Shown here one piece after another: positions 1 to 48,946 of a DNA stretch of 48,946 nt; position 1 is the stretch's first letter, and every line of letters starts with the position of its first letter. The notes under the pieces are model-generated. The model was not told where the DNA came from and searched no databases. It worked only from the letters and a program-made list of their open reading frames with translations. This DNA is from Gemmataceae bacterium (GTDB lineage Bacteria > Planctomycetota > Planctomycetia > Gemmatales > Gemmataceae). The position numbers and the translations under genes are program-made. The stretch lies in the NCBI GenBank assembly GCA_009697105.1, contig SIAQ01000025.1, positions 1 to 48,946 of the forward strand, in the 5' to 3' direction.

Positions 1-309
1 TTCCAGGCGCAATCCCAGCGCCTTGGCCACCGCTTCCACTGAGGAAATCTGCGCATCGCGGCCATACTCGATATCGCGCACGGTGTTGGCGTTCGGAATG
101 CCGGCGAGTTTGGCGAGTGCGTACCAGGTCAAGCCCTGAGCTTCCCGCGCTTGCCGAACTTTCGTCGGAAGGCCAGGCGGCGATGGCTCGCGCCCGGCGC
201 CTGGAGCGGGCGGGAATTCCTGCATCACCTTGTCACGAATGACGGCGTGCCGCTTGCGTTCGTCAGCCGTTGCGGGCCGCTCGACGCGCTTGAATTTTTT
301 CTCAGCCAT
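1..309 (-). CDS. XRE-type helix-turn-helix antitoxin-like protein (3' end cut by window)
   Basis: The 103 visible residues start at ATG 309 (MAEKKFKRVERPATADER) and run off the left edge. A charged N-terminal arm of about 50 residues is followed by a helix-turn-helix of the XRE/Cro type: KVRQAREAQGLTWYALAKLA, then GIPNANTVRDIEYGR and SSVEAVAKALGL. It lies 20 bp downstream of the BrnT-like gene on the same strand, so the two are probably cotranscribed. Inference: a DNA-binding antitoxin that neutralises and autoregulates the upstream toxin. The HTH call is secure; the antitoxin role rests on the neighbour. The toxin-first order is the reverse of many toxin-antitoxin pairs. Confidence 0.75.
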   Translation of the reverse strand, partial: MAEKKFKRVERPATADERKRHAVIRDKVMQEFPPAPGAGREPSPPGLPTKVRQAREAQGLTWYALAKLAGIPNANTVRDIEYGRDAQISSVEAVAKALGLRLE

Positions 310-329
310 GTAACGATCCTTTGCAAATA

Positions 330-602
330 TCACGGTTCCGGGACTTCGTAGGCGGTGACGGGATAAACGGTATCCTCGTCGATGCGTTCATAAACGATGA
401 TGATAAAACGGCCATCGGGAGTCGCCCCGAACACGCACGGCAATCCGGACGAACGGCTAACGACTTCTTTCGGAGAACCTGCCAGCACATGTTCGACATC
501 GTCAACAGTCACGCCGTGCTCTTCGATGTGCTCGACATTGCCGCCGGGTTCTTCGTTCCAGATGATTTGCGGCCCCACGGCTTCTCCTTTCAAACACTCC
601 AT
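330..602 (-). CDS. BrnT-like / DUF4258-like small toxin
   Basis: A 90-residue protein starting at ATG 602. It carries GGNVEHIEEHGVTVDDVEHVL, then VFGATPDGRFIIIVYE, then a C-terminal VYPVTAYEV. This layout, with an acidic/aromatic N-terminus, an EHGV segment, a central GR-F-IIIVYE strand and a terminal TAYE, resembles the BrnT-like RelE-fold family, whose studied members are ribonucleases. The next gene encodes an HTH protein 20 bp away. Upstream, at 629-642, is a short interrupted palindrome (CGCA-N6-TGCG) over an AT-rich patch that could be an operator. The toxin function is inferred from family resemblance and pairing. Confidence 0.62.
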   Translation of the reverse strand: MECLKGEAVGPQIIWNEEPGGNVEHIEEHGVTVDDVEHVLAGSPKEVVSRSSGLPCVFGATPDGRFIIIVYERIDEDTVYPVTAYEVPEP

Positions 603-848
603 TGCACTCTACCAGATTATTCTGATAACGCAATATAATGCGATAGAGGGAAAAGGCGGTCTCTGCAAAGTCGGTTGTGAAAAATACGCGAAAGAGCGTT
701 CGGCGTCTGCATGCACTTTCCTATACCCTTCCCTCGGCTTCTTGGCCACCCCCCTTAAAAGTGCGAAAAAAGGCCGAAAAAATGCGATTCCGGTTGGCCA
801 TCGGCTGTTGGCCAACCCCCGTTGGCCAACCGTCGCTCGCGCTTTCGG
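603..848. other. Gap between sulfatase 3' end and toxin promoter, with a GTTGGCCAAC double palindrome
   Basis: No gene is visible. At 807-830 the self-complementary decamer GTTGGCCAAC occurs twice, separated by CCCC, and a third partial copy (GGTTGGCCA) lies just upstream at about 792. On the minus strand this is followed by an A/T-rich tract, so it may act as a terminator for the sulfatase or as a protein-binding site. Promoter elements for the toxin pair should lie around 603-680. Confidence 0.4.
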
Positions 849-2243
849 CTATTTCTTCTTCGGCGCCGTTGGGTCCTCGGTTGGGCTGCCGTGCCAGAGG
901 GGGGCGATGTTTTGCGTGTCCCAGCGTTGCCAGGCTTGGGTCAGGTCGGCGACGACTTTCGGGTTTGCGTCGGCGACGTTGCGCTTTTGGCTGATGTCGT
1001 TGGCCAGGTCGTAGAGCTCCCAGCCGCTGTTGGTCTTCTTTTCGAAATCGCGGTAATCGACGAGCGACCAGTTGCCTTTGCGCACGGCTTTCTGCGGGCC
1101 GAAACGCCAGAAAATGGCGTCGTGCGGCGGCTCGTTCCTTTCGCCGAGCAGGTGCGGCATGAGATCGACGCCATCGATATTCGCGGGCGTCTTGACACCG
1201 GCGAGAGCACAGGCGGTCGGCAGGATGTCGAGGGCGATGACGGGGTGGTCGTAGGTTTTACCCGCGGGCAGTCGGCCTGGCCAGGCGACGAAGAACGGTA
1301 CGCGGATGCCGCCTTCGAGCGTTTGGCCCTTGTTGCCTCGCAGTGGGAAATTGATGCCGGTGTTGTAGGCGAGAAACGGGAACAAGCCGGAACCACCGTT
1401 GTCGCTGATGAAGATTAGGAGCGTATCGCGATCGGCCCCGCTCTGTTGCAGGTGTGTCATGATTCGGCCAACGGCGTCGTCCAGGCCCAGGAGCAGCGCC
1501 AAGTAGCCACGCCGGGCGGTGTCTGTGACGCCGGAGGGCACGCGATCCTTGAGCCGCGGGTCGATCTCAAGCGGCGTATGCACGGCATTGTAGGCGAGAT
1601 AGAGGAACCACGGATTCTCTTTTTGACGATTCATGAAGCCGATCGCTTCATCGGTGAATACATCGGTCGCGAAGCCGTCGGGTTGCACAATCTCCCGGCC
1701 ACGATGGATGACGTTCTGGGCCATGGCGTTGCCGAACTTCGGCTTGGCGTCGTTGCGAAGGGCGTAGTTGTGGCCGCCGACGAGGAAGCCGAAGAAATCG
1801 TCGAACCCGCGTGCCTGGGGATGGTGGTCCTTGCTGAAGCCCTGATGCCATTTGCCGACGAGTCCGGTCGCATAGCCGGCGGAGCGCAGCAGATTGGCGA
1901 TGGTGCGTTGATCGAGCGGCAGGCCGAGCTTGCCTTCGAGACCGACGTGCGGATTGAATTCGTGTCCGAAGCGGGTCTGGTATCGGCCCGCGAGCAAGCC
2001 GGCACGCGATGGACTGCAATACGGGGCGGAGACGTAGCCGCTGGTGCAGCGAACGCCCGATTTGGCGAGCTTGTCGATATTGGGGGTCGGGACGGTCTTG
2101 CCGCCGTGAATACCGATGTCGCCATAGCCGAGATCGTCGGCGACGATGACGAGGATGTTGGGCTTGGTGCGTTTCGTGCCTTCGCTGGCGTGAACGGCGA
2201 CGGGAAGCAAAAGGAAGGCGAGAAGCGAGCAGAGAGTTTTCAT
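849..2243 (-). CDS. Exported sulfatase (formylglycine-dependent, arylsulfatase family)
   Basis: 464 residues from ATG 2243. An in-frame upstream ATG exists, but this start gives a clean signal peptide (MKTLCSLLAFLLLPVAVHAS). The mature protein opens with KPNILVIVADDLGYGD, whose paired Asp (about 36-37) bind the catalytic calcium. CSPSRAGLLAGR at about 76-87 is the C-x-P-S-R sulfatase signature whose Cys becomes formylglycine. GKWHQG, HTPLE and SDNGG are the other expected metal/sulfate-binding segments. Length is normal for the family. It hydrolyses sulfate esters, most likely on sulfated polysaccharides outside the cytoplasm; the substrate cannot be read from the sequence. Activity needs a formylglycine-generating enzyme encoded elsewhere. 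The following gene is on the same strand but separated by a large palindrome. Confidence 0.93.
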   Translation of the reverse strand: MKTLCSLLAFLLLPVAVHASEGTKRTKPNILVIVADDLGYGDIGIHGGKTVPTPNIDKLAKSGVRCTSGYVSAPYCSPSRAGLLAGRYQTRFGHEFNPHVGLEGKLGLPLDQRTIANLLRSAGYATGLVGKWHQGFSKDHHPQARGFDDFFGFLVGGHNYALRNDAKPKFGNAMAQNVIHRGREIVQPDGFATDVFTDEAIGFMNRQKENPWFLYLAYNAVHTPLEIDPRLKDRVPSGVTDTARRGYLALLLGLDDAVGRIMTHLQQSGADRDTLLIFISDNGGSGLFPFLAYNTGINFPLRGNKGQTLEGGIRVPFFVAWPGRLPAGKTYDHPVIALDILPTACALAGVKTPANIDGVDLMPHLLGERNEPPHDAIFWRFGPQKAVRKGNWSLVDYRDFEKKTNSGWELYDLANDISQKRNVADANPKVVADLTQAWQRWDTQNIAPLWHGSPTEDPTAPKKK

Positions 2244-2351
2244 GCGAGGGGTTCCTTGAGCAATCGAGGCTGGCATTCGGATTGGGATTATTATCGCTCT
2301 CGATCGATACTTTGAAAGAGGAGCCGTTCGCAATGGCGCAAGAACCAACAA

Positions 2352-2456
2352 TGACACACTCGACAAAAGTCGCTTTACGAGCCGGAAGCGTAAGCGACGG
2401 TTAGGAAAAAAAACCGTCGCTTACGCTTCCGGCTCGTACTTCTTTCGGACGCATCA
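2352..2456. repeat. Nested palindromic element, family F1 copy a
   Basis: Inner arms 2377-2402 and 2412-2437 form a perfect 26-bp stem (core GCCGGAAGCGTAAGCG) around a 9-nt A-rich loop. Outer arms 2352-2370 and 2438-2456 are weaker inverted copies (TGACACACTCGACAAAAGT; TGATGCGTCCGAAAGAAGT on the minus strand). The TGA that begins the right outer arm is the stop codon of the 2454-4604 gene. The same architecture recurs at 48339-48450. Confidence 0.9.
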
Positions 2457-4604
2457 CCAGCGAAGCGCCTGGAATAGGTTCGATGTATCGTCGGTCCACG
2501 CCTTCAGGCCAGGCCGGGGTCGCGCGGGTTCCCAGCCGACGAGTTTTCCCAGATGCCGTTCATCGCGCGCTAGCACAAGCCAATCGCTCGGCATGATACC
2601 TCGCCGCGTCTCCTCAGATGTCGGTTGATGTCGGCGGACCAGCGCAACGCAGGTCGGCAGAGCGTCGTCGGCGAGGGCGGCGAGCACCGGTTCGAGATCG
2701 ACGTAGCGATTCGAGAAGTGAAGCGCGATGACGCCGTTCGGCGTAAGCTTGCCGAGGTAGATCGCCAACGCCTCGCGCGTCAGTAGATGCAGCGGAATGG
2801 CATCGGAGCCGAACGCATCGATGACGAGCAGACCGAACTTTTGCGTCGATCGCTTCAACGACAGCCGGGCGTCGCCGATATCGATCTTGACGGTTCCCTT
2901 GGCGTCGTAGAGGAACGTGAAGAGGCGAGGGTTGAGGGCGATGTCGCGCACGGCGGGGTCGATCTCGAAGAAGGTCCACGCCTGGCCGGGCTTTGAGTAC
3001 GCCGCCAGCGAACCGGTGCCCAGTCCGACGACGCCGACGTGATCGAGCTGGGGATCATCGTTGAAGGCGTGGAAGACTTCGCCGATCGGCCCGCTGTTGG
3101 CGTAATAGGTCAACGGCAGATGCCGATAATCACGATCCTGATCCTGTTGGCCATGCACGGTGTTGCCATGCACGAGGCGAGTGAAGCCGTTGAGGCTAGT
3201 GACGCGATGGATGCCAAACCAGCTGCGTGTCTGATAGATCGTGGTGCCGTGAATGCCGTGATGAAACCAACTCGCCAGAAGGACGCTAGCGAGGCACAGC
3301 GCGAGACGGATGGGCCGCGCTTGCGAGATGTAGCAGTAGACGAACGGTCCGCCGAAGATGATCGCGATTTCGATCGGTCCACGCGGGAATGGCGGGCGAT
3401 CGAATTGCCGCACTAAGTAGACGAACGCCGCCGTGATCGCACCAACCGCTCCAGCTGCGAGAAAGTCAGCGCGATCGAGTTTCCAATCGCGCGTCAACCC
3501 GATGAGGCACGCCAGCACGATCATCAGGGGATATTCCGCCAGGCCGTTGAATAGCACCGGTGCGAGCAGCGCGTTGAACGCTCCGCCGAGCACGCCGCCG
3601 AACGCCAGGCACAAGTAAAACTCCGTAATTCTGTCGGCGCCGGGTTTCGTGCGTGCCAGTTCGCCGTGGCATACCATCGCCAGCCAAAAGAAGCCGACGA
3701 GCTGCACGCCCATCACGAGCGTCAACGGATCGTTCGCCTCGGACAGATAGACGAACAGCATTACGATCACGACCATCGGCTGCCAGCGGATCAGAACTGA
3801 GTGTGGCAGAAACGGCTTGCCTGCGAACACCAGAACAAACGTGCCAAGGTACAGCGCAATCGGTAGCAGCCAAAAGAGCGGCACAGCGGCGATGTCGGTC
3901 GTCAGGTGCGTCGTGACGCTGAGCATCAGACTAGACGGGACCATTGCCAGTGCGATCCAACGCAGGCGGGTCCAACGGTTCGGTGCGTTCGTCGTTGGCG
4001 TGGCGGATACGGCATCGGTCGCAGTGAACGCTCGCAAAGGCACGCAGAACGCCAGCAGCGCTGCCAGCACCAAAAACGCGAGCCGCCAGATTTCGCTCAT
4101 CGCGCTCAGGCTGAAGTTCGGTTCCAGCAAAAACGGAAACAGGCCAAGCGCCAGAAAGCTGCCGACGTTACTCGCGGCATACAGGACATACGGATCGCGT
4201 GGCGTCGCATGATGCTTCGCAAGGAACCAGCGCTGCACGAGCGGCGTGCCTGCCGAAAGCAGCACGAACGGCAAGCCGACGGCAAGCGTTAGCATGCCGA
4301 TCAACCAGACGGCGGGATGTAGGTCCGTCGGCACATCATCGGGGAAGCGGATCGGCAGTAGAAAATAGGCCGCGATCATCAGGCCGAGATGCAGGATCGC
4401 ATGCCGCCCGACGCCCAGCCAGCGAGGAAGGGCGTGTGCGATTGCGTAACCGACCAGCAGGCCAGCCTGGAAGAACACCATGCACGTGTTCCACACCGCC
4501 GGTGAACCACCGAGCAATGGCAACAGCATCTTGGCGCACATCGGCTGCACGAGAAACAGCAAGCACGAACTCAGAAATGTCGCGCAGAAATAAAGCCAAA
4601 CCAT
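2454..4604 (-). CDS. Polytopic membrane protein fused to a spermidine-synthase-like domain
   Basis: 716 residues. The first ~500 are mostly hydrophobic, with repeated predicted membrane helices, and include the segments LSAGTPLVQRWF and YVLYAASNVGS that I associate with 'fused MFS/spermidine synthase' proteins. The last ~195 residues form a Rossmann-type methyltransferase/aminopropyltransferase-like domain: GLGTGSLAAY (about 527-536), acidic loop FEID (about 546-549), GDARLS and DAFGSDAIPLHLLTREA (from about 596). The canonical spermidine synthase GGGDG is here GLGTGS, so polyamine synthesis should not be assumed. The stop codon lies in the outer arm of palindrome F1a. No partner gene suggests the substrate. 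Confidence 0.8.
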   Translation of the reverse strand: MVWLYFCATFLSSCLLFLVQPMCAKMLLPLLGGSPAVWNTCMVFFQAGLLVGYAIAHALPRWLGVGRHAILHLGLMIAAYFLLPIRFPDDVPTDLHPAVWLIGMLTLAVGLPFVLLSAGTPLVQRWFLAKHHATPRDPYVLYAASNVGSFLALGLFPFLLEPNFSLSAMSEIWRLAFLVLAALLAFCVPLRAFTATDAVSATPTTNAPNRWTRLRWIALAMVPSSLMLSVTTHLTTDIAAVPLFWLLPIALYLGTFVLVFAGKPFLPHSVLIRWQPMVVIVMLFVYLSEANDPLTLVMGVQLVGFFWLAMVCHGELARTKPGADRITEFYLCLAFGGVLGGAFNALLAPVLFNGLAEYPLMIVLACLIGLTRDWKLDRADFLAAGAVGAITAAFVYLVRQFDRPPFPRGPIEIAIIFGGPFVYCYISQARPIRLALCLASVLLASWFHHGIHGTTIYQTRSWFGIHRVTSLNGFTRLVHGNTVHGQQDQDRDYRHLPLTYYANSGPIGEVFHAFNDDPQLDHVGVVGLGTGSLAAYSKPGQAWTFFEIDPAVRDIALNPRLFTFLYDAKGTVKIDIGDARLSLKRSTQKFGLLVIDAFGSDAIPLHLLTREALAIYLGKLTPNGVIALHFSNRYVDLEPVLAALADDALPTCVALVRRHQPTSEETRRGIMPSDWLVLARDERHLGKLVGWEPARPRPGLKAWTDDTSNLFQALRW

Positions 4605-4963
4605 GGAGGAATATTATAGAGGATGTCCGTGGTCCGTAGTTCGTGGTCCGTAACAAAAAATGCGAATCACGAAAGAGCGAAAGTACGAAAGCTCGAAATC
4701 GAAGTACACACAAGACTTTGTTCGTGTTTTCGTTCTTTCGCTCTTTCGTGATTCGCATTTTGTTTTGGCTTGGCAAAGCCAGGGATGTATTTGGTCCTTT
4801 GGAGATCGTCCTTTGCGTTTTCCGTGTATAATAATAATGCTTGCCGCGAACCCGATTTGTGCGCGGCACGGTAACGGCGGTTCGTAGCCTTTCCGAGTTT
4901 CGTTCCGCAAGCTTGTTCCGCACCTTGTGTAATGTCGATCACCCACAGTGAACGGAGAAGGTC
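4605..4963. repeat. Gap of 359 bp with palindrome family F10 and F9-like half copy
   Basis: Arms 4657-4683 and 4735-4761 form a perfect 27-bp stem (core TGCGAATCACGAAAGAGCG) with a degenerate inner spacer of related purine-rich words. Just upstream, at 4622-4652, GTCCGTGGTCCGTAGTTCG resembles the left arm of the element at 16686-16806. The rest of the gap holds the candidate promoter for the small gene at 4964. No gene is seen. Confidence 0.85.
4827..4832 (+). promoter_or_regulatory. Candidate -10 box for the 4964 gene
   Basis: A perfect TATAAT sits in the AT-rich run TGTATAATAATAATG. No good -35 lies 16-18 bp upstream, and the leader to the start codon would be about 125 nt, so this is only a candidate. 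Confidence 0.3.
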
Positions 4964-5218
4964 GTGTCCAAGAAGACTGCGAAAAAGACTGTCGAAACCG
5001 TCGGCCTGGTGGGTCTGGGATTTGACAGCCAGGATGAGCACAAACGGATCACCAAGGGCGACGAGTTTCTTCTCGTCGGCGGGTCGGCGGAGACGCACGA
5101 ACGCATGCAGGATGTCGCCATCCATGTGACCGAAGCCCTGAAAACCAAGGGCAAACGCCTGCAAGACGCCGAGGTCAAGGAAGTCGTTGAATTGATACAG
5201 AAGGCGATGGATCGGTGA
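4964..5218 (+). CDS. Small conserved soluble protein of unknown function
   Basis: 84 residues, basic N-terminus (MSKKTAKKTVETVGLVGLGF), no signal peptide or membrane helix. It starts at GTG 4964, supported by a purine-rich ribosome site GGAGAAGG about 3-10 bases upstream. Visible features are DEHKRITKGDEFLLVGGSAETHERM and a C-terminal amphipathic helix (DAEVKEVVELIQKAM). I do not recognise a characterised family; the lysine-rich start followed by a compact alpha/beta domain would suit a small nucleic-acid- or protein-binding factor, but that is speculation. It is transcribed alone, between two palindrome-bearing gaps. Confidence 0.7.
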   Translation: MSKKTAKKTVETVGLVGLGFDSQDEHKRITKGDEFLLVGGSAETHERMQDVAIHVTEALKTKGKRLQDAEVKEVVELIQKAMDR

Positions 5219-5237
5219 TTTGCTGTCATTCCGCTAC

Positions 5238-5374
5238 ATTCTGGTTCCCAAACTCCGGTTTGGGAATCCTCGTTCTCGAAACTCCGTTTCGCAGAACCCG
5301 GCAATGTGGATTCTATGAGACGAAACAGAGTTTCCTGAATGCCCATTCCCAAACAGGAGTTTGGGAACGAGAAT
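5238..5374. repeat. Palindromic element family F13, with nested second stem
   Basis: Outer arms 5238-5267 and 5345-5374 pair imperfectly and each contains its own small palindrome (TTCCCAAACTCCGGTTTGGG). A second inner pair, 5278-5291 (GAAACTCCGTTTCG) with 5321-5334 (CGAAACAGAGTTTC), is nested inside. It lies between the 4964 gene and the sigma factor gene. Confidence 0.85.
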
Positions 5375-5440
5375 AGCGCGAAATCCGCGAAACTTATTGC
5401 ATCTTTGTAAGGTACATTTCTTTAGGCATGAGGCACGAAC

Positions 5441-5998
5441 GTGTGGGCTGAGGATGCCATTCTGGTCAAGCGCTGCCTGAAAGGGGACGAATTCGCCGTC
5501 CAGTCCCTCGTGGAACGCTTCCAGTCCGATGTGTTTGGCCTGTGCGTTCGGCTTTTGCACCATCGCCAGGATGCCGAGGATGTCACGCAGGAGGTTTTTC
5601 TGCGCATCTTCCGCAGCTTGCGGCGGTGGGATTCAGCCAGGCCGCTCAAGCCGTGGGTGATGGGTATCACTGTCAACCGTTGCCGAACCTGGATTTCGCA
5701 GCGTGTGAAGAAGCCGGAACTGGTCGATTATCTGCACGAAACCGTCGCGAATCGCCCCGAGGACGACAGCGTCGAATTGGTGTGTGAAATTCAGATGGCA
5801 TTAAAAGGGCTGCGCTGGGAATATCGGAGCGTATTCGTGATGTACCACGAGCGCAATCTGCCTTATGAGGATATTGCCGAGGCGCTGGAAAAGCCGGTCG
5901 GGACGATCAAGACCTGGCTGCATCGTGCGCGGTTGGAAGTGCTGGAGAAGCTGCGCGATCGCGGCATGATCTCAGAGGTTGAGCATGAATTGCCTTGA
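5441..5998 (+). CDS. ECF-type RNA polymerase sigma factor
   Basis: 185 residues from GTG 5441. The nearby upstream ATG at 5428 is out of frame. Region 2 is DEFAVQSLVERFQSDVFGL followed by RQDAEDVTQEVFLRIFRSL, the classic -10-recognition and core-binding segment. Region 4 is ALKGLRWEYRSVFVMYHERN, then YEDIAEALEKPVGTIKTWLH, the -35-binding HTH. Length is typical of an ECF factor with only regions 2 and 4. The stop codon overlaps the next gene by 14 bp; that gene encodes a zinc-finger anti-sigma protein, so the pair is a regulatory module. It probably directs transcription of its own operon and others in response to an envelope signal. Confidence 0.95.
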   Translation: MWAEDAILVKRCLKGDEFAVQSLVERFQSDVFGLCVRLLHHRQDAEDVTQEVFLRIFRSLRRWDSARPLKPWVMGITVNRCRTWISQRVKKPELVDYLHETVANRPEDDSVELVCEIQMALKGLRWEYRSVFVMYHERNLPYEDIAEALEKPVGTIKTWLHRARLEVLEKLRDRGMISEVEHELP

Positions 5999-6656
5999 GT
6001 GTCAAGAATTGTTGCAACAGAAACTCGATGGCGCCGCGACCGCGCCGTCCTCGGAGTTCGACGCGCATCTGGGCAGTTGCATGAAATGCCGAGAGTTGCA
6101 CGCCGGTGCGCAGCGATTGCTTGACGTGATTCAAAAACAAGTCCCGCCAAAGCTGCCCGTGGATTTTGCGAAGCGAACCGCAGCGATGGTTTTGGGCGAT
6201 CGCCGCGAACGGCGACGAAAAGTCCGGTCGCGTTTGTTTATCACGGCGGCGCTGGCGGCGTCCGTCATTGTCATGGTGCTGTTCGCCTACGCAATGCTGC
6301 CGCGCTCGCCCATGCCGAAAGGCAACGATGGCCTCGCCAAGCAAGACGCGATCAAAATCGAGGAAAAGAAAAAAGAAACGCCGCCGACAAAAAGTGTCGA
6401 GAAACAACCAGAAAGGCCCAGCGCCATCGCCGCCCTGCCCACGCGCTGGGTAGATGCGACACGCGATCACGCCAAAGTCGTATTGGCGGCGGCGAATTTC
6501 GATAGTGTCGCAAGTCTGCCAATCGATCCGACGGCAACCGAAGCCGCCCAGGAAATGTCCGACGGAGTCCGCACCGTCACGCTCAATACTCGCAAAGCCT
6601 TCGACTTCTTCGCCCGCGAATTTCCCATGCCCGACCTCGGCGAGCGTCGAGATTGA
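5985..6656 (+). CDS. Membrane-anchored zinc-finger anti-sigma factor
   Basis: 223 residues from ATG 5985, which overlaps the sigma gene. The N-terminus has the zf-HC2 pattern of anti-sigma factors: MNCLECQELLQQ, then HLGSCMKCRELH, giving the H-x3-C-x2-C zinc site. A single membrane helix follows (LFITAALAASVIVMVLFAYA, about residues 83-102), then a charged, periplasmic-type tail (IEEKKKETPPTKSVEKQ) without a recognised sensor domain. Role: holds the sigma factor at the membrane until a signal releases it. Overlapping translation suggests fixed stoichiometry. Confidence 0.9.
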   Translation: MNCLECQELLQQKLDGAATAPSSEFDAHLGSCMKCRELHAGAQRLLDVIQKQVPPKLPVDFAKRTAAMVLGDRRERRRKVRSRLFITAALAASVIVMVLFAYAMLPRSPMPKGNDGLAKQDAIKIEEKKKETPPTKSVEKQPERPSAIAALPTRWVDATRDHAKVVLAAANFDSVASLPIDPTATEAAQEMSDGVRTVTLNTRKAFDFFAREFPMPDLGERRD

Positions 6657-6672
6657 CACTGGGTTAGCCTGC

Positions 6673-6730
6673 GTCCGAGCCTGAGCGCCAGGAGGGATCC
6701 CCGGCCCTTCGCTGGCGCTCAGGCTCGGAC
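6673..6730. repeat. Palindrome family F2 copy a
   Basis: Perfect 18-bp arms at 6673-6690 and 6713-6730 (GTCCGAGCCTGAGCGCCA and its complement). No T-tract follows. It lies between the anti-sigma gene and the secreted-protein gene. Family F2 recurs at 22854 and 37054. Confidence 0.9.
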
Positions 6731-6765
6731 GGGCTGAGTCATCCTTGGCACAACCAGAGTACGCC

Positions 6766-8427
6766 ATGAAATTGTCGCTCCGATTCACGTTTAGTCTTCT
6801 GCTCACGATATTTGTTGCGCCCTACGTCGCCGCGCAGGACGCCGCCGACCTGATGAAGCTGTTGCCCAGCGATTTCGCCGTCACCGTCGTCGTGCACGAT
6901 CTCAAAAGCAATCACGCACGCTGGGAGAAATCGGAATGGTGGAAAGCCTTCCACGGCTCGATCGTCGGCAAGCGATTTACCGAATCCCCGGAGATGCAGC
7001 AGTTCCGTCGCTGGCAGGAGGATCTGAAAAAACATTTCCGGCTCGATTGGCCAACGCTCCGCGACGACATCCTGGGCGGCACCATCGTGCTGTCCTACTC
7101 CCCCGGCGATAAAACCAAGCCCGATTCCGAACGTGGCATCATTCTCGTTCGCGCCACGAAAATGGAATCGTTGTCGCGTCTCGTCGAACGCCTGAACGAA
7201 CTTCAAAAGCAAACCGGCGAGTTGAAATCACTCACGCCCCTGGAGCACGCCGGCGCGAAATATCATCGGCGATTGCAGGGCGGGAAGGCCCATTATTACG
7301 CCATATTCGACTCGTTGTTCGCGATCACGCCGAACGAGGATTCGCTGAAGGAAATGCTCGTTCGTCGGCGCGACGGAGATTTGAATTCACCGTGGATCAA
7401 GCGTTTTCGCCAAGCGGGCATCGAGGGGGCAATTGCGACGCTGTGCGTGAATCCGCGCAAAGTGGAACCGGACTTTGGGCCGGGCGTGAAAAAAACGGAT
7501 GAACTGCCGAGCTATTGGCGAGCGCTCGATGCGATTTTCGTGACGATGAATGTGAGCGATAACGCGGAGCTTCGTGTTTCGATTCAAGCGAAGACGGATG
7601 AGTTGCCGGCCTGGGCGCGTGGATCCTTCACGCACACGCTGGAGCGTTCGGAGTTGTGGGATCGCTTGCCCGAACGATCGCTGCTGACGTTCGCGGGGCA
7701 CACCGATTTCGTCGGAGCGGGCGATGCATTGCGTTTGCTATTGCCGGATAAGGATCGCGGAAAAATTAAGGAGAAGGTTCCTGGAATCGTATTCGACATG
7801 GTGAAGGAGATGCTGCCGAGCCTCGGCCCGGATTGGGGTGCATGCGTTCTGCCGGCGGGCAATGCCGATGAGTTGCCTCGGGGGCTTTTTGCCCTGCGTG
7901 TAAAGCCTGGATCGAAGAAGGCGCCTCTTGACGCGGATTTCATTCAGGCCATTCATCTGCTCGTGGCATTCAAGGTAGGAGAATACAACGCGGCCAATCC
8001 GAATTCCCCAATCGCCATCAGGTCGGCAATGCGAGGCAAGGTCGAAGTCAAGTATCTTGAGAACGCCAAGTTCCCGCGCGGATTTCAGCCGGCCTGGGCC
8101 TTGAAAGACGGCTACCTGCTGGCCGCTAACTCGCCCGAAACGATCGACGAATTCCGCAAGAGCGAGGGCAAAGCGATCGCCGGCAAGGACACGCCGATCC
8201 TGCGGCTTTCGACCGGCGAACTCGCCAAATTGCTCGATCAACGTCGCGGCCACGTCCTCGCCACGTTGGCGCGCCAACCCGACGGCGTGGAAGGAGACTC
8301 AAAACGGAACCTCGAAAACGTGATCTCGCTGTTCCAACTCTTCGATGCCTTCACACTTTCGCAGCACGGCTCCGCCGGGCAAACCAGCTGGATGCTCCGC
8401 CTGACGCCCGCGGCTGCGAAAAACTAA
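6766..8427 (+). CDS. Secreted protein of unknown function downstream of the sigma/anti-sigma pair
   Basis: 553 residues from ATG 6766; an upstream in-frame TTG is possible, but this start exposes the signal peptide (MKLSLRFTFSLLLTIFVAPY, cleavage near VAAQ-DA). The mature chain begins AADLMKLLPSDFAVTVVVHDL and contains DILGGTIVLSYSPG and repeated alpha/beta-like stretches (RGIILVRATKMESLSRLVERL; YYAIFDSLFAITPNEDSLKEM). It resembles planctomycetal exported proteins with a DUF3352-like layout, but I see no catalytic motif. It follows the sigma/anti-sigma pair on the same strand after 109 bp and is a plausible target of that sigma factor. Confidence 0.7.
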   Translation: MKLSLRFTFSLLLTIFVAPYVAAQDAADLMKLLPSDFAVTVVVHDLKSNHARWEKSEWWKAFHGSIVGKRFTESPEMQQFRRWQEDLKKHFRLDWPTLRDDILGGTIVLSYSPGDKTKPDSERGIILVRATKMESLSRLVERLNELQKQTGELKSLTPLEHAGAKYHRRLQGGKAHYYAIFDSLFAITPNEDSLKEMLVRRRDGDLNSPWIKRFRQAGIEGAIATLCVNPRKVEPDFGPGVKKTDELPSYWRALDAIFVTMNVSDNAELRVSIQAKTDELPAWARGSFTHTLERSELWDRLPERSLLTFAGHTDFVGAGDALRLLLPDKDRGKIKEKVPGIVFDMVKEMLPSLGPDWGACVLPAGNADELPRGLFALRVKPGSKKAPLDADFIQAIHLLVAFKVGEYNAANPNSPIAIRSAMRGKVEVKYLENAKFPRGFQPAWALKDGYLLAANSPETIDEFRKSEGKAIAGKDTPILRLSTGELAKLLDQRRGHVLATLARQPDGVEGDSKRNLENVISLFQLFDAFTLSQHGSAGQTSWMLRLTPAAAKN

Positions 8428-8436
8428 CCGGAATCA

Positions 8437-8612
8437 TCAACCACCGAGGCACAGAGAACACAGAGGAATGCAATCCGTATTGAATATCCCCTCAAAAAGC
8501 CCGTTCCCTGTTTAGCGCCCGCGTGATGCCTCGCACGGCGCGGGCGCCAAACGAAAAAAACGAATTCTGAGGTGCGCGTCTGTGTTGGTTTTCTCTGTGC
8601 CTCTGTGGTTCA
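8437..8612. repeat. Palindrome family F5 copy a, inside a 316-bp gap
   Basis: Left arm 8437-8468 and right arm 8579-8612 carry the family words ACCACAGAGGCACAGAG and CTCTGTGCCTCTGTGGTT with a few mismatches. The interior contains another hairpin at about 8516-8546 (GCCCGCGTGATGCC...GCGCGGGC). No gene is visible in 8428-8743. Confidence 0.88.
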
Positions 8613-8743
8613 AATTTTACTTTTCATTTCGGATTTTGCCAAAAAATGATGGCGTCGCGCGGGCGAATCATGGTAAGATGAACAACCGGCGGCGAACGGG
8701 TGCCGTTCGCAGATCGCGAATCAACTCTTTTGAGACGATTGCC

Positions 8744-10930
8744 ATGCAAAGTACGCAACTGGCTTGTCCGCATTGTGGTTCGACGCTGAACTTCGGCACG
8801 GAGATCGTGACCGGGAGTTCCGTTGAGTGCTTGATTTGTATGCAATCATTCACGGCGAACCGCGTGCCAAGACCGACGCCCGCGGTGCCAAGCATTGACG
8901 CCAACGATTCACCGACGCTGTCCGATACGATCACCGACGTGTTGCCGAAAGTTTCCGCGCCGGCGAAGGCGGCGCCCAAGTCGAGACCGGCGCCGGTCGG
9001 CATCATGGAAAAGCCGACACCAAGGCCGACGAAATCCGAACCAAAGAAAGTCGACGAATCCACGCCGCTAGCGTTGCGAAGACCGAAGCAGAACGCCGGC
9101 GCGGGGACGACGAGCATCGTCGCTCTCATCGGAGGTGCGGCATTGTTGCTGATGGTCCTGACGGCAGGAATCGGCCTGGCGGTGTGGAAAGCGAAATCAT
9201 CTACGAAGGGCGCTGGAGCAGACGATCCGCCCGCGATCGCAGCATTCGATAAGCCGAACAATGGGATTGCCAAGAACGATGTCAAGTCAATCGATGATGG
9301 AAAAAAAACGGGCGGGCCATCCAGTACAAACCCGACACCGAGCAGCGGCGGTGCGAACAAGCCGCCCATCAAGAACATTTCAGACGACGGCGACGAGAAG
9401 TCTCTGCTCCAACGGAAAAACCAAAAAAGTGCCGGCGCGGAGCCGGATTTTGACTTGCGCCTTGGAAAATTCGATGTCGCCAAGAACACTCCGGTCGGGC
9501 TGAATCAGCAACGCATCAACGAAGCCATCGACAAGGGCGTTGGTTACCTCAGGCAAACGCAGAAGCCCGACGGGACCTGGGCCGACGGTCACGGCGTCGG
9601 CCACGCGGCGATCGGCGGCTTGACGCTTCTCGAATGCGGCGTGCCCGCCAACGACTTTTGCGTGCAACGCTCAGCCTTTTACGTGCGAACCAATGTCTTG
9701 AAGCTTGCGTCCACCTATGAGCTTTCGCTGGCCATCCTGTTCCTTGACCGACTGGGCGACATTCGCGATCGCCCGACGATCCAGGGTATGGGCCTGCGTT
9801 TGCTTGCGGGCCAAAAGGACAGCGGCGGTTGGAATTACTCGTGCCCCCTGCTCGATACTCCCGAGATGTATCAACTGTGGGCGTTCTTACAGACGAACCG
9901 CCAGCCGGACTTGCTCAACCCGCTTCAGGGCCAAATTAACCTGCCGGCGGGAATCGTAACCGATCCGAAGTTGGTGAACCCGCTGACAAGCGATCCGGCC
10001 AAGCTCAACGACCCATTCACGGCCCTTAATGCGATGATGCTGACCAAGGGCATCGACGGCGGCAAGAACCCGAATCCCGGCGCCGGCAATCCCGGCGGCG
10101 GCACGAATCCACAGAATCCGCCGACGCCGATGCCTAAACCCGATCCCGTTCCCAAGAAAAAAGGCCCGCCCGCCAAACTGCCGTTCCAACCTGTAATTCA
10201 GCAAGCCTGGCTCAAACCGACCTTGCAAAATCTGCCCGTCGTGCTGAATCAAGGCAGGGGCAAGGGGCAGCAGAAAGTCGGGCGTGAAGACGGCGATAAT
10301 TCCAACACGCAATTCGCCATTCTCGCGCTCTGGGCCGCCCGACGACATGGCGTGCCCACGGAACAAGGCATTCTCGCCGCCTATCAACGCTTCGTCACCT
10401 CGCAGAACAACGACGGCGGCTGGGGCTACCACGTAAACGGCGGCACCGCGCCCAGCATGACCTGTGTCGGTTTGCTTGGCAATGGCATGGGCCATGGCAC
10501 CGCGCCGGACATCGTGCGCCTGGATACCACCAACCTCAAAAACTCCATCGTCAAGCCCGCCCTTGACGATGTACGAATCCAGAACGGCTTGAAGGCGCTC
10601 TCCAAGTTCGTCGGCCAACCATCGTTTGACGACAAGAAGACGAACTTCCCGATGGAGAACCTCTACTTCCTCTGGTCTGTCGAACGCGTGGCAATGCTGT
10701 ACGATCTCAAAGCCATCAACGGCAAAGACTGGTACGGCTGGGGCGCCCAAATCCTCGTACACAACCAACAACCGACCGGGGTTTGGGGGGTGGGCGGCCA
10801 CTACCACGGCGCGAATCCGCCCCTCAATACTTGCTTCGCGCTCCTCTTCCTCAAACGCTCCAACCTCGTGCAAGACCTCACCGACAACCTGCGCCTCTAC
10901 AGCGGCATCCGCAACCCTGACGCCCCGTGA
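8744..10930 (+). CDS. Zinc-ribbon / single-TM / prenyltransferase-like alpha-toroid protein
   Basis: 728 residues from ATG 8744; an earlier ATG at 8678 is also in frame, but the zinc ribbon begins only here. Domains: a four-Cys ribbon at the N-terminus (LACPHCGSTLNF, then VECLICMQSF); a Pro/Lys-rich linker; one membrane helix (IVALIGGAALLLMVLTAGIG); a second low-complexity linker; then two halves of an alpha/alpha toroid related to squalene cyclases and prenyltransferases, marked by YLRQTQKPDGTWAD, LRLLAGQKDSGGWNY and FVTSQNNDGGWGYH (QxxDGxW/QxxGGW repeats). The two halves are split by an insert rich in Gly, Asn and Pro (about 440-500). No DXDD cyclase motif is apparent, so enzymatic terpene chemistry is unlikely. 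A related shorter protein is encoded at 29297. Confidence 0.82.
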   Translation: MQSTQLACPHCGSTLNFGTEIVTGSSVECLICMQSFTANRVPRPTPAVPSIDANDSPTLSDTITDVLPKVSAPAKAAPKSRPAPVGIMEKPTPRPTKSEPKKVDESTPLALRRPKQNAGAGTTSIVALIGGAALLLMVLTAGIGLAVWKAKSSTKGAGADDPPAIAAFDKPNNGIAKNDVKSIDDGKKTGGPSSTNPTPSSGGANKPPIKNISDDGDEKSLLQRKNQKSAGAEPDFDLRLGKFDVAKNTPVGLNQQRINEAIDKGVGYLRQTQKPDGTWADGHGVGHAAIGGLTLLECGVPANDFCVQRSAFYVRTNVLKLASTYELSLAILFLDRLGDIRDRPTIQGMGLRLLAGQKDSGGWNYSCPLLDTPEMYQLWAFLQTNRQPDLLNPLQGQINLPAGIVTDPKLVNPLTSDPAKLNDPFTALNAMMLTKGIDGGKNPNPGAGNPGGGTNPQNPPTPMPKPDPVPKKKGPPAKLPFQPVIQQAWLKPTLQNLPVVLNQGRGKGQQKVGREDGDNSNTQFAILALWAARRHGVPTEQGILAAYQRFVTSQNNDGGWGYHVNGGTAPSMTCVGLLGNGMGHGTAPDIVRLDTTNLKNSIVKPALDDVRIQNGLKALSKFVGQPSFDDKKTNFPMENLYFLWSVERVAMLYDLKAINGKDWYGWGAQILVHNQQPTGVWGVGGHYHGANPPLNTCFALLFLKRSNLVQDLTDNLRLYSGIRNPDAP

Positions 10931-10948
10931 GGAAAATCCGGAAAATAC

Positions 10949-11016
10949 AAGCCCAAGGGTGAGGTACTCCGAACCCTTGGGATCCCAGACGTTCGGAGTA
11001 CCTTACGTCTGGGCTT
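10949..11016. repeat. Palindrome family F15
   Basis: Arms 10949-10974 and 10991-11016. The inner 12 bp are perfect (GGTACTCCGAAC / GTTCGGAGTACC) and the outer part is degenerate (AAGCCCAAGGGTGA versus AAGCCCAGACGTAA). It fills the gap before the epimerase-like gene and has no U-tract. Confidence 0.85.
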
Positions 11017-11040
11017 ACGTCCTTGTTTCGGATTTACAAC

Positions 11041-11886
11041 ATGAAGCCCTGCATCTCTCAAGCGACTACCATGTCTCGGACTTTCGCCGAGGATATCGCC
11101 AATTGCGCCGACGCCGGTTGCAACGCCGTTGAAGTTTGGCTGACCAAACTCGAACAGCACCTCGAAATCGAATCGGTCGCGGCTACCCAACGACTCCTCG
11201 CCGACCGCAAAATTCATCTGGCGGCAGCGGCGTATCAAGGCGGGTTGCTCCTGTCTCAGGGCGAGGCACGCAAGGCGCATTTCGATCACTTTCGCCGACG
11301 GCTGGATTTGTGTCAGCAGTTCGGCATCAAGACGATGCTCGTCGTCGCTGATTTCGTCGATAAGGTGGACGCGACAAGTTTGGATCGGGCTATCGTCTCA
11401 CTAGCCCAGGCGGGGCAGTGGGCTGCCGGCTTCGATGTCACGCTCGCTCTTGAATTCCGCGCGAAGAACACGTTCTGCGCCAGTCTCGATACCGCCGTCG
11501 CCCTGGTCTCGCAGTGTGGCGAGGTGAACGTCGGCGTGAATCTCGACATCTTCCACTACTACACCGGACCGAGCAAGTTCGACGACCTCGGCCTGCTCAC
11601 GCCCAACCGCCTGGCTCATGTGCAGATCGCCGACATCGCCGGCGTGACCCGCGAACTGGCGACCGACGCCGACCGCATCCTACCAGGCGATGGCGATATC
11701 CCGTTGACGCCGATCCTGGATGTGCTGCGGCGCATTGGTTACATGGGATATATTTGCGTGGAATTAATGAATCCCATACTCTGGCAGGCGAACTCCAAGC
11801 AGGTCGCGGAAATCGCCTGGACATCTTTACGCAAATTGCTGGGTGAAGCGGTTGCGCCAGATGCGCGGCATGTCGAACGTTCCTGA
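11041..11886 (+). CDS. Sugar phosphate isomerase/epimerase-like TIM-barrel protein
   Basis: 281 residues from ATG 11041. It shows the AP-endonuclease-2 fold typical of xylose-isomerase-like enzymes: CADAGCNAVEVWLTKLE near the N-terminus, CQQFGIKTMLVVAD, LALEFRAKN (metal-ligand Glu), VNVGVNLDIFHYYTGPS (Asp/His ligands), HVQIADIAG (His), GDGDIPLTPILDVLRRIGY and YICVELMN (terminal Glu). No leader peptide, so cytoplasmic. Likely isomerises or epimerises a ketose or a keto-inositol-like sugar; the substrate is not deducible. A Tat-exported relative lies at 38042. Confidence 0.88.
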   Translation: MKPCISQATTMSRTFAEDIANCADAGCNAVEVWLTKLEQHLEIESVAATQRLLADRKIHLAAAAYQGGLLLSQGEARKAHFDHFRRRLDLCQQFGIKTMLVVADFVDKVDATSLDRAIVSLAQAGQWAAGFDVTLALEFRAKNTFCASLDTAVALVSQCGEVNVGVNLDIFHYYTGPSKFDDLGLLTPNRLAHVQIADIAGVTRELATDADRILPGDGDIPLTPILDVLRRIGYMGYICVELMNPILWQANSKQVAEIAWTSLRKLLGEAVAPDARHVERS

Positions 11887-12118
11887 TGTGTCGATTATTC
11901 GAGTTGAACCGGATTCATTCCATTCGATTTTCACTTGGCGACTCAAGTTTTTGGTGAAATCGGCGATTAAAGAATTTATGATTATTTAAGGAGTTAATTA
12001 AACGACGGCGCGATTTTGTCGAATGCGTCAACCGGCTTCCAATTGCGAGCTCGCAAAATGCGACGGCTCGCGCAGCACCATCGCTGAATTCAACCAATCG
12101 AATCGGAGGAGAGGCGAA

Positions 12119-12979
12119 ATGCGATTACTTTACGGTGTTATTTTCTGCGTGGCGATTGTTGGGCTTACGAACGCCACGGCGTTCGCGCAAAACAAGCGTG
12201 TGGAGGGCAAATCGCTGGAGTTACAGCGCTCGCCGCGCGAAGGCCAACAAATCGTAGTCACCTTTCCGACGCAATCGTTCAAGCCTCTGGACGGCCATCG
12301 CGTCGTATTCGTCGTCAACGGCGTTGCCAATGGGACGGCGGCGACGGACACGTTGCTCGCTTTGAACGGCGAATACGGCTTGGGATTGAAACTCCGCACC
12401 GTGAACTGGTGCCGACACGATTCGATTCGCTTGGATCTAGTCGATCACGAGGCGCAGCTGAACGCCGCTGCCCGCATCGTCACTGAGGTGACGATGATTC
12501 GGCGGGATGCGCCGAATGCGAAGATCTACTTCGTTGCTCACAGTGCGGGCACGCTCGCCGTGCTTGCCGCCGCGGAGATGCTGCCGCCGAATAGCGTCGA
12601 TCGCATCATCCTTATCGCGAGCACCGTTTCATGCTCGTATGATCTTACCACGGCACTACGGGCCTCGCGGCACGGTATCGATAATTTCTACAGCTTCGAT
12701 GACCGTGTGGTCAATTGGGCGGTCGAGAGCGTCGGCACATCCGACGGTCTGCGTGGTCAGGCTGCGGGCCGCGTCGGCTTCCGTCTGCCGCACGCGAGCA
12801 AGCACGATGTCGCGGCTCTTCGCCAGCATGCTTGGGCCATGGAATTGGAAGGCCTGGGCGGGCACTTTGCCTGGACGCGATCGGGGAACATGAAGCGGTG
12901 CATCGTGCCGTTGTTGTTCCATAATGAAAATCCCCCGGCCGTGATCACCGAGCCGATCAAAGGCCCGGCGAAAAAATAA
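12119..12979 (+). CDS. Secreted alpha/beta-hydrolase-like protein
   Basis: 286 residues from ATG 12119, preceded by a strong ribosome site (GGAGGAGAGG). Signal peptide MRLLYGVIFCVAIVGLTNAT, cleavage near AFAQ-NK. The core HRVVFVVNGVANGTAATDTL and IYFVAHSAGTLAVLAAAEM matches an alpha/beta hydrolase, with the nucleophile elbow AHSAG in place of the common GHSMG. DRIILIASTVS follows, with SFDDRVVNW and GGHFAW as candidate acid and His regions. The catalytic Ser looks present; the acid is not certain. Substrate unknown; extracytoplasmic esterase or lipase is the simplest guess. Confidence 0.8.
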   Translation: MRLLYGVIFCVAIVGLTNATAFAQNKRVEGKSLELQRSPREGQQIVVTFPTQSFKPLDGHRVVFVVNGVANGTAATDTLLALNGEYGLGLKLRTVNWCRHDSIRLDLVDHEAQLNAAARIVTEVTMIRRDAPNAKIYFVAHSAGTLAVLAAAEMLPPNSVDRIILIASTVSCSYDLTTALRASRHGIDNFYSFDDRVVNWAVESVGTSDGLRGQAAGRVGFRLPHASKHDVAALRQHAWAMELEGLGGHFAWTRSGNMKRCIVPLLFHNENPPAVITEPIKGPAKK

Positions 12980-13017
12980 GTCGCGGATCAGACGCGACAG
13001 CACTTGTCAAGAAACAA

Positions 13018-13100
13018 ACCACGGAGTGCACGAACATTACAGACAGGTGAAATCTCCTAAACAGGATTTCCCGTCCACGTAATTCGTGCTATCCGTGGTT
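13018..13100. repeat. Palindrome family F7 copy a
   Basis: Left arm 13018-13040 (AACCACGGAGTGCACGAAC) and right arm 13081-13100 (AATTCGTGCTATCCGTGGTT). The preceding word GACAGCACTTG also precedes the F7 copy near 35501, so the element extends beyond the stem. Confidence 0.8.
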
Positions 13101-13139
13101 AAGTGTTTCTATAAAAATGCCGTCCGCCACCCCCGGGTC

Positions 13140-13333
13140 ACGTCAAAACAATGTTGACGCCTCCGACACAAGTCCGCGTTTACCGTAGTTATCACGTTTC
13201 ACGTTATATGTTTGCACTGAATACACGAACAAGAACGCAATTTCCAAGGCTTGTCCTACACTATCACAGCCTCGGAGCGTGATGGCTACTCTGGTCGTCG
13301 TCGGCTATCGTCGATTACGTCAAAACAATGTTG
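13140..13333. repeat. Insert of 160 bp bracketed by a perfect 17-bp direct repeat
   Basis: ACGTCAAAACAATGTTG occurs at 13140-13156 and again at 13317-13333. Between them lie TGACGCCTCCGACACAAGT (13155-13173, the F1 outer-arm word) and a degenerate F8 palindrome (TACCGTAGTTATCACG from 13181; CGGAGCGTGATGGCTAC near 13274-13290). This has the form of an insertion with a target-site duplication, or of a tandem duplication that has since diverged. Confidence 0.75.
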
Positions 13334-13359
13334 CGGTGGCACTCCTTATCGCGTATAAA
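13331..13359 (+). promoter_or_regulatory. Sigma-70-type promoter for the DUF1501 gene
   Basis: TTGCGG (13331-13336), a 17-bp spacer, then TATAAA (13354-13359). Transcription would start near 13366, giving a leader of about 37 nt to ATG 13403. The -35 box begins inside the right copy of the 17-bp direct repeat. Confidence 0.55.
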
Positions 13360-13402
13360 ATAAGTGGATCGATCTCCGTTCATAGCTTATGGGGGCCATG
13401 CC

Positions 13403-14788
13403 ATGTTGCGAATCGATGACGGGTCGGCGCGTCTTTGCGACAGCGTTACGCGGCGAGAATGGATGCGGATCGGCGGACTCGGCCTCGCGGGGTTGACGCT
13501 GCCGACGCTACTTTCTTCTCGCTCGCTTGCCAATACCGGATCGGGTGGACGCGCGAAATCGTGCATCGTCATGTGCTTTCTCGGCGGCCCGCCTCAGCAA
13601 GAAACCTGGGATCCCAAACCCAACTCTCCCGCCGAAGCTCGCGGCGACCTGAACCCGATCGCGACAAACGTGCCCGGCATCGTCGTCGGCGAGTTGATGC
13701 CTCGCACTGCCCAGCATCTCGACAAGATCAGCGTGCTTCGCGCGATGGTGACGAACGACAACGCCCATTCGTCGAGCGGATACTACATGACAACCGGTAG
13801 GCCGCACGCGCCGGTCGGCGCCGAGAACGCCAAGCCCGGCAAGCCCAACGATTGGCCCTGCCTCGGCGCGCTGGTGAAGCGCGTGATACCAGCGACTCAT
13901 GGCCTGCCTTCCGTGATTACGCTGCCCGAACAGTCGGCGAACGACGGCAACCTGACCTGGCCTGGCCAAGACGCCGGCTTCCTCGGCCGTACCGCCGACC
14001 CCTGGCTGCTCAGCTGCGATCCGTCGCTCGCCGGCTTTCAAATCGATGGCATGGCCCTGCCCGCCGATGTCAACAGCATGCGTTTCGATGGCCGTCGCCA
14101 GCTGCTTGGCCAAGTCAACGATCGGCTCGACAACCTTGGCCGCGCTGGTAATGCCGGCATCTTCAACGCCCAACAGCAGCAGGCTATCGATTTGATCTCA
14201 GGCTCACGCGCACGCAGGGCGTTCCATCTTCACGAAGAAACGTCAGCCGTGCGCGATCGTTATGGCCGACGCAAGTTCGGCCAAAGCCTGCTGCTCGCGC
14301 GGCGCCTGGTCGAATCCGGCGTCTCGCTCGTGCGCGTCAACTGGTCGCGCGTGCCTGGTGCATTGAACAACGGCCATTGGGATACGCATTCGCAGAACTC
14401 GAACGCGCTGAAGCAGCTGATGCCGATCATGGATCAGGCTTATTCCTCGCTGCTTGAAGATTTGTCGCAGCGCGGCTTGCTCGATGAAACGCTCGTCGTT
14501 TGGATGGCGGAGTTCGGCAGAACGCCAAGGCTGAACGGTTCCGGCGGACGCGATCACTGGGGTCGGGTGTTCTCGGTGGCGTTGGCGGGCGGCGGAATTC
14601 GCGGCGGCGTCGTGCACGGCGTGTCGGACAGCATCGCCGCCTATCCGCGCGATGGTCGTGTGCTACCCGAAGATCTGCTGGCCACCATCTTCCACTGCCT
14701 CGGCATCCAACATGACAGCGAGTACAGCGATGCCCAAGGCCGACCGCTACCGCTGACCCGCGGCGATATCATTCGGCAGATCGTGTAA
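13403..14788 (+). CDS. DUF1501 protein with Tat-like leader
   Basis: 461 residues from ATG 13403. The N-terminus carries TRREWMRIGGLGLAGLTLP, a Tat-like signal, so the protein is probably exported folded. Mature hallmarks of DUF1501 (alkaline-phosphatase/sulfatase-like fold): KSCIVMCFLGGPPQQETWDP, ELMPRTAQHLDKISVLRAM, VTNDNAHSSSGYYMTTG, NNGHWDTHSQN, VVWMAEFGRTPRLNGSGGRD, HWGRVFSVALAGGG and the C-terminal LTRGDIIRQIV. DUF1501 genes in this phylum usually sit beside a DUF1549/DUF1553 partner; none is visible here. Function is unknown, with proposals centred on phosphate- or sulfate-ester chemistry. Confidence 0.93.
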   Translation: MLRIDDGSARLCDSVTRREWMRIGGLGLAGLTLPTLLSSRSLANTGSGGRAKSCIVMCFLGGPPQQETWDPKPNSPAEARGDLNPIATNVPGIVVGELMPRTAQHLDKISVLRAMVTNDNAHSSSGYYMTTGRPHAPVGAENAKPGKPNDWPCLGALVKRVIPATHGLPSVITLPEQSANDGNLTWPGQDAGFLGRTADPWLLSCDPSLAGFQIDGMALPADVNSMRFDGRRQLLGQVNDRLDNLGRAGNAGIFNAQQQQAIDLISGSRARRAFHLHEETSAVRDRYGRRKFGQSLLLARRLVESGVSLVRVNWSRVPGALNNGHWDTHSQNSNALKQLMPIMDQAYSSLLEDLSQRGLLDETLVVWMAEFGRTPRLNGSGGRDHWGRVFSVALAGGGIRGGVVHGVSDSIAAYPRDGRVLPEDLLATIFHCLGIQHDSEYSDAQGRPLPLTRGDIIRQIV

Positions 14789-14803
14789 TCGCGATGCTCC
14801 AGG

Positions 14804-14853
14804 GTTGGAAGCGTGAGCGGCGGTCAAGACACACCGTCGCTCACGCTTCCGGC
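14804..14853. repeat. Palindrome family F1 copy b, overlapping the end of a gene
   Basis: Arms 14804-14824 (GTTGGAAGCGTGAGCGG) and 14833-14853 pair with three mismatches, most of them wobble-compatible. The right arm encodes the last residues and the TGA stop of the minus-strand gene ending at 14841. The F1 outer arms seen at 2352 and 48339 are absent. Confidence 0.85.
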
Positions 14854-15356
14854 TCCGGCGTTCGTCGCGATTGTCGCATGCGCGATACGAGCAACAGCGT
14901 ACCGCTTGCCCCGCCGATGAACGCCAGGCCCAGACCTATGCGTGCCCACGGCGTGCGTGTCTGTTCGTCGCGTGTTTCAACGCTTGAATTTTCAGAAGGC
15001 GTCGGCACTTCGTTCGCACTCGGCGGAACATCGCTCTTCGTTTCCATGAGCGGCACGGTCAATTTTTTCTTGAGCCGATGGCCCGCGCCGGCATCGAGAT
15101 GCACGACATACGTGCCCGGTTTCGGCGCTGGGAACGTCCATAGTCCCTTCGCATCGGTCATACCCTCGGCTACGGTCGTCCCATCGTCATCGACGACTTT
15201 CACTTTCGCGGTGTAGGCCGGCGTGTCGTCCTCGTAGAATGCCTCGATTTCAATGTGATTCTCTCGTGCGGCGAAGGCGATGAAAACCCGATGCGCCAAC
15301 GCCGGGGCCGCGAAAACAGAAAGAAATGCGAGTGCCAGCAGACTGCTACGGACCAT
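14841..15356 (-). CDS. Exported protein with carboxypeptidase-regulatory-like (Ig-fold) domain and C-terminal TM
   Basis: 171 residues from ATG 15356. Signal peptide MVRSSLLALAFLSVFAAPAL, cleavage near ALA-HR. The mature N-terminus HRVFIAFAARENHIEIEAFY with VKVVDDDGTTVAEGMTDAKG and LWTFPAPKPGTYVVHLDAGAGH is typical of carboxypeptidase-regulatory-like or DUF4198-like beta-sandwich domains often found with metal-uptake systems. A Pro/Ser/Glu linker leads to a membrane helix (WARIGLGLAFIGGASGTLLLV) and a short basic tail. The final PEPEA and the stop lie inside repeat F1b, so the natural C-terminus may have been changed by the repeat. No transporter is adjacent. Confidence 0.75.
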   Translation of the reverse strand: MVRSSLLALAFLSVFAAPALAHRVFIAFAARENHIEIEAFYEDDTPAYTAKVKVVDDDGTTVAEGMTDAKGLWTFPAPKPGTYVVHLDAGAGHRLKKKLTVPLMETKSDVPPSANEVPTPSENSSVETRDEQTRTPWARIGLGLAFIGGASGTLLLVSRMRQSRRTPEPEA

Positions 15357-15447
15357 GGGAATATCCTGGCGTATGAGGAATGCTACCATCGTATTACGGC
15401 TCGAATGAGGCGTTAGCAATGGGCTTTAGGTGACGAAATTCGGTTTC

Positions 15448-15501
15448 TGCTTGCGGCTCAGTGTTCGGTCTATGCCCCGCGAGCGCTAAGCCGTAAGCGG
15501 A
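15448..15501. repeat. Palindrome family F4, degenerate copy a
   Basis: TGCTTGCGGCTCAGTGTTCG (15448-15467) pairs imperfectly with CGAGCGCTAAGCCGTAAGCG (15480-15499). It sits between divergently transcribed genes. Better copies lie at 33025 and, in part, 39051. Confidence 0.7.
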
Positions 15502-15551
15502 ATGAAGGGCCTCAATTTGGAAAGCTGGGCAAAATACTCCTGAGATTTTTC

Positions 15552-15579
15552 TTGCATTTTGCCGTTTCTCTTGTAATAT
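15552..15579 (+). promoter_or_regulatory. Candidate promoter of the MoxR operon
   Basis: TTGCAT (15552-15557), a 16-bp spacer, then TAATAT (15574-15579). The first operon gene starts at 15642, giving a leader of about 55 nt. Weak boxes, but position and the AT-rich context fit. Confidence 0.4.
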
Positions 15580-15641
15580 GTTCATATCCTACCCGTGCAG
15601 ATTCCTCAAACTGACTCTTTTTAGTCGCAGGATAAGCCACC

Positions 15642-16679
15642 ATGAGTTCAACCGGCGTAGCCGCTAATTCCGGCGTTGTTACTGAATCCGATGCGCAAAT
15701 GCTCGATACGCTCCGCAAGGCGCACAAACAGATGCGGGCGGAGGTCGGCAAAATCATCATCGGCCAGGAAAAGGTCCTTGATCAGCTACTAATGGCGATC
15801 TTCTGCCGCAGTCATGCGCTGCTCGTCGGCGTGCCCGGCCTGGCGAAGACGCTCATGATCAGCACGCTGGCCCAGGCGCTCGACATGAGTTTCAAGCGTA
15901 TCCAGTTCACGCCTGATCTGATGCCGACCGACATCACTGGCTCCGAAGTTATTCAAGACGATCCGGTGACCCGCGAACGCAAGTTCAAGTTCCTGCCAGG
16001 GCCGATCTTCGCGAACATTCTCCTCGCGGACGAAATCAACCGTACACCGCCGAAAACCCAGGCCGCGCTGCTCGAATCAATGCAGGAACGCAAAGCCTCG
16101 ATCGGCGGCATCGACTACCCGATGAAGAACCCGTTCTTCGTCCTCGCCACGCAAAACCCGATCGAGCAAGAAGGCACGTATCCGCTGCCCGAAGCTCAGC
16201 TTGACCGGTTCCTGTTCATGATCAAAGTCGAATACCCGTCCGATGCCGAGGAAGAGCTGATCATGCGGCAAGGCACGTCGGACGTCCAAACGACCGTTTC
16301 CAAAGTGCTGCATGGCGATGAGATTCTGCGTTTGCAGCAGATCGTTCGCCGCGTGCCGGTCTCGGATCATGTATTCCAGTACGCCAAGCGAATCACTCGC
16401 ATGACTCGGCCGAACACGCCGGAGGCGGCGGATTTCGTCAAGAAGTGGCTGGTCTGGGGCGCTGGCCCGCGTGCCTCGATGAACCTCATTCTCGCTGCCA
16501 AAGCGCATGCCGTTCTGAACGGCAAGCATCACGCGTCGGCAGAGGATGTTGCCGCCGTCGCCGACCCGATTCTGCGTCATCGCTTGATTCTCAACTTCGC
16601 CGCCCAGAGCGAAGGCGTTACTGTCGAGGACGTCATCAAACGTCTTCTCCGAGCAGTGCCAATGAATCAGGCGGCATAA
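15642..16679 (+). CDS. MoxR-family AAA+ ATPase
   Basis: 345 residues from ATG 15642. Walker A GVPGLAKT (63-70), Walker B ILLADEINR (126-134), sensor-1 region ATQNPIEQEGTYPLPEAQLD (169-188), followed by the C-terminal helical lid. Also GQEKVLDQLLMAIF near the start. This is a complete, standard MoxR. In the known family MoxR ATPases act as chaperone-like remodelers, paired with DUF58 and VWA proteins, in maturing cofactor enzymes or in envelope stress. Here it heads a six-gene operon with exactly those partners. Confidence 0.96.
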   Translation: MSSTGVAANSGVVTESDAQMLDTLRKAHKQMRAEVGKIIIGQEKVLDQLLMAIFCRSHALLVGVPGLAKTLMISTLAQALDMSFKRIQFTPDLMPTDITGSEVIQDDPVTRERKFKFLPGPIFANILLADEINRTPPKTQAALLESMQERKASIGGIDYPMKNPFFVLATQNPIEQEGTYPLPEAQLDRFLFMIKVEYPSDAEEELIMRQGTSDVQTTVSKVLHGDEILRLQQIVRRVPVSDHVFQYAKRITRMTRPNTPEAADFVKKWLVWGAGPRASMNLILAAKAHAVLNGKHHASAEDVAAVADPILRHRLILNFAAQSEGVTVEDVIKRLLRAVPMNQAA

Positions 16680-16685
16680 TGATTT

Positions 16686-16806
16686 GTCCGTGGTCCGTTG
16701 CTCCGTAGCCCGTAGTGTCGTTGCCTGGCTTGGCAATGGTAGCTGCGACGCACGGTCCAGTTTCTTTGACTACGGACTACGGACTACGGACTACGGACTA
16801 CGGACC
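16686..16806. repeat. Palindrome family F9 with a 7-bp tandem array touching a start codon
   Basis: The left half (GTCCGTGGTCCGTTGCTCCG, 16685-16704) is complementary in kind to the right half, which contains five exact tandem copies of GACTACG (16768-16802) and a partial sixth. The array ends two bases before ATG 16809, so it occupies the place of a ribosome-binding site. No AGGAG-like sequence is present there. Confidence 0.85.
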
Positions 16807-16808
16807 AA

Positions 16809-17705
16809 ATGGCGACCACTACTTACCTAAAACCCGATGTCATCGCTCGTGCTCAGGCCCTGGGCGTGGCGGCGCGCACCATCGTTGAGGGGCTGCGCGT
16901 TGGCGATCACAAAAGCCCGTATCGCGGGTTTTCCGTTGAATTCGTCCAGCATCGTGAATACGTTCCGGGCGACGATATTCGCCATATCGATTGGAAAGGC
17001 TATGGCCGATCCGAACGCTATACCATCAAGCAGTACGAGCAAGAAACGAACTTCACGGCCCACCTGATGGTGGACGCGAGCCGATCGATGCTCTATGGCG
17101 AAGGCGCGACGAACAAACTCGAATTCGCGAAAGTGTTGACGGCGTGTTTGTCGTTCCTGATTATTAACCAGCGAGACAGCATCGCTCTCAATATCTTCGA
17201 TGCCGGGTGGCGCGATCGACTGCCCGCGAGCAGCCAAATGGGGCATGTGCAGACGATCTTGCATACGCTCGAATCGGTCGAGCCTCGCGACAAGAATTCA
17301 ATGGGGCCGTTGATTCATGACATCGCCAATCAAGCGCGTCGGCGTGGTTTGTTCTTCCTGATTTCTGACTGCTTCGACGACGTCGATTCGATTTTGGGGG
17401 GGGTGCAGCATCTGCGGTTTTCGGGCCATGAAGTCGTCGTGTTTCACGTACTGCATCCCGATGAAATGGAATTCCCGTTTAACGGCATGATCAAGTTCGA
17501 CGCAATGGAAGAGAAGATGCATCTGCTGACTCGGCCGCAACTCATTCGGCCCAATTATTTGCGAGCGTTGAAGAAATATATCGACGAGTTGCAACAAGGC
17601 TGTGAGCGAAATCGCTGCGATTATGTGCAGGTGAATACGGGAAAGCCATTGGTCGAGACCTTGACCGAGTATTTGGCGAGGCGACTGCGTACTCGCGTTG
17701 TGTAG
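16809..17705 (+). CDS. DUF58 protein (VWA-like MoxR partner)
   Basis: 298 residues. ATG 16809 is the only possible start in this part of the frame, because an in-frame TGA lies at 16767 with no start codon between. The signature SPYRGFSVEFVQHREYVPGD followed by DIRHIDWKGYGRSERY (about 36-71) is diagnostic of DUF58, and MVDASRSM (about 87-94) is the D-x-S-x-S MIDAS motif of the VWA-like fold. No signal peptide or membrane helix, unlike many DUF58 proteins. Predicted to bind the MoxR ATPase encoded upstream. Confidence 0.94.
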   Translation: MATTTYLKPDVIARAQALGVAARTIVEGLRVGDHKSPYRGFSVEFVQHREYVPGDDIRHIDWKGYGRSERYTIKQYEQETNFTAHLMVDASRSMLYGEGATNKLEFAKVLTACLSFLIINQRDSIALNIFDAGWRDRLPASSQMGHVQTILHTLESVEPRDKNSMGPLIHDIANQARRRGLFFLISDCFDDVDSILGGVQHLRFSGHEVVVFHVLHPDEMEFPFNGMIKFDAMEEKMHLLTRPQLIRPNYLRALKKYIDELQQGCERNRCDYVQVNTGKPLVETLTEYLARRLRTRVV

Positions 17706-17708
17706 TTT

Positions 17709-17769
17709 CATATAGCCCGCCATTTATGGCGGGTTTGAGGTTTCACCGCCATAAATGGCGGGCTATATG
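17709..17769. repeat. Palindrome family F11
   Basis: Perfect 24-bp arms at 17709-17732 and 17746-17769 (CATATAGCCCGCCATTTATG and complement), each containing CCCGCCAT-TTATGGCGGG. It ends at the GAGG ribosome site of the next gene, so folding of this stem in mRNA could limit translation. Confidence 0.92.
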
Positions 17770-17776
17770 AGGTCCT

Positions 17777-20233
17777 ATGACGTTCCTGACCCCCTTTATG
17801 CTCTGGGGCGCGATGGCGGCGGGTATTCCGGTTGCGATTCACCTTTTCTTTCGCAGCCGATATCGCACCGTGCCATGGGCGGCCATGAAATTCCTGCTGA
17901 CCAGCGTCGAGCAGACTAGCCGGCGCTTGAAGTTTCAGGAACTCATTCTGCTCCTGTTGCGCATGGCCGTTTTGATCCTGCTCGCCTTGGCGTTTGCCCG
18001 GCCGATCTCGTCGATGCTCAAGGGCACAGGCCGAGGCGAAGCGGTCGATGCGGTTTTCGTGTTCGATACGTCCTTCAGTATGGGCGCGAGCGACGGCGAA
18101 AATAAGACCCGGCTCGATCGCGCGAAGGCGCAGGCATTGCATATCCTCGACGAACTGCCGCCGCACTCGACGATTCAAATACTTACGTGCGCCGGTAAAC
18201 GCAAAGCACTTCTGGGGCCACGCACGCCCGCCAACCTGGATCAGGCTCGCGATATCTTGACGAAAGATCTCGAACTCGATCATCTCAGCACAAATCTCGC
18301 TCTCGGCGTTGAAGAGGCGTATGGTGTATTGCAGCGCGGCCAGGCGTCGAACAAAGAGTTTTACCTCTTCAGCGACATGCAAAAGAACGGCTTCGACGAA
18401 CAGCCGGCTGAACTGAAAAGCGCACTTGCGTCAATCAAGGAAAAGGCCGTCGTGCATTTCGTCCGATGCGGGACGCAGAGCAAGCTCAAGAACGGCGCCG
18501 TGGTCAACATCGTGCCCCAAGCGGGCGTGCCTCGACCTGGCGAGCGCGTCGATTTCGCGGTGTTTGTCAAGAACACGGGAGCCGAGCCGTTGGAGAAAAC
18601 TTTCCTTTCGCTGGATGTGATCGAAAAAAAGAAAAAAGGCGACACGGATCCGACCAGGCTGCCTGGCAAACGGAACGAAAAGGTCGAGGTGCCGAAGATT
18701 GCGCCCGGTGCAACCGAAGCGGTGACGATTACCGTAAAGTTGACGGAGCCCGGACTGACGGTGCTGACCGCGCGGCTGACGAACGACCAGATGGAAGGCG
18801 ATAACCAATTCGACCAAGTGATTCAAGTTCGCGATCAAGTCAATATTTTGGTCGTCGACGGCAAATACAGCGAACGCGAACCGGAGAAGTCGTCGAGCTT
18901 TTTCCTGATGCACTCTTTGCTGCCCGTGAAAGAGACCGAACGGGCGACCTACAAGTACAATCCGCGCGTCGTGCCGGCGCGATTGGCGGCCCCGGCGCTG
19001 CTGGGTAACCAGCATGTTTGCATCCTTGTCAACTGTGCATTGGAATTTAAGGCCGGCGCCGAAAAGCTGCCAGACGATTTTCGCCAAGAACTGGAGAAGT
19101 TCGTTCGCAAAGGCAAGGGCCTGATTATTTTTAGCGGCGATAACGTGGTCCCCGATTCGTACAACCGCTTGTTGGGCGATAAGCACCGTCTGTTGCCGTT
19201 AAAGCTGAAAGACGTGGTCAAGGCGGAACCGACGAAGCCGTACTTCGTCAATCGCAGCAGTTTTCGCGATGGGCCTTCGGTGTTCCGCAATTTTAGCGAA
19301 GACAAATATTACGAAATCTTCGATGCGGTCGCCGTGTATCGATACCTTGAGATGGACGAGAAAACGCCGTTCGCCAAGCCGGAGAAGAAAATCGCGTCAC
19401 CGAAGGACGACGGCGGCGAAGCGCCCCAGACTGCGGTCGTGGCCGACGTTGAGACAGAAAATCTCGCCCATGTCATTATGCGGGTCGGGACCGGCGAAGC
19501 TGTCGGGCAGCTCGGCGAGAAAAAGAGCGACATCCGCGTAGCGGAACGAGGCGGGGCTCTGGCGGCCACCAAGAAAGTCGGTGAAGGCGAAGTCATCTTC
19601 ATGGCGACCGCGGCCGGCTTCGAGGGCTTTGAGGAAGACACCACGCGAAAATCCTTGATGCTGCCGAAATGGACCACCATTCACACGTTGCCGACGTTGC
19701 TCTATTTCGTGGAGGCGTCGCTTGGCCATATCGCTCATGGTCAATCGCAGGCGTTCAACATCGGTGCGGGTGATACGTTAAGTTGGTTCCCGACTGGAAA
19801 TACCGATCTAGTGCATGACTTGGTCTATCCGAATAGCAAAGTTACTCGGCTCGGCATGCCCGAGAAAAAGGCAGGCCGCAAAGTCGTGACGGCCGCCGAT
19901 CTGCCACAGGCGGGAGTGTATCGCATGATCGCCACGGCGACGGGTGCGACAGCGAGCGACACGATTGACGCCGCCACAGCCGAGACGCTCGGCACGCCGA
20001 TCGCAGTGACGTATGAAGCGAAGGAAATCGACAATCTCTCGCCGTTGACCGATGGCGAGATCAACAGCGCGATCGGCTTCACGCCGATCCACATCGTCGC
20101 GGGGCAGGCCGCTGCCGCGAGTACGGGTGAGGATCGATTGAACCGCGAATGGACTGTGTGGGTGCTGTTGGCGGTGCTGCTGTTGGCGTTGGTCGAAGTC
20201 GCCTTCGCCTGGTTCTGTAGCAAGGCCTGGTAG
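17777..20233 (+). CDS. BatA-type membrane protein with VWA domain
   Basis: 818 residues from ATG 17777 with ribosome site GAGG. The N-terminal BatA module MTFLTPFMLWGAMAAGIPVA IHLFF is one membrane helix, followed by RLKFQELILLLLRMAVLILL as a second. The VWA domain starts with AVFVFDTSFSMGAS (DTSFS MIDAS at 97-101). The middle contains Ig-like segments (GVPRPGERVDFAVFVKNTGA) and a class-I-amidotransferase-like stretch (VNILVVDGKYS and a later GKGLIIFSGDNV). A final membrane helix is at WTVWVLLAVLLLALVEVAFA. In the known family, BatA/VWA proteins work with MoxR/DUF58 in the envelope. Confidence 0.9.
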   Translation: MTFLTPFMLWGAMAAGIPVAIHLFFRSRYRTVPWAAMKFLLTSVEQTSRRLKFQELILLLLRMAVLILLALAFARPISSMLKGTGRGEAVDAVFVFDTSFSMGASDGENKTRLDRAKAQALHILDELPPHSTIQILTCAGKRKALLGPRTPANLDQARDILTKDLELDHLSTNLALGVEEAYGVLQRGQASNKEFYLFSDMQKNGFDEQPAELKSALASIKEKAVVHFVRCGTQSKLKNGAVVNIVPQAGVPRPGERVDFAVFVKNTGAEPLEKTFLSLDVIEKKKKGDTDPTRLPGKRNEKVEVPKIAPGATEAVTITVKLTEPGLTVLTARLTNDQMEGDNQFDQVIQVRDQVNILVVDGKYSEREPEKSSSFFLMHSLLPVKETERATYKYNPRVVPARLAAPALLGNQHVCILVNCALEFKAGAEKLPDDFRQELEKFVRKGKGLIIFSGDNVVPDSYNRLLGDKHRLLPLKLKDVVKAEPTKPYFVNRSSFRDGPSVFRNFSEDKYYEIFDAVAVYRYLEMDEKTPFAKPEKKIASPKDDGGEAPQTAVVADVETENLAHVIMRVGTGEAVGQLGEKKSDIRVAERGGALAATKKVGEGEVIFMATAAGFEGFEEDTTRKSLMLPKWTTIHTLPTLLYFVEASLGHIAHGQSQAFNIGAGDTLSWFPTGNTDLVHDLVYPNSKVTRLGMPEKKAGRKVVTAADLPQAGVYRMIATATGATASDTIDAATAETLGTPIAVTYEAKEIDNLSPLTDGEINSAIGFTPIHIVAGQAAAASTGEDRLNREWTVWVLLAVLLLALVEVAFAWFCSKAW

Positions 20234-20235
20234 GA

Positions 20236-20315
20236 GTTTAGCCGCTCGCTTTCGGCGAGCGCGGACGGTGTTGGATCAAAACAAGATCGCGCTCGCCGAA
20301 AGCGAGCGGCTAAAC
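20236..20315. repeat. Palindrome family F3 copy a
   Basis: Perfect 28-bp arms 20236-20263 and 20288-20315 (core TTTAGCCGCTCGCTTTCGG). It begins three bases after the BatA stop codon and ends 28 bases before the next start. No U-tract. Further copies at 22960 (half) and 46963. Confidence 0.93.
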
Positions 20316-20343
20316 GAAAAGCAAACTGGGGACCATCCCGACT

Positions 20344-22812
20344 ATGAATTTTTTCACGCGAATCCTGGCGATTGACGTGCCGGAAAACACGACGTTTGTT
20401 TGGCCTCCCGATTTCAGCTTTCGCGGGCTGTCGACCGGTTGGGCGCTGTTCGTATTCGCGCTGGTTCTGCTCGGCTCGCTGGCGGTGGGCTTCTTTTATT
20501 TGCTCGAAAAAGGCACGCTTGGCATCATTCGGCGGGTGTTTCTGATTGGGCTGCGCATCTCCATTCTTTTCCTCTTGTTGTTCCTGATTCTGCGTCCGGT
20601 GATCGTGGCCGAGTTTGAGGGCAAACGCCCACGCGGCGTGGCGTTCGTGCTGGATGCCAGTCAAAGCATGGACCAGCGAGATCGCCGGCTGACGGACAGC
20701 GACAAGGCGCGCGTCGCCATTGCCATGGGCAAGCTGCCGCTCGATACCAAGATCGGGGAAAAAATATCTGGCATTCCTGGCGATCTCCCCAAAGACCCGT
20801 CCCGCCGTGACATCGTCAAGGCGATTCTTGAGCACAAAGACCTGGCGTTGACGACAAAGATCGAAAAAAAGCTCGGACCGTTGCGAGCCCATTTGTTCGC
20901 CACGGATTATCGCGGCATCGACGATGCGACCCGCGACACCAAGAAGCCGTGGGTGGAAAAGATCATCGCCGACTACGATTCTAAAGAGATGCGAGAACGG
21001 CTGGATATCAGCCGCACCGCCCTGGCTGATACGATCATGAAGTTGATGCAAACCAAAGAAAGCGACCTGCCCGGCGCAATCGTTGTCGTCACCGATGGGC
21101 AGGACAATGCCAGCAAGTACACGCTGCAAGAGGCCGCCGCCGAATGCGTCCGCGCAGGTGTTCCGCTCCACATTTATGGTGTCGGCAGCACGGAGGCGGG
21201 GCAGTTGAACCTTAAAGAGGTCGGCGTGCCCGATACGCTCTTCACCGAGGATACCGTTTCCGTTCCGCTCCGTTGGCGTGCCCAGGGTGTCAAAGTAGGC
21301 GATCTCGAGATCACCATGACGCTCGACGGTAAAAAGATCGCCGAGAAGAAACTCAGGCTCGCAGCTGGCGAGGATTTGCGCGACGCTCTCAACTTCGTCG
21401 TGCCCAAGGACCTCGACAAGCGCGAGAACCACGAAATCGTCACAACAATCCGTGTCAAAGGCCAAGACCTTGTCGATACGGTGAAGAACACCGTGCGTAT
21501 CAACGAACAAAAGATCAAGATTCTCTACATCGAGCATTCGCCTCGCTGGGAGTACAAATTCCTCCAACCCGCGCTGTTGCGTGATCGCCGGGTCGAGGCT
21601 GAATTCATTCTCGTCAACGCGGTTCCCGAAGTGGCCAAGGGCGGCAAGCCGTTTCTGGCGGAGTTCCCGAAGACCAAGGAGAAGTTTTTTGAATCGATGT
21701 ACAATCTCGTGATTATCGGCGATGTCGATGCCAATTATTTCACAAAGGATCAGCAGGAGTGGATCCGCGAGTTTGTGCAAAAGCGCGGCGGCTTGATCGT
21801 TTTGGCGGGCCGACAGAATATGCCGGCCACCTATGAAAACACGCCGTTGGCCGAGGTGCTTCCCGTCGAGTTCGCCAAGCAAAAGTTCGGTTTGGATTCG
21901 GAAACCCGCACGCAGGAATATATGCCGACCTTGAGCGAAGCCGGCCTACGCACCGATTGGCTGGCGCTGGGCGACACGCCCGAGGAGAACGCCGAGGTTT
22001 GGCAGAAGAAATTGATCGGGTTCCATTGGCAGTTCCCCATCACCAAGCTTCGGCCCGGTGCGACCTCGCTCATCATTAACCCGCGTGCCAAGATGGGCGA
22101 TCAGGCCATGCCCGTACTCGCCACCCAATACTACGGCAAAGGCCAAGTCCTCTGGCTGGGCACCGACGAAACCTGGCGCTGGCGCTGGAATTATCAAGAC
22201 AAATACTTCGTCCGCTTCTGGGGCCAACTCGTCTATCAAACCGGTTTGCCCAGCTTGCTCGGCGATGGCGCCAAACGCGCGAACATGGCCATGGACCGGT
22301 CGCAAACCGTGCTGGGCACGAATAGCAAAATCTTCGTCCGGTTGCTTGAAAAAGACTTCACCGGACGTAAGGACGATAGGGTCACTGCCGAACTCGAGTA
22401 TATCGACGCCAAACCTGGCGAGGAGCGCAGACGCAAAATCGAGCTTCGGCGGCTTCCCGGCCCCAACGGCGAGTATGTCGCCTCGCTATTCAACGACCGC
22501 GCAGGGCGAATTCAGCTTAAGGTGATGAATCCCGAAGATAACGTATTCTCCTTCCGTGTCGATCTTCCCGCCAAGCATGAGTTGGAAGAATCAGGCCTCG
22601 CGGAGAAAACTCTCAGCGATGCGGCGGAACTGTCCGGCGGCAAGTTTTATCGCGAGGAGAACCTGCGAGAGATGAGCGAGAACCTGCAACTGAAAACTAC
22701 CACCTTCCGCCGTCGGCAGGAGATTCTACTGTGGAATCCGCTGGCGATCCTGCTGTTCCTCGGCCTGATCACGACGGAGTGGATCGTACGGAAGTTCTCG
22801 GATTTGAGTTAG
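20344..22812 (+). CDS. Membrane VWA protein with glutamine-amidotransferase-like domain
   Basis: 822 residues. Two N-terminal membrane helices (about 31-53 and 65-88), then a VWA domain opening RGVAFVLDASQSMDQRD (DASQS MIDAS at 104-108) and including AIVVVTDGQDNASKYT. Residues around 390-515 (KILYIEHSPRWEYKFLQPAL; GGLIVLAGRQNMPATYENTP) resemble the amidotransferase-like module seen in large planctomycetal VWA proteins, without the catalytic Cys triad. A last membrane helix lies near the C-terminus (LAILLFLGLITTEWIVRKF). Works with the other operon products in the cell envelope; no biochemical role is shown. Confidence 0.88.
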   Translation: MNFFTRILAIDVPENTTFVWPPDFSFRGLSTGWALFVFALVLLGSLAVGFFYLLEKGTLGIIRRVFLIGLRISILFLLLFLILRPVIVAEFEGKRPRGVAFVLDASQSMDQRDRRLTDSDKARVAIAMGKLPLDTKIGEKISGIPGDLPKDPSRRDIVKAILEHKDLALTTKIEKKLGPLRAHLFATDYRGIDDATRDTKKPWVEKIIADYDSKEMRERLDISRTALADTIMKLMQTKESDLPGAIVVVTDGQDNASKYTLQEAAAECVRAGVPLHIYGVGSTEAGQLNLKEVGVPDTLFTEDTVSVPLRWRAQGVKVGDLEITMTLDGKKIAEKKLRLAAGEDLRDALNFVVPKDLDKRENHEIVTTIRVKGQDLVDTVKNTVRINEQKIKILYIEHSPRWEYKFLQPALLRDRRVEAEFILVNAVPEVAKGGKPFLAEFPKTKEKFFESMYNLVIIGDVDANYFTKDQQEWIREFVQKRGGLIVLAGRQNMPATYENTPLAEVLPVEFAKQKFGLDSETRTQEYMPTLSEAGLRTDWLALGDTPEENAEVWQKKLIGFHWQFPITKLRPGATSLIINPRAKMGDQAMPVLATQYYGKGQVLWLGTDETWRWRWNYQDKYFVRFWGQLVYQTGLPSLLGDGAKRANMAMDRSQTVLGTNSKIFVRLLEKDFTGRKDDRVTAELEYIDAKPGEERRRKIELRRLPGPNGEYVASLFNDRAGRIQLKVMNPEDNVFSFRVDLPAKHELEESGLAEKTLSDAAELSGGKFYREENLREMSENLQLKTTTFRRRQEILLWNPLAILLFLGLITTEWIVRKFSDLS

Positions 22813-22817
22813 GTATG

Positions 22818-22988
22818 TACCGTAGACATCACGCGGGCGAAATTGGCGTTTTGTCCGAGCCTGAGCGCCAGCGAAGGGCAGCAAACGGCTCTTCGCTGAC
22901 GCTCAGGCTCGGATTGTCAATCCTGGCCGCGCAGAGTATAGATTGCCAAGAATGCGTCCGCGCTCGCCAAAGGCGAGCGGCTAAACGA
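22818..22988. repeat. Composite of three palindrome families (F8 half, F2 copy b, F3 half)
   Basis: In order: 22818-22835 is a left half of F8 (TACCGTAGACATCACGCG); 22854-22876 with 22891-22913 is a complete F2 with 23-bp perfect arms; 22960-22985 is a right half of F3 (GCTCGCCAAAGGCGAGCGG). The halves look truncated, as if elements inserted into or recombined with one another. All lie in one 186-bp gap inside the operon. Confidence 0.88.
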
Positions 22989-22998
22989 GATCGATAAT

Positions 22999-24891
22999 AT
23001 GGTTCCATCATCCATCACAAGCAATTTGGCCGGCCTACGGCGACGCGAACGGCTTTTGTCGCTCACTTGGGGCGTCGCCTGCTGGTTGACAATTGTCATC
23101 GGCGTTTTGTTCGTCTGCTGCTTCATCGATTGGCTCGTCGATCGCAATCAGGATACGCCGTTTTCGGTGCGGTTTGCGCTCTTCCTATTTCATGCAAGCT
23201 GTAGCTTGGCCGCTGCGGCGTGGTTCATCGTGCTGCCACAAATGCGCCGCATGTCCGACGACGCACTCGCGCTCATGGTCGAGGACAAAATGCGGAAGCT
23301 GGACCATCGGCTCATCAGTGCGGTGCAACTCAATAAACCCGACGCGAAACTCGGCGGCATGTCGCGCGAACTGGTCGGCGTCGTCACTAGGGAAGCGGAA
23401 ACGCAAGCTAGCAGAATGTCGTTCGCATCGATCGCCGACCACGATCGGCTCAAACGAAGCGCCTTCGTGCTCGGCCCCGTACTCTTCGTCGCACTGATCC
23501 CGACATTGCTTTGGCCCTCGCTCATATTTACGCTCCTGGCCCGGCAGGCACTTGTGCCCATCGATGTCCCGCATTCGGTGACACTGGAAAATCAGTCGAA
23601 ATCCCATTGGGCCTTGGGCGATGACGTCGAAATTCGATTTCTTGTGAACGGTAATTTTACAGACGACATGATCGGTACGCTCACAATCGGGGTCCATCGC
23701 TACGAACTTCGCCATGTGGAGAATTTCCAAGAGGGCGCGATTTTTAGCGCCAAGATTTCCGCCGGCGACATCAACGCCGACACGATTCAGTTCTCCGCTC
23801 GCTTGCGTGACGGCCGCACCAAACAGCCAAGCACGATGACCCTGATCGCCAGGCCGAGTCTCGCGCCGGGCCATCCGAAGGCCTGGCTGATCTATCCCGA
23901 ATACTGCACGCCGCCGAACCAGTCGCGGTTCGAGAAGCAACAAAGTCGCGGCGATGTCGTCGGCATCCTCGGTTCCTCGGTGCGCGTCGAAGCCATGGCC
24001 ATTAGATCCGTGAAGTCCGCGTGGATCGAATTGCTCGGCCCCGACCAGATTGATCTGAAACGCGTCGACACGGAGGTGCAGTTTACCGAAGTCGTAAAAG
24101 CCAAACGCCCGATGACCGTGAAAAGTGCGGAGGACGGTTCACACCTGTCCGAAACGTTTGAACTGATGGAAGGCCTGTCCGGCTATCGACTCATTCTCGA
24201 GGACCAACACGGATTCACGAACAACCCGGCCCCGCGCCGCAGTTTGCGCGTCGTGTCCGAGGAGCCGCCACAGGTCAACTTGTTGCGGGTGACGTTCGGC
24301 TCCGGCGCCGACTTCGATGTCGAGGGTTTGCCAGTCGTCATCGGCGGACGCATCCGTATCCCGTACAGTGCGACCGCCAGCTATGGTCTAGGCAGTGCGG
24401 AGATTCTTTATCGGGTGCTACCGAAACACGACAGCGAAAAGGAACCGGTCGCGGAGGAACCCTGGATCGTGTTGAAAATGACCAATTATCCCGGCGACGA
24501 AAATGACGACTTCTTCGATCCGAAAACTGGCGTGTTCCAAAATACCAAGTTTGACCAACAAATCGGATTCCATGCTGTACCTCAGCAATCGCTCGGCGAT
24601 CTCGGCCGAACCATGGGCGGCGGGCGCTTTTTCCTTGAGACGAAGGGTTTGCTGGACCGCAAGACCGGACAAGCTCTGAAGCTGAAGTCAGGCGATCAGA
24701 TCGAATACTGCGTCAAGGCCTACGCTATGCCACGCAAAGGCGTGGTGCCGTTCGGACTATCAGAAACACGTGTCAGCACTATGATGGACGCCAACGAGTT
24801 CCTGGCGTGGATTCAGCTAGTAGGGCGAGAGGACGAACGTGTCCGTCAGCTGGAATTCGATCAACGCCGAGTGTTTGAAAGAAAACAGTAA
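22999..24891 (+). CDS. DUF4175-like membrane protein
   Basis: 630 residues. Two membrane helices near the N-terminus (SLTWGVACWLTIVIGVLFVC; ALFLFHASCSLAAAAWFIVL), then RRMSDDALALMVEDKMRKLDH, a third helix (AFVLGPVLFVALIPTLLWPS), then a long extracytoplasmic region with Ig-like beta repeats (SVTLENQSKSHWALGDDVEI; TYPEYC-type segment at YPEYCTPP). Resembles DUF4175/TIGR02302-type proteins often encoded after BatA/VWA genes. No catalytic motif. Position in the operon supports a structural envelope role. Only a weak ribosome site precedes the start. Confidence 0.72.
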   Translation: MVPSSITSNLAGLRRRERLLSLTWGVACWLTIVIGVLFVCCFIDWLVDRNQDTPFSVRFALFLFHASCSLAAAAWFIVLPQMRRMSDDALALMVEDKMRKLDHRLISAVQLNKPDAKLGGMSRELVGVVTREAETQASRMSFASIADHDRLKRSAFVLGPVLFVALIPTLLWPSLIFTLLARQALVPIDVPHSVTLENQSKSHWALGDDVEIRFLVNGNFTDDMIGTLTIGVHRYELRHVENFQEGAIFSAKISAGDINADTIQFSARLRDGRTKQPSTMTLIARPSLAPGHPKAWLIYPEYCTPPNQSRFEKQQSRGDVVGILGSSVRVEAMAIRSVKSAWIELLGPDQIDLKRVDTEVQFTEVVKAKRPMTVKSAEDGSHLSETFELMEGLSGYRLILEDQHGFTNNPAPRRSLRVVSEEPPQVNLLRVTFGSGADFDVEGLPVVIGGRIRIPYSATASYGLGSAEILYRVLPKHDSEKEPVAEEPWIVLKMTNYPGDENDDFFDPKTGVFQNTKFDQQIGFHAVPQQSLGDLGRTMGGGRFFLETKGLLDRKTGQALKLKSGDQIEYCVKAYAMPRKGVVPFGLSETRVSTMMDANEFLAWIQLVGREDERVRQLEFDQRRVFERKQ

Positions 24892-25236
24892 CGCCGATTT
24901 TTCGCTTGCGGCCTAGCGATTGCCAGATCCCAGGCGATCTCAGAAAAAAGCCGAACTGATTCCGCGATACTTGTTGCCGCTATTCGGGTTAAATGGAGTT
25001 GACGCAATTTCGCCCGTTTCTGCTGCGTCCGAAACGCGAATTCGGGAAGCATGGGTAATCTGCGTCGACATCGTGTTTTTGTCCGCTATGATTATTTTCA
25101 GAAATCATGAGAAAAGTGAAGTTTTCTCTGGCGTCGGTCTTTCGGAACCGTTAGCATTCACTTGTTGAAAAGTCTATACAAAAAGAAGAGCATCGAGTCA
25201 GGTTGGCTCACTCAACTTTTTTGGGGGGGGATCCGC
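24892..25236. other. Gap of 345 bp before the giant gene: F4 half copy and weak promoter
   Basis: CGCTTGCGGCCTAGCG at 24903-24918 is a half copy of palindrome F4. TTAGCA (25151-25156), 18 bp, TATACA (25175-25180) is a possible internal promoter, which could boost expression of the next gene. A T6G8 run (25219-25232) ends just before the start. No further gene is seen. Confidence 0.5.
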
Positions 25237-28200
25237 ATGAAGTCCATCCACCGTCTGGGCCTAGTGTTGGCAGCGTTCGTTACGCTTACCTACTCGGCAT
25301 TCGTCGCCGCCAATAACGAAGACCAAGTCCGCGATCAGCAGGAAAAGCAACGGCAAGTTCAGGCCGACACCGAGCAGGTCGTTCGCCGTATCAACACGAT
25401 GCTACGCGTCATGCAGTTCTATAACGTTGAATCCCCCGAACAAAAAATCATGGAAGAGCTGCGTACCACACTCTCGAAGCTGAGCAAGCAAGAGATGAAC
25501 GAGATCATCCGTCAGCTGGAGACGGCCGCGAACCCAGCTGGCGCGAAAGACGAAAAAGATCGCGAAAAGCTATCGGAGGCGGCCCTTGAGAAGGCCCACG
25601 AGAGCCATCGCAAAGTGCTCGATTCGCTGCACGAAATGGTCGGCCGATTCGACGCGGTCAAATCGCTCGATCAGGCCGCCGACCGTTTTGAAAAACTCGC
25701 CAAGACACAACTGGAACTTCACCTGCTGACGGGCCAATCGATACGAGATCTTGACGAATCGAGCAAGCCGGACACATCCGTAACCGTTCGCTTGCTCATT
25801 GCAAAACGCAATCGCGTTCAAGGCACCGAGATGAAGCGCCAAAGCGACAATCAGCACGACGTCGATCGCGACGTGACGATCCTCGTGAAGCAGGTTCAGC
25901 AGCTCGGAACGAAACTCATTGGCGAGCAGAAAGAACGCATCGCCACGATGGATAGGTTCATCGCCGAGGTCCGCCTGCACGACACCATCTTGGGCGCCGG
26001 TAAGGGACTGCGTGCTCTTGGCTACCCGGCTGATCGGCTTGAGAAATTCAAGCTCGCCAATGCCATGCAATGGTTGGCCGCCAATCAGTTGCAAGAAGTC
26101 GCTCGCATCCTGCGTGTTTCGGGGGACCGTATTGTCGCCCTGAAGGAAGCTCGCGAAAAGATCGAACAAGCGATTATCAAACAAGAGGACATCAAGCAAG
26201 AAGTTAAGGAACAACTTGAGAAAAAGGCCGAGGAAAAGAACCCAGCCGAACCCAAGCAAGCCCCGAAGACGGCCAAGGGCGACTTGACATTCCCCGACCT
26301 CACGCAACTTCCGAAGGTTAACCCGGTCGTTGTCACTGCGGCGGAAAAGAAAGTGGCCCAGGAGAAAGCCATTCAGGATGCCATGAACGCCGAAAAGAAC
26401 GCCAAGTCGGCTGAGAAACAGGCGAAACTCGCATTCGATACCAAAGATACCGCGAATAATATCAAACCGCTTGCTCAGGATGTCGCCAAGACGCTCGAAA
26501 ACGCCGAGAAGGCTATGGCGGCGGCCAAGGAGAATCTCCTCAAGAACGAACCGAAAAAAGCTGCCGAGCCGCAAGCCAAGGCGTCCAACGAATTGAAGGC
26601 AGCCCTGAAGGAAATCGACAAGCTGATCGCAGCGGAAGAAAAGGCCAAGATCGATCCGCTTGCCGCCGTTCAGAAGGCACTTGAGAAAATCGACAACATC
26701 ATCAAAGAACAGACGAAGACGCAGCAAGACACCAAGGCGACCGTGGGCGAGAAGCAGAACCTAAAGGTTCCTGAAATCGCCGTGACTCAGAAGGAATTGG
26801 CGAAGAAGACCGAGGATGTGAAAAACATCCCCATTCCGAACCAGGCCAAAGTCGATCAGGCGATTGACAAAGCCACCAAGGCGATGGAATCGGCAGCGAA
26901 GAATTTGGACGACAAAAAATCGCCCGAAGCCGTAGCCAAGCAGGACATGGCACTCGAAGCATTGAAGGAAGCACGCAACGAGTTGGCGGAGAAGGTAGCG
27001 GAGATCGAGAAACGTCGGGAGGACATCGCCAATCTCGAACAGGCGGCGAAGAATCTCGCCGAACTCGCCAAGGCCGAAAAGAACGTCGCTCAGCAAGCCG
27101 AGAAGAACGCCGGGCAACCGAAGACCGACGCTGGTGACAACAAGAAGCTGGCCAAAGAACAGGGAGCATTGACGCCGAAAGCCAACGACATCGCCAAGGA
27201 AGTCGCCCAAGTTGCTCCGAAAGCTGCCGAGAAAATCGCGGAAAGCACCAAGAACATGCAGGCCGCCGAAAAGGGCCTAGAGAAGAACGCGCCAAAGGAA
27301 GGTGCTCAGCAAGCCAAGGAAGCCGGTGTGAAGCTTGATGAAGCCCAGAAACAATTGCAAAACGCCTTGGCCGACCTCAAGGGCAAAGAAGCCGCCGAGC
27401 AGATCGCCATGCAGAAGAATCCGGATCCGATGGCTGTCGCTCAGCAGTTGCAAAAGGCGATTGAGCAGGCCAAGCAAGCAGCCGAGGCCGCCAAGAAAGC
27501 AGATACGGCCAAGGGCGAGCCGATGAAGGGTGAACCCATGAAGGGCAACCCGATGGCACAGCAGGCCAAAGGCGACCTTGCCAAGCAACAAGCGGAAATC
27601 GCCAAACAGGCAGCGGAGGCAAAGCTACCCGAAGCCGCCCAGGCCGCCAAGAACGCCGCCGAAGCGATCAAACAAGGCGACATACCGAAGGCGCTCGAGA
27701 ACCAGGCTATCGCTCTGAAACAGTTGCAAGAAGCGGCCAAAAACAATCCGATGCCCGCTGGCGACCCGATGAAGGGTGAACCGATGGCGAAGCAGGGCGA
27801 GGCCAAACCCGGCGAAGCCAAGCCCGGCGAACAACCCGCCCAGGCCAAAGAAAACATGGCCCAAGCCGGTGAAGCCAAACCGGCGGAGCCGATGGCCAAG
27901 GGCGAACCGATGCCCGGTCAGCCAATGAAGGGCGAACCGATGGCAGGCCAAGCCAAACCGGCCGAGCCGAAAGCCGGCGAGCAACCGATGGCGCAGGCGA
28001 AAGCGGCTGGCGAACCGAAAGCCGGTCAGCCGATGCCTGGTCAAAAGGGCGAACCAAAAGAGGGCATGGCCCAGGCGAAACCCGCCGGCGAACCGAAAGC
28101 CGGTCAACCGATGAAGGGCGAACCGATGGCGGGCCAGCCCAAACCAGGCCCAGCTCAGGCTGCCCAGGCCAAACAAGACATGCCGCCGATGCCCGACCAG

Positions 28201-29223
28201 GCCCAGGCCAAAGCCGCCGGCGAACCGATGCCGATGCCTGGCCAACCGATGGCCGGTGAAAAACCGATGGCTCAAGCCAAGGGCGAGGCGCCGATGGCTG
28301 GTGAAAAAGGCCAGGCCCAGGCCAAAGCCGGCGAAAAAGGCGAAGGCAAGGGTGAAGGTAAAGGCGAAGGCAAGGGTGAAGGAAAAGGTCAAGGTAAGGG
28401 CGAAGGTAAAGGTGAGGGTAAGGGTGAAGGCATGGGTATGGGCCAAGGCGAGCCCGGACCGATGCAGCTTGCTGAGCAGCAGCAGGCTTTGATAGCCGCC
28501 ACCAAGGCCTTGCAAGAATCGCAGCAAGCCACCCAGGCCGCTCAAGCCGCATTGGCTCAGGCCCAAGCGCAAGCTCCGATGGCCATCCAGCCCCAATTGC
28601 AGCAGGCCCAACAGCAGTTGCAACAAGCTCAACAGCAGCTTCAGGAAGGTCAGCCCGGCCAAGCCGGTGAAGCCCAACAGCAAGCCGCCGAGAAGCTCGG
28701 CCAAGCTTTGGACACCCTGAACCAGGCCCTCGCACAGCAGGCCCAAGCCGGTGAGCCGATGCAAACCGCCAAGGCGGAAGGCGAAGGTAAAGGCGAAGGT
28801 AAAGGCGAGGGTAAAGGCGAAGGCAAGGGCGAAGGTAAAGGCGAGGGTAAAGGCGAAGGCAAGGGTGAAGGTAAAGGCGAGGGTAAAGGCGAAGGCAAGG
28901 GTGAAGGTAAAGGCGAAGGCAAGGGCCAAGGTAAGGGCGAAAAAATGGCTAAAGGCAACGAAAAGAACGAAGGTAAGGGCGAAGGCAACCGCATTGCCGA
29001 CGGCAATGTCAGCAACAAAGCGTCCAAACTTAACGACGTCAACGGCGACGCCAACTTCCTGCACCTGCCCCCGCGCCAACGTGAATTGATCCGCCAAGCG
29101 ATCAGCGGCAACCTCCCACCGGAGTACGCCAACCTGATTCAGCAATACTACATCAACATCGCACGCGGTCGGCCTGCCGGCAGCCCCGGCTCCGCACCGA
29201 CTCCGCCCACCCCGCAACGCTAG
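25237..29223 (+). CDS. Giant exported low-complexity polyampholyte protein
   Basis: 1328 residues from ATG 25237, chosen because it directly gives a signal peptide ([20 protein letters not shown], cleavage near VAA-NN) and follows a G-rich ribosome site. Residues ~30-480 are helical, Gln/Glu/Lys-rich and coiled-coil-like. From ~480 the chain is almost only Ala, Lys, Glu, Gln, with blocks such as [20 protein letters not shown]. Residues ~755-1030 are repeats of [15 protein letters not shown] type, and two tracts of GEGK tetrapeptides follow (about 1032-1068 and 1180-1235). The C-terminal ~80 residues are again ordinary ([20 protein letters not shown] and [16 protein letters not shown]). The family is not characterised; large charged surface or scaffold protein is inferred. 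A tail like this is common next to planctomycetal VWA genes. Confidence 0.85.
28330..28443 (+). repeat. First GEGK-coding tandem tract
   Basis: About nine degenerate 12-bp units of the form GGCGAAGGTAAA coding (Gly-Glu/Gln-Gly-Lys), ending in [12 protein letters not shown]. In-frame, inside the giant gene. Confidence 0.85.
28775..28950 (+). repeat. Second GEGK-coding tract with 36-bp higher-order repeat
   Basis: Roughly a dozen 12-bp GEGK units. Inside it, three consecutive 36-bp units (28801-28836, 28837-28872, 28873-28908) are identical except for one base at unit position 30 (C in the first, T in the others). Such recent exact repetition predicts length variation between strains. Confidence 0.9.
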
Positions 29224-29237
29224 TTTCTTCTACAGAT

Positions 29238-29270
29238 ACCCGCAGTTCCAAAGACTGCGGGTGTCTTTTT
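29238..29270 (+). terminator. Rho-independent terminator of the MoxR operon
   Basis: A perfect 9-bp stem ACCCGCAGT / ACTGCGGGT (29238-29246 and 29254-29262) with a 7-nt loop, followed by GTCTTTTTCTTT. It lies 15 bp after the stop of the giant gene and is the clearest terminator in the window. Confidence 0.88.
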
Positions 29271-29296
29271 CTTTCCTCCATTTTTGATTCACAACA

Positions 29297-30304
29297 ATGC
29301 GCCAAATATTCCTGGTTTGCTCGACGCTGTTTTTGTTCGCCAGCCCATCGCTCCATGCGCAAGAGAAACGCGTCGAGATGGATGAGGCCACCAAAAAGGC
29401 GACGGCCCGCGCCCTGGATTGGCTGAAGGACAAGCAGAACGCCGACGGTTCGTTTTCGGACGGTTCGTATGCTCACAACACCGCGATCACGGCCTACGTG
29501 ATGCTCGCCTTCATGTCGCAGGGCCATCTGCCGAATCAGGGGCAATATGGCCCCGAAGTCGCCAAGGCGGGGCGTTTCCTCGTGGCGTCGCAGCGTGAAA
29601 TCGACGGCTATCTCGTCGGTGCCCGCGGCGGCAATATGTACTGCCATGCGATGGCGACACTCGCCCTTGCCGAGCTTTACGGCCAAACCGGCGACGACAC
29701 CCTCAAACCTGTCGTCAAGAAGGCAGCCGACCTCATCGTCCGCAGTCAAGCAGCGAACGGCGGCTGGCGCTATGAGCCACAACCGACCGGTGCCGACATC
29801 TCTGTCACAATCATGCAAGTGATGGCCCTGCGAGCCTCGAAAAACGCCGGCCTGCACGTGCCCGATACGACGATCAAAAAAGCGATCGCTTACATCAAAA
29901 CATGCTATAACCCAAATTCAGGTGGATTCACTTACACACCCGGCGGCGGCTCGCCAGGATTCGCACGCACCGCAGCCGGCCTTTGCGTCCTCTTCCTCAC
30001 AGGCGAATACGAAGCCAAAGAAATCTCTAAAGGCGTCGATTACCTCAAAAGGCAATTCGACAGCCCGACTCACTTTTACTATGGCCACTACTACGCCGCC
30101 CATGCGATGCATCAGGTCGGTGGCAAAGATTGGGAAGACTGGTACGGCCGACTCGTTCGCTACTTCGTCACCTCAAACAGTCAAAGCTCTGACGGCAGCT
30201 GGTCGACAACCAGTCGTCGCGAAGTCGGCCCGGTGTACCAAACGAGCATCGCGGTGATCTGCCTGTCGGTCCCCGCACACTACCTGCCGATTTTCCAACG
30301 CTAG
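29297..30304 (+). CDS. Secreted alpha-toroid (prenyltransferase/squalene-cyclase-like) protein
   Basis: 335 residues from ATG 29297. Signal peptide MRQIFLVCSTLFLFASPSLH, cleavage near HAQ-EK. The remainder is an alpha/alpha barrel with repeats ALDWLKDKQNADGSFSDG, FLVASQREIDGYL, LIVRSQAANGGWRYEP, TCYNPNSGGFTYTPGG and SSDGSWSTTSRR (QxxDGSW-like). No DXDD motif, so a non-catalytic or unknown role is more likely than terpene cyclisation. It starts 27 bp after the MoxR-operon terminator and is the compact relative of the C-terminal half of the 8744 gene product. Confidence 0.85.
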   Translation: MRQIFLVCSTLFLFASPSLHAQEKRVEMDEATKKATARALDWLKDKQNADGSFSDGSYAHNTAITAYVMLAFMSQGHLPNQGQYGPEVAKAGRFLVASQREIDGYLVGARGGNMYCHAMATLALAELYGQTGDDTLKPVVKKAADLIVRSQAANGGWRYEPQPTGADISVTIMQVMALRASKNAGLHVPDTTIKKAIAYIKTCYNPNSGGFTYTPGGGSPGFARTAAGLCVLFLTGEYEAKEISKGVDYLKRQFDSPTHFYYGHYYAAHAMHQVGGKDWEDWYGRLVRYFVTSNSQSSDGSWSTTSRREVGPVYQTSIAVICLSVPAHYLPIFQR

Positions 30305-30312
30305 GGAGGACC

Positions 30313-30403
30313 GTAGGGTGTGTCAATCGCCAGCGCCGACGCACCAAGCCCTTAAGCCCTCGCAAGCAATGGTGCGTCGGCGCTGGCGCTTGACACACCC
30401 TAC
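30313..30403. repeat. Palindrome family F12
   Basis: 33-bp arms 30313-30345 and 30371-30403 with one mismatch (core GCCAGCGCCGACGCACC). It fills the gap between the secreted toroid gene and the CPMC gene. Confidence 0.92.
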
Positions 30404-30435
30404 ATTATCCAGGATTTGAACGGGAGGGTTGACGC

Positions 30436-30711
30436 ATGAAAACGATTACCGCCATCATACTAGCGATCCTGCTTTCGGCATTCGTCGCAGCGCCGATCGC
30501 ATCCGCGTGTCCGATGTGCGCCGATGCGATCGCCAACGCCAACTCCTCCGCCAGCGAAGATGAGATCGACCACTTCCCCGCCGCCATGAACCAGAGCATC
30601 TACCTGATGCTGTCGGTTGCCTACACGACTTTTGGCGTAGTCGGCTTCATGATCTACCGCGGCGCAAATCGCAACGCCGAATTCCTTGTCGCCAATTCGC
30701 AAGCTTCCTGA
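30436..30711 (+). CDS. Small exported protein with CPMC motif and one membrane helix
   Basis: 91 residues from ATG 30436, ribosome site GGGAGG upstream. Signal peptide MKTITAIILAILLSAFVAAP, cleavage near ASA-CP. The mature protein begins CPMCADAIANANSS, a two-Cys motif that could bind a metal or be redox active, and has a membrane helix near the C-terminus (YLMLSVAYTTFGVVGFMIY). I know similar short 'ACPMC' proteins from planctomycetes, without a function. Followed after 61 bp by another small exported gene. Confidence 0.75.
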   Translation: MKTITAIILAILLSAFVAAPIASACPMCADAIANANSSASEDEIDHFPAAMNQSIYLMLSVAYTTFGVVGFMIYRGANRNAEFLVANSQAS

Positions 30712-30772
30712 TCGGGCTTGACGCGGCTTTGGCGATATGCCACAGTGCAGCTTCCTATTTCAGGAGGCTTGC

Positions 30773-31465
30773 ATGCACTATCGAATACTCATTCTCATCG
30801 CACTCTGTCTGGCATTCTTTCCCGTGGTGGCTCGGAGCAACATGCCACCGGTTAATGTTCCACCGCCAGTGCGGGGTAACGACAAAAAGCCTGCCACTCG
30901 AGTCTTGCGCGTCGATGCCAATGTAACGATTATCCTCACCTATTCCGTGCCGGGGGAAGCACCGCACGATCGAGCAAGGCTGTTCATTCCCAAGCGGATC
31001 GCGGATGCGCAGGCGTTGAACGGGGCCGTCCGTCCTGAACGCGCGATGTCGGCGCATCCGACCTGGATCAGCGGCCTCGCACTATCGGCAGCATTCGTCA
31101 CCGGCGGCTTTTGGCTCGTCGGTCGTCCGAAGAGCAGCGGAGCGAAGTTGCTGGTATCGCTGCTCGTCACGACTACTGTCCTGATTACGATTGGGCAATC
31201 CGATCTTCTGGGCGACATTCCGTCGCCGTGGTGGATGAAACGACAGCCGCGTCCAATTCCCCAATGGAATATGCCAGGTCCACATCCCCTTGCTCCGCCT
31301 GCACCGCTCGCGCCGCCTAATGTGCCGATTATCGTTGAAGGCAATCGCATTCAGATCGGCGTCGATGTCGTCATTCTCGCGGACGGGGACCACATGGAAC
31401 TGGTGCTGCCGAAGTCACTCATGCCGGCTGGCGGGTTGAAGCAAGTCGGCAAACCTGGAATATAG
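30773..31465 (+). CDS. Exported membrane-anchored protein, unknown function
   Basis: 230 residues from ATG 30773 with ribosome site AGGAGG. Signal peptide MHYRILILIALCLAFFPVVA. A short beta-rich section (VLRVDANVTIILTYSVPG) precedes two membrane helices (WISGLALSAAFVTGGFWLVG and LLVSLLVTTTVLITIGQ), then a Pro-rich linker (MPGPHPLAPPAPLAPPNVPI) and a C-terminal beta segment (IQIGVDVVILADGDHMELVL). No family recognised. Probably forms a unit with the preceding CPMC gene. Confidence 0.65.
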   Translation: MHYRILILIALCLAFFPVVARSNMPPVNVPPPVRGNDKKPATRVLRVDANVTIILTYSVPGEAPHDRARLFIPKRIADAQALNGAVRPERAMSAHPTWISGLALSAAFVTGGFWLVGRPKSSGAKLLVSLLVTTTVLITIGQSDLLGDIPSPWWMKRQPRPIPQWNMPGPHPLAPPAPLAPPNVPIIVEGNRIQIGVDVVILADGDHMELVLPKSLMPAGGLKQVGKPGI

Positions 31466-31498
31466 GACACACGGGAACCAGCCGATCCTGCTTGGTTA

Positions 31499-31604
31499 CC
31501 GTAGACATCACGCTCCGCGTGATGGGGTATTGGTTGCCGTCTTCTTCACGCATCGTTTGTTTGTGTCCCGCATGCATCACGCGGAGCGTGATGCCTACGG
31601 TAAA
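31499..31604. repeat. Palindrome family F8 copy a
   Basis: 28-bp arms 31499-31526 and 31577-31604 with one mismatch. Each arm contains a smaller palindrome (CATCACGC-TCC-GCGTGATG), so hairpin-in-hairpin folding is possible. Half copies at 22818 and 13181-13290. Confidence 0.92.
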
Positions 31605-31617
31605 ATAGGTTCATCAG

Positions 31618-32625
31618 ATGTCCACCTCCGCCTTCGACATCGTTGTCGCACCTCGCATTGGGCGAACCGGCCACCCGCTTTTCGGCGTCTGCGCCCTCGG
31701 CCTGGTCGCCACGGCCGCCCTGGTCGCGGGCTGGTTGCCGATCGCGTTTTCCATCGTCACCGTCTTCCTCTTCGCAGGTCCGCACAATTGGGTCGAGGCA
31801 CGCTATTTCCTCTCGCGGCTGCCGGCTCGTTGGGGGCGGTTGCAGGGCTTTTTCCTTGTCGGCTTCATCGGCGTCGTCGGGCTCACGGCGGGCTTCGCTG
31901 GTCTGTCGTATCTATCCGACGTATTCGGTGACCATTGGCTGAGCGGCCTCGCGGGCTGGAACACGCTGCTGGCGTTGTGGATCGCGTCGCTCGTGCATCT
32001 TCGCAGCCGACAGAATCCACGCCGCGATTGGTTGTGGATTTGGCCCGTCACGTTCTTCCTCATCGCACTGACTTGGCTAACGCCGATGCTGTGGAGCCTG
32101 GGCCTGGTCTACTTGCATCCGCTGATCGCGTTGTGGATTCTCGACCGCGAGATTCGCCGCACGAGGCCGGAGTATCGTCGGCTCTATCACGTGTGCGTGT
32201 TGGCCGTGCCGATCTGTTTGGCGGTGCTGTGGTGGAAGCTGGCCGGCGCTCTCGATCTTGAAGGCGACGATCTCTTACGGCGGATCACGCATCACGCCGG
32301 CGCGGGCTTGCTCGACGGCGTCTCGTCACATCTTCTGGTGGCGACGCATACGTTTCTCGAAGCCGTCCACTACGGTGTTTGGCTTCTCGCGATTCCCTGG
32401 CTCGGCACTCGCACCAACCTCTGGAGCGTCCCGCGCATGCCGCTCGGCCGACGCTCGCTGACATGGACGCGCGGGCTGCAAGTTTTCCTCGCGCTCAGTG
32501 CCTGCGTCGTGATCGGCCTGTGGCTCTGTTTCCATGCCAACTACCCGATCACGCGCGACATCTACTTCATGTTGGCAATGGTCCACGTCCTGGCCGAGGC
32601 GCCGTTTCTTCTGCGAGCATTGTGA
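31618..32625 (+). CDS. Polytopic membrane protein with conserved-looking His motifs, unknown
   Basis: 335 residues, about eight or nine membrane helices. Intramembrane His/Glu-bearing segments stand out: FAGPHNWVEARYFLSRLP, ATHTFLEAVHYGVWLLAIP and MVHVLAEAPFLLRAL. Spaced His in a polytopic protein would suit metal binding (compare integral-membrane di-iron oxygenases such as Brp/Blh), but the diagnostic motifs of those families are not seen. Its stop overlaps the start of the next gene (TGATG), so the two are translationally coupled. Confidence 0.65.
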   Translation: MSTSAFDIVVAPRIGRTGHPLFGVCALGLVATAALVAGWLPIAFSIVTVFLFAGPHNWVEARYFLSRLPARWGRLQGFFLVGFIGVVGLTAGFAGLSYLSDVFGDHWLSGLAGWNTLLALWIASLVHLRSRQNPRRDWLWIWPVTFFLIALTWLTPMLWSLGLVYLHPLIALWILDREIRRTRPEYRRLYHVCVLAVPICLAVLWWKLAGALDLEGDDLLRRITHHAGAGLLDGVSSHLLVATHTFLEAVHYGVWLLAIPWLGTRTNLWSVPRMPLGRRSLTWTRGLQVFLALSACVVIGLWLCFHANYPITRDIYFMLAMVHVLAEAPFLLRAL

Positions 32626-33002
32626 TGGACGACCTCAAGGCACTGCTGCTGAACCCGTGGACCTTCCTGCCGATCGGTTACGTCTTCACCATCCTGATCG
32701 AAACGCCGATCCTGTGCGTTGGCCTATCCAGCGAACACACGATGTGGCGGCGCGTGCAGGCGGGGTGCTGGCTGACGGCGTGCACGTATCCGATCGTGGT
32801 ACTGGTGCTGCCGGTGGCGGTTCGCGATTACGGCATCTATCTCGCGTTTGCTGAGACGTTCGCGCCTCTGGCGGAGTGCGTGTTGTTCTGGGTTGCATTT
32901 GCGCCGCTCAAGCAACCGATGCGTGACATGCCGGCGATTGTGCTTGCGAACCTGGCGTCATTCGGGATCGGGATGCAATACGCGATGGGGTTGATAGGAT
33001 AG
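32625..33002 (+). CDS. Small four-helix membrane protein coupled to the preceding gene
   Basis: 125 residues from ATG 32625, overlapping the previous stop codon. Hydrophobic throughout, about four membrane helices (WTFLPIGYVFTILIETPILC; WLTACTYPIVVLVLPVAV; LAFAETFAPLAECVLFWVAF; IVLANLASFGIGMQYAMGLI). Two Glu residues sit within helices. No family recognised. Likely the partner subunit of the 31618 product. Confidence 0.65.
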   Translation: MDDLKALLLNPWTFLPIGYVFTILIETPILCVGLSSEHTMWRRVQAGCWLTACTYPIVVLVLPVAVRDYGIYLAFAETFAPLAECVLFWVAFAPLKQPMRDMPAIVLANLASFGIGMQYAMGLIG

Positions 33003-33013
33003 CGTCAGTTCAG

Positions 33014-33087
33014 CAATTTACGATTGCCGCTTGCGGCTTAGCGCTCGGATAATCCCACGAGAGCGCCAAGCCGCAAGCGGCAAATTG
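33014..33087. repeat. Palindrome family F4 copy c
   Basis: Core arms 33025-33046 (TGCCGCTTGCGGCTTAGCG...) and 33061-33082 pair with one mismatch; the pairing continues outward into CAATT / AATTG. The right side runs into the ribosome site of the next gene (AAAGGAG). Confidence 0.88.
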
Positions 33088-33102
33088 AAAGGAGCCCATT
33101 CG

Positions 33103-34416
33103 ATGCTTTACCCAAGCCGATTCCGATCGTTGATGTTGGTCGTCGTTCTCACCATGAGCCGGGCCACGGTGTTTGCCGACGGCGATTATCAGTTTCGCGT
33201 CGAATCGAATCTGCGTGCCGGCGTGGCGAAGGTCGATATCACGCCGCCGCCGGATACGCCCGTCGTCGGTCATGTGAGGCCGACGAACGGCGTGCGCGAC
33301 CCGATTCGTGCCGGCGTTCTGCTGCTCGACAATGGCGACACGCGGGCGGCGATTGTCACTCTCGATCTCATCAACACGCCAAGCGACATGGTCAACCAAC
33401 TACGCGAAGCGATTGCCGACCGGACCAAGACACCGGTGAAGAACATCATGATCTCGGCCTCGCACAATCACTCCGGGCCGGGCTGGTCGAGCGAGTCCGC
33501 CTGGAGCCGACAGATGGTCGTCAAGATCACCGCCGCGGCAGGCGACGCCCTCAAGCAGCTGCGGCCGGTGACGATCGGCTATGGCGAGGACCGCATCGAC
33601 TTCAACATCAATCGCCGCAAGGTCGTCGATGGCCGCGCGCTGGTTCGGCTCAATCCCGACGGGCCATGCGATCATCGCGTCAAGGTGTTGCGTTTCGACG
33701 ATGGCAAGTCGCTCGAGCCGATGGGCGTCCTCATGCACGCCGTCTGTCATCCGTGCGTCTTCACCTGGGGCGACAGGTTGACGCCGCCGTTTCCCAAGGG
33801 GTTTCCGAAAATCAGTGCTGACTTCCCCGGCGAGGCCCAGACTTTCGTCGAGAAGATTTATGGCCTCAAAACGCATGCGATGTTCTTGCAGGGCTGCTGC
33901 GGCGATATCCGCCCGAACCTGCCCGGCGTGCCGTACCGTTGCGGCGACGAGGCGGACATCAAGTGGACGGGCCGAAGCCTGGGCTGTGCGGTTGTGCGGG
34001 CCGTCGATCGCAGCGTTGTGCGCGAGGAACTGGCGAAGCGGAAGACGATCTATCCGTTGCGCTGTGCGTCGAGCGTGATCGAGTTGCCGGGCAAGAAGGG
34101 CAAGCTTGCGTGCGAGATGCAAGCGATGCGCGTCGGCGATTTTCTGCTGCTAACGATTCCCGGCGAGCCGATGGTGGAGTACGGCTTCAAGATCGAGAAG
34201 GCGATCGCCGACCGGGCGATCCCGATCGTCGTCGGTTACGCCAACGGCCATCTCGGTTACATCTGCACGGCGGAATCGTACAAGTTCGGCGGCTACGAGC
34301 CGAACAGCTCGCCGCTACTGCCGGAAGCCGAGCCGATGATTCTCGCGGAGCTTGGCCGATTGGCGGATCGAGTTCTTGCGGATGTGTTTGAGTCATTGAA
34401 ACCGGGTGCGAAGTAA
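33103..34416 (+). CDS. Exported neutral/alkaline ceramidase-family protein
   Basis: 437 residues from ATG 33103, ribosome site AAAGGAG. Signal peptide MLYPSRFRSLMLVVVLTMSR, cleavage near VFA-DG. Motifs of the neutral/alkaline non-lysosomal ceramidase N-terminal domain: AGVAKVDITPPPDTPVVGHV, ISASHNHSGPGW and MHAVCHPCVF (candidate zinc ligands), MFLQGCCGDIRPNLPG. Family members cleave the amide bond of ceramide-like lipids, but bacterial single-domain relatives have varied, mostly unknown substrates. Shorter than full ceramidases because the C-terminal domain is absent. A cytoplasmic-looking paralogue is at 45529. Confidence 0.88.
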   Translation: MLYPSRFRSLMLVVVLTMSRATVFADGDYQFRVESNLRAGVAKVDITPPPDTPVVGHVRPTNGVRDPIRAGVLLLDNGDTRAAIVTLDLINTPSDMVNQLREAIADRTKTPVKNIMISASHNHSGPGWSSESAWSRQMVVKITAAAGDALKQLRPVTIGYGEDRIDFNINRRKVVDGRALVRLNPDGPCDHRVKVLRFDDGKSLEPMGVLMHAVCHPCVFTWGDRLTPPFPKGFPKISADFPGEAQTFVEKIYGLKTHAMFLQGCCGDIRPNLPGVPYRCGDEADIKWTGRSLGCAVVRAVDRSVVREELAKRKTIYPLRCASSVIELPGKKGKLACEMQAMRVGDFLLLTIPGEPMVEYGFKIEKAIADRAIPIVVGYANGHLGYICTAESYKFGGYEPNSSPLLPEAEPMILAELGRLADRVLADVFESLKPGAK

Positions 34417-34451
34417 AACTCGCAGCTCTTCCGTTGAAAGGATCGATTCGC

Positions 34452-35441
34452 ATGTTAGGCGTTATCCGTTGCCTCGGCACTTTGGCGCTCTTTGGTGTTT
34501 TCGTGCCACTGGTCCACGCCCAGGCCGCGAGAGCGATCGGCGTGCAGGGAGCCATCGGCTGCCTGAAAAATCCGAAGAAAATCGAGCGATTGGAAATCAA
34601 GAAGCCCGGTGTGTACGAGAATTATCTCGTAGACGGCAATTGGGGCGTCGGCAATCGCGTTAAAATCACGGCTGACAATGTCATCCTACGCAACTGCGAA
34701 ATCTTCAATTGCGGCGGCAATGGCGTCGGCGTCTTCGCCAAAAACATCACCATCGAAAACTGCAAGATTCACCACTGCCTCAAAGGAACATTCACGCAAC
34801 AGGACGACGCCCACGGCATTACCGGCGCCTGGACGAACATCACCATCCGCAACTGCGAAATCTCCCACGTCTCCGGCGACGCGGTCCAATTCGATCCCGA
34901 TCGCAAGTTCACCGGCAAAGTCGTCATCGAGAATTGCACCTTTTGGACCGGCCCCCTCAATGAGGACCGCGCCGGCTTCAAGAAAAGCGAACGCCCCGGC
35001 GAGAACGGCATCGACACCAAAACCCAGGCCAAGGGCGAACGCTGCGAACTGATCGTACGAAATTGCTACTTTCACGGCTGGAATCAACCAGGCCAAATCG
35101 GCAACATGGCGGCCCTGAACCTCAAGGAGAACGTCCACTGCAAGATTGAGAACTGCGTGCTGCGCGACAACGAGATCGCTTTTCGCGTGCGCGGCCCAGG
35201 CAAACGCGGCGGCGCTCATGTCGATATCAAAAACTGCGCGATCTACGATTCCGCCGTCGGCGTGCGTGTTGAAGACAAGGCCGAGAACCTCAAGATCGAC
35301 AAGCTCGGATTCGGCCCCGGCGTGTCGCGCAAGTTTCACATCGTCAAGAACACGCCTGGGAAAGGATTTGAAAACAAAGACGAGTTCACCGCGCCCAACT
35401 TGGACAGCGTTCTCAAGATGGGAGTATCGTTCAAACGATAG
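34452..35441 (+). CDS. Secreted right-handed parallel beta-helix protein
   Basis: 329 residues from ATG 34452. Signal peptide MLGVIRCLGTLALFGVFVPL, cleavage near VHAQ-AA. The body shows ladder repeats of about 22 residues: VILRNCEIFNCGGNGVGV, ITIENCKIHHCLKGTF, ITIRNCEISHVSGDAVQF, VVIENCTFWTG, IVRNCYFHGWNQPG, CKIENCVLRDNEIAF, VDIKNCAIYDSAVGV. The recurring N-C pair forms an Asn/Cys ladder. Such beta-helices are typical of carbohydrate-active enzymes or surface adhesins; I see no catalytic Asp/His set. It lies 35 bp after the ceramidase-like gene, so they may be cotranscribed. Confidence 0.85.
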   Translation: MLGVIRCLGTLALFGVFVPLVHAQAARAIGVQGAIGCLKNPKKIERLEIKKPGVYENYLVDGNWGVGNRVKITADNVILRNCEIFNCGGNGVGVFAKNITIENCKIHHCLKGTFTQQDDAHGITGAWTNITIRNCEISHVSGDAVQFDPDRKFTGKVVIENCTFWTGPLNEDRAGFKKSERPGENGIDTKTQAKGERCELIVRNCYFHGWNQPGQIGNMAALNLKENVHCKIENCVLRDNEIAFRVRGPGKRGGAHVDIKNCAIYDSAVGVRVEDKAENLKIDKLGFGPGVSRKFHIVKNTPGKGFENKDEFTAPNLDSVLKMGVSFKR

Positions 35442-35500
35442 AAAATGTCGCATTTTCAGGCGAATCAAGATGGGGTGCACGACAGCACTTGCAGTAAGCC

Positions 35501-35591
35501 AAGACCAACTACGGATAACACCGATCGCACGGATGAGTAAAAAGTCTCGTGATTTTTTTCTCATCCGCGTAATTCGTGTTATCCGTGGTTT
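35501..35591. repeat. Palindrome family F7 copy b
   Basis: Left arm 35501-35536 (from AAGACCAACTACGGATAACA) and right arm 35560-35591 (ending TGTTATCCGTGGTTT) pair with several mismatches. The word GACAGCACTTG lies just before it, as at the F7 copy near 13018. The surrounding gap 35442-35692 holds no gene. Confidence 0.85.
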
Positions 35592-35692
35592 ATTTCTTAC
35601 AAGTGCGGTACGGCATCCGTTCGGCCTCTCCCGAACGGTCGCTGTGCGGAAAGGCGTCGAACCCCAACCGCTGCGTTCGAATCGGGCGATTA

Positions 35693-36976
35693 TTATTTCG
35701 CCGTGCCGATGCGCCATAGGTGGTTCTTCGTGCGGATGAACAGGCTGCCCGAAGCGGCGGCGGGCGATGCCATGATATCCTCGTCGATGTCCACGCGCGA
35801 CACCACGTCGAGTTTGCGGTCGGCACGCACGATGATCGCTTTGCCTTCCTTGCTGAAAAAATAGACGTTGCCGTTGGCGACGAGCGGCGTGGCGCGGAAG
35901 GCGTTGCCGAGACGTTCCTTCCAGAGTTCCGTGCCGTTCTTGGCATCGACGCAGATGGCGGTGCCTTGATTATTGGCGAGGAAGACCAGACCGTTGACGA
36001 ACACCGGGCAGGCGGCGTCGGGCGTGGCGCCGGTGAATTTCCAGAGCACGTTGGTCTTGGTCGTGTCATCCTTTCCGCCAGCTCTGATTGCGAAGAGCGG
36101 ACCTTTCATGCCCTGAACGGCATACACGATATCACCGACGAGCGTCTGACCGGAGATGACGCGATTCCCCGTGAACGGCTTACACTCCCAGAGCCGTTTG
36201 CCGGTCGCGGCATCGTAGCCGTCAAGCACGTTACCGCCGAAGACGACGAGTTCGGCTTGGCCGTCGTTGTTGATGATGATGGACGGCGTCGTGTAGGAGT
36301 CAGCCGGTTCGCCTTTGGCGCCGGTGGTGCGTTCGGCATGCCAGACTTGCTTGCCAGTGAGTTTGTCTTGCGCGATGACGTAGCTTTTGCCATCGCCCTT
36401 TGGGTCTTGCATGCAGACGGAGACCAACAGATCGCCGTGGAGGATGGGCGAGTTGGCGCGCCCCCACCAGATGGAATAGAAGCCGTGTTTCTTGGCGAGA
36501 TTTTCCTGCCAAACTTTCTCGCCGGCGAAGGTGTAACAAGCGAGTTCGCCGTTGCCAAAATGCGCCCATACATGTTTGCCGTCGGTAATGGGCGATGGGC
36601 TGGCCATGTTGTGTTCATCGTGATAGCGGTTTTCGCCGACGGGGCCTTTGCGGCGAGGTTCGCCCGTGCCGACTTCGCGCTGCCATTCAATTTTTCCGGT
36701 GCGTGAATCGATGCGCAAGAGCAGCAGTTGCTTGTCGTTGACTTGGGTCGTAACAAAGACGGCTTGGCGCCAGATCGCCGGCGTGGACGTGCCCCACCCC
36801 GGCAGCGGCGTCTTCCAGGCGACGTTCTCGGTTTTGCTCCACTTGATAGGCAGCTGGCCGTAGGCGACGCTGTCATTGCTGTTGCCACGCCATTGAGGCC
36901 AAACTTCGAGCGATGTGTCTTTGCCCGTGCCAGCTTGACCGAGCGTGAGAAGTAGCGAAAGTGCGATCAGATTCAT
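35693..36976 (-). CDS. Exported PQQ-type beta-propeller protein
   Basis: 427 residues from ATG 36976. Signal peptide MNLIALSLLLTLGQAGTGKD. The mature protein starts WPQWRGNSNDS (the W-P-Q-W-R-G opening found in planctomycetal PQQ-like proteins) and contains repeated propeller blades: LLRIDSRTGKIEWQREVGTG, YVIAQDKLTGKQVWHAE, GYDAATGKRLWECKP, ICVDAKNGTELWKERLG. The AxxGxxxW repeats define the propeller. Whether it binds PQQ or is a structural propeller is not shown. It is convergent with the beta-helix gene. Confidence 0.9.
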   Translation of the reverse strand: MNLIALSLLLTLGQAGTGKDTSLEVWPQWRGNSNDSVAYGQLPIKWSKTENVAWKTPLPGWGTSTPAIWRQAVFVTTQVNDKQLLLLRIDSRTGKIEWQREVGTGEPRRKGPVGENRYHDEHNMASPSPITDGKHVWAHFGNGELACYTFAGEKVWQENLAKKHGFYSIWWGRANSPILHGDLLVSVCMQDPKGDGKSYVIAQDKLTGKQVWHAERTTGAKGEPADSYTTPSIIINNDGQAELVVFGGNVLDGYDAATGKRLWECKPFTGNRVISGQTLVGDIVYAVQGMKGPLFAIRAGGKDDTTKTNVLWKFTGATPDAACPVFVNGLVFLANNQGTAICVDAKNGTELWKERLGNAFRATPLVANGNVYFFSKEGKAIIVRADRKLDVVSRVDIDEDIMASPAAASGSLFIRTKNHLWRIGTAK

Positions 36977-37053
36977 CGAACAAGCTCCCAACTAAAATTC
37001 GGGTGAAACTCGAAAATCGATTCAAATACCGCCCAAGGCTGCATTTGTCTGAT

Positions 37054-37110
37054 CAGAGCCTGAGCGCCAGCGAAGGGCAAACGCGACCCTTCGCTGGCGC
37101 TCAGGCTCTG
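37054..37110. repeat. Palindrome family F2 copy c
   Basis: Perfect 24-bp arms 37054-37077 and 37087-37110 (core CAGAGCCTGAGCGCCAG). Shares flanking word GTATAGATTG with F2b near 22937, so the family extends beyond the stem. Confidence 0.92.
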
Positions 37111-37206
37111 AAAATACGCAATGTCACCCGCGTGCGGTATAGATTGTTGTATTGTGTTTGGCCGCGACGCGCCAGCGGAGCGCGGAGCAGACCATGTAAT
37201 CATCGA

Positions 37207-37863
37207 TCACATGTCGTCAGACGATTCAGGGAATTTGATTCGGTCGTAGATGTCAGCCAAATTCAGCGTGCAAGAAATGGATGCGAAGGTAGTCGCTTCG
37301 GTCAGGCCAATCGCCTCGTGCATATCCCAACTGCCGGCGGCATTTCGGTGGAAATGCTCGACTAGCGGCTTGTCTTGCGTGACCAAGACATAATCTCGAA
37401 GCGATGGATTCCAGGTTCGATAGCGTTGGAACTTTTCGCCGCGGTCAAAAGCTTCGGTCGATTTTGACAACACCTCCACGATGGCCGTCGGGTTCATAAT
37501 GATGTCCCCCTGGTCGTCAAAATACTCCGGTTCGCCGCAAACGACGAGAATATCGGGATAGGAGAACATCCCACTCACGCTGCGCAGCGAAACGAGGCCG
37601 AGACCGCTGCGAACTTTGGTGTCTTTGGTGACGGCGAAACAAGGCGTGCCTTTCAACTGGATATTTAGCTGCGTGCCAATGTTGAGCGAAATAATACCAT
37701 GAGGCAATTTCTCTCCCGCCATCTCCACGATATCGCCGTCGAGCGGGATGACCAAACCGTCAAGATAGAGATGACGATGAAGGCTTACACGTTCCGTGGC
37801 CAAATATTGTTCGACGGTCAATTTGGGGCGAGGCACAGGAGAACGGACCGATGCAGTGCTCAT
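37207..37863 (-). CDS. Uma2-family (DUF820) restriction-endonuclease-like protein
   Basis: 218 residues from ATG 37863. It has the Uma2 layout: KLTVEQYLATERVS at the start, DIVEMAGEKLPHG, FSYPDILVVCGEPEY (metal-binding Asp), NPTAIVEVLSKSTEAFDRGE (Glu), EKFQRYRTWNPSLRDYVLV (Lys/Arg), then DKPLVEHFHRN. These form the PD-(D/E)xK fold. The family is greatly expanded in cyanobacteria and planctomycetes; its function is unresolved, with a selfish or nuclease role proposed. No partner gene. Confidence 0.92.
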   Translation of the reverse strand: MSTASVRSPVPRPKLTVEQYLATERVSLHRHLYLDGLVIPLDGDIVEMAGEKLPHGIISLNIGTQLNIQLKGTPCFAVTKDTKVRSGLGLVSLRSVSGMFSYPDILVVCGEPEYFDDQGDIIMNPTAIVEVLSKSTEAFDRGEKFQRYRTWNPSLRDYVLVTQDKPLVEHFHRNAAGSWDMHEAIGLTEATTFASISCTLNLADIYDRIKFPESSDDM

Positions 37864-37904
37864 GGCATATCTCCGAAACGATGTTCACGATATTGTATCC
37901 CGCA

Positions 37905-38024
37905 CGCGGCTGGAATTGTCGCATCGGTGGCACAGGCATTCCTGTCTGTGCAAACCCCAAACACAGACAGGAATGTCTGTGCCACCGTTCAATAAATCGG
38001 ACAAGTCTAGCCGTTCAAGGTGTA
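37905..38024. repeat. Palindromic element family F6 copy a, with shared flanks
   Basis: Arms 37926-37950 and 37962-37986 (GGTGGCACAGGCATTCCTG...) pair with one mismatch. Left flank GCACGCGGCTGGAATTGTCG and right flank TAGCCGTTCAAGGTGTA (38008-38024) recur, inverted, around the copy at 40369, so the element is about 120 bp, not just the stem. Confidence 0.88.
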
Positions 38025-38041
38025 TCATCGGTGACGAATTC

Positions 38042-38971
38042 TTACCGCCGGCGAATCTCCGCCTTCGTGAACGCTGGCGCCACACTCTCGTATGACCGCC
38101 GCGCCGCTGCCAGGGCGTCATAGCCCTTCTGATTCTGCACATGTCCGCTTACCTCCACGCAGACGCAGCCCGAATATCCCGCGGCACGGATGGCACGCAG
38201 CAACACGATGTAGTCCACACCCGCATCGCCCGGCAACGCAAAGACGGATCGGCCATTCTCGATGCGTGTATCCTTGATATGCACGAAACGCGTGTGCGGG
38301 ATCAGCGTCTTCACTGTGTCGGCGATGGTCAGGTCGCGATGCTGAAAATGGCTGTAGTCATACGCCAACTTGATCCACGGGCTTTTCACCTGGTCCATCA
38401 GCCAAATCGCTTGCTCGGGAAGATTCATCGCGCCGAAGCGGTGCGGCTTGACGGCGATCATGCTCTTGTGTCGTTCCGCGATGCGAGCCCACGCTCCAAC
38501 CCGATCGGCGAACTGGCGACGCAGCTTGTCCCACTGGCCGACAGCGCCACCGAGGATCGTCTCGAGCACCGGCGCGGCATCAGGCGAAAGGTCGCGACCC
38601 AGTTCCAGCGCTGCTTCCAATCGCGGCAGATTATCGCGATGCGACTGCTCGTTGCCTGCCAACGGCAGATTATCCATCAACGCCGGCAGTCTGAGCCGAA
38701 GCGTGCGCAGACGCTCGCGCACACGCCGGCGTTCGTCCTTGCCCAGACGTTTCGGTTCGGCAGGATAGCCCGGCATCAACGCCAGTTCGACGGCATCGTA
38801 CCCGATCTTCGCGCATGCTTCGAGACCGGCATCGAGCGTGAGATTGCGCATGCCGTACAGGCTGTACCCGAACGGGAGGGCCGGGGCCTTGCCCTGGGCC
38901 GTCGCTCGCTGGGTTAGCAAGATTGAGCCGATGGTGGCGCTTTTCAGAAACATTCGGCGAGACATCGACAT
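38042..38971 (-). CDS. Tat-exported sugar phosphate isomerase/epimerase-like protein
   Basis: 309 residues. ATG 38971 is preferred over 38965 because GAGGGG lies about 7 bases upstream. Leader MSMSRRMFLKSATIGSILLT has the twin-arginine motif SRRMFLK, so the protein is exported folded. The body has the AP-endonuclease-2 TIM barrel: GLEACAKIGYDAVELALMPG, KSMIAVKPHRFGAMN, IKLAYDYSHFQHRD, FVHIKDTRIENG, GDAGVDYIVLLRAIRAAGY, VCVEVSG. Candidate metal ligands are the His and Glu in these segments. Substrate unknown. Related in fold to the 11041 product. Confidence 0.88.
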   Translation of the reverse strand: MSMSRRMFLKSATIGSILLTQRATAQGKAPALPFGYSLYGMRNLTLDAGLEACAKIGYDAVELALMPGYPAEPKRLGKDERRRVRERLRTLRLRLPALMDNLPLAGNEQSHRDNLPRLEAALELGRDLSPDAAPVLETILGGAVGQWDKLRRQFADRVGAWARIAERHKSMIAVKPHRFGAMNLPEQAIWLMDQVKSPWIKLAYDYSHFQHRDLTIADTVKTLIPHTRFVHIKDTRIENGRSVFALPGDAGVDYIVLLRAIRAAGYSGCVCVEVSGHVQNQKGYDALAAARRSYESVAPAFTKAEIRRR

Positions 38972-39050
38972 GACGTGGCCCCTCAATTTGCAATGGCAGG
39001 CGAATTCGTTGTAGATATAGTGTATGCTTCAACGCGAATGCTTGCCGCTA

Positions 39051-39097
39051 ACCGCTTGCGGTTTAGCGTTCGCATGGTGCCGCGCGAGCGCTAAACG
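39051..39097. repeat. Palindrome family F4, degenerate copy d
   Basis: ACCGCTTGCGGTTTAGCGTT (39051-39070) pairs partly with GCGAGCGCTAAACG (39084-39097). It lies between divergent genes. Confidence 0.7.
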
Positions 39098-39130
39098 ATA
39101 CACGAAATCGAAACCACCTTTGGAATCACT

Positions 39131-40189
39131 ATGCACGAACCATCGTTTGAATTCCTCAATCAACTTCTGCTCACGCCCAGTCCCTCGGGCTATGAGCAGC
39201 GCATCCAGGAAGTCGTCCGCGCCTGGGCCAGGCAGTACGCCGACGAGGTTCGCACGGATTTGCATGGCAACGTCATCGCTGCTCTAAATCCGACGGGTTC
39301 GCCGCGGATCATGTTGGCCGGGCATTGCGATCAACTCGCGTTGATGGTCCAGCATATCGACTCCGAGGGATTCCTCTACGTGCAGCCGATGGGCGGGTGG
39401 GACATGCAGATTCTGCTTGGCCAACGCCTGACGGTGTGGACGAAGACCGGGCCGGTTGTTGCCGTCGTATCACGCAAGGCGCCGCACGTTCTCACGACGG
39501 AGGAGCGGAAGAAAGTTCCCGAGTTCATCGACATCTGGGTCGATATCGGAGCCAAGGACCGCGCCGAGGCAGAATCGCTCGTCGCGCTCGGCGATACCAT
39601 TACGGCGGCGTTATCAACGCAGGCCATGCGGAACGAGCTGTTCACGTCGCCTGGCCTGGACGACAAAGTCGGCGTCTGGACCGTCATGGAGACATTGCGA
39701 TTGCTCAAGGGCAAACCATTGCAGGCGGCGATCTTTTGCGTCTCCACCGTGCAAGAGGAGATCGGCCTACGCGGCGCCGCCACCAGTGCTTACGGGATTC
39801 ATCCGACCGTTGGCATCGCCGTCGATGTCTGCCATGCAACCGACACGCCAGGCAACGAAAAGAAGCAGTTCGGCGAGACCAAGCTCAACGCCGGCCCGGT
39901 CGTCTTCCGCGGGCCGAACATCAACCCACACGTACACGAACGCCTGGTCGCAGCGGCAAAGACGCAAAGCATCACGATCCAGCCGCGCGGCGTGCCGAAA
40001 GCGACCGGCACTGACGCCAACGCCATGCAGATGGCGCGCGACGGCGTGGCGGCGGGGCTCGTCAGCATCCCCAATCGCTACATGCATAGCCCGGTTGAAG
40101 TCGTCAGCCTGAAGGACCTCGACGCCGCCGCCAAACTCCTCGCGGAGTTCTGCACGAGCGTCACAACCGAGATGAGCTGGATTCCGTGA
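39131..40189 (+). CDS. M42-family metallo-aminopeptidase
   Basis: 352 residues from ATG 39131. All M42 landmarks are visible: LTPSPSGYEQRIQEVVRAWA at the start, MLAGHCDQLALMVQHID (His-x-Asp metal ligands), FTSPGLDDKVGVWT (bridging Asp), FCVSTVQEEIGLRGA (catalytic Glu-Glu), IAVDVCHATDTPG (metal Asp), RYMHSPVEVVSLKDLDAA (metal His). Length is normal. M42 enzymes are cytoplasmic, oligomeric, zinc- or cobalt-dependent aminopeptidases of the glutamyl aminopeptidase/TET type. No leader peptide. Transcribed alone. Confidence 0.94.
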   Translation: MHEPSFEFLNQLLLTPSPSGYEQRIQEVVRAWARQYADEVRTDLHGNVIAALNPTGSPRIMLAGHCDQLALMVQHIDSEGFLYVQPMGGWDMQILLGQRLTVWTKTGPVVAVVSRKAPHVLTTEERKKVPEFIDIWVDIGAKDRAEAESLVALGDTITAALSTQAMRNELFTSPGLDDKVGVWTVMETLRLLKGKPLQAAIFCVSTVQEEIGLRGAATSAYGIHPTVGIAVDVCHATDTPGNEKKQFGETKLNAGPVVFRGPNINPHVHERLVAAAKTQSITIQPRGVPKATGTDANAMQMARDGVAAGLVSIPNRYMHSPVEVVSLKDLDAAAKLLAEFCTSVTTEMSWIP

Positions 40190-40733
40190 ACGTGGATCGA
40201 CGGGGATGTAAATCGCGTCAGAGTCACGCACGAAGTAAGTGGTTTGAACTCGCCGCCAGTCGCTACACCTTGAACGGCTAATGATCCGACCAGCTTGATT
40301 TGACAGGTGGGGCCAGGCATTCCTGCCTGGCCAGTTCGCACCACTAGGCCTGCCCAATTTATTGCACGGTGGCAAAGACATTCCTGTCTATGCTTGGGGT
40401 TTACACAGACAGGAATGTCTGTGCCACCGATGCGACAATTCAAACCGCGTGCAGTATTCGGACCACTTACTTCGTGCGTGGCTCTGACCATCATTACCCA
40501 TTCGCGGAAATTTACGTCATCAACGGTATCCAAAATATTGGCATCTCGAAAATCTCTGGCGAGGCATGAATCAAGTATCGAAAAAGCCGCAAGATTTTTC
40601 GTGCGGAACCTTGCAATTTATTTGTGAGATGATTATGATGACAACGTCCCGCTGATTGATGCCACGGTGACTGGGCGACGCCGAGGTGTTCGACAGCGGG
40701 GCATTTTTTTTTGCGCCTACACTTTTCTATTCC
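40190..40733. other. Gap of 544 bp filled by a nested palindromic element
   Basis: No gene is visible. 40217-40488 is the nested element described separately. From 40489 to 40733 I see only AT-rich sequence, including an eight- to nine-T run (40713-40722) close to the pdxH start. Confidence 0.75.
40217..40488. repeat. Large nested palindromic element containing F6 copy b
   Basis: Outer arms 40217-40243 and 40462-40488 pair over 27 bp with one mismatch (core CACGCACGAAGTAAGTGGT). Inside lie a GGCCAGGCATTCCTGCCTGG hairpin (40314-40333) and F6 copy b (40369-40393 with 40404-40428). Flanks of F6b (AATTGTCGCATCGGTGG inverted; TACACCTTGAACGGCTA at 40264-40280) match those of F6a at 37905. Confidence 0.9.
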
Positions 40734-41354
40734 ATGCCATCCCAAGACAAACTCGTGTTGCTGGAAACTGACGCGCCGGACAATCCGTTTGCGTTGTTTT
40801 CACAGTGGTATCTCGCTGCCGAGGCAGCCGAACTGCCGGAACCGTCGGCCATGACGCTGTGCACCGCATCGCACGATGGCTTTCCGCACGGCCGCATGGT
40901 GCTGTTGCGCGGGTTCGACGAGCGTGGCTTCAATTTCTACACAAATTACCAAAGCCTCAAAGCCGAACAGATAGCCGCCAATCCACGGGCAGCGTTGGTC
41001 TTTTTCTGGGCACCGCTGATGCGGCAGGTTCGGATCGAAGGTCAAGTCGAAGTGTTGACTGCCGAGGAATCCGACGCCTATTTCAAAACGAGACCACGCG
41101 GACATCGGCTCGGTGCACATGCCTCGCCGCAGAGCCAGGTAATCGCGGATCGATCCATTCTGGAAGACCGCCTCGACGAAGTGACAAAACGATTCGCCGA
41201 CACGGAAGATGTGCCGCGACCGAGCCATTGGGGCGGATATCGCGTCATGCCGCTGAGGTTCGAGTTTTGGCAAGGCCGCGAAAATCGATTGCACGACCGC
41301 CTGCGTTACACCCACGCCGGCATAGGTTGGCTGCGCGAACGCTTGGCACCGTGA
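40734..41354 (+). CDS. pdxH: Pyridoxamine 5'-phosphate oxidase
   Basis: 206 residues from ATG 40734. Signature segments of PdxH: GRMVLLRGFDERGFNFYTNY (FMN site), RAALVFFWAPLMRQVRIEGQ, ESDAYFKTRPRGHRLGAHAS (usually SRxGAWAS), QSQVI, then HWGGYRVMPLRFEFWQGREN and RLHDRLRY at the C-terminus (substrate-binding Arg and His). It oxidises pyridoxamine- or pyridoxine-5'-phosphate to PLP using FMN. The HRLGAH in place of SRxGAW is a mild deviation. Cytoplasmic, transcribed alone. Confidence 0.95.
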   Translation: MPSQDKLVLLETDAPDNPFALFSQWYLAAEAAELPEPSAMTLCTASHDGFPHGRMVLLRGFDERGFNFYTNYQSLKAEQIAANPRAALVFFWAPLMRQVRIEGQVEVLTAEESDAYFKTRPRGHRLGAHASPQSQVIADRSILEDRLDEVTKRFADTEDVPRPSHWGGYRVMPLRFEFWQGRENRLHDRLRYTHAGIGWLRERLAP

Positions 41355-41505
41355 GGTAACGAGCGCCGGAATCGGCTGGCAAATTACTGTCACTCGACAA
41401 ACCGAGAACTGGACTTGACGAGAATTGAAAATCGCGTTATCGCTCAAAAACTGCGAAGGATATCTTCTACCCACTCGGCGTGGATTGACGTTAAGGAGAT
41501 GGAGC

Positions 41506-41772
41506 ATGCTCGTGAAAAAAACACTTTGGTCGCTCATTGCGGCGACGGTTCTGATGAACACGGGTTGCTGCCGAATGTGGGAGCGATGGTGCGACCGCCC
41601 GCATGCTTTTCACGGTGGTGGATCGCCGAATCACTGCCAGCCGCAGCAATGCACGCCCGTGCCCCAGCAATACGTCTGCCCACCGGGGTCGTATTATTCG
41701 CCGCAATCGGGCGTAGCGACGATTCCGCCGGCGCCGGGTTCTGCCGGATGGCAGCGGCCTGGGTGCCCGTAA
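41506..41772 (+). CDS. Small Cys-rich exported peptide
   Basis: 88 residues from ATG 41506; ribosome site AAGGAG is well placed. Leader MLVKKTLWSLIAATVLMNTG followed by CCRMWERWCDRP; the cysteine after a weak lipobox (MNTG-C) could be lipidated. The mature part is rich in Cys, Pro, Gln and His (GGGSPNHCQPQQCTPVPQQY). No family recognised; short Cys/Pro-rich exported proteins are common in planctomycetes. Encoded alone. Confidence 0.65.
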   Translation: MLVKKTLWSLIAATVLMNTGCCRMWERWCDRPHAFHGGGSPNHCQPQQCTPVPQQYVCPPGSYYSPQSGVATIPPAPGSAGWQRPGCP

Positions 41773-41808
41773 TCCTGTAGGATGTGTCAAGGCGGCGCGA
41801 ACGCTACC

Positions 41809-41861
41809 GGATACCCGCAGAGCGCGAATCGCCGAATAATTGCTTCTCCGCGCGGGTATCC
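41809..41861. repeat. Hairpin, family F16
   Basis: Perfect 10-bp arms GGATACCCGC (41809-41818) and GCGGGTATCC (41852-41861) around a 33-nt loop. It ends 17 bases before the next start codon and includes the region just ahead of its GAGG ribosome site. Confidence 0.75.
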
Positions 41862-41878
41862 TTCGAGGTCGCCTGCAC

Positions 41879-42757
41879 ATGTTTCCCATCGTCAGTATTC
41901 GCATCATTTTCCGCGCCCTTTCCAAATGGAGCGAAAACGGCGGCATGCGCATGGGCGCCGCGCTTGCCTATTACGCCCTTTTCTCCGTCGCGCCGCTGAT
42001 GCTAATCGTCGTACACGCCACTGGCGCGGTTTTTGGCGAAGATGCGGCGAAAGGCCAGGTCCGTGAGCACCTCCATTCGATTATGGGAAAGGAAGTCGCC
42101 AAGGATGTCGCCGGCGAGTTCGAGAAGTTCGCGACCAAAGCCGCCAAACCCGCCGACACGTTCTGGACGCCGACGATCAGCGCTTTGTTTCTGCTCATAG
42201 GCGCGCTCGGCGCGTTTCTACATATCCGCGGCGCGTTGTGTTCCATATGGAAACTCGATCCACCCAAAGGCAACACCTGGCTTGGGTTTGTCTGGGACTA
42301 CGTCCTCTCGCTGATGATGGTGTTTGCGACGGCAACGATGATCTTCATCTCGCTTGCCTTTGGTCTTGTCGTTCCTGCGTTGCAACGGACGATCGAGCAG
42401 AGCAGCATCGACCAGGAATATTGGCACTGGTTCGAGGTCGGCTGGTCGTTCGCCTTCCTGACGCTTTTCTTCGCGGCATCGTACCGCGTTTTATCGGGCG
42501 GGCGCATTTCGTGGGGCTATGTCGTCTACGGTTCGGTTATTGCCGCGGTCATGTTTACGGTGGGCAAAACGCTGCTCAGCCACTACATCGTCTATAGCGG
42601 AACGGCATCCATGTACGGCGCCGCGGGGTCGGTCGTCGTGTTTCTGATGTGGGTCTACTATTCGTCGCAGATACTCTTCCTTGGCGCCGAATTAATCCAG
42701 GCTCGCCGCACGCGATATGAATGGCTTAACGGCGAAACGACGCCCGCTCCAAAATAA
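41879..42757 (+). CDS. YihY/BrkB-family inner membrane protein
   Basis: 292 residues from ATG 41879, ribosome site GAGG. About six membrane helices. Family hallmarks: MGAALAYYALFSVAPLMLIV near the N-terminus, TPTISALFLLIGALGAFLHI, ISWGYVVYGSVIAAVMFTVG, then YIVYSGTASMYGAAGSVVVF and LMWVYYSSQILFLGAELIQA. Formerly annotated as ribonuclease BN; BrkB proteins are membrane proteins of uncertain role. Length normal. Confidence 0.92.
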   Translation: MFPIVSIRIIFRALSKWSENGGMRMGAALAYYALFSVAPLMLIVVHATGAVFGEDAAKGQVREHLHSIMGKEVAKDVAGEFEKFATKAAKPADTFWTPTISALFLLIGALGAFLHIRGALCSIWKLDPPKGNTWLGFVWDYVLSLMMVFATATMIFISLAFGLVVPALQRTIEQSSIDQEYWHWFEVGWSFAFLTLFFAASYRVLSGGRISWGYVVYGSVIAAVMFTVGKTLLSHYIVYSGTASMYGAAGSVVVFLMWVYYSSQILFLGAELIQARRTRYEWLNGETTPAPK

Positions 42758-42759
42758 CT

Positions 42760-42893
42760 AACCACAGAGGCACAGAGAACACAGAGAAAATGCGACGAAT
42801 CAGGCGAAACTCGCTTCATTAGACAGTTCATGCGTTGTAACAGATGAACCTAATCCCTCGTATTTTCTCTGTGTTCTCTGTGCCTCTGTGGTT
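42760..42893. repeat. Palindrome family F5 copy b
   Basis: Perfect 32-bp arms 42760-42791 and 42862-42893 (AACCACAGAGGCACAGAG...). It lies directly upstream of the DapA-like gene, whose other side carries copy c. Confidence 0.95.
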
Positions 42894-42928
42894 CAATTGG
42901 CTGACGGAACAAACTGGAGACTCACACC

Positions 42929-43840
42929 ATGCCAAAGCGGTTGCACGGCGTCTTGCCGATCGTTCATACACCCTTTACGGAATCGGGTGAGATTGACGTC
43001 GCCACGCTGCAACGCGAAATCGACTGGGCCTATGCGCAGGGCGCCGATGGCCTGGGCACAGGCATGGTTTCGGAATTGCTTCGGCTCACGTTTGACGAGC
43101 GGATCGTACTGACGCATCACATCGCTGAGATGAGTGCGGGCCGCGGCGCGGTGTTCGCCGGCGTCGGCGCGGAGAGCACCAAGCAAGCGCTCATCTACGC
43201 CAAGACCGCCGAAAAGGCCGGCTGTGATGCGGTGATGGCCGTCCCCCCGGTGATGACGGGATTGCCCGAGCAACAGATCATCGATTATTTCTGCACGCTT
43301 GCCGACGGCATCAGCCTGCCGGTGATCGTGCAGGATGCTTCGGGCTACGTCGGCAAAGCGATTCCGCTGCAAGTTTACGTGCAACTTCTCGAACGCTATG
43401 GCCCGGAGAAGATCGTCTTCAAGCCTGAAGCGTCGCCGATCGGCCCGAATCTGTCGGCTTTGCGCGACGCCACCGGCGGACGAGCACGCATCTTTGAAGG
43501 CTCCGGCGGCATCCTCCTCGTTGACAGTTTTCGCCGAGGTATCGCCGGCACGATGCCCGGCATGGAACTGCTCGACGGCATCGTCGCGCTCTGGTGTGCA
43601 CTCCAGCGTGGCGATGACGAGGCAGTCTATCGCATCTATTATCCGATCTGCGCCATCGTCGCCTTGCAGCTGCAAGCGGGACTCGACGGCTTCCTCGCCA
43701 TCGAAAAAGATCTGCTCGTCAAACGCGGCATCTTTCCCTCGGACCGGCGACGCAAGCCGTATGCGTGGGACCTCGATGCCGAGACCGCTGCGGAAGTCGA
43801 CCGGCTGTTCGCGCAGTTGCAGCGGGCAATCAGGAATTGA
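42929..43840 (+). CDS. DapA-superfamily (dihydrodipicolinate synthase/NAL-like) aldolase with altered active site
   Basis: 303 residues from ATG 42929. The class-I aldolase barrel is clear: LHGVLPIVHTPFTESGEIDV at the start, and KIVFKPEASP containing the Schiff-base Lys (K165). Two usual motifs are changed. The GTTGE phosphate/carboxylate loop reads GMVSE (45-49), and the LYN segment that supplies the proton-relay Tyr reads VQD in PVIVQDASGYVG (132-143). So it is probably not a lysine-pathway DapA; a sugar-acid or sialic-acid lyase-like activity is more plausible. It sits between two F5 palindromes and before an MFS transporter and a ceramidase-like gene, suggesting a catabolic cluster. Confidence 0.85.
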   Translation: MPKRLHGVLPIVHTPFTESGEIDVATLQREIDWAYAQGADGLGTGMVSELLRLTFDERIVLTHHIAEMSAGRGAVFAGVGAESTKQALIYAKTAEKAGCDAVMAVPPVMTGLPEQQIIDYFCTLADGISLPVIVQDASGYVGKAIPLQVYVQLLERYGPEKIVFKPEASPIGPNLSALRDATGGRARIFEGSGGILLVDSFRRGIAGTMPGMELLDGIVALWCALQRGDDEAVYRIYYPICAIVALQLQAGLDGFLAIEKDLLVKRGIFPSDRRRKPYAWDLDAETAAEVDRLFAQLQRAIRN

Positions 43841-43853
43841 GGACAAAAAAACT

Positions 43854-43966
43854 AACCACAGAGGCACAGAGGACACAGAGGAAATGCAAAGAAAGGGTGG
43901 ATTTTCGTAGTTCGATTTCCTTCACAGGATTTGTATTTCCTCTGTGTCCTCTGTGCCTCTGTGGTT
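43854..43966. repeat. Palindrome family F5 copy c
   Basis: Perfect 32-bp arms 43854-43885 and 43935-43966 (AACCACAGAGGCACAGAGG...). Differs from copy b by a few bases. One reading frame across it stays open and would add a TTEAQRTQR-type peptide to the next protein, but that start is not credible. Confidence 0.95.
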
Positions 43967-44001
43967 CAATTGATTTTCTTGATACCTGGGCTGACTTCTT
44001 A

Positions 44002-45216
44002 ATGCGTTATTTCGTGTTGGCTTCACTGTGCCTGGTCGCCGTTATTGCCTATGTGCAACGGCTCGGGGTGCAGTCGGCCAATACGCCGATCGAGCGCGAC
44101 TTCCAGATCAACACCGCGCAATTCGGCACGCTGGGCACGATGTGGCTGATCGGTTACGCCATCATGCAGATTCCGAGCGGCTGGTTGGCGGATCGCATCG
44201 GCAGCCGAACCGCGCTGACGATCTACGCCATCGTTTGGTCGGTGATCGCCGGATCGATCGGGCTGTGCACGTCGTTCGAGGCGTTGCTGGTTGTCTGGTT
44301 CGCGATGGGCATGGCTCTGGCGGGTGTTTTTCCGTGTGCCGCCAAGTCGATCGGCTCCTGGTTTCCGGATACCGAGAAGGCGATGGCCTCGGGATTGCTT
44401 GGCAGTTTCACGATGCTCGGCACAGCGGCGGCGAGCCTCATCACCTCGCGATTGTTGACCCAAGCGCAATGGTCCTGGCAGGCGATCTATGTCGCCTACG
44501 GCCTTGCCGGCGTCGTCTGGGCGATCGCCTACTTCGCGTTTGTACCTGAGCGCCACGGCGCGCTGTCAATCGCTCCGCCGATGACCGGCGCTGATTGGCG
44601 TCGGTTTGTCTCCAGCGTGCCGCTTAGGTTTCTCTGTGGGCAGCAGTTCTTTCGTGCCGGGGCGATGATATTTTTCATTAACTGGTTCCCGAAATTTCTG
44701 AAGGAATCGCGCGAATTCAGTGAGACCGACGCTGGCTCCTACGCTGCCATCGTCAACATCTGTGCGCTCGTCGGCGGTATCCTTGGCGGGTTCTTTTCGG
44801 ATTGGCTGCTGCGCCGCACGGGCTGGCGGCGCTTGAGTCGCCAGGGTCTCGCCGTCGTCGGCATGAGCGCTTGTGCGATCCTCGTGATGCTCACGCTCTT
44901 GCCGATCGGCGATCGCGTCACCATCGTAATCTTCAGCCTCGGCGCGTTCATCGCCACGTTCGGCGGCGTGTCGGGCTATACTGTCGCCATCGAATTTGGC
45001 GGCACGCGCACGGCCACGGTGTTTAGCATCATGAACATGTGCGGCAACTTCGGGGCGGCCATCGTCAATCAGGCCGTCGGCGAACTGAAAGAAGCAACCG
45101 GAAGTTGGAACGCCGCGATCTGGGCCATCGCCGCGGTCTGCATCATCGACGCCGTCTGCTGGGCGCTGCTCAACCCAAAGGAGCCGTTGTTTCCGCCGGA
45201 TAGTGCGGCTCGTTAG
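44002..45216 (+). CDS. MFS transporter, anion:cation symporter type
   Basis: 404 residues from ATG 44002; upstream in-frame starts would translate the repeat and the previous gene's frame, so they are rejected. Twelve membrane helices are expected. Family features: SANTPIERDFQINTAQFGTL and WLIGYAIMQIPSGWLADRIG (the helix 2/3 motif of ACS-type MFS), AGVFPCAAKSIGSWFPDTEK, then LVGGILGGFFSDWLLRR in the second half. ACS transporters move hexuronates, phthalates and similar organic acids. Next to the aldolase-like gene, uptake of a sugar acid is the simplest hypothesis. The TAG stop lies inside the following palindrome. Confidence 0.92.
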   Translation: MRYFVLASLCLVAVIAYVQRLGVQSANTPIERDFQINTAQFGTLGTMWLIGYAIMQIPSGWLADRIGSRTALTIYAIVWSVIAGSIGLCTSFEALLVVWFAMGMALAGVFPCAAKSIGSWFPDTEKAMASGLLGSFTMLGTAAASLITSRLLTQAQWSWQAIYVAYGLAGVVWAIAYFAFVPERHGALSIAPPMTGADWRRFVSSVPLRFLCGQQFFRAGAMIFFINWFPKFLKESREFSETDAGSYAAIVNICALVGGILGGFFSDWLLRRTGWRRLSRQGLAVVGMSACAILVMLTLLPIGDRVTIVIFSLGAFIATFGGVSGYTVAIEFGGTRTATVFSIMNMCGNFGAAIVNQAVGELKEATGSWNAAIWAIAAVCIIDAVCWALLNPKEPLFPPDSAAR

Positions 45217-45450
45217 CCGGATGCGCACGTTTTGAAGTTGCGCGTTTATTGAGTCGAGGAGATAAGCAACATCGCTGCATTTGCTTGAAATACAATGAGG
45301 AATTAAGAATGAGGAATTGAATTCAATTCATTCGCGTCCATCGATTCGCTTGCATTCATTCTTAATTCCTCATTCCTCGTTCTTAATTCCTCATTGCATT
45401 TGGGCGCTAGACGAAAATCGCAACTTCAAAACTTGTGCGTTCGGCTAACG
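45211..45450. repeat. Nested palindrome family F14 overlapping the MFS stop codon
   Basis: Outer arms 45211-45242 (CGTTAGCCGGATGCGCACG...) and 45419-45450 pair over 32 bp with about five mismatches. An inner pair, 45293-45322 (CAATGAGGAATTAAGAATG...) with 45358-45396, is nested inside and itself made of GAGGAATTAAGAATG repeats. The left outer arm contains the TAG stop of the MFS gene. The gap 45217-45528 holds no gene. Confidence 0.92.
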
Positions 45451-45528
45451 GGAATCGATTCGGATTTTGTTTTTGAGCTTGGGATTTGTTTCGTATTTGC
45501 GATTTCGATTTTGTGATTTGGAGTCTTA

Positions 45529-46959
45529 ATGTTGCACCACGATACTCCGCAGACGCGTTGCACAGTTGGCGTCGCACGCATCGACATCACGCCGCCCGTC
45601 GGCATCTATCATCGCATGTGGGGGGCGGCGTCGCACGATCGCGCGACTGGCGTGCACAAGCCGTTGCTCGCAACCGCAGTCTGGATGCAGCCTACCTCCG
45701 GCGATGCGGCGCGGGCGCAGGTGGTCATCGGCATGGACCACTGCGTCGTGGACACCGCCGACATGGCCCGCCTGCGCGACGCCGTCGCCAAGGCAGCTTC
45801 GCTCAACTCGGCCAACGTCGTCATCACCCTCTCGCACACGCATGGCTCCGGGTGGATGTCGCGCTCGCGGGCCCACTTCCCCGGCGGCGATCTCATCGCG
45901 CCGTATCTCGACGAAGTCGAACGCAAGCTCGGTCAACTCGCTCAGCAAGCGCGCCAGTCGGCGGTGCCCGCGAGCATCGTTTATGGCCAGGGCCACTGCG
46001 ACTTGGCCGCCCATCGCGATCTGTGGGATGAAAAGAACAAGCAGTTCGTCTGCGGCTTCAATCCCACGGGTGAGGCCGACGATACCGTCATGGTCGGACG
46101 CATCACCGCCGCCGATGGCAAGGTCCTCGGCACGCTCGTCAACTACGCCTGCCATCCGACGACATTGGCATGGGACAACACCGCGATCAGCCCCGATTTC
46201 GTCGGCGCGATGCGTGAGACGATCGAAGCCGCGACGCACGCACCGTGCCTGTTCCTGCAAGGCGCGTCCGGCGATCTCGGCCCACGCGAAGGCTTCGTCG
46301 GCGACTGGAACGTAGCCGACCGCAACGGTCGCCAGCTGGGCTACGCGGCCTTATCGGCGCTTGAAGCATTGCCCAAACCGGGCACACGATTCGTCTATGC
46401 CGGTCCGGTCGTGTCGGGCACGACGATCGGCACGTGGAAGCACATTGCGCTCGAACCGGCAGCGGCGCTTGCGAAAGAGGCATGGTCGGTCAAGCGCTTC
46501 ACCGTCGAGTTGCCCTATCGGCACGATCTGCCGACGTTGGACGAAACGAAGGCAGCCCATCAGGAATGGCTGCGTGCCGAGGAAGCGGCGCGAGCGGCGG
46601 GGGACATGCAGAAATCACGCGATTGCCGAGCGATGGTCGAGCAGAAGAATCGCCAGATCACTCGGCTCTCGTCGCTGCCGGCAGGCCGGTTCCTGCCGTA
46701 TCCCGTCTCGCTGTGGCAGCTGGGCGATGCGCTCTGGGTTGCCGTGCCGGGTGAGTTGTACCAGGTATTTCAGCGCACGCTTCGCCAGCGCTTCGGCGAT
46801 CGGCCCGTCGTCGTCATCACGCTCGCCAACGATTGGCAGCCGGGCTATTTGCCGACGGCGTCAACGTATGGTTATGGCATCTATCAAGAGACGATTGCCG
46901 CAGTCGGCGCGGGTGCGTTGGAAATGTTGACGGAGGCGATTGCACGCGAGGTGAGTTAA
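45529..46959 (+). CDS. Neutral/alkaline ceramidase-family protein, no leader
   Basis: 476 residues from ATG 45529. It starts MLHHDTPQTRCTVGVARIDI and lacks a signal peptide, unlike its paralogue at 33103. Motifs: RIDITPPVGIYHRMWGAASH, VVITLSHTHGSGWMS and YACHPTTLAW (zinc ligands), FLQGASGDLGPREGFVGD, then ANDWQPGYLPTASTYGYGIY near the C-terminus. Whether it acts on ceramide or on another amide is unknown. Position after the aldolase-like and MFS genes suggests a shared pathway, though a 312-bp palindrome-filled gap separates it. Confidence 0.85.
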   Translation: MLHHDTPQTRCTVGVARIDITPPVGIYHRMWGAASHDRATGVHKPLLATAVWMQPTSGDAARAQVVIGMDHCVVDTADMARLRDAVAKAASLNSANVVITLSHTHGSGWMSRSRAHFPGGDLIAPYLDEVERKLGQLAQQARQSAVPASIVYGQGHCDLAAHRDLWDEKNKQFVCGFNPTGEADDTVMVGRITAADGKVLGTLVNYACHPTTLAWDNTAISPDFVGAMRETIEAATHAPCLFLQGASGDLGPREGFVGDWNVADRNGRQLGYAALSALEALPKPGTRFVYAGPVVSGTTIGTWKHIALEPAAALAKEAWSVKRFTVELPYRHDLPTLDETKAAHQEWLRAEEAARAAGDMQKSRDCRAMVEQKNRQITRLSSLPAGRFLPYPVSLWQLGDALWVAVPGELYQVFQRTLRQRFGDRPVVVITLANDWQPGYLPTASTYGYGIYQETIAAVGAGALEMLTEAIAREVS

Positions 46960-46962
46960 TTT

Positions 46963-47024
46963 GTTTAGCCGTTCGCCTTTGGCGAGCGCAAACCGTCGCG
47001 CTCGCCAAAGGCGAGCGGCAAAAC
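46963..47024. repeat. Palindrome family F3 copy c
   Basis: 27-bp arms 46963-46989 and 46998-47024 pair with few mismatches (core GTTTAGCCGTTCGCCTTTGG). It lies between convergent genes; no U-tract. Confidence 0.9.
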
Positions 47025-47030
47025 CAAACT

Positions 47031-47555
47031 CTACCGCGTCGTCACTTGCACGCCGTCGCGGTCGAATTCGATGCGGACCCACCGGCCTATGCCGTAGACG
47101 AACTCGATCGCATCACGGCGGACCAACACGCGGCGTGGTTCGCCCTCGGGCAGCATGAACCGCACCAATGTCGGCTGCTTTGTAATCGGGTTCACGATCA
47201 CAACTTCGTAGGCCCCGGCCTTCGCCTGAAACGTCCTCGAGAACTGCTCCAAGGTCGGCGCTTGCACCGGCTGAATCGGCAGCGGTGGCGTGAAACTCTT
47301 CTCCACCGACAGAAACGGATCCTTCGGGCCTGGAATCACCACCGGCGGCGGCAGCGATTCCACCACCACGGGCGGCGGATAAACCGGACCGCTCGGCGGC
47401 ACGTACACTTTCACGAACGGCGCTCGCACGCTTACGCCATCGCCGATATTGATTCGCACGAACGGCACACGAATAACAACCTGGGCTTCGGAGGCGGATA
47501 CGCCAACCAGCGCCATCATTACAGCGCACCCAGCAGAGAAGTAAAATTGCCGCAT
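47031..47555 (-). CDS. Secreted Pro-rich protein, unknown function
   Basis: 174 residues from ATG 47555 with ribosome site GGAGG. Signal peptide MRQFYFSAGCAVMMALVGVS, cleavage near SEAQ-VV. A beta-type opening VVIRVPFVRINIGDGVSVRA is followed by a Pro-rich stretch (VPPSGPVYPPPVVVESLPPP) and a compact C-terminal domain (PTLVRFMLPEGEPRRVLVRR; DAIEFVYGIGRWVRIEFD). No family recognised; similar small exported proteins are common in this phylum. Confidence 0.7.
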   Translation of the reverse strand: MRQFYFSAGCAVMMALVGVSASEAQVVIRVPFVRINIGDGVSVRAPFVKVYVPPSGPVYPPPVVVESLPPPVVIPGPKDPFLSVEKSFTPPLPIQPVQAPTLEQFSRTFQAKAGAYEVVIVNPITKQPTLVRFMLPEGEPRRVLVRRDAIEFVYGIGRWVRIEFDRDGVQVTTR

Positions 47556-47917
47556 GATAGATCCTCCGAAGAAACGACGGCGATCCCTCGTACTCTATCC
47601 GTTTTAACACTGCGTGGGCATAAGAGTATAGCAATCTTCGAAGATTGCGGCTTGCGAAGCGAGCCTACACGAACGCAACGAAACAAGACACACCCCTCAG
47701 AAGTCGGTTTTTTTTCGTTTAACCTCCTTGCATTGCGAGGCGTCCCGCGCACGCCAAACGATGAACCAGTTTTATTGACGGCTGCACCAAAAAATAACAC
47801 GAACGGAAAATATTGATTTTTGGAAAACATACTTGCCACGCGAACACTGGTTTGATGAAATACCAAACGCATGGGTTAAGGTCTACCCACCAACTTTTTT
47901 CTTCAAGGAGGGACAAC
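47556..47917. other. Gap of 362 bp between divergent genes
   Basis: Apart from the promoter/operator candidate at 47625-47648, I see AT-rich sequence without a gene or long palindrome. It should contain the promoter of the DUF2934 gene, but no convincing boxes were found. Confidence 0.5.
47625..47648 (-). promoter_or_regulatory. Candidate promoter/operator of the secreted-protein gene
   Basis: On the minus strand TATACT (47630-47625) would be the -10 box. The 18-bp perfect palindrome GCAATCTTCGAAGATTGC (47631-47648) lies immediately upstream, where a repressor could act. No good -35 is seen. Confidence 0.35.
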
Positions 47918-48181
47918 ATGGCCAAGAACACGACGCCCGCGCCGAAGACCGGCAATCAACCCGTCGCCAAGGCTGCCGCAACCGCCAATGCTCCGGCCTG
48001 CGGGAACTCAACGGTGACGCCCCATGTCGCGCCGGAAAAGATCGCACAGCGGGCATTCGAGAAATGGCTCAGCCGCGGATGCACGCACGGCTGCGACAAG
48101 CAAGATTGGCATGAAGCCGAATTGGAGTTGAAATCCGAATTGGCGAAAAAGGGCAACGCCACGACACCGTCGAGACGCTAA
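47918..48181 (+). CDS. DUF2934-family small protein
   Basis: 87 residues from ATG 47918; strong ribosome site AAGGAGG. A flexible Ala/Pro/Lys N-terminus (MAKNTTPAPKTGNQPVAKAA) leads to the DUF2934 motif: IAQRAFEKWLSRGCTHGCDK then QDWHEAELELKSEL, matching the family pattern A(F/Y)EKW-RG-HG-D--DW-EAE. Function unknown; often stress-related in planctomycetes and proteobacteria by gene context. Encoded alone. Confidence 0.88.
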   Translation: MAKNTTPAPKTGNQPVAKAAATANAPACGNSTVTPHVAPEKIAQRAFEKWLSRGCTHGCDKQDWHEAELELKSELAKKGNATTPSRR

Positions 48182-48338
48182 GTAAATGGGAGCAATAAGC
48201 CTCCCTGTCGCCCTACTTGCCTCTGCCAAGCGGCACGATGTGATCGCCCTAACACCAGCAAGATTTCGTGTTGCTGGCGTCGCACGCCAATTCCTATTTG
48301 CACGCAAAAGCACGAATTTTTTCATCTCATGTTATACT

Positions 48339-48450
48339 TGACGCCACCGACAAAAGTGTATTTCCGAGGCTGAAGCGTAAGCGAGGCGGCCAGAATGCTT
48401 CGCTTACGCTTCAGCCTCGGAAGGAAAATCGACTTTTGTCGGTCGCGTCA
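48339..48450. repeat. Nested palindromic element, family F1 copy c
   Basis: Outer arms 48339-48357 (TGACGCCACCGACAAAAGT) and 48432-48450 (its complement with one mismatch) enclose inner arms 48364-48384 and 48399-48420 (core GAGGCTGAAGCGTAAGCG). Total 112 bp, beginning TGACGC and ending GCGTCA. This is the clearest F1 copy. Confidence 0.95.
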
Positions 48451-48478
48451 TACTTCACACGGTTGGATTTGTCACATT

Positions 48479-48539
48479 GGTGGCACAGACATTCTTGTCT
48501 GTGTAAACCGCAAACACAGACAAGAATGTCTGTGCCACC
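48479..48539. repeat. Palindrome family F6 copy c
   Basis: Perfect 25-bp arms 48479-48503 and 48515-48539 (GGTGGCACAGACATTCTTG...). It lies 28 bp from F1c. Its left flank (GGTTGGATTTGTCACATTGG) resembles the left flank of F6a. Confidence 0.92.
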
Positions 48540-48877
48540 ATTCGCTGCGACCACCGAAGCCCTTCGCAAAATGTTTGCTCGCATCGAACGCCATCGGTTC
48601 ACGACGGAATGCACCAAGTTGGACCGCACGCGATAACAGTCGCTGCCCGAGGAAGCGGTCGTGACTTTTAGCGATGGCGAGTCGTTCTGATGTGGAAATC
48701 GCCTTTCTTGGGTACCTCGCTTTGCGAATTCCTCTCTACTTCTCTGCGGTTTATTTATCTCGATCGCCGTATTTCGCTTCACCTATCCCAGCCCTTGGGC
48801 TGTTGAACTAAAATAGAAATGTCCGGTCATAACGCAATAGGAATGTCCTCTTTCGCCCTTGGGCAAGGAGGACAGCT

Positions 48878-48946
48878 ATGAGCGTGCAACAGAAAGACCG
48901 GATCGAGATGAGCCAGCAAGAACGTGATCGACTCAAGGTGCTGCAT
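48878..48946 (+). mobile_element. Start of an ISNCY-like transposase gene (cut by window end)
   Basis: The first 23 codons read MSVQQKDRIEMSQQERDRLK VLH. The ERDRLKVLH block is typical of the N-terminus of ISNCY-family transposases, which continue into an HTH region. A strong ribosome site (AAGGAGG) precedes ATG 48878. The direct repeats at 48813 and 48837 could be transposase-binding sites within the left end. The rest lies outside the window, so family and integrity are provisional. Confidence 0.6.

Follow-up and report, generated by a model that had tools for sequence, protein, structure and literature searches.

The closest described relatives of the palindromes analyzed here are the REPIN/RAYT systems and REPtrons, in which REP hairpins occur as inverted, extragenic, multi-copy pairs, and each REP type has one RAYT, which lies between its REPs (PMC3116915, PMC6006769). 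Also described are feet other than GT[AG]G for some subclasses, and a TnpAY1 class 3 in Planctomycetes that has atypical structures beside the gene and CnGA as its foot (PMC6006769). In TIRtrons (TIR-associated tyrosine transposases), a Y1 transposase is flanked by inverted repeats that belong to dispersed families and are mostly unrelated to REPs (PMC3733652). MITEs are short shells with terminal inverted repeats, and those found here likewise have 6-bp target duplications. A fifth point of comparison is the GxxExxY family (TIGR04256, PF13366), for which we found neither a described function nor a paper on the flanking arms, iterons and solo palindromes reported below. Against these systems we compared a 48,946-nucleotide stretch of a Gemmataceae genome (hereafter the window). 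Its intergenic palindromes are of several kinds rather than one, namely REPINs (class A), word palindromes (class B) and MITEs (class C), and we consider it likely that small mobile elements of these three classes, most of them non-autonomous, occupy the gaps in overlapping sets.

The window contained 6 stems with a net score of at least 12 (loop at most 12), compared with 0, 0, 1, 0 and 0 in five order-2 Markov simulations. In a 443,180-bp genome sample comprising the window and 20 other stretches, we found 151 stems (net score at least 12, loop at most 20), compared with 1 in a single simulation, and 144 of the 151 were mostly intergenic, with intergenic DNA making up 16.4% of the sample. 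Allowing loops of up to 130 yielded 200 stems (191 intergenic), which fell into 19 multi-copy clusters plus 49 unclustered stems, several of which resemble diverged family members, the clustering being strict. Using gene calls from a simple codon-model script rather than standard annotation, at least one palindrome was present in 166 of the 279 gaps of at least 50 bp (tandem 117/192, convergent 25/36, divergent 24/51) and absent from 113. Within tandem gaps, 103 of 126 palindromes were placed just after the stop codon, a pile-up that we attribute to insertion doing the least harm there. Two other genera of the same family, sampled at 60 kb each, had no stem scoring at least 16. The first-pass annotation, whose family numbers differ from ours, had claimed abundant long intergenic palindromes in recurring families, and both claims were borne out: F1 (20236 and 46963), F4 (6672, 22854 and 37053), F5 (8439, 42760 and 43854) and F9 (37925, 40367 and 48478) each recur at 2–3 sites in the window, and copies recur across the genome. 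It was also right that the palindromes mostly lack U-tracts, are not ordinary terminators and do not form a single REP family. We rejected intrinsic terminators because few stems had a U-tract (10 of 200 had at least 6 T among the 8 bases flanking an end) and terminator-like sites were not in excess (29 in window positions 1–20000, compared with 22.6 ± 4.9 in shuffles). The window contained no Rfam family at gathering score and no tRNAs.

Table. Palindromic elements of the window, with the state of the corresponding gap in the relative G004 and the RAYT or other enzyme
Element	Position	Features	Gap in G004	Enzyme
F2 palindrome	2352..2451	core stem 2376-2438, GAGCCGGAAGCGTAAGCGACGG; in degenerate copy of class C shell	present	
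CGAAAG word palindrome	4657..4761	resembles palindrome beside own truncated GxxExxY gene	other families	
REPIN-like 137-bp element	5238..5374	TTCCCAAAC hairpin at each end; ~30 dispersed genome sites	F1	none found; no matching RAYT among loci tested
F4 palindrome	6672..6731	G003 and G005 RAYTs have related, non-identical REPs		
F5 word palindrome	8439..8610	second stem within		
F3 REPIN	10949..11016			RAYT in own genome at C38:9571-10110 (L035, L197)
Word palindrome AACCACGGAGTGCACGAA	13017..13100		conserved	
F2-clan palindrome	14807..14850	at convergent gene end		
CCGTAG word palindrome	16698..16808		F0	
F11 REPIN-like palindrome	17708..17770		F0-type	no RAYT found
F1 REPIN	20236..20315			RAYT at G004:C126 (interrupted), one-sided at G001:C19
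F4 palindrome	22854..22913		conserved	
F8 palindrome	30313..30403	GTAG adjoins stem	absent	no RAYT found
Palindrome without family assignment, GACATCACGCTCCGCGTGATG	31496..31603			
F0 REPIN	33024..33083			RAYT at G004:C145 (interrupted)
CACGGAT-type word palindrome	35504..35590	around stem 35530-35567		
F4 palindrome	37053..37111		absent	
F9 palindrome	37903..38024	stem 37925-37987, within repeated 122-bp element		none found
F9 palindromes, further copies	40367-40429 and 48478..48540			
Short F7-like palindrome	39061..39096	similarity 0.81 across 13-base arm		F7 RAYTs in G002, G003, G004, G006
F5 word palindrome	42760..42893		conserved	
F5 word palindrome	43854..43966		F0	
Word palindrome GAGGAATTAAGAATG	45288..45401		F1	
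F1 REPIN	46963..47024		conserved	
F6 MITE	48331..48449	stem 48362-48422; GACGCCACCGACAAAAGT ends; ATACTT target duplication	clean empty site	

Instead of the shared architecture that had been proposed for all families, we found two: most arms are REPs that are each themselves hairpins, but the arms of the CACAGAG, CGAAAG and CACGGAT types are not. Two inverted, hairpin-capable REPs were found in F0, F1, the F2 clan, F3, F10 and others, and not in the word class. For F3, F10 and the F2 clan, the stems had more compensatory changes than any of 500 shuffles; for F1, F8, F9 and F13 there was no such excess. DNA mini-hairpins with GNNA loops are stable.

A search for RAYTs, suggested by the first-pass annotation, found RAYT genes lying between palindrome copies. 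We identified 43 strong RAYT loci, of which 42 belong to this genus, with at most nine per genome. They comprised 26 with an identical REP on both sides, 14 with a one-sided stem and 3 with none, a tally that includes 16 profile seeds picked after their flanks had already been seen; the 27 non-seed loci comprised 16 two-sided, 9 one-sided and 2 without a stem. None of the 43 was flanked by two different REPs, and among 275 ordinary control genes only 3 had the same palindrome on both sides. Similarity between REPs followed identity between RAYTs, averaging 0.26 for pairs below 25% identity and 0.88 for the 6 pairs above 70%, a pattern that suggests a separate RAYT for each family. Neither this relationship nor the association of a second class with GxxExxY supports the earlier suggestion of one shared enzyme. 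RAYTs flanked by their own REP were found for F0, F1, F3, F7, F10, F13, F14 and F15; for the window families F0, F1 and F3 they lie in the same genome or a sister species, with F7 more weakly connected. Among the RAYT loci examined, we found none for F8, F9, F11 or F5; for F4, the REPs found were related ones only. Some RAYTs are interrupted (for example, those at G004:C126 and G004:C145), and intact ones with matching REPs also persist. Three Y1 genes of the same genome (L009, L010 and L011) were rejected as partners, lacking matching palindromes on both sides; among the Y1 loci of wider relatives (L047–L075), L053 is flanked on each side by the same palindrome.

An AGCC foot was present at 33 of 40 RAYT loci, compared with 15.9 in shuffles, and two other feet fell below expectation: GT[AG]G (9/40, compared with 18.2) and CnGA (21/40, compared with 30.9). 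By our reading, the 40 loci carry 27 REP types, or 20 if two-sided loci alone are counted. Our loci differ from known REPIN/RAYT systems in their many coexisting types, in numbering up to nine strong RAYT loci per genome and in mostly having AGCC in place of the GT[AG]G foot (PMC3116915, PMC6006769). The deficit of CnGA would likewise set our loci apart from TnpAY1 class 3, with which they share the host group and atypical structures beside the gene (PMC6006769), and most of our repeats are hairpin REPs, unlike those reported for TIRtrons (PMC3733652). From these associations we infer movement of REPINs by RAYTs, as we do every biochemical step proposed in this study: a REPIN is two inverted REP hairpins, and each family would be served by its own RAYT, a Y1 HUH (IS200-like) transposase taken to recognize, in single-stranded DNA, both the REP hairpin and its foot. 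On this reading, RAYTs are gained and lost across the genus, so that families persist where a RAYT is interrupted or was not found. No exact empty site was found for REPINs, for which rebuilt gaps differ across the whole spacer.

Class C consists of F2/F6 cores in a shell of ~100 bp with terminal inverted repeats and 6-bp target duplications. Two insertions of these elements were clean, and the duplications were exact in 6 of the 11 copies read in the same genome, indicating true insertion. The elements differ from usual MITEs in having a REP palindrome as their core and no autonomous partner in the fetched loci, a search of which found no transposase; a candidate long element with F2/F6 ends, a 1262-bp pair in L128, was itself two MITEs. 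The shells would be moved by some transposase that leaves 6-bp target duplications.

The T-poor word palindromes of class B resemble the inverted arms that flank GxxExxY (PD-(D/E)XK) genes. Searching 20 genomes, 17 of which were selected because they carry F5, we found inverted flanking arms at 46 of 49 GxxExxY loci and none at the other 3, compared with 19/275, 2/72 and 1/13 control genes. The arms averaged 8.5% T (less T than A at 43 of the 46 loci) and commonly had 2–4 T-poor iterons each (C-R-C-VVV) at a spacing of 8–10 bp, with the same word on both arms of a locus and many word types across loci. Six window palindromes align to these arms; the words at 16698 and 45288, which have no assigned enzyme, matched no GxxExxY arm tested. 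Arms were also found in other phyla (Gemmatirosa and plasmids of Bacteroides and Sphingomonas) and in a viral contig, those of Sphingomonas being recognized by eye when reading the gene end; 3 of 8 plasmid records had no inverted arms. All 13 scanned genes between word arms belong to the GxxExxY family, and D68, E78 and K80 are conserved in all 13 proteins. GxxExxY proteins elsewhere often start with translated repeat words. No sequence relative was found in the PDB at E ≤1, and a predicted fold (mean pLDDT 41) was set aside. The element is present or absent at G004 sites and at fabD–fabG of two Sphingomonas plasmids, with differing flanks; for word palindromes we found no exact empty site, their rebuilt gaps differing over the entire spacer.

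We propose that a GxxExxY element would be a predicted nuclease gene of ~120–130 codons between inverted T-poor iteron arms, and that word palindromes may be its paired arms minus the gene. The PD-(D/E)XK protein could bind or cut the arms, or the hairpin that they form, so that the element is copied; it would enter operons just after stop codons and leave gene-less palindromes behind. The two arms of an element change their word jointly, which suggests that the element, like RAYTs, diversifies its own recognition sequence. Alternatively, the gene may be cargo or a target, in that the gene or its operon position draws word repeats that its protein does not move. Such an arrangement, which we regard as somewhat unlikely, would fit the occurrence of word palindromes without the gene, the single, truncated GxxExxY copy in this genome, and the presence in two species of the gene in apparently the same gap with different words; however, it does not readily explain why the gene lies between facing arms at so many loci and in so many word types and phyla, or why both arms of each locus carry an identical word. 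Returning to the mobile-element reading, movement of word palindromes by GxxExxY proteins appears plausible from these arrangements, and we give roughly even chances to the broader idea that an undescribed, multi-phylum class of iteron-armed mobile elements with self-diversifying recognition is built around GxxExxY genes and trades gaps with the RAYT system.

The first-pass annotation had also proposed comparing orthologous gaps, and these do differ between species; with copies recurring across the genome as well, the outcomes that it had named as speaking against mobile or functional families did not arise. The relative G004 is 90–97% identical to our genome in long pieces. Nine of the 28 compared gaps were rebuilt, 6 of them carrying a different family, and at two gaps the G004 palindrome was lost or never there. 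In rebuilt gaps, the change of spacer began near the stop codon and reached almost as far as the next start; the flanking genes kept their usual identity on both sides. Within a given gap, the GxxExxY and RAYT systems may replace one another's elements. The six substitutions look as if one hairpin were swapped for another, and they raise the possibility that gaps need a hairpin (as a transcript end, for mRNA 3′ protection or as a supercoiling site), with palindromes of whatever origin kept or exchanged under selection. Placement after stop codons and the higher occupancy of convergent than divergent gaps agree with such a need, but we think it improbable: U-tracts are lacking and terminators are not in excess, the 113 unoccupied gaps and the two G004 gaps dispense with palindromes, the 60-kb samples of the two other genera have no stem scoring at least 16, and a position after stop codons is equally expected from tolerance alone.

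Replacement of the entire spacer could also reflect homologous recombination with other strains, the palindromes being old passengers that no longer move, as the interrupted RAYTs might indicate. This too seems unlikely to us, given the usual identity of flanking genes on both sides, the insertion of class C elements with exact target duplications, and the intact RAYTs that remain with matching REPs. Both genomes are drafts (187 and ~290 contigs), yet an assembly artefact of metagenome-type drafts is very improbable, because synteny continues on either side of the differing gaps and insertions are accompanied by exact duplications.

With mobile elements as the preferred explanation, palindromes that were unexplained become testable enzyme–element pairs, and a role is suggested for GxxExxY proteins. 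With about twenty or more RAYT–REP types, this single genus also offers a resource on how HUH enzymes read hairpins. Because spacers were rebuilt between genomes whose genes are ~90–97% identical, our results suggest that turnover can be much faster in intergenic than in coding DNA, a point that bears on gene regulation and on the reading of bacterial genomes.

In a 443-kb sample comprising the window (contig C84) and 20 further stretches of its draft genome (5.44 Mb, 187 contigs), we counted 200 palindromes, which would extrapolate to ~2,450 genome-wide provided that the sample is typical. Palindromes were present in 166 of the 279 gaps of at least 50 bp, and, in agreement with the first-pass annotation, which had described long palindromes lying between genes and mostly lacking U-tracts, their stems were far above chance and almost all intergenic, with a T-tract at just 10 of the 200. 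In tandem gaps, 103 of 126 palindromes were closer to the upstream stop codon (median distance, 50 nt). Stems with a net score of at least 16 occurred at 27.9 per 100 kb across the 20 stretches and were absent from 60 kb of each of two further genera of the same family. One hairpin in the window looks, from its sequence, like an ordinary terminator among the palindromes, and the window probably ends in an insertion sequence at which the assembly broke (table).

Most arms fold as hairpins by themselves, so each such palindrome consists of two REPs in inverted orientation. Searching the genome for Y1 transposases (PF01797) returned five places, two of which, together with one more found by a protein query, sit directly between copies of one palindrome family; the RAYT from the protein query carries F3, a family also found in the window. 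The TnpA-REP (RAYT) transposase that the first-pass annotation had suggested looking for is present. A profile built from 16 proteins flanked by palindrome copies was run on seven genomes of the genus and detected RAYTs in every one; 43 of 49 distinct places scored at least 50 bits (42 in the genus and one in a Phycisphaera record). At these 43 strong loci, the same REP flanked both sides in 26, a stem was present on one side in 14 (part of them at contig ends) and no stem was seen in 3; none was flanked by two different REPs. Sixteen of the 43 were profile seeds, with flanks seen before selection, and the 27 non-seed loci comprised 16 with the same REP on both sides, 9 one-sided and 2 without a stem. 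Among 275 ordinary sample genes examined as a control, 84 had stems on both sides and 3 had the same family on both sides. A Y1 transposase of a different genus likewise lay between two copies of one palindrome (table).

REP similarity increased with RAYT identity among the 34 RAYTs compared, from a mean of 0.26 in 261 pairs below 25% identity, through intermediate classes at 0.30, 0.41 and 0.48, to 0.88 in the 6 pairs above 70%. The 40 RAYT loci with arms carried 27 REP types (20 when two-sided loci alone were counted); AGCC was found in an arm at 33 of them versus 15.9 in shuffles, and the GT[AG]G and CnGA feet were both rarer than in shuffles. Compensatory stem changes exceeded all 500 shuffles in F3, F10 and the F2 clan, and were not in excess in F1, F8, F9 or F13. 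In the genome containing the window (92% complete), the profile search found no RAYT for F0, F1 or F7, even though F0 and F1 form the largest two palindrome clusters of its sample; the RAYTs of these three families in G004, a syntenic relative in the genus, are interrupted (table).

A second class of palindromes has arms that do not self-fold and are built of repeated T-poor words (F5: AACCACAGAGGCACAGAGGACACAGAG), and we found no RAYT accompanying them. F5 matches were patchy, occurring in 34 of the 198 genomes in the taxonomic class, the reversed pattern matched nowhere in the table of those genomes, and in one genome F5 words lay on either side of a GxxExxY gene (PF13366). A PF13366 search of 20 genomes found this gene in 17; the arm words found are biased because 17 of the 20 genomes had been picked for carrying F5. 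Inverted arms (at most 330 bases upstream and 300 downstream) were present at 46 of the 49 loci examined among 52 listed, a recount of 28/30 plus 18/20 in which the second set repeats one armless locus. The same test was positive for 19 of 275 genes in the palindrome-rich sample, for 2 of 72 from two other genera and for 1 of 13 neighboring genes. Read in gene orientation, the arms had on average 8.5% T and 38% A, and 43 of the 46 contained less T than A. A C-R-C-VVV motif came back after 8, 9 or 10 bases at 55 spacings out of at least 70, the words themselves varying (CACAGAG, CACGGAT, CACGAAA, CGCAAAG, CGCCAAG, CACGGGG and others). D68, E78 and K80 were invariant in 13 of 13 GxxExxY proteins. 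The window palindromes starting at 4657 (the loosest), 8439, 13017, 35504, 42760 and 43854 align to GxxExxY arms, and those at 16698 and 45288 do not; the window's own genome shows only a truncated GxxExxY gene, close to a palindrome resembling 4657.

Eight non-planctomycete plasmid records contained a GxxExxY gene. Arms were strong in Gemmatirosa (32/32 bases) and Bacteroides finegoldii (21/22), short in Bernardetia (12) and Treponema (11), extended into the gene end in Sphingomonas (judged by eye), and were not seen in three records, Fusobacteria among them (table). In Sphingomonas parapaucimobilis the gene lies between fabD and fabG, a gap of just ~30 bases in a congener, and one viral contig had a 34-base arm pair (85%).

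MITEs with F2 or F6 cores make up a third class. The window and G004 differ by two clean insertions whose ends are of the GACGCCACCGACAAAAGT type: G004 has an F2 element with ATGAAT on each side, and the window an F6 element with ATACTT on each side. Among 11 copies with a recognizable shell that we read in the window's own genome, 6 had an exact 6-bp duplication, 1 a 5/6 match and 4 none or an unclear one. F2 cores also occur bare and within a second shell ending in CTAG.

Locations of individual features (L, locus; C, contig; G000, the genome containing the window; G020, a genome of a different genus)
Feature	Location	Details
F3 palindrome	window 10949-11016	
Hairpin resembling a terminator	window 29224-29296	followed by TCTTTTTCTTTCC; 0.99 conserved in G004
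Probable insertion sequence	window 48797-48946 (window end)	recurs at ends of many G004 contigs
Second 133-bp shell with F2 core	L018:2101-2233	CTAGTGCTCTGTC ... GACAGAGCACTAG
Second 133-bp shell with F2 core	L019:3665-3797	CTAGTGCTCTGTC ... GACAGAGCACTAG
F0 RAYT	L187, G004:C145	interrupted by stop; two profile pieces
F1 RAYT	L188, G004:C126	interrupted by stop; two profile pieces
F7 RAYT	L230, G004:C163	interrupted by stop; two profile pieces
GxxExxY element in operon	L307:1-2400, G004:C134	
F3 RAYT cassette in operon	L035, G000:C38	
Y1 transposase	L053, G020:C366	
GxxExxY gene, Fusobacteria plasmid	L317, CP102406.1	between direct, not inverted, CAGATTTAATCCGTGTACCTAT copies

Long aligned pieces of the window and G004 are 90–97% identical (one short piece, 83%), and 28 of 32 gaps could be compared: 13 aligned at 0.90 or above, 6 at 0.64–0.87 and 9 at 0.52 or below. 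This comparison of orthologous gaps, which the first-pass annotation had proposed, revealed different palindrome families in 6 of the 9 divergent gaps and a palindrome only in the window in 2, with 1 unclear. Where G004 has GxxExxY at two sites, the window's genome carries another palindrome instead, and its F3 RAYT cassette is absent from G004. Neighboring gaps of one operon, which from its proteins looks like a bacterial microcompartment operon, hold a GxxExxY element in G004 and the F3 RAYT cassette in the window's genome. The replaced stretch spans from about the stop codon to nearly the next start. Such rebuilt spacers probably reflect turnover in which elements insert repeatedly, the older spacer is lost and selection on genes acts as the filter; exchange by recombination is a less likely alternative.

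Earlier work covers REPINs, REPtrons and the pairing of each REP type with a single RAYT (PMC3116915, PMC6006769), as well as Y1 genes between terminal inverted repeats (PMC3733652). In PMC6006769 a species is reported to have as many as four genes, belonging to different class-2 subclasses, versus up to nine strong RAYT loci per genome here, although the counts are not equivalent. For GxxExxY flanking arms, we found no description in the open-licence literature, where two papers mention GxxExxY once each and the sole bacterial match to the arm words was a PCR primer.

The palindromes are real and are best explained as mobile elements. The earlier proposal of mobile families holds insofar as they are recurrent and intergenic, the gaps differ between species and the MITEs show clean insertions; for the other two classes, activity and movement are putative. 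The REPIN/RAYT part is a variant, itself new, of described REPIN/RAYT systems, and the word palindromes with GxxExxY may be a new kind of element.
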